A stretch of 64,000 bases of DNA from Siphonodentalium dalli (taxonomy: Eukaryota; Mollusca; Scaphopoda; Gadilida; Siphonodentaliidae). Below the pieces are notes generated by a model, which was not told where the DNA came from, made no database searches, and was given only the letters and a program-made list of their open reading frames with translations. The stretch is from positions 266,159,426 through 266,223,425 of the forward strand of contig CP136063.1 of NCBI GenBank assembly GCA_032622095.1, written 5' to 3'. Of this stretch, positions 1-64,000 are shown one piece after another (position 1 is the first letter of the stretch; the number at the start of each line of letters is the position of its first letter). Both the position numbers and the translations under genes were made by a program.

Positions 1-32
1 TGCCATTGCTCATTATTTATTTTTAAGTGTTA

Positions 33-561
33 TTAAAGGTACGGGCGGTGTTCGTTGCAGAAATATTCATATTTTTTCAAATCGCCATCAACAGAAGGAA
101 TATTAAAATATATATAGTTTTGTTCATATGCCAAACATAATCAGCGCGTAAATAGTATATTGTCGTCAAGATATACGATGGTGTACGTAAACAAGAGCCT
201 GTTCGTGTTACAGAAATTGTGCTTCTGTTTACATTAACACAGCGCAATTCCATTGGTTAATCACACAAAAATTATATAAACGCTCTTTATTATTTCCATG
301 TTAGGAAAACAGTAACAAATAACGCTCTTTATGTTTACCATATCCGGATCTAAACAAAAGCCAGGTAACGTAACGTTTTTTTGCTTTTGTTTACACAACA
401 AAGAGGGAAAATTGACAATAACATACTGTTTATGCCATATTTCTGATTGGTATAAGAACAAGGTATGTCTATATTTTACTATTCTTTCTGTTTATGGCGG
501 TTTTTGACGGAGTTGAATATTTTAACAGCATACCCACCGCCAACACCGCCCGCATCTTTAA
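33..561 (+). mobile_element. TTAA-flanked non-autonomous DNA element, family T1, copy 1
   Basis: The element is bracketed by TTAA (33-36 and 558-561). Its ends are inverted repeats: TTAAAGGTACGGGCGGTGTT on the left, and the reverse complement of TTAAAGATGCGGGCGGTGTT on the right. Inverted similarity continues inward for roughly 100 bp. A near-full-length copy lies in reverse orientation at 60575-61100; a copy split by another element is at 17273-18002, and a diverged one starts at 50703. TTAA target duplications are known for piggyBac-like and Kolobok elements. No transposase ORF is present, so I call it a MITE-like passenger. The open frames inside are too short and have no recognisable domain. 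Confidence 0.8.
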
Positions 562-1431
562 CAAATATGAGAGGGGGTACCCATATGTGAGTCACGTGAC
601 ACCAGAGGGTTAAATACATACATTCTGTTTCTGAATATTCTGAGTTACGTTGGAATAATTCAAATCTGGGGTTGTGGTATTCGGGCAATCAATATCCTCC
701 CTGAATGGGAAGGGGTCTAGTCCAAAGTTGTGCCTTTGCTCCTTTGGTGGTACCCTACAGCTACTTCCATGAACCCTGGCACATTTTTTAGTTGCCACTC
801 CCGCAGGGCCCCCGTGTAAAATACGCAAATTAAATCACGGCAGACCGTTTTACAGCACAGGCAACGACTAAAATATATTTACAGTAAATAAAGGTCGGTA
901 ACCGGATCCCGTTCTATAACTTACGTTTGTTGAGAGTTGCTTGTCGTATTATAAATCCGATTTGCATGCAGGAATAAATAAATCCGATAAGCAGGAATAA
1001 TACACAAAAGAAAACGGTTCCTTGGAAGAATTGCTATTATTTTTTAATCCAATATTAAACAGACATGGCTCATTAGAGCACCCGAATTTTGTCTATGTAA
1101 TTTGGAAGGAGTTATAAGATATGTTGGAAAATACGCGAACTACATTTAAGAAATAAATACACGGTGTAGAGGTGTGTATGGTCAAGTTGTACCACAAAAA
1201 ACTGATTGTAGGACGACGCGTAGGGCAAGTTTCCAAGTAGAATATGGACAATGAACGTATACAACATTTGATTTGATACTCACTCGGTGCAATCCTCGGC
1301 GTTATCCGCTGGTTGCAATCTCATAAAGCATTGTATTTGTCACCACATTGGGGCACATCAGTAATTAATTGGTAATCGAAACTCATCAATGATTGTAATT
1401 TGTGCTCGTGTTGATTGTGTGTTATAAATAT
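562..1431. other. No gene recognised
   Basis: AT-rich sequence with short open frames only. I see no domain, tandem repeat or terminal inverted repeat here. Confidence 0.5.
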
Positions 1432-1531
1432 GTTATAAGCATGGCGTCAGCTTTATAAGCGAAATAAACACCACGCATCCGTGCGCCTGTCATCTTTATT
1501 TCGGTTATAAAACGGACGCCATGCTTATAAC
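1432..1531. repeat. 100-bp inverted repeat (hairpin)
   Basis: The left arm begins GTTATAAGCATGGCGTC (1432-1448) and the right arm ends with its exact reverse complement (1515-1531). Similarity continues inward with a few mismatches, leaving a short GC-rich loop near 1475-1490. It is probably a small foldback element or the relic of one. A short open frame on the minus strand crosses it and is not a credible gene. Confidence 0.75.
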
Positions 1532-2445
1532 GTATATTGATTCCCATTCCTAATATAAACAGCAAAATAAAATAGTGTTGATACATTCTACCATGTCTCT
1601 TGTGTGTAAAATAGGAGTAAAGTTTCTTCTGTAATAAATACCTATTGGTTACGATGTATAACCTGAACGCGTGCCGATGACAAACCGACGCCGTCAGTGT
1701 TATGCCCACTCGAAGTTTATTTTGGTGTAAACGGTACTTATTCCATATTAGTCATTATATATTACAAAAAACAAGACAAATATTAACAGTGATGATATGA
1801 AAGGGATTCGACAACAAGCTTTTGTGAGTCGTTTCCGATTGGCTTGTGACAAGGTCCATCCTGTGAGAGTGATTTAAAAACACTTCAAGTTGTTTCAAGT
1901 AAATGGGGGCTTCAGGTTTTAAATTGTTGACGTTTTATCGCGTATTCTTGTCTACTCACACGGTAGGCCGGTTCGATAGGTGTTTCAAGATAATGTAGTT
2001 TCATATGGAATGATTTGGGTTAGGTGGGAGTATGTTGGAAGGGTATGGTGGTTTTCAGATGAATATAAAGTAGTTTTATATGGAAATATTTTGGTTATGT
2101 GAGAATACTTTAGGGGATTAAGGTGGATGTCGGATATGATAAGGGAGGTGAGGAGTGAAATGATGATATATCTTGTTGGCAGTATTGGGGATTTTGACGA
2201 GTGTGGATAATCTGTTGTGTCAGAAGGTTCTTTTCAGCTCATGAATACCACTAAGAACAGTGTGTAATTATCCTACCCATCGTCTCAATCAACTGCTCGC
2301 GCTTGTCAATGAAATTGAATTTCTAGCAAAACTGTCAACCCGTATAGACATCTATACTAACAAAACTCAATGTTGTTTGTTTGTTGTCTGTCCGGCTATA
2401 GGCGACCAAACTGCTGGACTATCAGAGCTGAATATGTGTACACAT
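1532..2445. other. No gene recognised
   Basis: Non-coding, AT-rich sequence. Between about 1980 and 2160 there are loosely repeated phrases (ATGGAA/GGTGG-type) but no unit I can define. Confidence 0.4.
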
Positions 2446-3735
2446 GGGTCAATTGACCCGGGGAGTATCTTGGGATAGATGCTATTGGCGTCAGATGTTT
2501 TAAAAGGGCACTAATAATTAAATTAACTGAAAATGGTTTGAATAGGGGTAAATTGACGCGAGGAGTGTCATGGGAAAGATTCCGTTAACATCAAACGACT
2601 TAAATGGGCACTTATCAAATTTAATTAAATAATTAATCAATTACCCAAAATGGAGAGTACCATTGGATAGGTGCCGTTGACCCTGCAGGGAAACTTAAAA
2701 AATTATATTACCATATATGAGCGATTCATAGCGTTCCTTATCAGCTTAGATAATATGTAGGAAAATTGTTCCTCAGGGGTCACCTACAAGACCAAGGGAA
2801 TATCATGGGATAGGCGCCTTTTAACTCAGATTACTTAAAGTGCGGCTAATAAATTATATTAACATATATGATCAATGAACATCGTTTAATATCAACTGAG
2901 AAGATATGTGGGGAAAATTCAGGCAATTCTTCAAGGATTGTCCACTTATAAATGGACAATCGGTACCTAAAATGGTTATTAATAAATGGACAATCCAACC
3001 ACGCGTGGCACGGGAGCTTGGGATTGTCCACTAAATGAAGACATGTTTTGGTAATCCTGCATGTTAGCTTCATATTTAATATGAAGGGAAATAACTCTAT
3101 AAATAATATTAATTTGCTAAATAACAGTGATTTGTATGAGAAGAAGTGTTTTTGACGAAATAACGGAAATATTCGAAGAAGTGTTTTTAAAGGGCGTATA
3201 ACCAACCCTCCCCAAGCCCACCCACCCAAGGGAAGAATTTGACTTATATTTCACAAAAGTTGATCTGTTGTGGTGTTGCAAATTTCTCACACAAATCTCC
3301 GTCGTTTAGTAAAGGTACATTCTTTATAGAGTTATTACCCTTCAGATTTAATATGAAGCTAACATGCACGATTATCTATATATGTCGTGATTTAGTGGAC
3401 AATCCCATGCTCGCGTGCCACGCGTGGTCGGATTGTCCATTTATTAACGACCATTTTAGGTACCGATTGTCCATTTATAAGTAGACAATCTTATGCGCAT
3501 TAGGTGGGAAAATTGGCACACGGAGGTAATTTGATACGGAGAGTGTCACGGGATAGGTGACGTTGACCTCATATGACTTGAAGAGGCACTAATAATAAGA
3601 AATATGAGCGTTTATTATCAACTTTTACGACAGAGGTAGCTATATCCGGAAAGTGTCATGCAATAGGTGATGTTTGCCTCATGCAGGTGACAAATAATTA
3701 ATTTTAAAAGGGGCACTAATAATGTTTTCATTATT
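2446..3735. repeat. Degenerate tandem repeat, interrupted by a foldback element
   Basis: At least six diverged units share the order gap-GTGTCATGGGATAGGTG-gap-TTGACCTCA-gap-GGGCACTAATAAT. They start near 2450, 2550, 2645, 2775, 3525 and 3640, with spacing near 100-130 bp. The block at 2936-3490 is unrelated and interrupts the array, so it probably inserted later. Nothing here is coding. Confidence 0.6.
2936..3490. mobile_element. Foldback element with arms of about 220 bp
   Basis: The two halves (about 2936-3160 and 3270-3490) are inverted copies. Frames translated from opposite strands give nearly the same peptide, which is a by-product of the symmetry. The terminus is itself palindromic: GATTGTCCA, a short AT core, then TGGACAATC. 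The same GATTGTCCA word recurs several times inside each arm. No target duplication was evident. It interrupts a degenerate tandem array. Confidence 0.75.
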
Positions 3736-3916
3736 TATCCGAGCAACACCGGGTACCCCAGCTAGTAATCAAATAAAATTGCAAGAGAACTTACAAGAGA
3801 CAATGGTAAGTGTCCGTTAATTGGAACTTATATTCAGCAAATAATGAGATTGAACATACCAGTTGCTTCGCGAGAGGTTTTATGGCATGATATCGAGTAA
3901 TTATTTATACCAGGTT
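3736..3916. other. No gene recognised
   Basis: Short AT-rich stretch between the degenerate array and the next transposon. Nothing identifiable. Confidence 0.4.
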
Positions 3917-4303
3917 TTAACCCTTTACCCAACAAACCGGCCAAAACCGGACAAATATAGCTTCAACAGCCTAAAATATCTTCGGTCTGTCTCAATAGAA
4001 CCATACAAATATGGATATCATTGGAACCGGCTCCTTGACCACATTGTGATAGTTACAGTTATGCCCTGTGCCAATGCATTCTCTTATATATGCGAGTCGA
4101 CCATAGGTCGCCTCGCATATATAAGAGAATGCATTGGCCTAAACAAAATCTTTTTTTAACACTTCTTACATTCTTTAACAATTTTATAATTTTTAATGTG
4201 TTAAGCCAATGCATTCTCTTATATATGCGAGGCGACCTATGGTCGACTCGCATATATAAGAGAATGCATTGGCACAGGACCCTTCTGTTGGGTAAAGGGT
4301 TAA
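3917..4303 (-). mobile_element. Twin-hairpin element, outer family P1, copy A
   Basis: Flanked by TTAA (3917-3920, 4300-4303), with terminal inverted repeat TTAACCCTTTACCCAACA. It contains two 69-bp palindromes (4070-4138 and 4205-4273) in inverted orientation around an AT-rich spacer. A longer arm (3935-4063) lies on one side and carries no palindrome. The strand is given relative to copy E at 15867. CCC-type ends after TTAA resemble piggyBac-like termini, which is family knowledge rather than proof. No transposase gene is present. Short open frames across the palindromes are artefacts. Confidence 0.88.
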
Positions 4304-4639
4304 TGTTTGGTCGACTTGATCATCTACGATAATTATCGATTATGATTGCATTACCCATTTATGATGAATAAAAAGCGTTTTGAAGACATGCTTTGTGCTT
4401 GTTCTCACATTTGGGTGTCTAATCGGGTTTGACTTCTCATTAATCTGAGAAAGGGAGCGACCTATTTCAGGAACGTAGTCAGTTATCATATGTTGGTGGG
4501 GCGGAGGGAGATTTCGACCACCCCGTGAACCAACCTTTTTCCCAACTTGACAAATTTTCATTTCCACGCCCTCGATATTGAGTTAGAATTCCAACGCATG
4601 ACTATTTAAATCTACAATAGATTTGAAAAAACAAAAACA

Positions 4640-5345
4640 AAATATTTTGTACGCTAAATATTGTTTGGGAAATTGAACTATTGAAACAATCTCAAACAGT
4701 TTTTGCCTAAAATATTCAGCTGATGTTATCCAAATGTTATAGCGTTTGACCAAAATCGTTTGGGGATGACGCCCCAACCCCATGTTGTGACATCCCTGTT
4801 TTGCACATGCACTGTTTACAATAATTGTTCCAACTCACGTTGCCTCAGACTTGAAAATCATTACTGCCAGTGACGTGCCGATAAGAGTATCTGTGTCATC
4901 CCACCCCATAACTTTGACGAAAATATTCAACAGCTGGGAATTTCAGACTATCGAAATGATCTCAAACAGTTTTTGCCTAAAATATTCAACTTAAGTTATT
5001 GATAAGTTTGACCAAAATTGGGAGGGGTAATACATGAAACCCATGTCGCCACATAACTTTTTTTGCACATAATTGACCATAATTGTTGCAATTGACATTC
5101 TCTCAGACTTGAAAATCCTTACTAACAGGGACGTGCCAACAAGTGGGGGTCGTCTTGTTCGTGCCATATCATGGTTTGACCAAAATGTTCAAAAGTTGGT
5201 AATTTCATAGCTGCCACGACAACACAAACTATCACAATAATTTCAATTCTTTTCTGGTCTGAAAATTCCAACTAATGTGTCAAGCTCGACCTCTTCGACT
5301 ATTGAAAATGCTGAACGTGAAATGATGGGTATGAAACGCCCCACC
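4640..5345. repeat. Degenerate tandem repeat, period about 250 bp
   Basis: Diverged units repeat the order TTTTTGCCTAAAATATTCA, a TTTGACCAAAAT phrase, CCCATGT-GACAT, TTTGCACAT, then CAGACTTGAAAATC. Copies are recognisable at about 4690-4880, 4960-5130 and 5170-5340. Identity is low, so the array is old. It fills most of the space between twin-hairpin copies A and B. No coding signal. Confidence 0.55.
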
Positions 5346-5386
5346 CAATCACCACGTCTCTGCCTTTGGTAACATCCCTGTCATTG

Positions 5387-5648
5387 TTAACCCTTGGACG
5401 ACGGGAGCTGCGCTAGGACAGCATTAATATACTGTGACCGTGCATTCTATTATATATGCGAGTCTCACACAGGGAGCCTCACATATATAAAAGAATGCAC
5501 TGGCTTACAAGATCAAGGTAAATATTGTTAGGCCAATGCATTCTCTTATATATGCGAGGCGCCCTATGGCCGATTCGCATATATATGAAAATGCATTGGC
5601 ACAGGGTTTTCGCAAAATTCAGGAAGCTCCTGTCATGAAAGGGCTTAA
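5387..5648 (+). mobile_element. Twin-hairpin element, outer family P4, copy B
   Basis: TTAA occurs at 5387-5390 and 5645-5648, with termini of the TTAACCCTT...GAC / GTCATGAAAGGG...TTAA type. There are two diverged palindromes, about 5438-5504 and 5532-5600, around a short spacer. The right palindrome exits through GGCACAGGG into TTTTCGC, the same exit as the copies near 28.8 and 42.8 kb. The sequence is more decayed than family P1, suggesting an older insertion. Confidence 0.78.
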
Positions 5649-6254
5649 ATGCAGCGTCGTATATATGAGGCCAGGGATTAGTGACAGGATGGCACCAGAA
5701 GCATGAGAATGCCGCTCGGGATAAAACATTATATCGCCAATTATTACCAAAATTAGACATAATTATATGTAGGCATCAGCATGGGTATATAATGGCGTTC
5801 AAAGTTGTCATAGCGATACCAATGTCTTATCTAGACTACCCCACCCAGATAGGCATTATTTTAACAGTAATCGGGAATATTAAAACTATTCCCAAGTATT
5901 GTCAAGATAACATACCATTCCCACCAGCGAAATTCGAGATAAACGAATAAAGACGTTATGTATAAGATATTCCCCGAGATATTCGGAAAAATAATTCACC
6001 GAGGCGAAGCCGATGTATTTATTTGGCCGAATACCCGACAGCTTGGGGAATATTAGGCTTAAACCCAGCGTCATGACGGTTATTAAATCCACATGCCTCT
6101 TATCCGATACCACTAGATTCCTGGAAAATAATCCGTTCGACATTCATTGAATGAATGAATGCTTTATTGCGAAGACCCAAATTAATGCGTAACATGCAAA
6201 ACATATATACAATATTTTATATACAATATATACATGATGAAAATGAGGGGAGCA
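5649..6254. other. No gene recognised
   Basis: Several overlapping open frames of 60-93 codons occur on both strands. None shows a domain or convincing composition. Confidence 0.4.
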
Positions 6255-7889
6255 TCTCACTTTGCCGACGGCTATTGTTTCCGGGGGTACCTGCACGAGG
6301 TGGCAATAATCCCTTACTTCAATCATTTGCCGCTTATAGTCTATTCCTCTTTTCTTTTGGTGTTTTAATGGTTTGTCCTCTCTTTGTCAATTTGGGAACG
6401 AGGGTTTTGGAACCTTTGGTGCTGATTCAATGTTGATGTCAGGAAATAATCTATGTCATGTTTTATCTATTTATTGATTCAAAATAATTAATAAAATACC
6501 TACAATGAGATAACAAATACACGACAATACTTTAACAAAAAGCTCAATTGCGAACTAATTTAGCGATTGTATCTAAGTATTCAACAACGTCGATCTCGTT
6601 TTCCCTGAATATTCTCTTGAAATGTCTAAGAGACGCGTTGACCGCCCGATATTTCTTCTCTGTGGTTGAACTCTGCCGCTAAGTATCGTCGATTCTGTAT
6701 ATGCTTGGACTTTTTTAATATGGTCGATCATGTCGAATATATTTGGTTTTGAAGCTGCTATATAACCTTGAAGTTTTCTGTGCCACCCTTCGACGTGGTT
6801 TGTGGTCCAGGGCCGGTTGTATTATAGTGATTCCACATGGTACGACCTTCGTCACATTCAATCCACTGCATAGTCACATAATCGGAAAACTTTGTCACGC
6901 GGTCGTCGATTGGGCGGTCTGTTGTTTCCATATATTCTTCCCATTCTTCTAGTACATTGAGCCAAGCATCGCTCAACTGGTCGACGGGGACGAATGGTAA
7001 AGCGATGGCACGTCGAATTAAGTTCCTTATCTCTGAATCTGGTTCGTCATACTCTGCCTTCAAATGACACGTGACTGTAGCATACTTATATATGCACTGG
7101 CTGTAGTGAAACATGCACCATTTGAGTTGCGTTGTTGGAAAAATGTCTTTAATCGCGTTCTGTGCCGCCTTCTCGTAGTCTGTGCGGACAGACTTCTTGA
7201 TATCTGCGACGAAGGCATCAACCATAACCTGTTAAAAATAAATAAAATTAGATTTGATGTCTATTTTTTTGTATATAGATATATCAGTTAAATATTATTA
7301 TAAATTAGAACGCTCTTTATTGTCTGGCGTTTTGTTTAGAGAAGAATGGATGCTCTTTATAAGAATTTGAAATAAGAAAATACATGTGTCGTACCTGGTC
7401 AGAATCGGCTAGATGGTTGTGTTGACTCATTGCAGAACTAACTATCTCGTTCTTTGTGTTGATGGTGGCACCACAACCATTCTTACAACACACCCAGTGG
7501 ACATTCTCGGATCGACGTGACTTGATGCGGAATTTGAAGTCGTTGAAGACCAGGTGTTTGCCTCCTCGATTGTTGGCGATGAAGAATACATTTACTTGAG
7601 AACTTGCCATGATGAAGATAGAACATTGAATATGATCAACTTTGGAGAGACATGGGGGTTTTATAGCTCAATACGATCGCTCAATACGAATAACAGTTTA
7701 CTACTATTTCACTGAGTGAACATGAAAATCGCTCATCTGATGACGACTCACGTGAAACTCATTTAGCGGCATGCTAAAACAACATTGCAAACGGGAGCCT
7801 GGAAAACTGTTATTTAATTAATACAGACTATAGGCGCGACGATCACACCTTGCCGGCGATATTTTTGCAGGCTCGTCGGCAAAGTGAGA
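6255..7889 (-). mobile_element. Putative MULE transposon with 16-bp terminal inverted repeats
   Basis: TCTCACTTTGCCGACG at 6255-6270 is exactly reverse-complemented at 7874-7889. The pair brackets the FLYWCH/MULE-derived gene at 6544-7610. A 16-bp perfect inverted match placed symmetrically around a transposase-derived gene is unlikely to be chance, but I could not find the 9-bp target duplication expected for Mutator-like elements. The true ends could lie slightly outside these matches. Confidence 0.5.
6544..7610 (-). pseudogene. FLYWCH zinc finger plus MULE transposase remnant, two exons, frameshifted
   Basis: Exon 1 (7395-7610) starts at an ATG and encodes 72 residues forming a FLYWCH-type zinc finger: WVCCKNGC supplies the cysteines and SQHNH the histidines. 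It ends at CAG|GTACG, a good donor. Exon 2 begins after a T-rich tract ending in CAG (boundary 7228/7229), giving a 166-bp phase-0 intron. Exon 2 has the late MULE transposase signature TDYEKAAQNAI, then KWCMFHYSQ, a WN segment, and after a frameshift near 6812 an NHVEGWH motif. A second frameshift near 6660 leads to a YLDTIAKLV tail ending at TGA (6544-6546). The segment normally lying between the zinc finger and the TDYE motif, which carries the first catalytic aspartates, is absent. The product would be a DNA-binding protein without a working transposase. Family assignment is firm; loss of function is inferred. Confidence 0.82.
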
Positions 7890-8099
7890 ATAAGCCGAAA
7901 ATAGGACCCCTCCCTACAAACGTGTGGTTTGTTCTTCTTTTTTCCCCTTGTTCCTTATTTTGTTCTTTGAAAAATCGTGTAATCACATAAGTTATATTCT
8001 TCCTTATGTTTTCAATGTCATTTTGATTATCAGTTTGAATTATTGACCATGCAATGAGCTAATTCAGCTGCCTTCCACAATGTATATAATTAATTGAAA

Positions 8100-8410
8100 T
8101 TAAGAAACTTCTCTAAAGGCAATTTTTAGGAAAATAGAGAGTTGTTTCAAACGAGAGATATTTTCTATTGACAAGAGTCCATGAAACTTTTCGCGCGAAG
8201 GATTTTCCCAGTAATATTTTGGGATATAGCGCTCTCGTAGACATTTATATTTGCCACAGACGAGTACAAAATGATACTCGTCTCCTATTGTGTCAGATTT
8301 ACATGTATCGCACATCTTACTCTCTGTTTTATGCCATCGCGCTTTTTCGATTGGTAATCTATGGTTCAAACATAGACTCCAAGCTTTATAGGAAAACACC
8401 AATTGCGTAC
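8100..8410 (-). pseudogene. Non-LTR retrotransposon ORF2 C-terminal fragment
   Basis: About 100 codons ending at a TAA encode a Cys/His segment of the kind found after the reverse transcriptase domain: CDTCKSDTIGDEYHFVLVC, followed by a basic stretch and a hydrophobic end. A clearly related tail is encoded on the plus strand at about 61430-61712 (GEFHFVIMC). The open frame extends upstream to 8645, but that part does not look like reverse transcriptase, so only the last third is treated as real. It is a 5'-truncated LINE remnant. The clade cannot be fixed from this piece. Confidence 0.7.
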
Positions 8411-8671
8411 AACTCGCAATGAAGATAAATAAGCAATACCAGAGCCTAGTATAATTATGGTGATATTTTAGAGGTATAGAATAATAACAACATCCGATGA
8501 ATACATTTACATGATGTATATCTAGCAATACCATTACACCAGCCATCAAATAGACACCGTTGCAACAATAATTAATATTACTTGGCAAACAAAAGAAAAC
8601 ATGGCGGCTGGAATTTAATACATGCTTTTTTTGTTCAGTCATCACAGGCCAGATTAAGACATCTTTAGAAT

Positions 8672-8950
8672 AAACAGAAAATTAAATAAACCTCAACAAT
8701 TTAACCCTTTACCCAACAGAACGGCCCTGTGCCAATGCATTCTCTTATATATGCGAGTCGACCATAGGTCGCCTCGCATATATAAGAGAATGCATTGGCT
8801 TAACACATATTAAAAATGATAAAATTGTCAAAGAATGTAGAAAAATATTATAAAAATTGTTAAAAAATGTAAGAAAAAATTATAAAATTGTTAAAGAATG
8901 TAAGAAAAAATGGTAAAAAGTGTTAAAAACAGAAAATTAAATAAACCTCA
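8672..8950. repeat. 24-bp direct repeats flanking a truncated twin-hairpin element
   Basis: An identical 24-bp AT-rich word ending AAATAAACCTCA occurs at 8672-8695 and again at 8927-8950, immediately outside copy C. This is far longer than the TTAA duplication of the family, so it points to a break-repair or template-switch event that removed the right half of the element. Confidence 0.7.
8701..8926 (+). mobile_element. Twin-hairpin element, outer family P1, copy C (truncated)
   Basis: The left end is TTAACCCTTTACCCAACAGA (8701-8720), followed by one palindrome (8731-8799) and an expanded AT-rich spacer with internal repetition of the TTATAAAATTGTTAAAGAAT type. The second palindrome and right terminus are missing. 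Confidence 0.82.
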
Positions 8951-9782
8951 GCAGGAAGTCATATTTGCTTCCAATGCGGGGATACTTAGATAATGTCATG
9001 TGACTCATGTTTCTCTACTCAGCCTATACGCCCGTAGAGAGCATATTCCACCCGTTTATAACCTGGGAAATTTGATGATGTTCTGACCTATTCTGTCGGG
9101 TTATTTATAACATTGAACAAACAACGCACGGAATATATTTCATTGTTAATACTTGTTCCATAATAATCTATTCCGAAGATCCCAACTCGAGATTGCATGA
9201 ATTGTGTTACTTTGTGAGTCGATATTGCAATAACAAATTGCATTGATTATCTGAGAGAAATTCCATCGTATAAATGAGGCAAATCAATATCGGCTGAACA
9301 AAGTCACCTAAACCATGCATTCTCCACCTGGGACATTCACGTTCTGTGCAATACATTATCAAGGAACAGGTATTAACTAAGAAATATATTAACTGCATTG
9401 TCTTTTTTCAATGTTATTAACTTCCCTGTCCAAGTTTTGGAACTGTTGGAGTATGATTTCTACGGGCGTAGAGCCAGAGTCCATATTCATGACATGATAT
9501 ATAGGGGATAATCTGCGCGGTTCTCGATTGAAATGTAACATTCAATATTCCCATATACACAGAAGATAGATTGTTTGACACACTTCCTGTCCATGACAAG
9601 ATCAAGGCATTCATCATTACGATAATGTTTACTCTTTGTCATAGTACCCACTAATTACGAACCTCGAGAATCTACAAATATCATCACCCCGTATAAACTC
9701 ACCCATTATGCTGATCGCGTGACGTTAGAGCCGTGTAAACAAACGTTGCTTCGGTATACAAGATATCATTGATCTACTTCTG
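8951..9782. other. No gene recognised
   Basis: Two minus-strand open frames of 63 and 66 codons (9207-9398, 9417-9617) show no recognisable domain. I do not call them genes. Confidence 0.4.
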
Positions 9783-10154
9783 TTAACCCTTTACCCGACA
9801 GAAGGGCCCTGTGCCAATGCATTCTCTTATATATGCGAGTCGACCATAGGTCGACCATAAGAGAATGCATTGGAAAAATTATAAAATTGTTAAAGAATTT
9901 AAGAAAAAATGGTAAAAAAAGTTTTTTTTTAGGCCAATGCATTCTCTTATATATGCGAGGCGACCTATGGTCGACTCGCATATATAAGAGAATGCATTGG
10001 CACAGGGCATAACTGTAACTATCACAATGTGGTCAAGGAGCCGGTTCCAATGATATCCATATTTGTATGGTTCTATTGAGACAGACCGAAGATATTTTAG
10101 GCTGTTGAAGCTTTAATTGGCCGGTTTTGGCCGTTTTGTTGGGTAAAGGGATAA
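9783..10154 (+). mobile_element. Twin-hairpin element, outer family P1, copy D
   Basis: The left TTAA is at 9783-9786; the right end reads GGGTAAAGGGATAA, a one-base change from the expected TTAA. The first palindrome (9813-9873) has lost part of its right arm. The second (9933-10001) is intact and leaves through GGCACAGGG into the long unpaired arm shared with copies A, E and F. Confidence 0.86.
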
Positions 10155-10500
10155 ATGTGTCTCTACTAAATATTCAATAGAAACATTTCACATAATGAAC
10201 TACTAGTGATACGAATTTACGAATAGCTTATAGTTGTAGAGCAAAGTTTTCGGACTGTTCAGAAACCTTTTCGCTGATTTTGACGACTGAGAGTCCTTTT
10301 GTGAGAAAATCCCGCAATTCAAACTTCTTGCCACTCGCAGTGAGGGGATAGTTTCTTCTTGTCGTGATTGTTTTGTACATGTAATTAGTAATGTTGTTGT
10401 GAGGTCATAGTCAGATGTAGGTTCGATGAATAGCGCTTTTTTTCACAAGATACTCGGGTTTAACGGCGACGAATGATTTTATTGCCATCAATATAGAAGA
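10155..10500. other. No gene recognised
   Basis: Non-coding between two transposons. Nothing identifiable. Confidence 0.4.
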
Positions 10501-11776
10501 GGGTGACGACCCCCCTTTTCGGATGCCGGATGCCGGGTCTGTTATGGCGTATTCCGGATGCCAGACCACTGTACGCCGGATGCCGTCGGGCACATATATC
10601 GGATGCCGGATGCTTCCATTGATAATCTTTCTTGACGTTAACAGCAAAAACACAACCAAATTACGTCCGCTAATTTATAGTTATTTGCTCGGACACAATA
10701 TTATCCACAATTTAGCTAATTATACGTCTCGTTATCAATTCTGACATATCTAAATAGTGATAATTAATATATAGTACCTACGGTAGGCCTACTGTTAAAA
10801 TAAATCGCAATGCTGATCTGCGATATCGGTTTGTTATATTATCCGATAGAGTTGTCGCCCATCTGATGTCTGCTTGACAGTAATTTTTAATATCATATAT
10901 TCAATATGTAATTAACTTTTATTAAATTTAAAAAAAATGTATTTAGAAGCCTGCATGCGACTTCAATTTAATAAAACCATTAAAATGTCTGAAACTCGCA
11001 GTTTTGGACTAAACTTCAACGAAGTAGACAATCCTAAGTACAATCAGGGCGGTGTTGAGAAAAGAATATGCTCTTGGCGAATGGGTTAAGACACTCGGAG
11101 TCTCGAACTACAGGTTCATATTTGCACTGAAGAGGCTAGCAAGAGATCCCGAGTATCCAAATGGAAGATTTTTACCACTCCTGTCATTTGGAGCATGGTC
11201 TATGCCTTTCATCCCCACACAATACGCCCTGTCATGTCATTAACTCCCGGCCATATTAGTTCCACCAGTTCCGGTTCCGTGATATAAGAGATTCCCCCAT
11301 GCAGCCCCGGTTCCGTGGTTTTATTGCTACAAATCAAAGTTCTGGAGTAGCATTTCCATATATGATCATATATCGAGCTTTTGAATATTCATAACTTCCA
11401 TATATGTCATACATGTATATGGAAATGCTACTCCAAAACTTTGACCTGTAGCACTAAAACCACGGAACCGGACCTGGTGGATCCAATATGGCCGCGAGTA
11501 ACTTAGACAGGGCGTATATATATATGTGTGATAGTAGATCATACCTTTAGTAAACAGTTTAATCTTTCCGTAAAGCTGCTAAATCAAATCATTAATAGCC
11601 AATACGGAGACTAATTCCAATACCTCGTGCCAACGTTTACTTCGTTCCTGGGTCTGTTTTCAATAAATTTAGTTAAATAGTATTCCGGATGCCGTCTCTC
11701 TGTTATGGCGTATTCCGGATGCCGGGGTCCATTTTAAGCCGGATGCCGGATGCCAGGGGGAGGGGGGTCGTCACCC
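10501..11776. mobile_element. 1.28-kb DNA element with GGGTGACGACCCCCCT ends
   Basis: A perfect 16-bp terminal inverted repeat lies at 10501-10516 and 11761-11776. Just inside each end are several copies of a CGGATGCC / GTATTCC word, including TGTTATGGCGTATTCC on both sides, so the subterminal regions are repeat-rich, as in several DNA transposon superfamilies. I recognise no transposase. A 63-codon open frame at 11052-11243 is unassigned. A separate foldback element sits inside (11222-11517). Target duplication was not resolved. Confidence 0.72.
11222..11517. mobile_element. Foldback element nested in the 1.28-kb element
   Basis: TACGCCCTGTC at the left is mirrored by GACAGGGCGTA at the right. 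The arms (about 11222-11370 and 11400-11517) match over most of their length, including GGTTCCGTGGTTTTA and TGGAGTAGCATTTCCATATA. The left arm carries a small internal duplication of the GGTTCCGTG segment. No coding capacity. Confidence 0.72.
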
Positions 11777-12048
11777 AGGCACCCTCATAGAATTAAGGCC
11801 ACATGGCGATTGCAATTTAAGGACACAATCTCTGATTGAGAGTCAAATCCCACATTGAGGACGAGAGAAATTAACTCTAACTTATTACTATATGATGTAT
11901 TTATGAGTATTGTTGAAAACCCGAAACCGCAATCGTTACGGATATGGCAAATTGACAACTGATAGAAATAACACAAAGTTTAGTGACGTAGTACCCTATT
12001 CGTATCAGTGGTAGTTCACTAAGTTCAGTTTGCCGAAACGTGTCTCCC
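11777..12048. other. No gene recognised
   Basis: Short unassigned stretch. A 63-codon minus-strand frame lacks any domain. Confidence 0.4.
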
Positions 12049-12522
12049 TTAACCCTTTCAGTGCCAGGGGCCGATCTCATCGACCCTAATTTACGGTCCG
12101 TAAAATCGGCCCTAAAAAAAATAAAAAATAAATGTGTTTTTTTTGTATTTTTTTTTTGGGGGTTGAATTATTTTTGGGCATACTATAGCGAATTTAAAAA
12201 CAAACTGGATAAAACCTTAGGGTCATGATATAACTCAAAACTATCACCGAGTATTCATAGTAATAAAATTTTGATGCCCATGAAAAACGTTAGATTCCCT
12301 GGCACTAAACCTACAAAATAAGTCTGTTAAAGATTATAAGAAAAAATTATTAAAATTGTAAAAAATTGTAAAAAATAATAACAAATGATGAAAAATTGTT
12401 AGGCCAATGCATTCTCTTATATATGCGAGTCGACCATAGGTCGACTCGCATATATAAGAGAATGCATTGGCACAGGGTATATGGTTTGATACAAAAATCG
12501 GACCTGGCACTGAAAGGGTTAA
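12049..12522 (-). mobile_element. Hairpin element, outer family P2, copy G
   Basis: TTAA at 12049-12052 and 12519-12522, with terminal inverted repeat TTAACCCTTTCAGTGCCAGG. It contains one palindrome (12403-12471), and this copy is symmetric to the centre (33-bp arms around ATA). A 180-bp non-palindromic segment (about 12130-12310) recurs in reverse orientation at 61230-61390. The palindrome exits through GGCACAGGG into TATATGG. Confidence 0.86.
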
Positions 12523-12914
12523 GAAATCATTAGTTCAACGAACTTATTATCTGAACGTTTCCCACAATGCATAGGACACCTTCTACACTTCTATTATTAG
12601 CTCTTCTGTCTGCTCATATTTCCCGAACACGCCTCCAGATGAGTATAGAATGAATAGACCAGCCAATGTATGTTTGTATAACTAAATGAGAGAATTAATT
12701 TAGTAAAGAAAAGGTTAAGACATCCACGTGGCGAAGGTAGATCAAATTAAAGCGACTCGTATACTGCTTCATCCTCTAACCGACCTCTACATGCGGACAT
12801 GTATACCTTACTCGTATTTAAATTCGCTCAGTGCTATTATTTCGTTTTGAAGTCGCAATCTTTCAATTCGCGCATGCGGATATATTTAAATATCACCACG
12901 ATATACAGCAAGCA
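12523..12914. other. No gene recognised
   Basis: No repeat or coding signal identified. Confidence 0.35.
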
Positions 12915-13405
12915 TAATATACAAGAAAACCAATGTCAGAAATGGTAACGCGCTCAAGATCATATGTTTGTAATTATAGAATATAAAATATATTGGTATC
13001 GCGAATGACCAACTCAGAATTCCGTTAAAATAACAATAACAACCAGCACCTAACTAACGAACCGGCGGCCGACTTGGCCGTCTCAGACCACAACTCTCAG
13101 TGGGTTGCAAAACGTAAAATGTCTATAACAGTTGAAATATAAGACTTACAAATTATCTTTTGCATTTCTTTTATTTGTAATTGACATAGCTTGTCACAAA
13201 CCAAAAATCAACATTATTGACATAATAATTTAAAGGACAACTACACCTTTTACCAGACTCGGCCTCTGGGTCGCGCAGTTCGACTTTTAAATCCGTCCCA
13301 AAAATTCCCAATATCTATAAATAAAACCCCCAGCGTAAACTCCAGCGCCCAGGCGAAACAAACATTTGTACATTAGTATACACGCGGCGTGCGTAATAAT
13401 GAAAT
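12915..13405 (+). repeat. Dispersed repeat block R1 (middle module)
   Basis: Closely matches 16469-16822, including CCAATGTCAGAAATGGTAAC, CGCTCAAGATCATA, ACTCGGCCT and TATACACGCGG. At 16.4-17.0 kb this module is embedded between two halves of another repeat, whereas here it stands alone. The copy here has an extra 100-150 bp of unrelated sequence inside. Confidence 0.65.
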
Positions 13406-14627
13406 GATCTGGTTTGTGAATATAGTTCTATACGGTACTGTATAGCGGTGGAGAATAAAGGGCGTTCTCAGTTGTTTTGAACTCGTTTTCAACATAAAAC
13501 TGGTGGATACTTTCCTACATTTTCGCCATGCCTGTGCGATGTGAATGGTCGCGGTTGCAAGTATTTGCTTTTATCAAATCTTAACGTGCACTTTAAAGTG
13601 CCACATCGATGCCGACCGGGTAAAAGGTCGGGTTAGAGGAGGACAGCAATGGCGGTAAACCAATTTATTTTCACAAATGTAATCAGAATGAACAAATTAT
13701 ATACATGAAGAGTGTCATGCAGTGTTAAAACAAATAAGTGTTATTGCGCATCGCTTAATATTCTGTTTAATGGGGGGGGGGGCACCATATGTGGACATGG
13801 AAATATATCCACTATACATATAAACTGCCGACCCTCGTTAAACGACTGATTCTTTTGCACAGATAAATTTTTCAATACATGTGGATTAGAAATATGGGGC
13901 ATCGTCATCATCGAATGGTTTCTTCATCATCTTCTTCTAATTCATCTTAAATTCAGACCCCTGTGGAAATGAATATACTCGTATTTGTGTCCGGGCAGTA
14001 GTGAAAGTTTCAGTTTAAAATATAAATATAGGTGCTCAATTAACGTGTGTTAACTTTTGAGTACGATGCATGTCACAAGCACTTGTCGACTTGGACAACT
14101 TCCCCCTTTTGCAATGAATATTCAATATAGAGATCATTTGGAGGATATTATACAATTTTGTGGTCGCTTCCACCCATATGGAGAAATGTCAAAATTATGT
14201 TCCCTTTCTTTGGAAGATCACCCCCATACCAAAGAACCTACCACTTAATTGTTTATCTGTGTTCTAAATGAAACTTACATATTTTAATGATGCAGTATGA
14301 TTGTAAATGTGACCCACAATACAAACCCCTGAGTTAACTAAGGAGACCAATATATCCAGAGATGCTATAAAACAATTTATAGAACTCCAAATTCATGAAT
14401 ATTTTCCTGATAAGTTTATGATCACAATAAAAATTATTGAGACAGACACAATATTTTCCTTATTTGAGCAAAATGTTGACCAGGATTTTGACTTTAGGCA
14501 TACATTATTTCAGTCTGACAAACATCCAGACTCCGTCTCATAACTTTCAACTGATTCTGGAGACACTAGCATTTTAACTGATTTCAGATATGAAGGGGTC
14601 CCCTTTTTGTGAAACTCATTAATATTC
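13406..14627. other. No gene recognised
   Basis: Includes a short G-run (about 13772) and an unassigned 63-codon plus frame at 14057-14248. I see no domain. Confidence 0.4.
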
Positions 14628-14935
14628 ACACGGTGGGGAATCACGTGGTTTCGAGTTTGGTGAGTACCACACATTCAAAATGTGCAAACGCACCGTGACA
14701 AAATCATAATATACGAGGAACTGACAAAAACATAGCAGTTTGACTGTTACGAGCATATGTTAGTTTATTTTTGAAACAAGTTGATACCTTATTTGTTCGA
14801 AAATAGTTAGTTGTTTTCTGTAACATTCTGACCAAAGTTGCCAGTCGGAGGTGCGTGGAATACACCGGTCCATACATATTGGAAAATCCTTCGACTGACA
14901 AATTTGGTCAGAATGTTAGAGGGTGAAGGAATATA
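14628..14935 (+). repeat. Dispersed repeat block R2 (outer module) with terminal hairpin
   Basis: Matches 16386-16445 joined to 16818-17038, skipping the intervening module. It ends in an inverted repeat: TAACATTCTGACCAAAGTTG (14821-14840) pairs with the AATTTGGTCAGAATGTTA end (to 14918), and a second short stem CAGTCGG/CGACTG lies inside. The same hairpin closes the 17.0-kb copy. Confidence 0.65.
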
Positions 14936-14937
14936 TG

Positions 14938-15175
14938 TATATATCGACCACTCGGTCTATTCCACCATGGGTAAACACCCCACATCACCACTCGGTCTAT
15001 TCGACCAACCCCATGGGTAAACACCCATCACCACTCTGTCTATTCGACCAACCCCATGGATAAACACCCCACATCACCACTCGGTCTATTCGACCAACCC
15101 CATGGGTAAACACCCCACATGACCACTCGGTCTATTCGACCAACCCCATGGGTAAACAACCCACATCACCACTTC
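14938..15175. repeat. Minisatellite, unit about 46 bp, about 5 copies
   Basis: The unit carries CCACTCGGTCTATTCGACC followed by CCCCATGGGTAAACACCC. Copies differ by small deletions and substitutions. Confidence 0.85.
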
Positions 15176-15485
15176 GCACTTTGAAATGTTGATAGTATTA
15201 TTTGGTCGACGGAATTCCCATCAATAAAAAGCGAGTGCTGGATGTCCCTTCAAAAGGACAGTACTCTTCTGCTGGTTGTCATGTGTGCTTTTGGACGAAC
15301 CTTATCAACTAATTATCTTAGAATGACTAAGAATCCACCGTAGCTAGAATCGGAAATCTATACCACTTCCATTAGACATTCAGACAAGATATATATCTTG
15401 TGAAACCACCAGACTATTACTCAAATATTATGTCTCCATTCGCCGTGGGCTTCTTTGAATGAATCAAGAGCGACAGCTGTCTGGT
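15176..15485. other. No gene recognised
   Basis: Spacer between two minisatellites. Nothing identified. Confidence 0.4.
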
Positions 15486-15857
15486 CACACACACACACGT
15501 ATCGTTACGTCATACACACACGTGTCGTTACGTCATACACACACGTGTCGTTACGTCATACACACACGTATCGTTACGTCATACACACACGTATCGTTAC
15601 GTCATACACACACGTATCGTTACGTCATACACACACGTATCGTTACGTCATACATACACACACGTATCGTTACGTCATACACACACGTATCGTTACGTCA
15701 TACACACACGTATCGTTACGTCATACACACACGTATCGTTACGTCATACACACACGTATCGTTACGTCATACACACACGTATCGTTACGTCATACACACA
15801 CGTATCGTTACGTCATACACACACGTATCGTTACGTCATACACACACGTATCGTTAC
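15486..15857. repeat. Minisatellite, 23-bp unit, about 16 copies
   Basis: Unit of the form CACACACGTATCGTTACGTC plus ATA, with few substitutions (GTGTCG variants near the left end) and one unit lengthened by 4 bp. Two overlapping frames stay open because 23 is not a multiple of 3 and the unit contains no stop in the relevant phases. They are not genes. A twin-hairpin element begins ten bases after the last unit. Confidence 0.93.
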
Positions 15858-15866
15858 TGCGTGAAC

Positions 15867-16256
15867 TTAACCCTTTACCCAACAGAAGGGCCCTGTGCCA
15901 ATGCATTCTCTTATATATGCAAGTCGACCATAGGTCGCCTCGCATATATAAGAGAATGCATTGGCTTAACACATTAAAAATTATAAAATTGTTAAAGAAT
16001 GTAAGAAAAAGTGTTTAAAAAAGATTTTTTTTAGGCCAATGCATTCTCTTATATATGCGAGGCGACCTATGGTCGACTCGCATATATAAGAGAATGCATT
16101 GGCACAGGGCATAACTGTAACTATCACAATGTGGTCAAGGAGCCGGTTCCAATGATATCCATATTTGTATGGTTCTATTGAGACAGACCGAAGATATTTT
16201 AGGCTGTTGAAGCTTTATTTGGCCGGTTTTGGCCGTTTTGTTGGGTAAAGGGTTAA
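15867..16256 (+). mobile_element. Twin-hairpin element, outer family P1, copy E
   Basis: TTAA at 15867-15870 and 16253-16256. Palindromes lie at 15897-15965 and 16035-16103 with an AT spacer. The long right arm runs from CATAACTGTAACTATC to TTGGGTAAAGGGTTAA. This is the best-preserved copy and serves as reference orientation for the family. Confidence 0.9.
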
Positions 16257-16385
16257 ATTGGATAATCGTTTCCGTTAAATCTAAATTGATGCAGCAATGT
16301 ATGATATGGAAGTTAATATATATTGTATGTTTGTTTGGGTTTATAGTCATTATCGTCACTAGGATACATCCCGACGTTGTCAGTT

Positions 16386-17038
16386 TGACGGTGGGGAATC
16401 ACGTAGTTTCGAGGTTGGTGAGTACCACGCATTCAAAACAGCCGACAAGAGCGCAAACGCACAAAGACATAATATACAATAAATCCAATGTCAGAAATGG
16501 TAACACGCTCAAGATCATATATTATATACCCATGATTGTAATTATAGAATATAAAATATATTGGTTTCACGAATGACCAACTCAGAATTTCGTTAAAACA
16601 ACTAATCCTTCAAATTATTACAACAACTATATACGGCTTATCACTGAAGGTTTCTCATGCATCTCACCAGAATTCCCAACTACACCTTTTATCGGACTCG
16701 GCCTAGGGTCGCAGTTCGACTTTTAATCCGTCCCAAAAATTCTCATTTCTATAAATAAAACGGCCATGCGCCCACTGTATACCAAGAATCAGCGACACAT
16801 TATACACGCGGAGCGCGAAATGAGGAACTGACACAAAACGTAGCATTTTAACCGTTACGAACATTCGCTAGTTTATTTTTAAAACAAGTTGATACCTTAT
16901 TTGTTCCGAAATACTCAGTATTTTTTAATACATTCTGAGCAAATTTGCCGGTCGGAGATTCGTGGAATTACACGATTCCATACATCTATAGAAGAATCCG
17001 ACGACTGACAACTTTGGTCAGAATGTTAGAGCAAACAG
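16386..17038 (+). repeat. Composite dispersed repeat (R2 outer halves around R1)
   Basis: 16386-16445 and 16818-17038 match block R2 at 14628. 16469-16822 matches block R1 at 12915. This copy therefore looks like the complete form, from which the 14.6-kb copy lost its middle, or alternatively R1 inserted into R2. It ends in the same diverged terminal hairpin. Confidence 0.6.
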
Positions 17039-17272
17039 GTTACTGTCACGGAGCTATCCTCACCGCACGCAAAATCTACCGCCATAGACCATGTTATCGA
17101 TAGCGAGCATGGTGCAAGACAGCTCCTAGAGTGACTCTCAAGACTGTTTTTGGTGTTATAATCAGATAAGCGAATCCGCCGATAGTAAATTCGTTTTCCA
17201 CACCTCGGACTCTAAATTGTTGGACGTTTTCCACCAAATGAAAGGTGGATGAACTAAGTTGGAATTTCATGT
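17039..17272. other. No gene recognised
   Basis: Short unassigned stretch. Confidence 0.35.
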
Positions 17273-18002
17273 TTCAAAGGACCGAATGGCCTTCGCGGTG
17301 GATATACTGTTAAAATAGTCACACCAATTACAACTGCAATAAACAGAAAGAATATTAAAATATAGACGTATTTTGTTCGTATATATGTGACCCGCCATAT
17401 CAAATCCAGTCGTAAGTCGGGATTTTTTTACCCTGTGCCAAAGCTTTTTCTTATATATGCGAGTCAACCATAGGTCGCCTCGCATATATAAGAGAATGCA
17501 TTGGCCTAACAATTTTTTATCATTTTTTTAAAATAAATTTTTCTTACAATTTCTAGGACATAAAATAAAAAACATCCATTACCCGCAGGGAGCCCCACAC
17601 ATATATAGAAGCATATAGAAGAGTGTCGTCTGCTCATGTTTGTCTGGGGCTCTGTATGGGTGAAATTATAAAATTGTTAAAGAATACAAGAAATAATTAT
17701 TAAAATTGTAAAAAAATGGTCGACTCGCATATATAAGAGAATGCATTGGCACAGGATAAAAAAAATCCCGACTTACGACTGGATTTGATATGGCGGGTCA
17801 CATATATCAGTCATAAACATCGCGTAAACTTACATAACAAAGCGTATGAACTTGACAATAACAGACCTTTTACGTGGTATTTATGATTGGTATATAAGAA
17901 CTAATTTTTTCTATATTTAAATATTATTTCTGCTTATGGCGGTTTGAACAGATGTGACTATTTTAGCAGCATACCCACCATGATGGCCATCCGTGCCTTT
18001 AA
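17273..18002 (+). mobile_element. TTAA-flanked family T1, copy 2, split by a nested element
   Basis: The left part (about 17273-17386) and right part (17802-18002) match the left and right ends of the copy at 33-561 in the same orientation, including TTCTGCTTATGGCGGTTTGA and AGCATACCCACC. The centre is replaced by the P3 hairpin element at 17387-17801. The right TTAA (17999-18002) is also the left TTAA of the next element. Confidence 0.72.
17387..17801 (-). mobile_element. Hairpin element, outer family P3, copy 1 (nested)
   Basis: Terminal inverted repeat GTGACCCGCCATATC, continuing through a 45-bp arm to CCCTGTGCC. ATATAT lies immediately outside both ends and may be the target duplication. 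The first palindrome is at 17437-17505; only the right half of the second remains (17717-17750). Between them is an AT-rich spacer and an inner stem of GAGCCCC/GGGGCTC (17590-17652). It is inverted relative to the copy at 40388. Confidence 0.85.
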
Positions 18003-18281
18003 CCCTTTGAGTGCCTGGTCCGATTTTTGTATCAACCCATATACCCTGTGCCAATGCATTCTCTTATATATGCGAGTCGACCATAGGTCGCCTCGCATAT
18101 ATAAGAGAATGCATTGGCCTAACAATTTTGCATTATTTGTTATTATATTTTACAATTTTTTACAATTTTAACATTTTTTTTAAAATCTAAAAACAAAAAA
18201 CAAAAATTCTTTTTTTAGGGCCGATTTTACAGACCGTAAATTAGGGCCGATGAGATCGGCCCCTGGCACTGAAAGGGTTAA
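17999..18281 (+). mobile_element. Hairpin element, outer family P2, copy H
   Basis: TTAA at 17999-18002 and 18278-18281, with ends TTAACCCTTTGAGTGCCTGG and the reverse of TTAACCCTTTCAGTGCCAGG. One palindrome (18050-18118) is entered through ATATACCCTGTGCC. It abuts the T1 copy to its left through a shared TTAA. Confidence 0.86.
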
Positions 18282-18430
18282 CAACCATCAATTAGCAACC
18301 GACACGTTCGTTGCGATACACTTATCGGTTAGTTGCTATGTACCATTCCTTTATCTGAATCGGAAATTCGCGATTAGCAGGAATATAGAACCAGATTTGC
18401 GTCGCTGTATAAGTTTTACGGCAACCAAAT
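18282..18430. other. No gene recognised
   Basis: Flank between a hairpin element and the minisatellite. Confidence 0.35.
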
Positions 18431-18963
18431 GCGCTATATATATGACCACCGCTATATATATGTACCACCGCTATATATATGTACCACCGCTATATATATG
18501 TACCACCGCTATATATATGTACCACCGCTATATATATGTACCACCACTATATATATGTACCACCGCTATATATATGTACCACCGCTATATATATGTACCA
18601 CCGCTATATATATGCACCACCGCTATATATATGTACCACCGCTATATATATGTACCACCGCTATATATATGTACCACCGCTATATATATGTACCACCACT
18701 ATATATATGTACCACCGCTATATATATGTACCACCGCTATATATATGTACCACCGCTATATATATGTACCACCGCTATATATATGCACCACCGCTATATA
18801 TATGCACCACCGCTATATATATGTACCACCGCTATATATATGTACACCGCTATATATATGTACCACCGCTATATATATGCACCACCGCTATATATATGCA
18901 CCACCGCTATATATATGTACCACCGCTATATATATGTACCACCGCTATATATATGTACCACCG
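18431..18963. repeat. Minisatellite, 19-bp unit, about 27 copies
   Basis: Unit ACCACCGCTATATATATGT, highly uniform, with rare CAC-for-TAC and ACT-for-GCT changes and one 2-bp deletion near 18843. All three plus frames stay open for long distances, producing apparent repeats of Tyr/Ile/Pro-rich peptide, because 19 is not divisible by 3 and the unit lacks stops. These are artefacts. The array is immediately followed by the retrotransposon at 18964, and one more partial unit lies beyond that element at 24801-24834. Confidence 0.95.
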
Positions 18964-19007
18964 GTATTTCGGCACAAGAGGACACTATAAATTCATTAAA
19001 AAGGAGG

Positions 19008-20522
19008 ATGAAGTCATTAGAGAAGGATTCCAAATATGTAAAACCACAAAGTGGTACGTGCAATCACAAATGTGAGGTCCGTTGCGAGCACAAATGCGAT
19101 GACAAATGGAAAGAAGAGATTCTCCAAGTCGCCAGTTACTTCAATACTGAACTCAACAAATTTGCATACAATGTTCTCAGAACTATACACTCACCGGCTT
19201 ATTTTCAAAACATGGCCAACATGTCGCTTTCGTCGGACCCTGCCATGGCATCCTCGCCGAAGATTCCAACACATAATATGTCAGAGACTAACGCTACGAT
19301 GAAAACTGTCCTCGACGAACTGGACCTCGGTGTGAACAGCGACAATCTTCCCAATGTTGAACTTGGTGGGATTGACACCATTATTCTTGGAGCAAGCAAC
19401 TGTGCAGGGATCGAGCTGGACGATCCCAAAATAAAGAATTGCTCGGTTAGCGGAGCAAAGTTTGCAGAAATTTCAAAACTCCTTACTAGTGTGGTAAATG
19501 ATGACGCTGGTATTGATCTCAACACAATCAAAACTATTATCATTCACCTCGGGACAAATGACATTACAGCATCTAGGTATGACACAAATCTCATAATTTT
19601 GGATATCATGGAAGCCCTACCCAAGATATCGACTATCTTGCCTAACGCACATTTAAAAATTCTCAGTGTTCCGCCACGAAAAGGATCCAGCAAGCAAGCG
19701 GAAGAACACAACAAAGCGGTGTATGCAATTAACAATTTTCTCTCTCGCCTCAGTGATAGGAATAGCTTATTCGAATTTGTCAATATCAGCAGCAAATTAT
19801 CGGATGAATACGGTGTGAAATCACAATTTTTCAACAGGAGCGACCGCAGAGGGATCCACCTTAATATGGAAGGTAGCGACGTGTTGAAGTCGACATTTAG
19901 AGCGATCGCCAATGGATCCGCATTGAAGTTAATTTCGAATCAAATGCAACCAAACAGCAACATCTCTATACATTCCAATAATCAGCCGGATCCAGATAAC
20001 ACGCATAGGAGGAGTGTGCCAGATGAACGCGAAACCCTAAATGCTTCCAGAGGAAGTGGCTCGACCAACTCACAACAGGCTAACATCTCTAGCAGCGTCG
20101 GAAGTGGGAACAGTACGCATCCAAGTCAAGGCAGAAATGCTCACCCTATTAAAACGAAAAGGGTGTTCCTTGGGAATGTTGAAACAGACATCACACTTGA
20201 GGACATAAAGGGCCACCTAGACTGCTATGGAATTAGATTTTCTATCGTCAGAATGATGAGAGGTCGTGGTGCTAAAAACTCAGCCAGATTAAATATTCAC
20301 CAAGATGATGTGCATCTGGTTATCGAGGATCACTTCTGGCCGGATAGAGCATTTTGTAGACTGTGGCTCTCTAAGAGTGCTTTTGCACATGGATTCGGGC
20401 GAGCTAATACGTCGAGATTCTCCAACTGGAACGGTGTGCACACTGGAAGACAGAACCGTTGTTCCCCCGTACACATTAACAGCATTGATCTCAGTGGATC
20501 TTTCAATGGGCAAGATCGATAA
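19008..20522 (+). CDS. Retrotransposon ORF1 protein with SGNH/esterase-like domain
   Basis: Reading from the first in-frame ATG after the minisatellite gives 504 residues; the frame is open further upstream only because it runs into the tandem array. Visible order: a short charged, possibly coiled-coil start, a Cys-rich patch (CNHKCEVRCEHKC, residues about 18-30), an SGNH-hydrolase-like domain (ILGASNC near 130, IHLGTND near 182, GIHLN near 284), a Ser/Asn-rich linker, and an RRM-like C-terminal part starting VFLGNVETDITLEDI (about 385). The serine block and GTND block look conserved. The position usually occupied by Asp three residues before the final His is Arg here. Such proteins are thought to bind element RNA; the esterase role is not established. 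Alternatively the true start lies upstream and has been lost. Confidence 0.82.
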   Translation: MKSLEKDSKYVKPQSGTCNHKCEVRCEHKCDDKWKEEILQVASYFNTELNKFAYNVLRTIHSPAYFQNMANMSLSSDPAMASSPKIPTHNMSETNATMKTVLDELDLGVNSDNLPNVELGGIDTIILGASNCAGIELDDPKIKNCSVSGAKFAEISKLLTSVVNDDAGIDLNTIKTIIIHLGTNDITASRYDTNLIILDIMEALPKISTILPNAHLKILSVPPRKGSSKQAEEHNKAVYAINNFLSRLSDRNSLFEFVNISSKLSDEYGVKSQFFNRSDRRGIHLNMEGSDVLKSTFRAIANGSALKLISNQMQPNSNISIHSNNQPDPDNTHRRSVPDERETLNASRGSGSTNSQQANISSSVGSGNSTHPSQGRNAHPIKTKRVFLGNVETDITLEDIKGHLDCYGIRFSIVRMMRGRGAKNSARLNIHQDDVHLVIEDHFWPDRAFCRLWLSKSAFAHGFGRANTSRFSNWNGVHTGRQNRCSPVHINSIDLSGSFNGQDR

Positions 20523-20649
20523 CTCTATTAGAAGATAACGACTCATTAAACAAACTTGTTGATTATATTCTCCTGACAACTAGTGTAACTCATCTGTTAG
20601 GTTATCTCGCAATTCAAACACTTGTATTTCTTCGTGCATTATTCCAGTT

Positions 20650-23600
20650 ATGGATAACATATGTATCGGCACTTGGAATGCTACAGGTATTTTTGGTAGC
20701 AGTGCATACCTCAGTCGGTTACTTCGCGATGAAGCTATAGATATATTCGGAGTAAGTGAGCACTGGCTCCATAGTCATAACGTTCAATTCTTAGAGTCTA
20801 TTCATCGGCGTTACTCATATCACGCGGTGTGCGATGCCTCCCAGCGCCTTCCTCTACAAAGAGGACGATACAAAGGCGGTGTTTGTTTATTTTGGCACAA
20901 ACGGTATGATACAATAGTCTCCGCTATAGACTACAATGACGATCGTATATGTGGCATTCAAATGCAACTTTCTCGGTGCAACTTCTTATACGTTTTCCAA
21001 GTGTATCTCCCATCCACAAATTATTCTGTTGAATTTTACAGAGAGTATATACAGAAAGTCTCAGACCTGATAACCTTATATTCTCCACTTGGCAACGTTG
21101 TTGTTCTAGGTGACTTCAATGGAAACCTACGGAAGACCGATGCCAGAAATCGCAGTTTCCAATTAATGCTCAAAGCACAAAATTATGTTTCTGCAAATAG
21201 CTCCGAAAAGTGTGATGGTCAACAATTCACATACGTGGCTGTAGACGGAACAGGTGGCACCACCATCTATCACATCATCATACATAAAGATGACCTGGTC
21301 AGAACCAAACGTATTGCTGTGCTCGATGATGATGCCTCCAATGTTTCGAATCACAGACCTATACTCATGGATATCTCGTATGGCAATGTACGCGATTGCA
21401 CGAACACAACACAATCTGCTTGTTGGAATTGGAAAAAACTTATCGCCGATCAGGAATTATTATCATGTTATAGATTAAATGTAATGTCATTGTTACCAGA
21501 ATGTCATATATATGATGAGACGGATTTGGCAATGTGCTATGATAGAACAGTTTCAGCTATACAAAGCGCTTCAAATATAGCCATTCCAAAGAAATCCTTC
21601 AAGCCATATTTGAAACCAATTTGGAACCCCACGTTGAACAATCTACACCGTGAAATGCGCCATTTTCGAAGAATATGGCTGTCAGACGGACGCCCCAGAG
21701 GCGATACATTCGAAACGTATGCAAACTACAAAGCCTCGAAACGTATGTTCAGAAAAGAAATGCGTAAATGTAACTCGCAGTTCATGTCCGCTCAGAACGA
21801 GGAAATAGACCGCGCCGCCGAAGTTGATCAAGAGTTATTTTTCAAAAAATTTAACGCAGTGCGAGCAAGTAGGAAAGGTGCGTGTAATAGTATATTTGAA
21901 GTAAACGGTTCCATGCTTCGAACTCCGATTGAAATCTCAGATGCATGGGCCGATTATTATGAAAACTTATACTCACCTTTGAAATCAGTTAACTTTGACG
22001 AATCACACTTTTTAGAAGTCAATAGCAAGGTGACCGATCTCCTCAGTAATTCAAACACCGGGACATATGACAAAATATTAACCTACCCCGTCACTGATGT
22101 AGAACTTATGAACGTTATGAAAACTGTCAATATGGGGAAAGCTGCGGGTCATGATTCCATCTGCTATGAACACATTTTGTATGGCGGTACGCACTTACAT
22201 AAGCACATTGCCAAGCTTCTATCATCCATGCTCAACTTGTCATATATACCAACCCATGCAAAAATTGGTGTGATAACTTCCCTATATAAAGGAGGTGACA
22301 AACAAAAGACAAAGTTCGACAGTTATAGGGCAATAACGCTACTGCCAGTATTATACAAGCTCCTGGAGAAAGTTTTTCTTGCTCGCATTGAACGAAATTG
22401 TCCACATTTGATCGTAACACATCCACTGCAACATGGGTTTCAAAAGAACATTAGTTGCCTGATGTCATCTTACATAGTCCAAGAAGGTTTATCATATGCT
22501 TTAGAACAAAACTCTCGATTATTCGCATGTTTCCTGGACGTTCACAAAGCGTTCGACACTGTTTGGACTAATGGTCTACTATTCAAACTTTTCGAGCGCG
22601 GTTTCACTGGGAAAACCTGGAAACTTTGTCACAACTTTCTAACAGGGGTAACATGCTCTGTTCGACACGAGGGCCGGAACTCTAGAGATATCACCATTAA
22701 GCAAGGAGCAAGGCAGGGGAGTACCTTATCGCCGATATTTTACGCAATTTACATCGACGAGGTGTTACGCGAGCTACAGCTGTCTAACTTTGGTCTTAAA
22801 CTTCTTGGAATAAACCTCGCATCCCCAACACAAGCCGACGATATGACACTGTTATCTTTTACTGCATACGGTCTTCAACGCCTATGTGACATATGCAGTG
22901 CATACAGTAGCAGGTGGAGATTCCTATATAATGAACAAAAATGTAAAGTTATTGTCTTTGATGAGAAAACAGCAAAGACATCAACCAACCGCTCTTGGCT
23001 CATTAATAGTGGTTTGATCACAGAGACTGATACCATTACCCATCTTGGTATTACATTACATAAAACAAATTTCCAAAACGAACTTACCGAGTCGATATGC
23101 ACGAAAATTCGCTCAACGTACCTCATGCTTAGCAATGCTGGCCTGTACGCCGGTGGGATAACCCCACAAAGTTGCATGACTATGTATCAATCGATTGTTC
23201 TTTCTCGGGGCTTGTATGGATCAGAATTTTTATGTAACACCACATGTTCAAATGCGACCAAACTAGAAAGAATACATCGCTTTTGTCTTAAGCGCATACA
23301 AGGTCTTTCCATGAGATGCAGAACTGACATTGTACTTGGTCTAGTAGGGAGTTTCCCCTTGGAATCGACAATCGCTATGAGGAAACTCTCCTTATTCGGT
23401 GGACTATGTCGCGCCCCTCAATCGAAAGCATGTAAGCAGATTTTTGTTAGACGACTCCACGAATTTAGAGCCAATCAGTCCCAGGATTACTCTTTTATAA
23501 GTGAACTGTGCTCTTTATTTGAAAAATATAACATGAATGATGTTTTCGTGGACTATGTGAAATCCTGGATCTCTATTCCAAAATTGGCATGGAAGAAACG

Positions 23601-24183
23601 CACTAGGGCAGAGGTACACGCCGTAAATGAAACTTCATGGAAATCAAATGTTATGACTGATCCTTCTTTCAGTCGCTTCTGCAGAATCCAGGAATCCCTT
23701 CACATGTCTAACTTGTGGCGTTTATGTCGGAAATTTCCCGAAAACAAATCCGCATATTTCACAGTAGCTCGGGTTATTGAATCATCGGCGTCCCTCGAAG
23801 CAGGAATTTGCCCGCTATGTGGAAAGTCATACACCGACAAAATTATGCACATCCTTATTGAGTGCAACGCCCTGGTTAACATACGCAATGACATGTTCTA
23901 TGCATTAATTGACCAATACGGATTGCAATTATTTATCTCTGTCGAAGAACTGTCTCCTGACGATATGATATCATTACACTTATCCCAAGTCCACGATAGC
24001 TTGGTAGAAGCAATTGACTGTACTGACTCGTTTATAAACTTTATTGTCACTGTCACTGAACAGTTGTGGCAAACATACAGTTTTATAGCTCAACGAAAAC
24101 ACATTCTAACACAGTTAGAAATCGGCATTAATCTTGCTAACACACCACTAGGCGAGCCTTTAACTAACTTTGAACCGCCGTGA
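20650..24183 (+). CDS. Retrotransposon ORF2: endonuclease and reverse transcriptase
   Basis: A single open frame of 1177 codons. Residues 1-245 form an APE-like endonuclease: TWNATG (N10), SEHW (E37), GDFN (D155, N157). The later motifs read TTIYHI (Y207, usually Asp) and SNHRPI (N234, usually Asp), so two expected catalytic acids are replaced. Reverse transcriptase spans roughly 535-800: FLDVHKAFDTVW (D629), GARQGSTLSPIFYAIYID, and TQADDM (D729, D730), so the polymerase triad is intact. The C-terminus has a CPLCG...H...C knuckle near 1054-1075. Length fits a complete ORF2. The ATG is the first codon before the endonuclease fold. It would nick target DNA and prime reverse transcription; the altered endonuclease suggests this copy may be nicking-deficient. 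No frameshifts or stops, so the insertion is fairly young. Confidence 0.93.
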   Translation: MDNICIGTWNATGIFGSSAYLSRLLRDEAIDIFGVSEHWLHSHNVQFLESIHRRYSYHAVCDASQRLPLQRGRYKGGVCLFWHKRYDTIVSAIDYNDDRICGIQMQLSRCNFLYVFQVYLPSTNYSVEFYREYIQKVSDLITLYSPLGNVVVLGDFNGNLRKTDARNRSFQLMLKAQNYVSANSSEKCDGQQFTYVAVDGTGGTTIYHIIIHKDDLVRTKRIAVLDDDASNVSNHRPILMDISYGNVRDCTNTTQSACWNWKKLIADQELLSCYRLNVMSLLPECHIYDETDLAMCYDRTVSAIQSASNIAIPKKSFKPYLKPIWNPTLNNLHREMRHFRRIWLSDGRPRGDTFETYANYKASKRMFRKEMRKCNSQFMSAQNEEIDRAAEVDQELFFKKFNAVRASRKGACNSIFEVNGSMLRTPIEISDAWADYYENLYSPLKSVNFDESHFLEVNSKVTDLLSNSNTGTYDKILTYPVTDVELMNVMKTVNMGKAAGHDSICYEHILYGGTHLHKHIAKLLSSMLNLSYIPTHAKIGVITSLYKGGDKQKTKFDSYRAITLLPVLYKLLEKVFLARIERNCPHLIVTHPLQHGFQKNISCLMSSYIVQEGLSYALEQNSRLFACFLDVHKAFDTVWTNGLLFKLFERGFTGKTWKLCHNFLTGVTCSVRHEGRNSRDITIKQGARQGSTLSPIFYAIYIDEVLRELQLSNFGLKLLGINLASPTQADDMTLLSFTAYGLQRLCDICSAYSSRWRFLYNEQKCKVIVFDEKTAKTSTNRSWLINSGLITETDTITHLGITLHKTNFQNELTESICTKIRSTYLMLSNAGLYAGGITPQSCMTMYQSIVLSRGLYGSEFLCNTTCSNATKLERIHRFCLKRIQGLSMRCRTDIVLGLVGSFPLESTIAMRKLSLFGGLCRAPQSKACKQIFVRRLHEFRANQSQDYSFISELCSLFEKYNMNDVFVDYVKSWISIPKLAWKKRTRAEVHAVNETSWKSNVMTDPSFSRFCRIQESLHMSNLWRLCRKFPENKSAYFTVARVIESSASLEAGICPLCGKSYTDKIMHILIECNALVNIRNDMFYALIDQYGLQLFISVEELSPDDMISLHLSQVHDSLVEAIDCTDSFINFIVTVTEQLWQTYSFIAQRKHILTQLEIGINLANTPLGEPLTNFEPP

Positions 24184-24800
24184 TTGTTTTCGCGACTAAC
24201 GCAGATATATCACCAATATGACCATGGCGTGTATCAAATAATAAATGATGAATCGAATGAGCATTGGCACGGCGATATATATGACAGTGCGAGCAAAGAG
24301 TGCCATCTACTGAATATCATTTGAAATGATTATGTGAATACGCTGCCCGCTTCATTATTATTACTATCATCATCATCATCATCATCATCACCGTCATCAC
24401 CGTCTTCATCACCGTCATCATCATCATTTATATCGTCATTATCAGCATCATAATCAACGAAATGGAAACCAACTTCGGTGTCAGCATTGTCACACCATCG
24501 CTATCATCATAATCATAATAATAATCCTCATCGCCATCATCACTACCATTAACAACATCGCCATCGCTGATAACACACACATCATCAGCATCATTTATCA
24601 TCAAACTCACCTCCATCGCCATCACCACCAACCTCATCATATTCACCATGTGTACATATATGTAGATATATCCAGTGTCGGATATTGACATCAATTACTA
24701 TGATTCAGCTTTATTGATTCATATTTCTGTACATATCGATTATTTGTTACATGATTTATAAATCTTCATATACTGGAGGAAATAAAGATATAATAATAAT
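24184..24800 (+). repeat. Retrotransposon 3' region with ATC-rich microsatellite
   Basis: Contains an imperfect CATCAT/CACCGTCATC run (about 24355-24640), a likely polyadenylation signal AATAAA (24781) and a terminal ATAATAAT tail. An 88-codon Asp-rich frame on the minus strand is a by-product of the microsatellite. Confidence 0.75.
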
Positions 24801-24834
24801 ATATGTACCACCGCTATATATATGTACATTGCAG
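24801..24834. repeat. Residual 19-bp minisatellite unit beyond the retrotransposon
   Basis: ATATGTACCACCGCTATATA then TATGTAC is the same word as the upstream array. It is read as the target-site duplication plus the last stub of the array. Confidence 0.85.
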
Positions 24835-25493
24835 CATTAGCATGACCCGAGAACGAATATATGCGTTACTCTGCAGAGCATTCTCCATAGAGTAGCAATC
24901 ACACTAGTTCATCACAACCCAATAGCAAGGTTTAGAGCCTGCATGTTGGTTTAAACATTGCTTAGGCAGATGACTTTTCGGGGGTCATTCTCCTTATGTC
25001 ATAACGGGGCTTTGTGAAATGTATAGATATTTCTTCTTGTCATTGCACGTTAATTTCAGAGCTTGACAATAGATAGGGTATTGGAAATAAGAGGACAATT
25101 CAAGAGGAGAAGGTGAGAATGGAGGAGATGATGAGTTGGAACAGATTCTTCATTTTGTCTCACGTTATGTAATAAAAAGATCCGGAAATTTCACATGCAC
25201 CACTTCCGTATCTACATGTACCGTAATCAGATTTACGTGATCCCCTGACCTAGCTGTTGTGTTTTTGTTCGTTTTGATAATCCAGACCAGATAACTTTTC
25301 CCGGAAATCATCGGTTTTTGTCCGTCCGTGCCATGGAGATAGTTTTCGGTTGATATATTCATGCAGTTACAATTAACGAAATTGAACAATATTTGGTATA
25401 TGAGCTTAAACAGCATAGGTCAAGTTCGAATATGTGTGAGGTCTGTCCATTTATTCCGAAGTTATGGCCCTTGTCGACTTAGAATTTGCCAAC
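24835..25493. other. No gene recognised
   Basis: 25420-25490 (AAGTTCGAATATG, then CCTTGTCGACTTAGAATT) resembles 30205-30270, so part of this is a dispersed repeat. An 83-codon minus frame (25165-25416) has no domain. Confidence 0.4.
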
Positions 25494-26045
25494 TACACTC
25501 TTAGAAAAATCGGAACCCAATGGTTCTTCGTTGGTTCCCCACTTGTCCTCCAGGCAAGAACCATTTGGTTCCTCATGATTGCGACTATTGAGAACCAAAT
25601 TTAGAACCATTTGGTTCTTCATTATTTACACCAGCAGAACCAGTTGGTTCTCCACGAACGATAATTTGGTTCTTCGTTGATATAATTGGTTCTTCAAGTA
25701 GAACCATTTGGTTCTTCGGTAGTAATAATTTGGTTCTTCAACAATAATAATGGTTCCTCACAGAGAAAATTGAAGAACCAAATTTGGGTTTTCAAGTTTG
25801 TCCTCCAGGCGGAACCAATAGGTTCTTCGTGATTAAAATTTGGTTCTTCGTCTCAAGAACCAAATGGTTCTTCATTGGTTCTTCATCAACAACCAATCCT
25901 TGGTTCTTCATTGGTTCCAATTTGGTTCTTCCTTAAGAACCAATTCCCCTTTCTCACTTCCACCAAGAACCAATGGTTCTTCATTTGGAATAATTTGGTT
26001 CCCTGTTGGATACAGCCCCAAGAACCAGTTGGATATGTAACATAG
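25494..26045. repeat. GGTTCTTC-rich repeat
   Basis: About two dozen copies of TTGGTTCTTC or its complement GAAGAACCAA are scattered in both orientations, giving many small stem-forming pairs. The left edge ACACTCTTAGAA is mirrored by TTCTTAGAGTGT at 30132-30143, closing a related block there. It therefore appears to be one end of an element family with ACACTCTTAGAA termini. Not coding. Confidence 0.6.
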
Positions 26046-26677
26046 TTTGCATTATCAACACTGACAAAATGCATTTCCTTCTCTTTACAGGTCAATTAGA
26101 ATAATTGTTTTCATAAATATAATCATTTATTCATTAAACTTGAAAAATATTCAACATATAGTCAGGTGGAAATTTTGGCACAATATTTTTTAGGTATTGA
26201 GTATTTTAAAGATAGTAGACAATAGCTTGTAGATTTATTTGTTACTTTAAAAATAATTTTTAAGACAAATAATTTTTTCAGTAAGTCAATAATCTCATTT
26301 ATGGTTTTGTTGTAAACGTGAATTTGTTTTAAAATGTTGGCATATGTATATTATAATGAGCTGAGACTTGAAATCTAAATATTCAATTGTTTGATGACTT
26401 TTGATGATCACAAGTTTCTTTTGTTCAAATATATTTACAAATACTCCACCATCAATCTCTTGCCCAATTTTGTTTCAGAACCCCAATTCACGTTGAAAAT
26501 TTGTTTACATTTATTTATTTGAGATAAAAGATGAATGAGTTTAATGACCAATTGGAAATACTATTTGGTGTTAAATGGGATATTAATAAGAATTTCAGTC
26601 CCTGTAGCAACATTTCTAATGGGACGATAAACTTCCGTTATAATTTATTTCCTTCTTTGAAATTATCAGGCCTCAAA
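26046..26677. other. No gene recognised
   Basis: Very AT-rich. No domain, tandem or inverted repeat noted. Confidence 0.4.
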
Positions 26678-26930
26678 ATAAGGTGCCGGACATTTGCAAA
26701 ATGAGGGCTCCAGAGGGTGAATTTAGTAATGCTACCCCGCATAGCGGGCTAACATCACCATATTCACCATCTAGGGACCCCACTATGTTTAGATATTAAT
26801 CATCTATTGAGAACTACCTTCAGAAGGAGGTCCTCAGCGGGTGAATTTGGTGATGTTAGCCCGCTATGCTGGGTAGCATCACCAAATGCATCTGCTGGAG
26901 ACCTCATTCTGCAAATGACCGGCACCTTAT
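26678..26930. mobile_element. Foldback/MITE with about 90-bp terminal inverted repeats
   Basis: The outer ends are ATAAGGTGCCGG and its mirror CCGGCACCTTAT. Each arm includes a small internal hairpin (CCCGCATAGCGGG on the left, CCCGCTATGCTGGG on the right) and the phrase GGTGATGTTAGCCC. The unique centre is about 65 bp. A degraded half copy is visible at 29056-29165. No ORF. Confidence 0.78.
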
Positions 26931-27943
26931 TTAGTTGCCTGGAAATACTTCAGACTAGTACCATTTAAATTTTCTCTGGGAGTAGTCAGAATCATCTTGA
27001 TGCATATTTTCTGGACGTTTTAGAAATATGCGACACGTGTTGACTTCATCCTACGATTTCCTGTTTTTTTCCAATAATATTAATAAATTATTACCCGTTT
27101 CAACAACGCCAAACAGTTGTTAGAAAATGAACACAGCATCTAGAATAGTATCAAATGGCGACGAATTATTTGGGAACTTGACATTCGTGTACACAGATTT
27201 GAGTGTATATGGTTCCGGAAGATGCCACTCCAAATGAATCCATTTGTTGTTTTCCTCGATAGTTCAGACTTCTCGCAAGAGACTACTAAGTAATAAACAA
27301 ACGCATGCCTCATGTGCGCGAAAACCAGAACATATACATGGCTAGTTCTGACTAGTCCCAGAAAAACAAATAAGGTGGAATATATCAATAGCTCAATTGA
27401 ATCTTGATATTTCACTTTGCAACATAGTACTAGTAGTCATGTCATATATCACAAAGACCATATATACAAATCACGAATATGCCAATAGTGCGAATTAGCT
27501 TATTGAGCCACACAGTTGCACCAAATAGTGAGATTTGAGAAAACATAAAACGTTTGTATTTGTATGACAACTGGTAAGATATTCTGAAGTCGCTCCCATC
27601 CGACACCCTCAGCATTCACATTCCTTGACGTTGTAATAGAAAGAATGGGACTTTATCTGACTATTCTGGTAACAATGTTGATCCACAGTTTCATAGCTGA
27701 CATGTTTGGATCAGGGAATGTAAAAGTGTTTCTCATCCTTATTTTGAAGGTCATGCACATTCACAATTGTCGTTCATTCTTATTTTGAATATCAGAGTTC
27801 TCTGTTAACATGGTTTCATCTGACCTCTCTGCATTTATATTCCAACTACATTCCTATGTGAATCTTCAGAATGAAATTGTCTACTAAATATATTTTCGTC
27901 AATCATCTCGAATGGACACACATCACATTTGAAGACAGCTCCG
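26931..27943. other. No gene recognised
   Basis: A 91-codon minus frame at 27140-27415 has no domain. Non-coding otherwise. The segment 27835-27940 may encode a third, frame-shifted zinc finger belonging to the next entry. Confidence 0.35.
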
Positions 27944-28106
27944 CTAGATGGGCGATATCTTTCCAAAATGACATCTCATTGAAACAGATCGCCGGCACAC
28001 ATAGTCACAACAGTTACGTAATTTGACACGGTTCTTGTCTATATGCAGCAACTGATGACGTTTCAGGGATAACCGGTCTTTGAAACTGACCTGGCACGTT
28101 GGACAT
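27835..28106 (-). pseudogene. C2H2 zinc-finger exon, probably frameshifted
   Basis: Read on the minus strand from an acceptor (T-rich tract ending TTTGTAG, boundary 28106/28107), the exon encodes a canonical C2H2 finger, CPTCQVSFKDRLSLKRHQ then LLH (C-x2-C-x12-H-x4-H). A second finger-like motif follows (CDYVCRRSVSMRCH). The frame closes at a TAG (27944-27946). Changing phase near 27965 opens a third Cys/His segment (FKCDVCPFEMIDEN...) that runs to about 27835. This fits a zinc-finger gene fragment with one frameshift; an unrecognised splice is the alternative. Neighbouring exons were not found, and the target of such a protein cannot be inferred. Confidence 0.5.
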
Positions 28107-28576
28107 CTACAAATAAAAAATAATATCTCATTAAAGGACTCAGGCCTTAAACGTAAATGGCTCATTCATACTGCCAAATTTGTTCCTACGATAGGTCGAA
28201 AGTAAACAAACGATTGATGCACCGACTTCATGTGCTCTGAAAAACACTTTTCCAAAGTCACAGCCATTTCTCAGCCATTTTCAACTTTCGCCAGAAGTAA
28301 GATAAACGCTCTTCATTGCTACCATATCAGGAGAGTACCATGGAACGTTCTTTTTTGTTCCATTTCTTGTAAATGGCTGTTTTGTGTTTGGGACCCTAAC
28401 GCGGTATTCACAGACTCACAGTTGTATTTGTCATTACTTCAATGCGTCTTTTTTGGGTTACAAAATGTTCGTAGAAAGGTAGTTAAGATATTTATCGAAC
28501 TATTTCGATACTTGGAAAAGTTCTGAATCTAATAATATTATTTCTATCATGGAGCACAAACCGCGTGGTGGCTTCA
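28107..28576. other. Intron or flank of the zinc-finger fragment
   Basis: A plus-strand mini-frame from the ATG at 28157 contains a C-x2-C-x12-H-x2-H arrangement, but the His spacing is not canonical and only 27 codons are open. I do not call it a gene. Confidence 0.35.
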
Positions 28577-28838
28577 ATATCCCTTCCATGATGGGATCAG
28601 CACAGCAGATGCAGAATTAAAGATCATGTGACAGGAATTCTCTTATATATGCGCGTCTCCCATAGGCAGCCTCGCATATACCAGAGAATGCACTGGCTTA
28701 TAGTCATGGTAAATATTGTTAAGATTATGCATTCTCTTAATATGCATCTCATATGAGAGACTCACATATATATAAGATAATGCATTGGCACACATGGTTT
28801 TCGCTAAATTTTAGGTAGCTCCAGCCAAGGAAGGGATA
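28577..28838 (+). mobile_element. Hairpin element, outer family P4, copy K (decayed)
   Basis: The ends read ATCCCTTCCATGATGGG and CCAAGGAAGGGAT, degenerate versions of TTAACCCTTTCATGAC. Two palindrome relics lie near 28632-28698 and 28728-28789. The interior shares TTAAAGATCATGTG with copy M at 42634. Clearly older than families P1-P3. Confidence 0.65.
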
Positions 28839-29489
28839 ATAAAGGGCCACAAGTTCCCAAATAAGGTGGCTTTGTTTGACAATGTATTTTCGTATGATTA
28901 ATCCACATAGTAAATTTGAAAGGTATCGGATAATCATAATTTGAGTTAACATCCAGACAACAAAATAATCATCAAATTCTACATGTACTCGTCAATGATT
29001 ATTTAGTACAGAAAGGGTTAATGACTGTATATTCGCTGGCGAGCAAGCTCGCAATATTGTGTATGTCATTTGCAGAATGAGGTCCCCAGATCATGAATTT
29101 AGTGACACTATCCTGCCCAGCAGGCTAGCATCTCCAAATTCACACTCTGAGAACTTCATTCAGCTTAAGCCTCAACTGCTATGGGAGACATAGGATCCCA
29201 TTGACTTTCCCCAGTTGAAGTTGGTAATGTTCACCCATTAGTTACTTTGATTATGCATTTTATCTTCTGCAAATTAGGGGATATAGAAAATATTCTAAGA
29301 AGGAAAAAAGTAACTAAAATGAATGTTAATTTGAGACTACAGATATTTCCCAGATGAGGCCTAAGCAGAATGATAATACTATCGGTGCTGATATGTCGAT
29401 GAATTACTGTTCTGATGCCAGTCAGAGTGCTTGGTGATAAGTTTATGCCTTGATTTTTGGTTTCACTTAAGTTCAGTTTAGCATAGAAA
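28839..29489. other. No gene; partial foldback copy
   Basis: 29056-29165 resembles the left arm of the 26678 foldback (CATTTGCAGAATGAGG, then a CCTGCCCAGCAGGCTAGCAT hairpin). AAGGGTTAA at 29014-29022 may be an orphan end of a TTAA element. Nothing coding. Confidence 0.45.
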
Positions 29490-30145
29490 TTTGGTTCTTC
29501 GTTTGGTTCTTCAAAACGCGTGAGTCAGTGTTCTAGAGAGCGCGAAGAATCAAATCCCCATAATATCGGTTCTTGGCGACGGGAAGAACTGTAGAGAACG
29601 CCCTCTAAAGTGGTAATAATAGTCAATACCGTAAATTAAGTGACATAGATCTACAATCTGAAAGCTTTCAAGTTTACTTTAATTAGGTCTTATTTAAATT
29701 CAACTGAGATTATTTTACAAAACATCCGACATCCTAAATATAAATTAAGATAACTAATATAATCACCTTCAAAAGTAGCAACACGTGCTGTCAACTGGCA
29801 GTCTGGCACTCGATCAACCATTGCTCCACATCGCCAGCACTCCACATGGCCGGTTCATTTGTCGATTCTGTCGGATTTTGTTCCATCGCCTCTCACAAAA
29901 ATCAGCGATCAAAAATGGCGGTTCTGAAAACTCAAAACGAGGTCGTAGTTCTGTTCCATTTGGGCGACACGCATTTATTACGAACCGCAACTCATGTTAT
30001 ACAAAATTGGTTCTTCATTTGGTTCTTCAAAACGTGCGAGTCAATGTTCGGTTCTAGATAGCGCGAAGAACCAAATCCCCATAATATCGGTTCTTGAAGG
30101 CGTGTAGAACCGTAGGGTTCTTGACTGTTCTTAGAGTGTATTATA
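29490..30145. repeat. Paired copies of a GGTTCTTC-containing block
   Basis: 29490-29610 and 30003-30145 are homologous direct copies sharing TTTGGTTCTTCAAAACG, AGCGCGAAGAA and CAAATCCCCATAATATCGGT. The second ends TTCTTAGAGTGT, the mirror of the ACACTCTTAGAA edge at 25494. Small plus-strand frames between them (29785-30061) show no domain. Confidence 0.6.
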
Positions 30146-30734
30146 CTTTCCGGGTGATTTGATGTTTTCAAATTTGGTATTGGGATTACTCATGAAAATA
30201 CAGATAAAGTTCGAATATGGGTGCGGCTGCCAACTTTTACGAGAGATAATGTCCTTGTCGACTTAGAATTAAAACATATTATTCTGGCGTCTAAAAAAAA
30301 TAAAACTAGGTATGTTAACAAAATAGACAGTTGGAAACAAAGTTTGATTAAACGATTTTTCCCAGAATCAAACTTGTCATTTCTAAAAAAGCCACCAGTC
30401 AAATAAAGCCACCTTATACGTTGGATGTGTGGCCTATCGGCCTTTAATTTAAATTTTAAATGTGTAGTATATGTGCGATAACTCAATGTAAACTCCTAAC
30501 AAAAGTAAGTTTCCGTAATATTTCGGATGTTTTCTCTAAATATATGGTTTCAATTCTAATGGAACTCATCACAGACATTGTCGATCTGAAAACTAATCCA
30601 CACTGCAAAGTTGGTCATGTGGGTATTGCTGCTGTCGTGGTAATGCAGCCCTTGAACATGTGACAATTAAAGGAACAAATGTTTGTTTATTGGTATACCA
30701 TTACATATAAGTGGGTGTCTGACAGGGTGACACA
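30146..30734. other. No gene recognised
   Basis: 30190-30270 resembles 25415-25490. Remaining frames are short and unassigned. Confidence 0.35.
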
Positions 30735-31150
30735 TCTGTCGCGCTTATTATTGCCATATTGAGCGCATAATATTGCCATATTAAGCGCGCATTGTCGCAA
30801 TATTGAGCGCGACAAAATTTCATACAGACACTATAGTGTTATATTTATATTAGATAAATACTGTGCATATAGTGTACATATAGTGAACATAGAGCATTTA
30901 CAACTTTAATTATATACACATCTAAAACATTGTCTCTATTTATGCCAAACAACATAGAAGAAGCAATAATTTGCTTTAAATGTCACAATTTTGAGCGCAA
31001 GATGTCGCAATATTAAGCGCGCGATATAGCAATATTAAGCGCGAAATATTGCGACATTAAGCGCAAAATATCGCAAGCTGCGAGCTTATAAACGTTTCCA
31101 CTTGTAATATTATTGCAATATAAGGCGCGAACATATCGCGCTTAATATAC
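30735..31150. repeat. Two clusters of a GCAATATTAAGCGCG motif
   Basis: About ten copies of (T)GCAATATTAAGCGCG and variants lie at 30740-30830 and 30985-31150, separated by 150 bp of AT-rich sequence containing short TATAGTG repeats. Copies occur in both orientations near the right end (CGCGCTTAATAT). The arrangement looks like paired subterminal repeats of an element whose ends I cannot define. Confidence 0.55.
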
Positions 31151-31349
31151 CAATTATTTTGACTGGTACTGTAGTCGGAATGGATGAGTGGCTGACGGAC
31201 TATAAAGTGAAAGAAATAAAAACCTATCCGTCATTTCATGTCCCCACATATTGAAATTGTATATAAATGTATGGATGATATGAGAAAGGGCAGCATGTCT
31301 GCTATAGTCGAAGTATTAGAAAAGGCTTAATGTAATAATTACCAAGGTC
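31151..31349. other. No gene recognised
   Basis: Short unique spacer before the 41-bp minisatellite. Confidence 0.35.
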
Positions 31350-33710
31350 CCAATTTATCGTAGACAAATCCCTCCCGGGTTCTATTGACATGAATTTATC
31401 GTAGACAAATTCCTCCCGGGTTCTCATGACATGAATTTAACGTAGACAAATTGCTCCCGGGGTCTCATGACATGAATTATCGTAGACAGATTCCCCCTTG
31501 TTCGATTGACAAGAATTAATCGTAGACAAATTCCTCCCGGGATCTCATGACATTAATTTATCGTAGACAAATTGCTCCTCGTTCTCACGACATGAATTTA
31601 TCGTAGACAAATTGCTCCCGGGGTGTCATGACATGAATTTATCGTAGACAAATTGCTCCTCGTTCTCACGACATGAATTTATCGTAGACAGATTGCTCCT
31701 TGCTCTATTGACATGAATTTATCGTAGACAAATTTCTCCCGGGTTCTCATGACATGAATTTATCGTAGACTAAATCCTCCTCGTTCTCATGGCAAGAATT
31801 TATCGTAGACAAATTCCTCCTTGCTCTATTGACATGAATTTATCGTAGACAAATTTCTCCCGGGTTCTCATGACATGAATGTATCGTAGACAAAATCCTC
31901 CTCGTTCTCATGGCAAGAATGTATCGTAGACAAATTCCTCCTTGCTCTATTGACAAGAATTTATCGTAGACAAATTTCTCCCGGGTTCTCATGACATGAA
32001 TTTATCGTAGACAAATTCCTCCTCGTTCTCATGGCAAGAATTTATCGTAGACAAATTCCTCCTTGTTCTATTGACATGAATTAATCGTAGACAAATTGCT
32101 TCAGGGTTCTCATGACATGAATTTATCGTAGTCAAATTGCTCCCGGCTTCTCATGACATGAATTTATCGTAGACAGATTCCTCCTTGTTCTATTGACATA
32201 AATTTATCGTAGACAAATTCCTCCCGGGTTCTCATGACATGAATCTATCGTAGACAAATTCCTCCCGGTTTCTTATGACATGAATTTATCATAGACAGAT
32301 TGCTCCTTGTTCAATTGACATGAATTTATCGTAGACAAATTGCTCCCGGGTTCTCATGACATGAATTTATCGTAGACAAATCCATCCCGGTTTCTTATGA
32401 CATGAATTTATCATAGACAGATTTCTCCTTGTTCAATTGACATTAATTTAACGTAGACAAATTCCTCCCGGGTTCTCATGACATTAATTTAACGTAGACA
32501 AATTCCTCCTTGTTCTATTGACTTGAATTTATCGTAGACAAATTGCTCTCGGGTTCTCATGACATTAATTTATCGTAGACAAATTCCTCCTTGTTCTATT
32601 GACATGAATTTATCGTCGACAAATTGCTCCCGGGTTCTCATGACATGAATTTATCGTAGACAAATTCCTCTCGGATTCTCATGACATTAATTTATCGTAC
32701 ACAAATTCATCCTTGTTCTATTGACATGAATTTATCGTATACAAATTCCTCCTTGTTCTAATGACATGAATTGATCGTAGACAAATTCCTCCCGGGTTCT
32801 CATGACATGAATTTATCGTAGACAAATTGCTCCAGGGTTCTCATGACATGAATTTATCGTAGACAAATTCTCCCGGGTTCCAGGACATGAATTTATCGTA
32901 GACAAATTGCTCCCCGGTTCTCATGACATGATTTATCGTAGACAGATTCCTCCCGGGTTCTCATGACATGAATTTATCGTAGACAAATTGCTCCAGGGTT
33001 CTCATGACATGAATTTATCGTAGACAAATTCCTCCCGGGTTCTCAGGACATGAATTTATTGTAGACAAATTGCTCCCGGGTTCTCATGACATGAATTTAT
33101 CGTAGACAAATCCCTCCCGGGTTCTCTTGACATGCATTTATCGTAGACAAATTCCTCCTGGGTTCTCATGACATTAATTTATCGTAGACAAATTCCTCCC
33201 GGGTTCTCAAGACATGAATTAATCGTAGACAAATTCCTCCCGGGTTCTCATGACATTAATTTATCGTAGACAAATTGCTCCCGGATTTTCATGACATTAA
33301 TTTATCGTAGACAAATTCCTCCTTGTTCAATTGACATTAATTTATCGTAGACAAATTTCCCCCGGGTTCTCATGACATGAATTGATCGTAGACAAGTTGC
33401 TCCCGGGTTCTCTGAAACATGAATTTATCGTAGACAAGTTGCTCGCGGATTCTCATGACATGAATTTATCGTAGTAAAATTGCTCCCTGGTTCTCCTGAC
33501 AGGAATTTATCGTAGTCAAATTGCTTCCGGGTTCTCATGACATGAATTTATCGTAGTCAAATTGCTCCCGGGTTCTCATGACATGAATTTATCGCAGACA
33601 AATCCCTCCCGGGTTCTCATGACATGAATTTATCGTAGACAAATCCCTCCCGGGTTCTCATGACATGAATTTATCGTAGATAAATTGCTCCCGGGTTCTC
33701 ATGACATATT
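31350..33710. repeat. Minisatellite, 41-bp unit, about 57 copies, with higher-order structure
   Basis: The invariant part of the unit is ATCGTAGACAAATT. The other half falls into classes: CCCGGGTTCTCATGAC, CCTTGTTCTATTGAC and CCTCGTTCTCATGGC. Between about 31690 and 32070 the three classes follow each other in fixed order, giving a 123-bp (3 x 41) super-unit repeated about three times. Elsewhere the order is mixed. No long ORF. Confidence 0.95.
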
Positions 33711-34278
33711 AATTGTGAAGTGGACGCAGGATCATGGAGCGGTTTAATGAAATTTTTAAAAGAATTTTAGAACGTACCCCAAAAAATCCGATTTTATTTT
33801 ATGCCAAAAATATAATTGAGACATTGTTTTTAGTTGACCCCCAATGAGTTGACAAGAGGCCAAAATGTGTCGATTTGATCATCATCAGTTGCAGAGTCTT
33901 ATATACTAAGCGCATGTCACATAACATTTCGGCGCGTGGACATTGCTGAGATTGAATGAGTGGCAATTCATGGAACACATGTTTTTTTTCGAAACTCAAG
34001 GTAAGAAGGTTAGACCACAAATGCGTGGATCACACATGGGTTAACCACATATCGATCATAGCGTTAAAGGGACTTCGTATGCATTCGACGTGGGTGCATG
34101 GGAAATAACATACATATGACAAAACTAACCAATACTCATATTTCGCATATCAAATCAATTGTTATGTAAATAGTGCTTGTACTGCGTAATTACCGATAAA
34201 AGTCCAATTAGGCCAATTGCAAAGAAATAAACACTAGAAGTTGCGCGTACACACATATATAAAGGCGAATACATTCAA
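33711..34278. other. No gene; possible TATA element
   Basis: A 73-codon minus frame (33799-34020) is unassigned. TATATAAAG at about 34256 lies 25-30 bp before the unit at 34279, but without transcript data it is only a resemblance to a promoter. Confidence 0.3.
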
Positions 34279-34718
34279 GTCCAATAATTGATGCCAGGAG
34301 AAGACAGGAGATGCGGGATAAAAGTTACCAGGACATCCGGACGACTTCCAGCTGGCCTTGGATTGATTACACCACCACGTGAGCCATCCCTATGGAGCAC
34401 CCCGGACTTCTTATATCATCTAGCAGGAGTTCACCATCACCACCACCGGCGAGGCAAAAACACCTGCTGGGGCACTGCAGTTAACATCAACCTACAGTGT
34501 TCCAGGGGGCTCAACACCCCCTCGTCTGGACAACAGCGACGGTTACAGAAGAAGAAAATTGTTGTTTAAAAAATGCTTCCATTTTTTTCTTTTTTTATGA
34601 TTTCAAATAAAGGCATAAAACGAGGGGTTAATGAATGGGCCTTTAGGCCCATTCGAGAATCCCGGGGTTAGTTCCCCCCAAACACTATATCTGCTCTGCT
34701 CTCTGCTGTCCAATAATT
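34279..34718 (+). mobile_element. 418-bp retroposon-like unit between 11-bp direct repeats
   Basis: GTCCAATAATT occurs exactly at 34279-34289 and 34708-34718. The enclosed segment (34290-34707) is distinctly richer in G and C than its surroundings. It holds a 93-codon open frame with a His run, AATAAA near 34607, and a perfect 8-bp stem GAATGGGC/GCCCATTC at about 34633-34655. A variable-length target duplication suggests retroposition of a processed RNA or a SINE; no tRNA-type promoter boxes were seen. The encoded peptide is not recognised. Confidence 0.5.
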
Positions 34719-36119
34719 ATAGGAAAACGTGGTTCATGAATATACACACGCTCATTGCCACAAGATCTAATGGAATAAATAAAGTGACATATGTACTTTA
34801 CACTCTAAGGGACATAACTTCAGTAGAAATGGATGGACAACATATATGTTGCATGTGGATATTGTCCCCATGCTGTCTCTTGAGCAAACAGGACGTAGCA
34901 TAGTAAAGCTCGTTCAAACAGGACGTGCGATGACTGATGTACACACATATGTGAATGGTAGGCACGGTATTATTTTCACACCAAGTCTATGTAATATGTA
35001 TTGATGAAACTCGTTCTATGTGGATACCATGGCGATTCGTTGTCATAGTAAAGATTTAAATCCAGCTTATAATGATTGAGACAGAGAGATCCAAAATTGT
35101 TTAGGGCTGCGACACGGAATCCACTGGTATATTCACCGACATAAATTCGTTTGAAGGAGATAAATATGCAATGCCTTCCAAGTTACACGCGTCCAAAGAC
35201 GAGAGAATCCAAATTGGCAATAAATCGGTCGTTTTAGGAAACTGTTAGGAATACGTCCGTGATCATTCTCTTCTTGTAAAATTAATTAGCTCTTCCAAAT
35301 TCCCCGTCTTTCATTCCTGTAGATAAATCTTCGGGAACCGACGAATCAATAATGACAACAAAAGGACATTCTCCATTGCGAATAATGATTACTTTAACTG
35401 TATTTCTTCTGATGTTTCTTCTTAAATCACGAGTTCATCAGACACTAACTGATTTCCCCTTGCAATCTGGGCGAATCTTAAATTAAAATTGAGAACCTGC
35501 CATTTTGTGACTCGCATGCAAACGAAGTTTTGCTAAAAACAGAAGCAGTTTTCTCAATCCCGACCGTCTCCGTAATAGATTCTGATCTCAGTCATTACGG
35601 GCCCGATTTGGTGAATTATCTTTGGCATGTCCATGAAATCACAATGAAACGAAACAATCCTGCCGCATGCAATTGATTTTGTTCATTCAATTTTGCAGTG
35701 TGACCTTAAACTTAACCACACCGTGCCAAAAGCATCCACAGCATCGTCTATCACAACGGTGGCATCAACCAACCTATGCCAAATATTCAACATCAACTAA
35801 ATTATCTTCGGAATATATCTCGTCCCAAAGAAATAAGTAACTGTTCGACATAATTCAGCTATTTATTGCTGAAACTAAGCGTTTCGATAACTGACTTTAA
35901 AAACCAATCTAGCTCACAAGTAAGGACTGTAACATGATTAAGAGTATAATAAACTAATTTTAGTAATCTACCGAGTCCCAACTTATGCAACTACTATCCC
36001 ACTGAAAGATCAGTTCTGTTTGATCTACCGCATGTATTTCCTTCCAAAGCAGCAGTTCAACACTAATTGCCAAACAATATAAAGAAAATAACTTCCTTTT
36101 CGCAAAATCAAAGTATTTT
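34719..36119. other. No gene recognised
   Basis: 1.4 kb without long open frames, tandem units or inverted repeats that I could identify. A 90-codon frame at 34631-34903 straddles the boundary and has no domain. Confidence 0.4.
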
Positions 36120-36654
36120 TTAACCCTGCTTTCATACCAGTTGAAAATAGAGGTGGACCTGTCCCAATGGGATTAAGGATACCACCGCAGTACATTCGGG
36201 CTACATTAAATGATTTGTAGCCATATTAACATATTTGTTTTTGATAACAAAAAAGAGTTGTGAAAAATTCTAAGTCGAAAAGGGGGGATACTCGACTAAA
36301 AACGTCGGACGGATCTGATAATCACAGGTGCATAGGTCTCCATGGTACTCAATAACTGTGTTAAATTGACTCAAAAAATGTAGGAATATAAGCTCGAACA
36401 AAATTGAGCGAGTTGTGAAACATTTTATGTCGAAAAAGGGGGATAACTCGGCCTAAATGTTACATCCACGGAAGGACAAGCGGACTCATATATACCACCA
36501 GTAACATGTTACCGGGGTATAGTGAAACGAACAACCACAAAACTCCACCAACTCGGGCTAGCAAATTAACCATAACGCATAGCACAATCATATACAAAAC
36601 ACCATAATATCATGTATGTAAATATGTTCAGCCATCATCTTGTCAACATGTGTG

Positions 36655-36871
36655 TGCATCACTTCCATGACAGCAGTTTCCTGCACGTTTTTTTCGAAAA
36701 CCCTATGCAAATGCATGCTCGTATATATGCGAGTCTCAACACAATTACATTGTGAGCCAGTGAATTATCTTATATATGAGAGGCTCCCTATGGGAGACTC
36801 GCATATATAAGATATTGCAGTGGCACATGATATTTAATGCACTAGCGGGGCCCCCGTTATGAAAGGGTTAA
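36655..36871 (-). mobile_element. Hairpin element, outer family P4, copy L (in left arm)
   Basis: AAGGGTTAA at the right (TTAA 36868-36871); the left end has decayed. Two palindrome relics remain. It corresponds base for base to copy M in the right arm, so it predates the arm duplication. Confidence 0.68.
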
Positions 36872-37249
36872 CTGATTGTAACGGAGAGGGGCTTCATAAG
36901 TTGACAAAACGTTCACCCCGATCCCGTTTGTAATAATGTATTATACAAATAAAATATGTATCAAGTCAACGTAGGCATTATTTGAATATTTGGTAGGCTC
37001 ACGAACATGCAGGGGGAATACCCAGGGGGAATACCCACTGGTCACAGGTTTAGTCTATTGACGTCTTCATGATGTATGGTCTGTTGGTGAACAATCCATT
37101 TTTCTGAGTATACATATTTCAACTGTGGATATCAGCTACCATACAGTTGTGAGATTTTAATGATCGTTGGGATGAACACGAACCACTATGAGTAAATGGT
37201 ATAAATAATGTTTCTGTTAAATATTTATTCAAGGCTTTTTCCGAAACGT

Positions 37250-37690
37250 TAAAGTTCAAGTTCAAAAGCTTTATTTATAAAGTCAGGCATTTTAAATTAC
37301 AAACATGAGCATTGAGCTCTTAACTGACTTGTGAAATAATGAATATGTACATAAACAGTAACGTGGATAAAACACAACCTATCTGAAAAATAAATTACAT
37401 GTATATTAGCTAAAACATTGTAAAAGACGAATAAAATCTCTGAGGACAGGTAGCCCTGACTCGATCAAAAGCGTAAGACACAAATATGTATATTATTCAT
37501 ATACAGCACAGTAATGTGCACAGCAAGTCCATATTTCATTCCTGGATAACACGTTTTGTTCCATTCAGAGATACCAGACCAGAAAGTGATGATTAAAATA
37601 CAAACATACATATAATTAGGATATCCTACAGGCACTGCATTTACATTTAAAACCATTCCAGGTTTCTAACATACATTCAAAGTCTTTCAT
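37250..37690 (-). mobile_element. Insertion in the left arm, LINE 3'-tail-like
   Basis: Absent from the right arm. On the minus strand it ends with AAATAAAGCTTTTGAACTTG, i.e. a polyadenylation-type signal and a short TTGAAC-type tail, as seen at ends of some non-LTR elements. No reverse transcriptase coding is recognisable. Confidence 0.35.
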
Positions 37691-38369
37691 CGTATTATGT
37701 ATACCTTTTGGAGCATAGTCTATAAAATAGCATGTTTGGCGCGAGACACCCAAAAAGACGCTATTGTGTTTAATATTGAATTTTGTATGCATTTACTTCA
37801 TACCGCTTTACTATTTTAGAGGGACGCAAAAATAATAGTTTGCTTATTTTTCAATAACAAAGTGATATTCTTATATTTTGTTTTCAATCCTTTTTAACAC
37901 TAAGCAGAAAACATTGTTAATTATATATTTGATGATACTATAACTAGAGTTAATGTGCATTTCCAACATCCATAAATGGATAATTGACCGAAAAATCAAA
38001 CAAGTAGTTGTACCTGGAACGTTGACATACTCCACGGTGCCAATTGAGACATGGACAGGACGAAACCAAATTTAAAATAAACAAAAGGGGATAACTCTGG
38101 AACGGAAAATGGAAATAACGCAATTTCGGTAGTGTTTTGAAAGTAGTCTTGATGGCGAACATACATACCAAAATGCATTCAAATCCGATAACCCATGGCC
38201 GCGATATCTGCCCGGACTGACTGACCAAGATTTCCAGATGAACAAAGAGGGTTAGAATGGAGGGGGCGAATCACGTAATCTGCTCTTCTTTTCTGTAATA
38301 TGGACTCAACGACACCTGTACATTTTGGAGAGCCATTTGCAGAGAAGAAAGTCACATGATCATGTTGTT

Positions 38370-38935
38370 GCTATGAACTGATGATACACCTTGTAACCTT
38401 GATCTGCTATGAACTGATGATACACCTTGTAACCTTGATGTTACTATGAACTGATGATACACCTTGTAACCTCGATGTTGCTATGAACTGATGATACACC
38501 TTGTAACCTTGATCTTGCTATGAACTGATGATACACATTGTAACCTTGATGTTTCTATGAACTGATGATACTCCTTGTAACCTTGATGTTACTATGAACT
38601 GATGATACACCTTGTAACCTTGATGTTACTATGAACTGATGATACACATTGTAACCTCGATGTTACTATGAACTGATGATACACCTTGTAACCTTGATGT
38701 TACTATGAACTGATGATACTCCTTGTAACCTTGATCTTGCTATGAACTGATGATACACATTGTAACCTTGATGTTACTATGAACTGATTATACTCCTTGT
38801 AACCTTGATCTTGCAATGAACTGATGATACACATTGTAACCTTTATCTTGCTATGAATTGATGATACGCCTTGAAACCTTGATCTTGCTATGAACTGATG
38901 ATACACATTGTAACCTTGATCTTGAAATTACTCCC
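38370..38935. repeat. Minisatellite, 37-bp unit, about 15 copies
   Basis: The unit contains GAACTGATGATACACC, then TTGTAACCTTGAT, then a variable GTTACTAT/CTTGCTAT end. It lies in the spacer between the large inverted arms. A 67-codon minus frame across it is an artefact. Confidence 0.92.
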
Positions 38936-39132
38936 AGAGATATTTGTATAGACTTGTGTCTTCTAGGTGAAGCTAGCATCGTTATATTTCAACAATCGAA
39001 CTTCATGTTGCGTATGTTAAGGCATATGCTAAATGAAGATAACATGAAACATATAACAAATTGATAAATTGATAAATTTGCAATGTTGCGGTCGTTGACA
39101 TTTCTTATTTGACATCGATATTTTTCTAATAT

Positions 39133-39740
39133 ATGTTTGTACACCTTCACAACAGGAAACAGTTACCTACCCCCATTAAGACCAGACTCGTCGTATTATG
39201 TTACAGCACGGTCGAACGAAGAGTTAAGCTAAACATGTATCGCATAATGAATAAAAAACCACCATCATATATTTTAGAAATGTCTCTCCGTACGACAAAA
39301 GATGTGACCAATGATAAATACGAATTTAGAAATCCTGATTACGTACGAAATTTTCCTTCTGGTTCACAACATACCAGTTAAAGTTTCTTTCAGTCAATGG
39401 TCTCGATTTGGAATAGATACTCAAGATTCTAACCTCACAAATCCCATGATCCAAATTCTAAGATCAGTTTTTATTGTAAGGGTCGAAGAAAAACCAACAT
39501 AATATAAAGTAGACCTCGACATCATTTTAGCGAATTAAATGGCGACAAACTAAAAAACAATCCCTTTTAAATCACCAGCCCTAATTGTGCCTGTGGCTTT
39601 CAGTACGAGAATGCTGACCACTAATTTTTTACCGGTTCGAATTATCTCACTGAAAGAGCTAAACTAGAAGCAAATATAGCGATAATTGGACTATATGTTG
39701 TACGGATTGAAGAGCTACTGAGAGCATCATCTCGCGAGAA
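39133..39740 (+). pseudogene. Non-LTR retrotransposon ORF2 C-terminal remnant
   Basis: The first 83 codons (39133-39381) match the tail that follows many LINE reverse transcriptases (YRIMNKKPPSYI, then NDKYEFRNPDYVRNFPSGS). Changing frame continues with SFFQSM..WN, a GPRH-like segment, and near 39586 the Cys/His knuckle CACGFQYENADH. Stops and frameshifts interrupt it several times. It is followed by a 47-bp tandem duplication (39680-39775). Confidence 0.65.
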
Positions 39741-40387
39741 TTGGACTATATGTTGTACGGATTGAAGAGCTACTGTGAGCATCAAACTCGCATCACTAAT
39801 GAGGCAAACATACTTCTATCTTCGGCTGTTCAAAACTACATTACATCATTAAATCGATTCGGCAATGAGTTAATCGACTAGGTAAATACCAAAGTACCTG
39901 CTGACATATCTCCGTAATATATAAACCTTCGAGTCAACTATTTAATTGGGCAATCTCACACGACTTCCCCGTTAATTAAATTTTGGGCTGAAGTTTCTTA
40001 TAGAATATCAATCGTGCTTCCAGTTTAGGGATAAACTTCATTTTTACCATTTTAATTGGTCGGCCAAATGAAATCCTCAATGCTGGCATCGTGACAAACA
40101 CATGTCCGTGCTCAACTGTGCTTTCTGGATGAGTAACCGACACTGATTAAGGTTATCGAGAAATGACGTTAATGGATAATTATGTGACAACTGCTTGACA
40201 GTATTTCGTGAAATAATCTTTTAATTCCATTATTGCGTATAAGTAGGACATGTTGTGTCACATATATCTGTTGTTGTGCAATTCCATACGTTTCTTTTGT
40301 ATTGGTTGAAGTATGGATTAACTACTTACCAGTTAACACTGGTAATGAACAATCATAGTCATCCTCGGCCTCGTGCTTAAAATATAT
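39741..40387. other. No gene recognised
   Basis: Spacer sequence inside the 7.3-kb structure. Confidence 0.35.
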
Positions 40388-40846
40388 GACCCGCCATATC
40401 AAATCCAGTCGTAAGTCGGGATTTGTTTTACCCTGTGTCAATGCATTCTCTTATATACGCGAGTCGACCATAGGTTGCCTCGCATATATAAGAGAATGCA
40501 TTGGCCTAACAATTTTTTACAATTTTAATAATTTGTTCTTGTATTCTTTAACAATTTTATAATTTCACCCATACAGAGCCCCAGACAAACATGAGCAGAC
40601 GACACTCTTCTATATGCTTCTATATATGTGTGGGGCTCCCTGCAGGGTAATGGATGTTTTTTTATTTTATGTTCTAAAAATTGTAAGAAACATTTATTTT
40701 AAAAAAAATGATAAAAACATTGTTAGGCCAATGCATTCTCTTATATATGCGAGGCGACCTATGGTCGACTCGCATATATAAGAGAATGCATTGGCACAGG
40801 GTAAAACAAATCCTGACTTACGACTGGATTTGATATGGCGGGTGAC
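40388..40846 (+). mobile_element. Twin-hairpin element, outer family P3, copy 2
   Basis: Ends GACCCGCCATATC / GATATGGCGGGT, with ATATAT directly outside on both sides (40382-40387, 40847-40852). Intact palindromes at 40437-40505 and 40727-40795. The spacer includes an inner stem GGGGCTC/GAGCCCC. It is a full-length relative of the nested copy at 17387, which is inverted and has lost half a palindrome. Confidence 0.9.
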
Positions 40847-40852
40847 ATATAT

Positions 40853-41883
40853 AATACGTTGCACACTTTCTAGATCTTTCTAGATCGATAAATCAACTGG
40901 GAGTTTATTGCTCTCATTCGTGTGTTATCTCTTGGTTTATCCACGATGTCACTGCGCCAAAATGAATGTAAAATAGCGATTGTGCTCATATTTACTGATG
41001 AATTGGATGCTCTTCTGTTCGCATAACAATAAATATGTCATAGATTCTGATCAACAAACCAAACAAGTTGCTTCTGGTCTGATACTGATTGATCGTTCCA
41101 TAAATAGGCTAGCCAACATATAAACATCTTTATCCCAGTGGCCTAGCGTCTTGGTGAACCGATTTAGCCCATAGTATTTTTGCTTGTATGGCTATTGGTC
41201 AAGATCCTGCTGCACTGTTAACTACACGGTGATCACCCATGACCAAGTGGTCCTGCTAATCTGTTATGATGGTGAATGTCCTGCTAAATTGCTATGATGC
41301 TGTTAGGGCAAACTGATGCCGTTACGAAAAAGTACCGTTATTTTTCCTTAAGTTGTCATTTTCGCGGCGTTTGGCCAATCCGAGCGATTTGAGAAACATA
41401 CAGTGCCTGTATGAAACATTCAAGAACATATATATTTTTGGGAAAAAAATTATAATGACTGCGCTGGGCCCTGTAATATAGATTCCTAACAGCCGTGTTT
41501 TGAGTTGCGGAGAACGTTCCTCAGTAAGTTCCCAATTTTGTAAAGCGAGACTTGTGTTCTCTAGTACTTGAGCATCTGTAATCTTGTAAATATCTTGCAT
41601 TGTTTATTGGAAATTAACAATAGTCGATTACCCTTTGTTCAGGAATTTAACAATAGTCGATTACCCTTTGTTCACACCATATATCGTTGTGAACTGACTT
41701 ATATGATTTTCTCGTTGAGCCATTTTTAACTGCGATTCATTTCGGCAGCGAGCTTTTCGAAGAATATGGGGCGTATACTGGATTGATTTTAGCCGTCTGC
41801 CAGTCCTCCCGTTGGTCCGTCATAGCATATATATCAGTTATGGGTGATCTGAATGAAATTTGGTGATTCGCCATCATGACTGC
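40853..41883. other. No gene recognised; diverged tandem unit at right edge
   Basis: About 41800-41883 repeats the landmark order of the right arm just inside it (GTCCGTCATAGC, ATGGGTGATC, TTCGCCATCATGACT), suggesting that the arm sequence is itself built from about 130-170-bp diverged tandem units. A 92-codon minus frame (41322-41600) is unassigned. Confidence 0.4.
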
Positions 41884-43418
41884 ATTCAAAAGAGGAGCAG
41901 ATTACGTTGTTCGTTCCCCTCCCCTCCATTCTAATCCTCTTTGTTAATCTGGATTTTTTTTTCCCAGTCAGTCCGCGCAGATATCTGGGCCATGGGCTAT
42001 CGGAATGAATTTGAATGAATTTTGGTATGTATGTTCGCCATCAAGACTGATTTAAGAAGAGTGCCCAAATTGGGTTATTTCCATTTTCCGTTCTAGAGTT
42101 ATCCCCTTTGTTTATATTAGATTTGGTTTCGTCCTGCCCATGTTTCAATTGGCACCGTGGACTATGTCATATTTCGAGGTACTACTTATTGTTTTAGTTT
42201 TCGGTAAATTATCCATTTATGGATGTTGGAAATGCACATCTCCAGATATAATATCATCAAATATCTAATTTAACATTGTTTTCTGCTTAGTGTTAACATT
42301 TTTGTTATTGAAATATAAACCAAAATATTATTTTGCGTCCCTCTAAAACAGCAAAACGTTATGAAGTAAATGCCTACAAAATTCACTATCAAACACAATA
42401 GCGTCTTTTGAATGTCTCGCTCCAAACATGCTATTTTACATACTATGCTCCAAATAAAAGCTGAAATGTGTTTCGGAAAAAGCCCTGAATACATATTTAA
42501 CCAAAACATGTTGCATTAATTATACCATTAACTCATAGCGGTTCATGTTCATCCCAACGGTCATTCAAATCTGACAAAAGGGATTGGGGTGTACGTTTTG
42601 TCAACTTATGAAGCCCCTCTCCGTTACAATTTATTAACCCTTTCATGACGAGGGCCGCGCTGATGCAACATTAAAGATCATGTGCCAGTGCTATCTCTTA
42701 TATAAGCGAGTATCCCCATAGGGAGCCTCCAACATATAAGAGAATGCACTGGCTTTCAATGTCATTGTAATTTTTCTTAGGAGACTCGCATATATACGAG
42801 AATGCATTGTAACGGGGTTTTCGAAAAACAAATGCAGGAAACTGCAGTCATGGAAGTGATGCACACACACATTGACAAGGTGATGGTTCAACATATTACA
42901 TGCATGATTTGTGATATTATGGTGTTTTGTATAGGATTGTGCTATGTCTTCCAGAGCACATTGCCATGCGTTATGATTGATTTGCTAGCCCGAGTTGGTG
43001 GAGTTTTGTGGTTGTTCGTTTCACTATACCCCCGTAACGTGTTACTGTGGGTATATATTAAATAGCTTGTCCGTCCGTGGATTTAACTTTGTTGATGGTC
43101 GAGTTATCCCCCTTTTTTTACTTAAAATGTTTCACAACTCGCTCAATATTGTCCGAGCTTGTATTCCTACATTTTTTCAGTCAAGCTTTTTAAAAACTTG
43201 GCACAGTTATTGAGTGCCATGGAAACCTATGCACCTGTGATTGTCAGATCCGTCCGACTTTTTTAGTCGAGTTATCCCCCTTTTTCGACTTAAGACAAAA
43301 ACAAATATGTTAATATGGCGACAAATCACTTAATGTAGCCCGATTGCACTGCGGTAGTATCCTTAATCCCATTGGGAAGGTCCCCCTCCAGTTTGAACTG
43401 GTATGAGACCAGGGTTAA
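41884..43418 (-). repeat. Right arm of the large inverted repeat
   Basis: Reverse complement of 36120-38297 minus its two insertions. The outer edge is CTGGTATGAGACCAGGGTTA ending at the TTAA 43415-43418. Confidence 0.8.
42634..42861 (+). mobile_element. Hairpin element, outer family P4, copy M (in right arm)
   Basis: Left end TTAACCCTTTCATGACGAGG (TTAA 42634-42637); right end decayed around CAGTCATGGAAGTGATG. Two eroded palindromes. Mirror partner of copy L. Confidence 0.7.
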
Positions 43419-44718
43419 AACACACTTTGTAACGAGATAAAGCACTGACCATACACATAGCGTTCATACACTTGATCCACTAGCTAAGCAGCCATGTTCA
43501 AGTCATTATCATTCATTTCACCCAAACCTTGGGTGTTTATTTCACACGACTTTCTGGGATAACCTGTGTGTCGACTGAGAACCTGCGTGCCAATTGAGGA
43601 GAACACGCGGGGGATTTGTGTAAATGTTAGACCAAACGACATTTCGAAGTAACGACTGCTTTGTTGTTTATTTCGAGGAATAATACCGCATCATATGAAT
43701 TCAGCCCAAATATATTGACAGGTGTCAAGGGTCTAACTCTATACTGAGCAATAAAAAACTAATATAATAAATACCGAGTATATTTAATTTAACGCCAATG
43801 GGTCGTTTATGTGCGTTTAAGAGTGTATTTATGCCTAAAGCAAAGTGAAATAACGATCTTAAAATGAATTGGCCGGTATATTTTATTAGTTATCAGGGTT
43901 ACCAGGGTCGTAGTTGCATAAATTACAATATATCTTATTTTTATGCTAAGATAATTGCGTGGTTATATGTTGTAGCTTGATCGGTATCGATCGGTATTGA
44001 GGTTAACACAAATCCCATATATGGAAATTCCAAATACGGAAAGTGACTTGCGCATGCGCAAAACAGATACAATGGTCTTCCTAAAAACGAAGCAATGAAC
44101 GATGGTTAACAACAAACACCGACCCAGTTAAATAACGACATTAGATGGCGGTGTATTGCGTCTTTAAGAGTGTGTTGATGTCTAAATCATGTGATTAACT
44201 AATTAAAAATTAATTCGACTAAATATTTCGATAATTATCAGGTCCGCAGTTCGATCATGAAAATCTTTCTGATTTTTATGTTAAGATTATTGCTCGGTAT
44301 TTCACACATTTTCTCCGAGTCGAGCCGGGGCTGGAGTACACTTTTTAGTGACCATAAATCTATAGCTTCCGTTTTAGCGAAGAAATATTGTCAACTGTTT
44401 GCACGTTTATTCTCACGTAAACCGTGTTTATATCAGTTTTATCCTATTTGTTGTTGTGTATTGCATTACTTTGATCAAGTCTGCGCTTGTGTTATTCTCA
44501 CAAAAGGTAATGGGTGTTTACATTTCACAATTCCGATTGTGGTGTACAGTACCTGAGCCGACTCTCATTTCGCATTACTTTCGTTTTTATCGAAATATAA
44601 CCGTTTTCTATGGAGATTCCCATGTAAATTTGTTCAACCAAACAAATTCATAGTTTTGTCAATTTCAAGCTAGTTTAATACTTTATAGCATGGTCAGGGC
44701 ATAATCTGGCCTATCGAG
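43419..44718. other. No gene; one diverged direct repeat
   Basis: About 43790-43960 and 44120-44290 are diverged direct copies (TTTAAGAGTGT, then AATTATCAGG, then TTTTTATG). Frames of 84-99 codons near 44.3-44.6 kb have no domain. Confidence 0.4.
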
Positions 44719-45840
44719 TAGACGTTCCTTCAGTGTGCACAACAAATATTTGGTCCCAACGAAGCAGGCTAAAAAAAAATCCTGAAATTTGTCAATTTTA
44801 CTTTGAGTGTGAATAAAATATTCATTTAAACTTCCAAAATTGGTTGAAATATGCTCAACAACATTCAGTTGAATGGTGACATTATTTATAGTCACCGACT
44901 AACTTCCACGATGAATCAAATTTGTTTTTATTGGTGACAATTATGTCGCGAGTCATAAAATATGGTAGACGTTCCTTCAGTGTGCACAACAAATATTTGG
45001 TCCCAACAAAGCAGGCTAAAATCCTGAAATTTGTCAATTTTACTTTGAGTGTAAATAAAATATTCATTTAAACTTCAAAAATTGGTTGAAATATGCTCAA
45101 CAACATTCAGTTGAATGGTGACATTATTTATAGTCACCGACTAACTTCCACGAGAATCAAATTTGTTTTTATTGGTCTCAATTATGTCGCGAGTCATAAA
45201 AATGTTAATTTTCTGACGAAAAAAAATTCATTGTTTCGCCAATTTCAAGCTAGTATTAAGCATGGTCAGGGCATTACATAATTATAATGATTAAGATTGC
45301 TAAAGAACTGGAATAATGAAATGGGAAACTTCTACTGACATCTGGTAAGGATTGAGGAGCGGATGCTAGAGGCCCCCACCCCACCCCACCCCCATGGAAT
45401 ACGGAATACCACTTAACACAGAAGTTGGAATACGGAATACCAGTTAACAGCCATATGGAATACATAAAAATATATGAAAACTTCATTTTTTGGAAGGTCG
45501 GCGTACGAATACCGGTATTTTTGGAATACCGAATACCTCCTAACAGAGGGGCCGGAATACGGCGTACCTCATAACAGGGCATGGAATACGGCGTACGAAA
45601 AAGGGGGGTGGGGGCCTCATGCTATGGAGCCTCCCAATATATTGTCTGCTCCACATCTCAATAGAATTCAACAACATTCAGTTGAATGGTGACATTATTT
45701 ATAGTCACCGACTAACTTCCACGATGAATCAAATTTGTTTTTATTGGTGACAATTATGTCGCGAGTCATAAAAATGTAAATTTTCTGAAGAAAAAAAATT
45801 CATTGGTTTGCCAATTTCAAGCTAGTTTATAGCGAACATG
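44719..45840. repeat. Tandem repeat, 247-bp period, interrupted by a MITE
   Basis: Two near-identical units begin TAGACGTTCCTTCAGTGTGC at 44719 and 44966. A third partial unit (ACATTCAGTTGAATGGTGAC onward) resumes at 45669 after the insertion at 45360-45625. A companion phrase, CAATTTCAAGCTAGT, occurs at the end of each block. Confidence 0.8.
45360..45625. mobile_element. MITE with AGGCCCCCACCCC ends
   Basis: AGGCCCCCACCCC on the left is mirrored by GGGGTGGGGGCCT on the right. Subterminal copies of GGAATACGG(CGTAC) and AACAG recur six or more times. The subterminal words resemble those of the element at 10501-11776 (TGTTATG next to GTATTCC), suggesting related transposase-binding sites. It interrupts the 247-bp array. 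Confidence 0.7.
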
Positions 45841-46553
45841 GGAACCACGGTACAATTTATGCCATTTAGGCACACTTCAGAGAGAAATCTGGGCTTATAT
45901 TTCGCGAGAATCCAAATCTAGATTCTCGCAAATTACCCTGGATTCTCGTGAAAAAGTATATATGGATTCTCGCAAAATCAGATGAAATATATGCCCTGGA
46001 AATATAGCAAATCGTTTAATGCTTTAGAATTTTGTTTTCGGAGATTTATATATATGTTTAAAGACATGTTATGGACTTTTTCGAGAGCGAGAAATTGATA
46101 AGTTAGTGCTCAGGCACTTTTCCAACGTGGGGAATGTTATCATTCTACTAACATCACTGAAAATTTCCAAAAAGATCTACCACACCACTTCATATAGAAC
46201 ATCGTCTGAACTACTCCAAATTGTAAATATTTACATCTTGATTCGGGGCGCAACTATCGGCTGTAATTAAACAAAAATCATTTTGCCATCGAGAGTCATT
46301 GCATTTAACTAATATATAAGAATGACGTTGTGTAACATCCATTTGGATTAATATTCGTAACAAATAACTACTTTGAGAAAGATTATTCTTAATTTCTATT
46401 TATTTGATCACTCTGCCCGGTGTCTGCCGGAGTGTTTCACATCACTTTAATCAAGGAAGACTGTTAAGAAAAACTGCATTTCAAGACCACCAAACAACTT
46501 TCCTTTTTAGGGCCACACATCTTCCAAATATGTACTTCTTCCATTTTGCTATC
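45841..46553. other. No gene recognised
   Basis: Contains three close GATTCTCGC words near 45905-45970. No coding signal. Confidence 0.35.
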
Positions 46554-47090
46554 AAAGACCGAAAAATGTCGTTAAACTAGAGATCCAAATACCCCCTAAG
46601 GGCCCCTCTATCTTGAGATATTAAAGACCGAAAAATGTCGTTAAACTATAAAGACCGAAAAATGTCGTTAAACTAGAGATCCAAATACCCCCTATATCTT
46701 GAGATATTATAAAGACCGAAAAATGTCATTAAACTATTAATTGTTATTGCTGTTGTTTATTAGGGTTTATCGTTATTCTAGCCGCTAGGCCACACACGAC
46801 GTTGTCAATTTTACAGGTGGAGGAAAGACCACGCAGAGGCTCAATTTCACAGGGAAGTGTAGAAACCACCGACCCCCGGAAAGCAATTGACAAACTTGCC
46901 CAGATACACGATTCCGGTCACCCTCCCTATGGTGGGGTTCGAACCAGCTTCGTCCGCGCTGGACGGCCTGGGACGACGTATACCACCTGGCACTCTACCG
47001 ACTGGACCACCGGGGGCCCCCATTAAACTGTTAAAGACCGAAAATGTCGTTAAATTGCAAAGACCGAAAAATGTCGTTAAACTAGGGATC
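46554..47090. repeat. Short tandem block (AAAGACCGAAAAATGTCG units) split by a SINE
   Basis: Six units starting AAGACCGAAAAATGTCG lie at about 46554, 46623, 46649, 46712, 47033 and 47060, some followed by GAGATCCAAATACCCCC. The SINE at 46736 separates units four and five. Confidence 0.75.
46736..47021 (-). mobile_element. tRNA-derived SINE
   Basis: On the minus strand the head carries an A-box-like TGGTCCAGTCGGTAGAG (46993-47009 on plus) and a perfect B-box GGTTCGAACCC (46935-46945), about 50 bp apart as in RNA polymerase III promoters. A body of about 150 bp follows, then an AATAAACAACAGCAATAAC tail. ATTAAACT flanks both sides (46728-46735 and 47022-47029), an 8-bp target duplication. Short frames on both strands are not genes. 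The parental tRNA and the LINE partner cannot be fixed from here. Confidence 0.82.
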
Positions 47091-47287
47091 AAAACATCCC
47101 CACCCCTATTTTTAGCTCAACTTTACTTTGTAAAGTTTGAGCTATTGCCATGGCTTTGTCGTCCGTGTGTATGTGTGTACGTAAGGCGTCAACAATGCAG
47201 GCTACAGGTCGTACCTTTGGTCGGATCATTGTGAAATTTGTCATAGCTGTTGACATCTATAGGAGGCCAAATTCACATTTAATAATC

Positions 47288-47447
47288 AATTGCGCTTAAG
47301 CGCAATCAATTGCGCTTAAGCGCAATCAATTGCGCTTAAGCGCAATCATTGCGCTTAAGCGCAATCAATTACGCTTAAGCGCAATCATTTGCGCTTAAGC
47401 GCAATCAATTGCGCTTAAGCACAATTAATTGCGCTTAAGCGCAATTC
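47288..47447. repeat. Tandem run of TTGCGCTTAAGCGCAA, 20-bp period
   Basis: Eight units, each a perfect or near-perfect palindrome, joined by TCAA. Confidence 0.92.
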
Positions 47448-47964
47448 ATGGTTATATGTAACAAAACACCCCTGGTGAATAAATAGGTTTCTCCATAACT
47501 TAGCATTAATTCCTATTGACATGTCACTTCTTGGTTTCATTGGTTTGGATGGGTAGGGAGCTAGCCCAACTTCTTTATCAAAATGGCTGACTCGCAATAG
47601 TATCACCTTCTGTTTTAGTTGGAGCGATTCGTGATAGCATTATATTATCTTCGGTATATATTAGTTGGGGCTACTTGCAATAGCATTACTTTCTGTATTA
47701 GTCGGGGCGACATTGATTTTCTTCAATTTTCGAGTATACAGGCACACCATATGAGGGAAGCAAGCCCTCGGTGACACCACATTCACACTATATGATCATG
47801 GAAATACTATAGATTTGTGCAAGAGCTGCTGATTTAATAAGAAAAACTAGAGCTTCAGGACTGAGACACCAAAGCTCCAGTAATTACACACCATTTTTTG
47901 GACAGGGATGCTGATAATATGAAAATAGGGTTTTTTCCCCCTGATTTAAGTCAATAAGTAAACC

Positions 47965-48180
47965 ATACAGTAATGCTCTAATTAATCGACTCCTTAACCA
48001 CAGCAGAATTATGGATAACTTTTCAGGATTTAGTCGGAAATATGGCTTGTTGCCATTCATCGGAAAGCTCTCGAGAGCTTTTCGATGAATGGCAACAAGC
48101 CATATTTCCAACTAAATCCTGAAAAGTTACCCATAATTCTGCTGTGGTTAAGAAGTCGATTAAATAGAGCATTACTGTAT
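47965..48180. repeat. 216-bp near-perfect palindrome without a spacer
   Basis: Arms of about 107 bp meet at AGCTCTCGAGAGCT (centre 48072/48073). Only a handful of mismatches or single-base indels are visible. Around it, 47750-47840 and 48180-48260 are diverged direct copies of each other. Confidence 0.88.
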
Positions 48181-48489
48181 GAGGTAAGAAAGCCCTCATG
48201 CAGTGACAACGCATGCATGTATAGGATATTACCATAGTAAAGGCTAAAATCTGTGCAAAAATACATTAAAAACATCATACAAAACATTACTAGAGTTCCG
48301 GGAAGGCGACATCAATTCTTTGGATAGAGCGATGCTGATAATATGTAATTAGGGGATTCTCCTTGTTGAACACATACTCACAGTTTGACTGTTGAGTACA
48401 GGTCAAAATTAGCCCAATGCTCATCTTGTGTTGCTAGGTGATACACCAGGTCATGCTAATAGTTCATGGGTAGGTTAGATAGTAGTCAC

Positions 48490-48615
48490 AATTGCGCTTA
48501 AGCGCAATTGATTGCGCTTAAGCGCAATTGGTTGCGCTTAAGTGCAATTAATTGCGCTTAAGCGTAAATACCCTATTTGCACTTAAGCACAATATGTGGT
48601 ATTAGCGCTTAAGCG
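48490..48615. repeat. Second run of GCGCTTAAGCGCAATTG units
   Basis: Five to six units of the same 16-mer palindrome, more diverged than the left run, mirroring it at the other end of the inserted element. Confidence 0.88.
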
Positions 48616-50702
48616 CAATTCATTATTAAATGTGAATTTGGCCTCCCATAGACATCAACATTTAGACTAGAATAATTAATTTTGGGATCATTCGGGAAAA
48701 AAAACATGGCCGCCAGTGGCCATCTTGGATTTCAAAATTCAATCCATTAGCACGGGCTGCAGGTCGTACTGTTTGTCTGATCATCATGAAATTTGTCAAA
48801 AATGTTAATAATGACATGTAGATGGGAACGAGTCATTTTGGGGTCATTCGGCCAAAACACATGGCCGCCAGCAGCCATTTTGGATTTTACTCTTTGTATG
48901 ACTAAATCTTTAGCACGGGCTACGGGTCGTACCTTTAGTCTGATCATCATAAAATTTGTCATGGCTGTTGAAATTGGAATTTAGATGGGAACGAGTCATT
49001 TTGGGGTCATTCTGAGAAAAAACATGGCCGCCAGTGGCCATCTTGGATTTAAAAATTTAATCCATTAGCACGGGCCACAGGTCGTACTGTTTGTCTGATC
49101 ATCATGAAATTTGTCATGGATGATAATATTGACATTTAGATGGGAATGAGTAATTTTGGGGTTATTCGGCCAAAAAACATGGCCGCCAGCAGCCATCTTG
49201 GATTTTACTCTTTGTATGCCTAAATTCTTTAGCACGGGCTGCCGGTCGTACCTTCAGCCTGATCAACATAAAATTTGTCATGGATATTAACAATGACATT
49301 TAGATGGGAACGAGTAATTTTGGGGTCATTCGACCCAAAAACATGGCCGCCAGCAGCCATCTTGGACTTTACTCTTTGTATGACTAAATTCTTTAGCACG
49401 GGCTACAGGTCATACTTTTAGTCTGATCATCATAAAATTTGTCAAAAATGTTAATAATGACATGTAGATGGGAACGAGTCATTTTGGGGTTATTGGGTCA
49501 ATAAACATGGCCGCCAGCAGCCATCTTGGATTTTACTCTTTGTATGACTAAATCCTTTAGCACAGGCTACAGGTCGTACCTTTAGTCTGATCATCATAAA
49601 ATTTGTCATGGCTGTTGAAATTGGAATGTAGATGGGAACGAGTCATTTTGGGGTCATTCAGACAAAAAACATGGCCGCCAGTGGCCATCTTGGATTTCAA
49701 AATTTAATCCATTAACACGGTCCACAGGTCGTACTGTTCGTCTGATCATCATTGACATGTAGATGGGAACGAGTAATTTTGGGGTTATTCGGCCAAAAAA
49801 CATGGCCGCCGGCAGCCATCTTGGATTTTACTCTTTGTATGACTAAATTCTTTAGAACGGGCTACAGGTCGTACTTTCAGTCTGATCATCATAAAATTTG
49901 TCAAGAATGTTAATAATGACATGTAGATGGGAACGAGTCATTTTGGGATCATTTGACCCAAAAACATGGCAGCCATCTTGGATTTTACTCTTTGTATGAC
50001 TAAATTCTTTATCACAGGCTACAGGTCGTACTTTTAGTCTGATCATCATAAAATTTGTCAAGAATGTTAATAATGACATGTAGATGGGAACGAGTCATTA
50101 TTGGGTCATTCGGCCAAAAAACATGGCCGCCAGCAGCCATCTTGGATTTTATTCTTTGTATGACTAAATCCTTTAGCACGGGCTACAGGTCGTACCTTTA
50201 GTCTGATCATCATTAAATTTTTCATGGCTGTTGAAATTGGAATGTAGATGAGAATGAGTCATTTTGGGGACATTCCGACAAAAAAAACATGGCTGCCAGC
50301 GGCCATCTTGGATTTCCAACTTCAATTCTAAATCTTTCCATTCATTGCTCATCACACAAATTTAACTTGTTCTCAAAGTTGAGCTACAGTGTCATTGACA
50401 CTTTCATTTGAGAAATTAAAGAACGAAATATCTCGTTACACCATTAATCATCATTAATACATAATTTGTGTTTATGAAAGTCTGGTACAGAGCAGTTTGT
50501 TTCCGGTACATATTCATTGGAACGTAAACAATTATTCTCTGACAGAAATCATTTTAATATTGCCTTTCGTAACTGGTTTCCGCGACTCACATATCTCTCA
50601 CTGCTTAATACTTATAATTAAAACAAATGTTCTGTGTTTTGTGTCACTTCTTAATAGCATTCTGTATTCTGCTATTGAAAAGAAAAACAGTTGTAGTATA
50701 CC

Positions 50703-51590
50703 TTAAAGGTATGAAGGCCTTTGGTGGGTATCATGTGAACATATTTCCACCTGTCAAAAACCGCTACAAACGAAATAATATTCAAATATAGACAGACTTT
50801 GTTAATATACAAATGAGAAATATCTCATAAACATTATGTTATAGTCGTAAATTTACCGACTGTTATCAGGTCAGGCACATCCTGAATTCCACTATTATAG
50901 CGATATTCCACTATTATAGTGGTATTTGACCATTACTGTTTTGTTAATTTGATAAAAGAGGGATAATCCAAAATGATATTTCCCACAAATATTATTCAAA
51001 ATCAGATCGCACTAACTCGATACCATGCATATAGTTTGTCCATGATAATTATTAATCGTGACGGCACACGACAAGCAACTCAATTAGCATGTAATTAGTT
51101 TAAATATTGTTATGAAGGAGCGATTGAGTCATCCTGCTATTGTCATTTAGAACGGGATATATTAGTAATAGTATAATATTATCGAATATCAAAGCTGGCG
51201 CAAAAGATTGCACAACGAATTTTGTCGGAAGACTGTTCATTCGCTGCGATATTGATATGAGTGACATTTGGCTGTGCACTGGTATGCGCCGTCTTCTATT
51301 CCCGACGCAAATAAAGGAAACATGAATATGTTATAGTCAAATATCACTATAATAGTGGCATTTGGCTATAGTAGTGGAATTCAGGATGTGCCTGACCTGG
51401 TTATGTAAACAAAGCATAAAAAGTTACTTTCCTGGTGTTTCTTTATATTATGATGATAAACATAAAGAGCGTTCTTTGTTGCTCAATTCCTTATTTGGAA
51501 ATAATAAAGAGCGTTTATACCATTTGTGTGTGATTAGCCAGTAGCATTATGCTGCCTTCTATAACACAATCACTCTTGTTTAGGTAAAAT
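50703..51590 (-). mobile_element. TTAA family T1, copy 4 (diverged, split)
   Basis: Left end TTAAAGGTATGAAGG (50703) followed by GTCAAAAACCGCTACAAACG, as in the 60.6-kb copy. The right part (51415-51560) carries AAACATAAAGAGCG, AATAATAAAGAGCGTTTATA and TGTGTGTGATTAGCCA in the same order as that copy. The distal end is not recognisable. The centre is displaced by the 533-bp element. Confidence 0.65.
50867..51399. mobile_element. 533-bp element with 65-bp TIRs and a GTTAT duplication
   Basis: Ends begin CAGGTCAGGCACATCCTGAA and are mirrored on the right. Each arm contains a small palindrome CCACTATTATAGTGG or variant. GTTAT is present at 50862-50866 and 51400-51404, and joining the flanks restores the T1 sequence, so both ends are well defined. 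The 61-codon frame inside (51140-51325) is not recognised. A 5-bp duplication does not fit piggyBac, hAT or mariner. Confidence 0.8.
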
Positions 51591-51618
51591 TTAGTAGGTC
51601 TTTATGTAAGCATGATGT

Positions 51619-51951
51619 TTAAGGGATAGTGATCGTATATTTGAACCAAAATGTATGCGTTTTAATATTTATCTGTTTACGGTGTTTGGAACAAATATTT
51701 TCGACAACTAAACCCTCTCGTCCCTTTAATATAATTAATATAACATCCCTCATCCAATAATCTCCAAATTGCATATCTAATCTACACGGCACACCGCCCC
51801 TCATCATTTGCCAATTGTACACCCTTTTTTGCTGCTTCTGCTGCAACTGCTCAATTTCTTTAAAAATTATTGAAAAAATGGCCCTCCGGCCTGCGACATT
51901 TACCTCTGATTTTTTTTTTCGATCATCGGTCCACACCAAAATTGAGCACAC
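51619..51951 (-). CDS. Unrecognised open frame, 110 codons
   Basis: Starts MCSILVWTDDRKKKSE, has a Gln/Lys-rich, possibly helical middle (EIEQLQQKQQKR), then WQMMRGGVPCRLDMQFGDYW and a basic end. I do not recognise a family. It could be a fragment of a transposase or simply a chance frame; no splice signals or neighbours help. Confidence 0.2.
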   Translation of the reverse strand: MCSILVWTDDRKKKSEVNVAGRRAIFSIIFKEIEQLQQKQQKRVYNWQMMRGGVPCRLDMQFGDYWMRDVILIILKGREGLVVENICSKHRKQINIKTHTFWFKYTITIP

Positions 51952-52707
51952 GTCCCTATATAATATACCTATTTAAACCGAGTATACACGGTGGTGTAAT
52001 AGAACAACCATTAATTTAACCGTAACCATAGCATATTTCCACGTATACGTGTACGTTTTCACGACAAATCCCCGCTGATCTGTTATTAATGAACCAAACA
52101 ATTAAATGTCAACACACTTTGGCCCGCCAATGCTACAGTGTATAAACGTAACGGGGCAAATATGCATATTATATTGACAGCTAACGAGAACATTCGTCAC
52201 CAACAATCTGCTCACCCATTTCAGTCCATTCGATAGAAACTAAACGATTTGTTACTTCTAATTACCCGTACTTAATTACACTACTTGCGTGTTAATAAAG
52301 TACGACCCCCCCCCAATCACAACTAAAGTTGAAACATGTGATGTAGAACATTAATATTCACTCTTACACAGTTCCACATTCAATGTGTGTCTTGTGTAAT
52401 CGTATGTCAGTTGTAACGTTGTGAAACCGCAACCGAACTGAATTATTCTATTGCTAAATAGTTCATGGGTGACCTGATGCATGCATCTTAGTTTTCTTGT
52501 ATCATATTGGTTTTATAATCGTATTACTCACGTCATATCTACCTGTATCTACGCATGATGTACTGTACCAATTTAAATCCCTTAATTAGTTGTTGCGAAG
52601 TCTTCAGTGCAAATTGTTCATTTTCGATGGTCAGCATTATATTGTACGAATGATGTTTTGATATCTAACACAGAACGAAGACGTTTCTGTCAACCGCAAT
52701 AGTTTCT
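51952..52707. other. No gene recognised
   Basis: Non-coding. No repeats noted. Confidence 0.35.
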
Positions 52708-53052
52708 TAAAGAGGGGCACCGTACACTAAATTCGACCATGTATGGGACCTTCTTTTATTATTATACTCAACAAAATATATGCAACAAATGAATGAATTT
52801 GAGCCTTGGATTGGTGCAAAATAAAATATTGTGCTCTATGAACAATGCAAACAACATGAAAATGAATTGATGACTCCAGTCATAAATTAATTTTCATTAT
52901 AATTACCATGTTGTTTACATCATTCAAATAGCACACAAATGTATTTTGCATTAACACATGGCTCAAATTCATTCATTTATTGCATATATTATGTTGAGAA
53001 TAAAAGGAGATGGTCCCATAAATGGCCGGATTTAGTGTACAGTACCCCTTTA
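52708..53052. mobile_element. Whole-length foldback element, 345 bp
   Basis: Ends TAAAGAGGGGCACCGTACAC and the mirror of TAAAGGGGTACTGTACAC. The arms remain alignable to near the centre (about 52880), with shared GAATGAATTTGAGCC and GTAAACAACATG segments. About 80-85% similar by eye. TA at both edges may be the target duplication. No ORF. Confidence 0.8.
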
Positions 53053-53689
53053 TTGCGAATAAGGATTTATTCGTTTAAAACATACATACCTTTTTCTTCC
53101 AAATGATAGGTTGTATTAAAAAAATTATATTGTTATATACTTGTGAAATTAATAACTGTTTCCATTATGTTTGTAGGTGACCTTGACCACCGAGTGTCCA
53201 ACATTCACATGTCTCGATTCTGCTTTTACCCCCGAACATCCCATCACTGTGTACTTCTCTACTTCAATTTGATATTTAAGTTGAAATAAGAAGGGACCAT
53301 AGCATGCAATCTACCCCGACCACAACAATGTTCTAATTATAACCGGAACCTATTCACACTATTTGGTCGTATACGAAAATGGAGCCATACGCACATTTAT
53401 ATTTGTACAAACTATGACATTCTTATAACTCGCCAGTTTCTTTCTAACTGCACACATTTTCCTTCTTCTTAATCCCCTTCTCGTTACAACTGTCGTTCAT
53501 TTGCTGTTGAACGGAGTTTTGTCGGTGTGTGTTTTGTACTGTTATTAACACAGTTGTTTTCTCATTAAATCGTTTAAATCCATGTCCAATCTCCGTGAAA
53601 TGTCAAGTGTGGTTGTTAAAACAAGCTACTTGCACGCACCAACGACATAAAAGTAAAACACGGAATGTAGATAAATTGTGTTGTACATA
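53053..53689. other. No gene recognised
   Basis: Non-coding. Confidence 0.35.
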
Positions 53690-55500
53690 TCAATGATCGT
53701 GATATTAAAAAGCGACTCTTACAATTCAGATTGACTAATTATGAACATAATCGCAACGGAACAGAATGTGCAATTCGGGATTATGAAAATAAGTTAACAT
53801 CTATCAACACTAAAGCTGCCCAAATTAAAAATAATAAGTTTAAACGACAGCAAAATAAAAGGAAATGGTTTGATGAGGGGTGTAAGCAATTCAAACATGA
53901 AACGACAAATGCGTGTCGTGAAATGAAGCAAAACCCAACCGATGCAACAGTTAGGAGTAATTTTTTCTCTTCCAAAAAAGCATATAAGAACGACACAAAG
54001 AACAAATCAAAAATGTACTTTCGGGGGTTAGCAGAATCACTAGACAAAATGGAGGGTACAGACCTTTCCGAGTATTGGCGATTGATAAAAGAATTTAGAA
54101 ATAAACGTGATGAAACAAATTACTTGCATCCAGACGAAAGTGTGGACTTTTTCAAAAAGCTACTCTGCCTAGATAATGTTTCTGCAAATAAGAAAATATA
54201 TACGAATTCCACAACAACAAAAATTGATGAAAGTTATATCGAAGCCAGTGAAATAATTAATTGCGTTAAACTATTTAAAAACAGAAATGTTCCCGCGATA
54301 ATAGACGAAGTAGTAACATTATTTAACCAGGTATTAAACTCTGGTCATTATCCAGACAGCTGGAATGTGTCACTCATTAAGACGCTTTATTAAAAAGGAG
54401 ATAGGCAGGACCCAAATAACTATCGACCAATTGCGCTCAGTAATGGTCTAGGGAAACTTTTCAACAAAGTTATAAATAACCGAATAAACGACTATTTAGA
54501 AAGACATGGTCTCATCAGTGACAATCAGTTTGGTTTTAGATAGAATCGGAGCACGATTGACAGCGCTTATGTTTTAAAGACTTGTATAAATAAATATAAA
54601 CAGAAGAAGAAGCCAATTTATGCTGCATTTATCGATTTTCAAAAAGCTTTCGATTCAGTAGATAGGCCGTTGATGTTTCAAAAGTTGCATAGCAATGGTA
54701 TGCAGGGTAAAATCAATCAAATATCTCAGTCCATGTATCAACCCAGTTATATTCAAGTAAAGACGGGTGCAGCAATTGGACCACCGCATCTGTCCACGAT
54801 TGGAGTTAAACAAGGATTATCATTGTCCCCTACGCTGTTCAAAATATTCATTGATGACATCAAATGTTCATTTGATGTATCCGGCTGCGATCCAATATTC
54901 CTTAATAATTGTCCGCTCAGTCATCTTTTATTTGCCGACGATTTAGTGTTGTTGTCAGAAACTGAACAAGGTCTACAGAATTGTCTTGAAAAGTTAGAGA
55001 AATATACTCAATACAATGGTCTGGTGGTTAATGCAAGTAAATCAAAATGTGTTTTTTTTTAGGTCAAAGAGAACTAAACGTGAACCAAGTTTCAACATAA
55101 ATGCGAAATCGCTTGAATTAGTTTCAGAGTATCCATATCTCGGGATAAAATTCACATCGACTGGTAGAATGGCAAAATCACAGGAACATACAAGCGGGAA
55201 AGCCACGAAAGCAATGTTCTTTTTAAACCAGTCTGTTCCTTCAAAGATGAAGCTTTCTGTTCCAACTAAATGCAAATTGTTCGACAAATTAATAAAACCG
55301 ATAATGTTATACGGATGTGAGATATGGGCACTCAAGATACAATACCAAGCGAACAAGTCCATCTGAGGTTTTGCAAAATAACATTAGGTGTTAACCGAAA
55401 TGCTACTAATCATGCCGTCCGTGCAGAATTGGGCAGATTCCCAGTTATACATGATGCGATTACTCAACAATTTAGATATATGAAAAAAGTTTAGAACCTT
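53690..55500 (+). pseudogene. Non-LTR retrotransposon reverse transcriptase, broken
   Basis: One frame carries an N-terminal linker region, then NNYRPIALSN, DNQFGF, IDFQKAFDSVDR, GVKQGLSLSPTLFKIFIDDI and FADDLVLL (54931-54954), the standard reverse transcriptase blocks in order. It is interrupted by TAA (54391), TAG (54541), and a shift after a T-run near 55060; the thumb-like part (EYPYLGIKFTSTGR, KPIMLYGCEIW) continues in another frame to a TGA at 55364. No endonuclease is attached. Both catalytic Asp pairs are still readable. The clade differs from the 20.6-kb element. Confidence 0.85.
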
Positions 55501-55810
55501 TCAAGTGGGTGCTTGGTACATGATGCATATATCGGCGGTTTTCGAACTCGTCCGAGATATTCTTGGGAGACACGTTACGTACCTATATCCCAAATTTCAA
55601 TCGAATCAGATAACGTTTGTTGAAGTTGTTGCGCTAACGAGCCTAAAATCAGTGAAAAATGGCAAAGGGCCATAACTCTGTAATAAATGTGCGGACGAAC
55701 CCGATTTTTTGTCTGCAGCTTACGTGCATGGATATGTACTATGTGCCCGCCCGCCCACCGTCCCTCATTAAACTATAAGTCGAGTTTTGGAAAAAACTCG
55801 ACTAAAAACT
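55501..55810. repeat. Dispersed repeat ending in a GTCGAGTTTT hairpin
   Basis: Ends TAAGTCGAGTTTTGG then AAAAAACTCGACTAA (55776-55806), a stem-loop similar in style to the GTCGAGTTATCCCCC phrases of the large inverted arms. The phrase GGGCCATAACTCTG precedes it. Confidence 0.5.
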
Positions 55811-56811
55811 GCCACCCGCTACCCACGAATCATGGCTACCAACAAAAGAATACAAAATAAAGTAAACAAGTCTTTACTGTCAGCATTTTCAAGAGTCAGT
55901 TCTGGCTCTCGGTGTGACGTCATGACGTCAAGTTGGCGCGCTGAGTTTCAATTGCAGAGTAACACTGCAACGTAAATAGACACATTTTTAGAGCGCGTTG
56001 AGTCTTCACGCTTGGTGCTTTTGTCTGCTTGGCCTTGTGATTACAAGAACATATGAAAGTGAAAATATTTGCGACATCGACTTTAAATAACACCAAATTG
56101 TATAACTTTCTGGCACTCAGACTCGTGGGCAAACGTGGTTTGTGTAATGTAGGCCATCGAAATACACTGGTAGTGTTAATCCGTGAAACAAAATCGTGTG
56201 GATGTGACAAAACCAATGACTCGAAGCTCCAATTAAATACAATCTGATCGACGCTTTTGCTGTTAGATTACCCAGAATGGTTCGTTGAGTATGTAATGCA
56301 TTTTATCATCCCCTATGACGCTCGGGCGCCAAAGAACACACTATCTCATTTACGCCAGGGTCATTAGGATTGACACATTCGATAAGCAGCTTGATTAACA
56401 CACAAATAGATACACTTCACCCCGTCCACATATCAATCGATATCAATTGATGGATGCTTTATCTGGTAATTAGTTTGACTGAAACTATTTGCTCCACAAG
56501 TACGTGGCGCTGGTAGTTACTCAATGATGGGTTAGATCTATACGGAATTCCGTTCCGAAACCATTGCGCAAACTAATATAGAATATAGATGACCCAGACT
56601 TCACTCTTGAGTCCATTAGTTACCTCGGCAGAAAAGAAATGTACTTTAGTGACATAATTTGTACTTTTGAGGACTAATTGCGCGATAATGTAGTTGCTAT
56701 CTTTCATGTTTACGGTAAGTATTTTAGACAATGTAAGATGCAGATGAACTTAAACGAGCATAGCTCATTTGAACAGAACATATGTACACGCAACTTGGTC
56801 ATATGGACAAC
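55811..56811. other. No gene recognised
   Basis: Frames of 62-98 codons on both strands lack domains. Confidence 0.4.
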
Positions 56812-57448
56812 CAGGGGCGTAGGAACCGGGGGGAGTAAGGGGGTAAATACCCCCCCCCCAATTTCCAGAAAATATGCAGTATACTCTATAGGAAATAGTG
56901 TCTTATATATAGTATCACGCGGATGGGGGTCATTCTTTAAATGTGTGGTTTCATACGCGGCGACGCTGTATGCGTTACCTTGGTACGGAAAACACGAGTA
57001 TGCGTTTTTGCTCAATTACGTTGCGGATGAAGAACCACGTAAGATCCAGTATGAGTCAAGACCGTTTGAATAACTTGATGGTGTGTGACATATATAGAGA
57101 ACGACTTGACAATATCGACATGAAAGTGATTTCAAATGAATTTGTTCATGGGAATGATGTTCGTCTGGATGCGTTTGGATTGTTTGACATTTAATGGACA
57201 ACTAGTGTGCATTCATACTTATATGAACGAGAGACAGACATTGTTTTCTTTGCAATTAAAATCAATATGAAGTTAATTTGTTTGTTGAAGTCTTAAGTAC
57301 AGTTGTAGTCTGAATAAGTGTTAATTTAAGCGATGGAATAATGTTAATTATTTGTATGGTATTAGTCCGAAATATGGTACCCTCTCTTGTGCTCTCCCCT
57401 TGATACCCCCCCCCCCCCCCCCCATATATATAGCTTCCTACGCCCCTG
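56812..57448. mobile_element. hAT-like non-autonomous element
   Basis: Terminal inverted repeat CAGGGGCGTAGGAA (56812) with mirror CTTCCTACGCCCCTG (ending 57448). GGACAAC is duplicated directly outside (56805-56811, 57449-57455); hAT elements make 8-bp duplications, so one base may have changed. Poly-C/poly-G tracts sit inside both ends. The internal frame at 56678-57073 crosses the left end and is not a transposase. Confidence 0.75.
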
Positions 57449-57455
57449 GGACAAC

Positions 57456-57839
57456 ATACATCTTTCGCATAACGAACTACTACTGATAGCAACCACACGC
57501 ACGACCGCAATGTACGATTCTATGTCGAAAAAGACTAATAACTCCGCCAAAATGAGTCCGACCAAACTCAAAATGTGCAGGTTCCCATGCTGGATGATAT
57601 ATTTGCCAAGTTTTAAAAATAATGACCAGAAAATGACAGAATACAGGCTCGGACAAAGTTCCGGACGGACTGACGCACACACACACGGACGGGCGAGGGT
57701 TATTACTATAGTCATCCGACCAAAATGTCGGGCACAATAAACGATGCAGGATCTACATGTACACTATATTATACATATAAATGTATATATAAATGATGGC
57801 TAGGATTAATTTTAAAGCATCATAATTGGGAGGACTGAG
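57456..57839. other. No gene; possible old repeat
   Basis: 57510-57720 has phrases such as TAACTCCGCCAAAATG and GGACGGACTGACGCACACAC that resemble tails of dispersed invertebrate repeats. Overlapping frames on both strands are shadows. Confidence 0.35.
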
Positions 57840-58190
57840 AGGACGATAACCTGGTCCCTCAGCTCAGTATAACACGATAACCTGGTCCCTCAGCTCAGTA
57901 TAACACGATAACCTGGTCCCTCAGCTCAGTTTAACCTGGTCCCTCAGCTCAGTATAACACGATAACCTGGTCCCTCAGCTCAGTTTAACCTGGTCCCTCA
58001 GCTCAGTATAACACGACCACCTGGTCCCTCGGCTCAGTTTAACATGGTCCCTCAGCTCAGTTTAACATGGTCCCTCAGCTCAGTTTAACATGGTCCCTCA
58101 GCTCAGTTTAACATGGTCCATCAGCTCAGTATAACCTGGTCCCTCAGCTCAGTATAACCTGGTCCCTCAGCTCAGTTTAACATGGGGGTC
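57840..58190. repeat. Minisatellite with 31-bp and 23-bp unit forms
   Basis: Core CCTGGTCCCTCAGCTCAGT followed by either ATAACACGATAA (31-bp form) or TTAA/ATAA (23-bp form), about 14 units in all. The long form dominates the left, the short form the right. CATGG replaces CCTGG in several right-hand units. Confidence 0.93.
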
Positions 58191-59352
58191 AGTACTGCAA
58201 AACTCCCAAACGTACATAATTACATGACGGTAAAAATGGACATCGGTCTACATCGGTTGTTTTGACCATATAGGCTCCTAATTTTATCGATATTGTGCAA
58301 AGTCTAAGGAAATTATTGCCAATACGAATCCCATCACGAGAAACGCACATATGACGTGTAGTATTGGGAGTATATGGTAATCGAAATGTCACTGTCATGA
58401 GAGTCAAGCGCGTGGGAGTATCACTGTTCTGGCCCTTGGTTTTACTGGTTATTTCGATGATGAGGGAACAGATTGCATATGTGACCCAGATGGTTGGTTG
58501 ATACTTTGATTTCTGACAGTAATAACGGTGAATGACGTCATATGATTTTTCTATACAATCAGCTCAAATTCGGAATGGGTATATTTTTTTATCTTATCAA
58601 GTGACTTTCGATCAGTAACTGTGTGGATGTTGCCAAAGCGCGGACCCGGCAATGGATGAAAATAAAATGGGCTCGTTCACAACTTTAGTACAAACCTATG
58701 TGATTTAGGCCTCTTGGATTCATTTATACCAATTTCGTTGGGTAGCTGAACACAAGCGACGACGTCATGACATGATTCCTGACGTCAATTGGCTTTGCGG
58801 ACCAGAACCCAGATTGCACTTGTCATATCGTCTCCTCCGGGCCACTGATTTCGCCTCACTGGACTAGACATATATACCCAGACACGCTCCAATTACTATA
58901 GCAAGGGGCATTCATCTAGATGGTCTGCCGGTACCGCGTAATATGTTCCGAATTTGGAAAAAATCTTATTTAATGTATAAGACTTTGATAAACCTTTTCA
59001 GAGTAAATGGAGTCTATATATATTAGTTTCCTGCATTCATCGACCTATTGTAATTACCGGAACATGTCAAAAGTGCGAGATTAGTAGTTTTATTTCGAGG
59101 ACTGAAATGTATGAGTCGCCTCAATGAGAGGCGAGAGGTGTGTCGGCATGTGGGTGGGCTGGGGAGTCTCAATGTTCCAACACGGATGTTGAATTTGGTG
59201 AAGGTACTGCCGCCAGCACCAGTGCGGTGACGAGAACCAATCCGGCCACAGCAAACAGAGATTTACTTGTTAATACAATGGCGATAAGAAGAATAAAAAT
59301 ACACAGAGAAAAAACAGATGCTTCATGCAATGAACATATTTCCCCGATTACC
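58191..59352. other. No gene recognised
   Basis: 1.1 kb without identifiable domains or repeats. An 84-codon plus frame ends inside the next transposon. Confidence 0.4.
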
Positions 59353-59752
59353 TTAACCCTTTACCCAACAAATCGGCCAAAAACGCCCAAATAAAGCTTC
59401 AACAGCCTAAAATATCTTGGTTATGTCTCAATAGAACCATACACATATGGATATCATTGGAACCGGCTCATTTGCCACATTGTGATGGTTACAGTTATGC
59501 CCTGTGCCAATGCATTCTCTTATATATGCGAGTCGACCATAGGTCGCCTCGCATATATAAGAGAATGCATTGGCCTAAAAAAAATCTTTTTTTAACACTT
59601 TTTACCATTTTTTCTTACATTCTTTGACAATTTTATAATTTTTAATGTGTTAAGCCAATGCATTCTCTTATATATGCGAGGCGACCTATGGTCGACTCGC
59701 ATATATAAGAGAATGCATTGGCACAGGGCCGTTCTGTTGGGTAAAGGGTTAA
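59353..59752 (-). mobile_element. Twin-hairpin element, outer family P1, copy F
   Basis: TTAA at 59353-59356 and 59749-59752. Palindromes at 59506-59574 and 59654-59722. Same orientation as copy A. Nearly full identity in the palindromes, while the long arm shows several substitutions (ATGTCTCAATAGAACC region). Confidence 0.9.
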
Positions 59753-59887
59753 AGGAGAAAATGAGCACCACCAATAGCCGATATACCACCAGGCAATTGG
59801 GTGGATTTATTGGTTGATTTTTAATGAATTTGAAGAAAAGTGATTGGACCGATTGCGAACATGACAGTTTGGCGACATGCCGGTATT

Positions 59888-60345
59888 CCATATTAAATGA
59901 GAGGTTTAGGAAATAAGCCGCGGAAGGCTGGTGTGCTGTCTGGTGAAGATGAGGAAAAGTTGTGGACAATCGGACAATTTGGGCTGACCGAGCCAACATC
60001 TCTTCTTCGTCTTGTTTGGTTTAATAACACCAAAATTACTAGGTTTTCGCGGTTTTCGCGAGAATCGACAGTTAAAGCGTTGAGACATTGAATTGAACAT
60101 TGAGAAAACGACTGAATATCTAGAGTTTGATGAAAGACTGAGCAAGACTAAATATTGGGAGAATGCAAACAACATTCGCCAATTCAATTTCAAAATTTTC
60201 GCGAGTGTTCAGATGATCGATGTCAAGTTACGGCTTACAAAATGTATGCTGCCAATAGGCCATGGTCGTTGTGTACAACTGTGTCCCCCATTATATATCG
60301 CAGCCAATTAAAGCTATGGTTTGATCCAAACAGCGCTAATGTTTA
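59888..60345 (+). pseudogene. Crypton-type DUF3504 recombinase remnant (KIAA1958/ZMYM-like)
   Basis: The plus strand encodes GNKPRKAGVLSGEDEEKLW, then GQFGLTEPTSLLRLVWFNNTK, matching the start of the DUF3504 domain found in Crypton-derived proteins. After a break around 60050-60095, where the domain's conserved FGFRG...EH segment should be, another frame gives EYLEFDERLSKTK..ENANNIRQFNFKIFAS, and a third gives RCQVTAYKMYAANRPWSLC..SP. All three blocks occur in the expected order over 450 bp, so this is one decayed copy with at least two frameshifts. DUF3504 is a tyrosine-recombinase relative; the catalytic Arg region is damaged. Flanks show no element ends. Confidence 0.75.
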
Positions 60346-60574
60346 AAGCGCAGCCAGTCGTCTTTAATACACTTAGAACATGGCAAACAAGGGAGGACTG
60401 AAGGGGAAAATTACAAACCATTCGCTGTGGAAGACCATGTGTACGTGACTGTTGCATGAACCCATAAATAATCGCGCAATTGTCAGGACATAAAAATTTA
60501 AAGAGTTTGGACAATTATGGCGTGGCATCCACACAACAGATGTGCAGTAGCTTACATGTTTGAAAATTCCTCTA
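60346..60574. other. No gene recognised
   Basis: Spacer before the T1 element. Confidence 0.35.
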
Positions 60575-61100
60575 TTAAAGATACGGGCTGTGTTGGCGGT
60601 GGGTATGCTGTTAAAATATTCACCTCCGTCAAAAACCACCATAAACAGAAATAATAGTAAAATATAGACATACTTTGTTCTCATACAATCAGAAATATGA
60701 CATAAACAGTATGATATTGTCAAATGTTTTATCCTTTGTTATGTAAACAAAAGCAAAAAATGTTATAGAACCTGGCTTTTGTTTAGATCCGGATATGGTA
60801 AACATAAAGTGCGATATTTGTTACTGTTTTCCTGATATGGAAATAATAAAGAGCGTTTATATCATTTGTGTGTGATTAACCAATAGAATTGCGCTGTGTT
60901 ATGTAAACAGAAGCAAAACTTCTGTAACACGAGCAGGGGTCTTGTTTACGTACACCATCGTACGTCTTGACGACAATATACTAGTTACGCGCTGATTATG
61001 TTTGGCATATAAACAATATATATATTTTAATATACCTTCTGTTGATGGCGATTTGAACAAATATGAATATTTCTGCAACGAACGCCACCCGTGCGTTTAA
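60575..61100 (-). mobile_element. TTAA family T1, copy 3 (reverse orientation)
   Basis: TTAA at 60575-60578 and 61097-61100. The interior is the reverse complement of 33-561 nearly throughout. Good agreement of length and ends makes these two copies the reference pair. Its last TTAA is shared with the next element. Confidence 0.82.
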
Positions 61101-61420
61101 CCCTTTCAGTGCCAAGTCCGATTTTTGTATCAACCCATATACCCTGTGCCAATGCATTCTCTTATATATGCGATGCCTCGCATATATAAGAGAATGCAAT
61201 GGCCTAACAATTTTTTAAATTAACTCTTTCAGTGCCAGACTTATTTTTGTAGGTTTAGTGCCAGGGAATCTTACGTTTTTCATGGGCATCAAAATTATTA
61301 CTATGAATACTTGGTGATAGTTTTGAGTTATAACGTGCCCCTAAGGTTTTATCCAGTTTGTTTTTAAATTCGCTATAGCATGCTTAAGCATACCCAAAAA
61401 AAAAACAACGATGCATTTGG
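61097..61420 (+). mobile_element. Hairpin element, outer family P2, copies I/J (rearranged)
   Basis: Starts TTAACCCTTTCAGTGCC (61097) and contains a palindrome shortened at its loop (61148-61203). It then meets a second start, TTAACTCTTTCAGTGCC (61220), followed by a segment matching copy G's interior in reverse (AGTGCCAGGGAATCTTACG, GAATACTTGGTGATAG). No right terminus. It abruptly joins LINE sequence near 61420. Confidence 0.7.
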
Positions 61421-61424
61421 CATT

Positions 61425-61872
61425 GAGAGATATCTGCTTGCTCGGAATAATCGCCTCCTCATTGAAGTCACGAGCTGAAAGATCTCAGAAACCCCAGCAT
61501 TATGCAACTAGTGTGAAAACGGAGATGTAATGGGTGAATTTCATTTTGTTATAATGTGCAGTGCATTACACTTACCGCGCAAGATTCAACTTAAGACGTA
61601 CTACCACGAATACACATCTCGAGCTTGTTGATTTGCTAAATTCCTAGGAGAAATACTGAAAATGGTTCCCCTGAACAGTTACAGAAAGCTGAGATTGAAT
61701 AAAGCCTATATACAATAATACCCATATAAGCATGCCCCCTCACCACCCACTCCATGCATACGCAATAGAGTTATGTTGCTACACCAATTATGTAAATATA
61801 TGTAATTATATTTATACCTCCAGTTCCAAATATGGACGGAGAGAATAAACTATTGATTGATTGACTGACTTT
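61425..61872 (+). pseudogene. LINE ORF2 C-terminus and 3' end
   Basis: Encodes the tail GDVMGEFHFVIMCSALHLPR, a basic region, one internal TGA, and KLRLNKAYIQ before TAA, homologous in layout to the fragment at 8100-8410. A 3' region of about 150 bp ends in GAATAAACTATTGATTGATT, a TTGA-type simple tail. The 5' side is truncated against the hairpin element. Confidence 0.72.
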
Positions 61873-62174
61873 GATTTAAAAGATAATGGATCACGGACAA
61901 TCATACGGGTCTCTGAATTGTAATTTAATTTTCACTAAACATTGCATCAGACTGTTACTCTATCAGTATGAGTTACCAGTATATTAAAATTGAAAATGGA
62001 CTTTAAATAGCTTGACATAATACTGGCAATAAAATAAGAAATATTTGAGTCTCATTTTCAAGGTAACCTTCTTATTTTTGTTGTACATATACGGTCTATG
62101 TTTTTCTGCATGTTTTACAGATGGGCTAACTCGTGAGCTCCTAGTTATATAAGGATTAACTATCACGTGGACTA
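61873..62174. other. No gene recognised
   Basis: Short spacer with no identifiable feature. Confidence 0.35.
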
Positions 62175-62282
62175 TTTTTATGGAGATGTAACCGTGAGGT
62201 AAGTGGTCATAACTTGTGTAAAACCCGAGGGTTTTACATACAAGTTATGACCACTTACCTCACGGTTACATCTCCATAAAAA
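62175..62282. repeat. 108-bp inverted repeat (foldback)
   Basis: Arms of about 52 bp: TTTTTATGGAGATGTAACCG on the left mirrored exactly on the right; only a 2-base indel near the centre (GTAAAACCC-GA-GGGTTTTAC). It sits between two LINE 3' ends. Confidence 0.88.
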
Positions 62283-62294
62283 CAGTTCACATGA

Positions 62295-64000
62295 CAGTTC
62301 AAACTCAAACTCTCAAACTCAAGTGATTTTATTTGATGATCAATTCATAAACTACAATATGGTAATTGGGCTCTGTGGAAGCCATGGCTTATGGGTCAGA
62401 GCCCTATAATAATACAATAATTATAATATAGACATAAACTACATGTGATGTGGGTGCAAGTGCAAGAGGAGAAGAACAGTTCAGAGAGAGAGAGAAAGAT
62501 ATGTAGGTTGGGGTGGGGTGGGGGTAAATGGTGTGCATAATATGTTGAAGATATGCCCATAAGCAATAGAACTATATGTTACTTGATTTCATGAAACATT
62601 ATTATTTCAATTTAATGAATGTGTAAGGATGTGACTGAATCACCAGTGGAGCTCAGTTGATTTGGGCTAAGAATATGGAAGTTTGTTTGTCTTTTATTCT
62701 TCGATGAGTTTGAATAATATAGAAGGTCATTAACACATATGGATCATTTATGATAATAGTCATTGATAAAGTGATCTTTTCGATATTTGGGGTAGTCAAT
62801 ACATGTTTCAATGCGTAATCTGCAATCTTCAGGGAGGCTATTCCATAATTATCGGGCTTTGTTTGTGATTGCGTTTTTTGAGGGTTTGGTCCTTTTAAAC
62901 TCATGATATAGATTACCTTTTGATTTTGAGCGAGTATTGTGGCTATGTATATCTGCTATGTTCGTGAATAATTTTGATAAGGAATCAGGTAGTGCATGTG
63001 TATGGTAGTCATGCAGTATTCTAATTAGCTGCATGTTCCCAATGTCATCACACATTAGTAGTTTGGCTTGTCTGCAATATATGGAAATATTACTAGTACC
63101 ATTTGAGAAAAAATTTAGGGCATTCTCCTGTAATTTTCCGATTTTAGTAAGATGTTTTTTTGGTCGACGAGCTCCAGATTGCATTACAGTAGGTCAGGCA
63201 GGGTAAAATTAATGATAGATACACGGTTTTCAATGTAGCAGTAGGAACAAAGTCACTGATTTTTCTCAGAATTCCAACATTACTGGAAAGTTTAGAGCAT
63301 ATTAAACTTATGTGTGTATCCCAAGATAGAATGTCTTCAATAGTGACACCTAAAACTTTAGTATTCATCACTCTGTTGATGTTCTTGTCATTTATATTAA
63401 GTATTGGTAATACTTCAGGTAGTGGACAGTTAATGAAGAGCATATAATTTGTTTTATCAATGTTCAAAGACAATTTGTTAGCAGCGGACCACTGACTCAT
63501 ATAGTCCATTTCAATGTTAACTCTGTTAAATAGGTTGTGAATATCTTTATCAGAACAAAATGCATTTGTGTCGTCAGCAAAAAGAATGAGTTTGACATCT
63601 TTACATACACTAGGTAGGTCATTCATGTAGATTAGAAATAGGAGAGACCCTAAGATTTAGCCTTGTGGGATACCGCGTGTAATTTCATTGAGTTCTGATA
63701 TGTGACCATCATATTGGACACATAGTTTTTTATGCGCAAGATAATCATGAAACCATTTCAGTGCAACCCCACGACATCCATAATTCTCTAGTTTTTTTTA
63801 GCATTATACTGTGATTAAATGCGTTAGACAAATCGAGAAACACTCCAGTTGTGTGCTCACGATTGTCTAGGGCACCAGTTATTTTTTCTATGAGGTCAGT
63901 CAGTGCTAGAATTGTGGAATGATTCTTTCTAAATCCATATTGGCTACTATATAAAATATTATGTTTCTCCAAGTATTTAATTAGTCTGTTATACATAAAT
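62295..64000 (-). pseudogene. Non-LTR retrotransposon ORF2, broken, runs off window end
   Basis: From 64000 downward the minus strand gives SSQYGFRKNHST, GVFLDLSNAFNH (the usual KAFD reads NAFN), a frameshift near 63805, GIPQG followed by a stop where Ser is usual (about 63655), then LFLIYMND and FADDTNAF (63570-63581), a thumb-like LGVTIEDILSWDTHI, and after another shift near 63160 the tail HSHNTRSKSKGNLY and LWNSLPEDC. Coding ends at about 62744. A 3' region follows, with AATAAA and a GAGTTTGA-type tail near 62310. The HSHNTR tail type differs from the tails at 8.1 and 61.4 kb, so it is another family. Endonuclease and 5' part lie beyond the window. Confidence 0.85.

Follow-up and report, generated by a model that had tools for sequence, protein, structure and literature searches.

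A palindromic core common to MITE-like families with different ends and target sites in Siphonodentalium dalli

We have found that short elements with differing ends in the scaphopod Siphonodentalium dalli enclose a shared palindromic core. The elements are probably MITEs of at least four end-families (P1–P4) around this one core, which P1, P2 and P3 would each have captured once before being amplified. The core consists of CCCTGT and a 69-bp palindrome, an AT-rich spacer, and the inverted palindrome with ACAGGG; in P2 there is one palindrome only. Its edge, at CCCTGTGCC / GGCACAGGG, is sharp, its inverted repeat arms are 78–80 nt long, and one 69-mer gave a folding z of −15.6. An exact 33-mer of the palindrome has 124,021 matches in the genome of 2.23 Gb, against none for the reversed control. 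A known structured RNA was rejected, since no Rfam family matched the window at the gathering score, and so was a link to viral contigs, in which a 27-mer had no match.

Elements of the window

The window, that is, the whole stretch of 64,000 nucleotides that was analysed, contains the following copies.

3917–4303, minus strand: P1 element with TTAA on both sides; palindromes 4070–4138 and 4205–4273, each 100% to the consensus.
5387–5647, plus strand: mixed P4 element; left palindrome of the old core (5440–5504), right one nearer the new core (5532–5600), spacer 27 bp.
8701–8799, plus strand: P1 left end and first palindrome (8731–8799); no right P1 end by exact motif, probably a truncated copy.
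9783–10154, plus strand: P1 element; first palindrome with an internal deletion (9813–9873), second intact (9933–10001); right flank ATAA.
12049–12522, plus strand: P2 element with one symmetric palindrome (12403–12471).
15867–16256, plus strand: P1 element; palindromes 15897–15965 and 16035–16103, spacer of P1 type.
17387–17801, plus strand: P3 element ending in GTGACCC, with ATAT as its 4-bp target duplication; palindrome 17437–17505, half palindrome 17716–17750 and a third hairpin at the centre.
17999–18281, minus strand: P2 element with one palindrome (18050–18118).
28577–28840 (limits approximate), no strand given: degenerate P4 copy; two old-core palindromes (28637–28697, 28727–28789).
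36655–36871 (limits approximate), no strand given: degenerate P4 copy; half palindrome 36707–36737, old-core palindrome 36756–36824.
40386–40846, plus strand: P3 element with target duplication ATAT; palindromes 40439–40505 and 40727–40795; 137-bp arms 95% complementary.
42634–42860 (right limit approximate), plus strand: P4 copy; old-core palindromes (42684–42753, 42780–42809).
59353–59752, minus strand: P1 element; palindromes 59506–59574 and 59654–59722, both 100%.
61097–61203, minus strand: P2 end; one palindrome with an internal deletion (61148–61203).

By blastn the window holds 24 palindrome units, whole or partial, of which 14 measure 69 bp, and CCCTGTGCC or GGCACAGGG occurs at 14 places. 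No open frame was noticed in the P1, P2 and P4 elements. A first-pass annotation of this DNA had described the same palindrome pair inside elements with four unrelated outer ends. All five positions that it gave for the P1 motif (3917, 8701, 9783, 15867 and 59353) were found again, as was every one of the inner switches CATAAC, TATATGG, TAAAAC and TTTTCGC. The P2 motif is present at 12049 and 61097, with GAGTGCC in place of CAGTGCC at 17999; the P3 motif is present at 17387, with ATGACCC in place of GTGACCC at 40388; and the P4 motif is present at 42634, the copies at 5387, 28577 and 36655 being degenerate and lacking the motif quoted. The pair of palindromes does not hold for P2, where all three copies of the window have a single one; likewise none of the 70 two-palindrome elements in the spacer sample belongs to P2. 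Nor is the palindrome the same throughout: those of the P4 copies at 28577, 36655 and 42634 and the left one at 5387 have an old core, like GAGTCTCCCATAGGGAGCCTC and not GAGTCGACCATAGGTCGCCTC.

Outer ends, target sites and junctions

P1, P2 and P4 are not unrelated, as all three have TTAACCCTTT at their ends and TTAA sites, which is the piggyBac type (TTAA and CCCTTT). They show the TTAA target duplication of a piggyBac-type MITE and, through TTAACCCTTT, the terminal CC[C/T]T given as a criterion in the available text of PMC2872659. With motifs that themselves contain TTAA and with three changes allowed, TTAA was found on both sides in 27 of 32 P1 pairs and 19 of 23 P2 pairs, and a motif containing TTAA gave 3 of 6 pairs in P4, a family that is old and degenerate. 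The test was therefore repeated with TTAA-free motifs, and TTAA then precedes 55 of 61 P1 ends, 28 of 34 P2 ends and 14 of 23 P4 ends.

The P3 family lacks the TTAA duplication. Its ends are GTGACCC and its target duplication is of 4 bp, AWWT; identical 4-mers of this form flank 14 of 19 pairs (or 12 of 16 once two duplicates and one second pairing are removed), and no pair among the 19 has TTAA on both sides. In a sample chosen by the palindrome, the four bases preceding GTGACCC are AWWT in 22 of 24 distinct P3 ends and TTAA in one; over all the loci and the window examined, TTAA was found at 2 of 51 P3 ends. The outer families do differ in target site, as had been proposed, the sites found here being TTAA and AWWT, and of the four supposedly unrelated ends it is that of P3 which stands apart.

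Frames for a piggyBac transposase have 128 matches in the genome, many of them with an open frame, and several of these loci have a TTAACCCTTT end nearby. Thirty-six were read (L061–L080 and L141–L156), some of them of one family, over ~1.2–1.5 kb on each side of the domain, from which ends further out would escape, and none is an autonomous element with exact P1, P2, P3 or P4 ends. The closest single ends are TTAACACGTTGAGTGCC (L061 and L065), which is P2-like, and TTAACTCTTTCATCACGG (L154), which is P4-like. The idea that the palindromes are part of autonomous piggyBac elements was rejected, as none of the 36 loci, several of which are copies of one family, has them within these flanks.

The junctions between core and outer arms were studied in a main sample of loci (L001–L060) taken from the first 100 of the 124,021 33-mer matches listed, all at C1:0.11–5.93 Mb. 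This region holds duplicated segments, and removal of 26 of 127 arms as duplicates left 101 distinct arms, of which 95 were assigned to P1–P4 by fuzzy motifs. The edge of the core is the same in P1, P2 and P3. The two bases outside CCC are GG in 30 of 30 arms at the P1 left side and TG in 16 of 18 at the P1 right; they are TA in P2 (16/16) and P3 (23/23), GA in P4a (4/4), AA in P4b (3/4), and TA again in four of the six unassigned arms. The sharp common breakpoint therefore survives in this wider sample with bases that are nearly constant within a family, and the description of composite elements, with one inner module in families with different ends, is upheld. In P4 the sequence shifts gradually across the edge, from TCATGTGCC to CCCTGTGCC.

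Palindrome sequences and the origin of the core

For the comparison of palindromes, 4 of 209 matches were dropped at locus ends, and 29 of the remaining 205 were dropped as duplicates for the consensus. The consensus sequences of P1L (n = 32), P1R (n = 18), P2 (n = 14) and P3 (n = 33) are identical at 69 of 69 bases, in palindromes whose selection by an exact 33-mer is biased towards identity. The GAGT side faces outward in 120 of the 121 full palindromes assigned from one side; the sole exception, at 12403, is symmetric and therefore has no orientation. Palindromes of the old type in P4 carry 4–5 changes per 69 bases (n = 3 and 3), compared with 0.3–1.2 in P1–P3. The P4 copies that bear on the direction from P4 to P1–P3 are few.

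Two adjacent base pairs distinguish the old and new states. A split by label would be circular, the label being set by those same positions, and the states were recounted without labels: GA/TC is found in 94 of 110 palindromes of P1–P3, with TC/GA in none, and TC/GA in 7 of 15 palindromes of P4, with GA/TC in three. Across 155 palindromes there are 105 with GA/TC, 15 with TC/GA and 2 with TC/TC, and GA/GA is absent among the states listed. A T.C mismatch beside these two pairs is kept in 131 of the 155. At the outer pair (4,64) the old copies are mixed, without any paired change. Across P1, P2 and P3 the palindromes show 78 one-sided changes and no paired one; on this count and the retained mismatch, present-day self-correction of the hairpins was rejected.

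We infer that the core evolved within the old P4 lineage, because the P4 palindromes are older and more diverged and the P4 sequence is continuous across the edge. The founders of P1, P2 and P3 would then each have taken up the core once, probably during repair or replication, since a core of two palindromes forms a snap-back strand whose boundaries are an inverted repeat of its own. Snap-back DNA of this kind is prone to breaks and template switches. Each composite would have been amplified by a putative transposase recognising its outer ends, and the core itself is probably a passenger or a cis-acting part rather than an independent mobile unit.

A stronger role for the core can be suggested only tentatively: it might parasitise transposition systems as a cis-acting sequence that raises amplification and is handed across systems and target-site types, the ends being disposable and the core persisting. 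Hairpins might raise amplification by assisting excision, replication or repair, and the core could have passed from a TTAA piggyBac system to an AWWT system. The pairing preserved at the two adjacent pairs would fit such a role.

Identity of the core could also be maintained, rather than stem from recent captures, by gene conversion or recombination that continues to homogenise it across families. The identical consensus of P1–P3 is as expected from this, and the left and right end alleles of P1 are partly reassorted. One locus (L118) is a chimera whose left half is P4 (P4a) and whose right end is P3, and together with the old and new palindromes of the mixed P4 element at 5387 it shows a degree of recombination through the core. 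Continuing homogenisation is nevertheless unlikely, as the spacers of P1 and P3 remain separate: those of P1 are of P1 type in 25 of 28 elements and never of P3 type, and those of P3 are of P3 type in 19 of 20. The same spacer test rejects repeated swapping of entire cores between these two families. Moreover, the P1 outer arm is young too (mean difference from the consensus 3.0%, median 1.4%), so a recent origin suffices, and the excess of one-sided changes opposes correction inside the hairpins now. Congruence inside P1 is weak at best: distances of the P1 outer arm and spacer give r = 0.28 (p = 0.06, 28 elements), and those of outer arm and palindromes have r = 0.01.

It is rather improbable that the core is a transposon with CCCTGTGCC as its TIR, which inserted, or is still inserting, into the centres of other elements. 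The sharp edges and 78–80-nt arms would agree with this, as would the TA beside the core in P3, P2 and most unassigned arms, and a TA duplication would suit P3 (TTTTTA, core, TAAAAA), P2 and a few solo copies. However, P1 and P4, with GG, TG, GA and AA, lack the TA expected of Tc1/mariner at every insertion. TTAA directly followed by CCCTGTGCC occurs 356 times in the genome, and inspection by eye found no facing pair of TTAA-flanked cassette ends among the 100 listed, on which a core that is its own piggyBac element was also rejected. Solo copies are few. Of the T5A arms, 42 lack an exact P3 end at both sides, and 20 of their loci were read (23 arms, 3 loci being duplicates of others). Fuzzy matching gave a P3 end at one or both sides in 12 loci; another 4 have a cut P3 arm by eye, and the last 4, which include the L056 locus a second time, have no P3 sequence in the stretch read. 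The stand-alone cores read thus mostly look like truncated P3 elements, cut at varying points of the arm. Among the loci sampled, the flanks of L056 and L026 match only themselves or a duplicate.

Core-less elements were sought, as had been suggested, the patterns for P1 and P3 requiring exact anchors separated by no more than 30. These patterns gave no clean empty P1, all seven candidates retaining pieces of the cassette, and at most one empty P3 among three candidates; 20 of 20 P1 ends picked for not running into CCC still had palindromes. Core-less P2 elements do exist, and by eye their arm reaches CAACCCATA, the start of the core in core-bearing P2, in six of the seven read, with one base different in the seventh. 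Continued movement of the cassette from element to element is not borne out by the near-constant junctions, the family-bound spacers and this scarcity of empty P1 and P3. Gradual divergence of the outer arms from a single ancestral element, for which the shared TTAACCCTTT and TTAA of P1, P2 and P4 and the gradual change across the P4 edge could speak, is very hard to reconcile with unrelated arms adjoining an identical palindrome consensus, with the different ends and target site of P3 and with the core-less relatives of P2.

Relation to known elements

We recognised no published description of this very element in a literature search, but the view that no named element has such an organisation does not hold for its general type. 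The CMITEs of Acropora corals are, in the available text, families of piggyBac-type MITEs with TTAA sites and differing TIRs, some beginning CCCTTT, whose common internal region is better conserved than the TIRs; they are ~100 bp long with a 75-bp core, at an estimated 1600 copies in A. millepora, and the origin of the core is left unexplained there (PMC2872659). The likeness lies in one core conserved between families with different TIRs, and in tandem arrays (PMC2872659). The twin palindromes and the non-TTAA family found here are not noted for CMITEs in that text, and relative to them the sharing across target-site types, the twin palindromes and the copy number are new (PMC2872659). A CMITE 60-mer had no match in 274 kb of loci and window (best blastn E value 0.79). 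The present elements provide a second and far larger example beside the coral one, as far as that text describes it (PMC2872659).

The origin of MITEs is a standing puzzle, in that autonomous partners explain the ends and often not the interiors. Here one interior occurs in families of two target-site types, with more than 120,000 exact arms and apparently one founder junction each, which allows the direct question of whether an interior contributes to amplification or is simply carried along. P1, P2 and P4 resemble piggyBac-type MITEs generally in the TTAA target, the CCCTTT ends and the short length; a palindromic core shared between families is unlike them, and P3 falls outside the type. 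Foldback elements and palindromic MITEs have a snap-back structure, as here, and P3 is one long, foldback-like inverted repeat around its spacer; unlike in foldback elements, the palindromes are internal and nested in a larger inverted repeat. Galileo of Drosophila, in the descriptions available, is similar in its long and structurally dynamic inverted repeats. It is grouped with P elements by its transposase sequence, and the ends and target sites of P1–P4 differ in type from its own.

A shared core with a sharp edge

The core shared by the four families P1–P4 is real and sharply bounded, and the element families are composite MITEs. Its palindrome unit is GCCAATGCATTCTCTTATATATGCGAGTCGACCATAGGTCGCCTCGCATATATAAGAGAATGCATTGGC; the window holds 24 such units, whole or partial, 14 with a length of 69 bp, spread over 14 elements or fragments. 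Folding predicts a single hairpin for the unit (− 35.4 kcal/mol, z − 15.6) and end-to-end pairing of the full two-palindrome cassette (− 103 kcal/mol, z − 25). CCCTGT adjoins the outer foot of each palindrome and beyond it the sequence differs by family. An exact 33-mer across this edge has 62,118 + 61,903 matches in the genome (reversed control, 0).

The edge was sampled in 127 arms, 101 with distinct flanks, of which 95 belong to P1–P4 and 6 are unassigned. Directly outside CCC the dinucleotide is GG in 30/30 left and TG in 16/18 right arms of P1, TA in all 16 P2 and all 23 P3 arms, GA in 4/4 P4a arms and AA in 3/4 P4b arms. The sharp boundary, and the single inner module in families of different ends, described in the first-pass annotation are thus upheld by near-constant flanking bases in the 101 distinct arms. 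Because of a T.C mismatch the hairpin has an orientation: 120 of the 121 palindromes assigned on one side have their GAGT side outward, and the sole exception, at 12403 in the window, is symmetric. When 28 P1 elements are oriented by the long arm alone their spacers align too (4.2% mean difference from consensus), indicating that the core lies in one orientation in P1. A near-constant edge and one orientation are the pattern expected if each family arose from a single founder, and the core would most likely have been captured by the founder of each composite family.

The CMITEs of Acropora (PMC2872659) are piggyBac-type MITEs in families with different TIR and a common 75-bp interior; they occur in tandem arrays, with copy number estimated at 1600. 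The present elements are the same kind of thing, but differ in their twin palindromes, in copy number and in having one family of another target-site type. The CMITE interior found no blastn match in the sampled loci and window. No paper on this element was recognised in the open literature searched, and one may exist. Old-core palindromes run in tandem at two loci, L007 (1147–1438, 97-bp spacing) and L110 (105–342, 79-bp spacing), resembling the arrays reported for CMITEs.

Age, source and exchange of the core

Two adjacent core pairs separate an old from a new type of palindrome. Among 155 distinct full-length palindromes they read GA/TC in 105, TC/GA in 15 and the one-sided TC/TC in 2, so both sides changed together between the types (the mixed outer pair, 4,64, was left out of this count); the neighbouring T.C mismatch is retained in 131/155. 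Changes in present P1, P2 and P3 copies are 78 one-sided and 0 paired; the pairing is therefore not under repair now.

The label-free count gives GA/TC in 94/110 and TC/GA in 0 for P1–P3, and TC/GA in 7/15 and GA/TC in 3/15 for P4. By better blastn match, duplicates included, 19 palindromes with P4 ends are old and 7 new; the sole remaining old-type palindrome with an assigned end lies in a scrambled P3 copy (L034). The P4 element at 5387 in the window carries one of each type. Old P4 sequence is continuous across the edge, with TCATGTGCCAGTGC in place of the new form's CCCTGTGCCAATGC. P4 may be the source of the core, which is the weakest step in our account.

Measured against the family consensus, palindromes carry on average 0.34 (left P1), 0.89 (right P1), 0.86 (P2) and 1.21 (P3) changes per 69 bases, in a sample biased toward identity by its exact-match seed, and 4.0 and 5.0 in old-type P4, from three copies each only. 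The long outer arm of P1 differs by 3.0% (mean; median 1.4%) and its two palindromes by 0.7% and 2.1%; a recent burst accounts for both.

Spacers were compared in 70 distinct elements of 75. The P1 spacer motif occurs in 25 of the 28 P1 elements that retain both arms and both palindromes, the P3 hairpin in 0 and neither in 3; 19 of 20 P3 elements have the P3 hairpin and 1 neither. One locus, L118, joins a P4 left half through the core to a P3 right end, and P1 end alleles are partly reassorted. The first-pass annotation had proposed comparing core with arms: P1 distances are uncorrelated between outer arm and palindrome (r 0.01), and between outer arm and spacer give r 0.28 (p 0.06). The chimera, the reassorted alleles and the uncorrelated distances count against a strict founder picture.

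Copies without the core and cores without ends

An independently moving cassette, also proposed in the first-pass annotation, is not supported. In P1 the patterns used found no clean empty copy. The P1 left end is joined to the right arm with a gap of ≤ 30 at 7 places, all retaining core bases. Left ends followed by a base other than the core's C number 1,427 genome-wide; of 20 read, 17 depart by a single base from the start of the core and the other 3 are P1 long arms, all 20 with palindrome sequence. P3 arms face each other within 30 bp at 3 places, the first retaining CCCTGTGCC.GCACAGGG, the second (L135) sequence known from P3 spacers and the third nothing but T and A, so that at most one is empty. 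These patterns need exact anchors, which changed copies would escape. P2 departs from this in having short core-less elements: in six of the seven copies read (L092–L097, L100) the arm extends to CAACCCATA on one side or both, and in the seventh it does so with one change (by eye). Core-bearing P2 copies read have one palindrome.

T5A–core arms number 21,443 in the genome. Among 100 listed, an exact P3 end is absent from the arm's own side in 59 and from both sides in 42; 20 loci, covering 23 of those 42 arms, were read. Fuzzy matching finds one or both P3 ends at 12, and by eye a cut P3 arm is present at 4 more (L122 and its duplicate L125, L123, L128). The arm breaks off at varying points, often at the T-run. 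Most solo cores therefore look like cut P3 copies. No P3 end or arm was seen in the stretch read at L126 (the L056 locus again), L131, L134 and L137; L124/L129 and L132/L133 are further duplicate pairs. A P3 copy at L140 (C1:8237586–8238210) has AAACATTCGGGAAATT (16 bp) on both sides and has lost its arm on the A-run side, which suggests occasional copying of a transcript by LINE machinery.

Target sites, transposases and nested structures

Exact end motifs occur 91,648 (P1), 38,786 (P2; reversed control, 4), 20,359 (P3) and 8,384 (P4) times. Part of the P4 occurrences lie in clusters (C1:3257437–3273396, 4325740–4329315, 4907344–4924003 and 8446785–8448010) whose spacings equal or approach multiples of 37 bp, so the P4 end may have given rise to a minisatellite. 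Among distinct ends in the palindrome-chosen loci L001–L060 and the window, counted with motifs that omit TTAA, TTAA directly precedes 55/61 P1, 28/34 P2 and 14/23 P4 ends. The four bases ahead of GTGACCC in P3 are ATAT, ATTT, AAAT or AATT in 22/24, TTAA in 1 and TAAT in 1. P1, P2 and P4 are therefore piggyBac-like and P3 is not. The two 4-mers of a P3 pair are identical in 14/19 pairings, always ATAT, ATTT or AAAT, and in 12/16 after dropping the duplicated segments L035 (of L029) and L036 (of L028) and L085, in which one right end is paired twice; the unmatched pairs (L017, L047, L053, L086) are rearranged or decayed copies.

The window lies on contig 3; the genome comprises 9 contigs totalling 2.23 Gb. 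Its 1177-aa frame at 20650–24183 matches reverse transcriptase and endonuclease families and is LINE-like; with the genome's piggyBac transposases as further basis, the DNA looks eukaryotic. The transposase profile PF13843 has at least 128 genome matches, many in open frames of 500–720 aa. At 36 such loci read, exact P1, P2 or P4 ends and the palindrome were found at none; a TTAACCCTTT end is present at several, and in two groups (L061/L065 and L154) one side bears a cousin end.

Further structures were noted. At L082 (C1:4495900–4497800, ~ 156–1405) an insert of ~ 1.2 kb with GC-rich inverted ends and an open frame matching Pfam Bcl-2 (E 9e-11) sits inside a P3 palindrome, and a like insert at L083 (C1:4549500–4551400) has the same core junction. 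A P4 copy at L104 (C1:1657350–1658200, ~ 180–750) has an expanded spacer, now a long, AT-rich stretch made of TTCTTACATTCTTTAACAATTTTATCATT-like repeats. Arrays of ~ 14.56-kb and ~ 11.2-kb repeats at C1:735735–779435 and 820017–920855 bear P1 and P2 elements. In the window, a different inverted-repeat element (17276–18000), its arms 77% complementary, encloses the P3 element at 17387 between those arms, and an array of TTGCGCTTAAGCGCAA palindromes at 47284–48567 includes a 218-bp palindrome (47964–48181) with arms 95% complementary.
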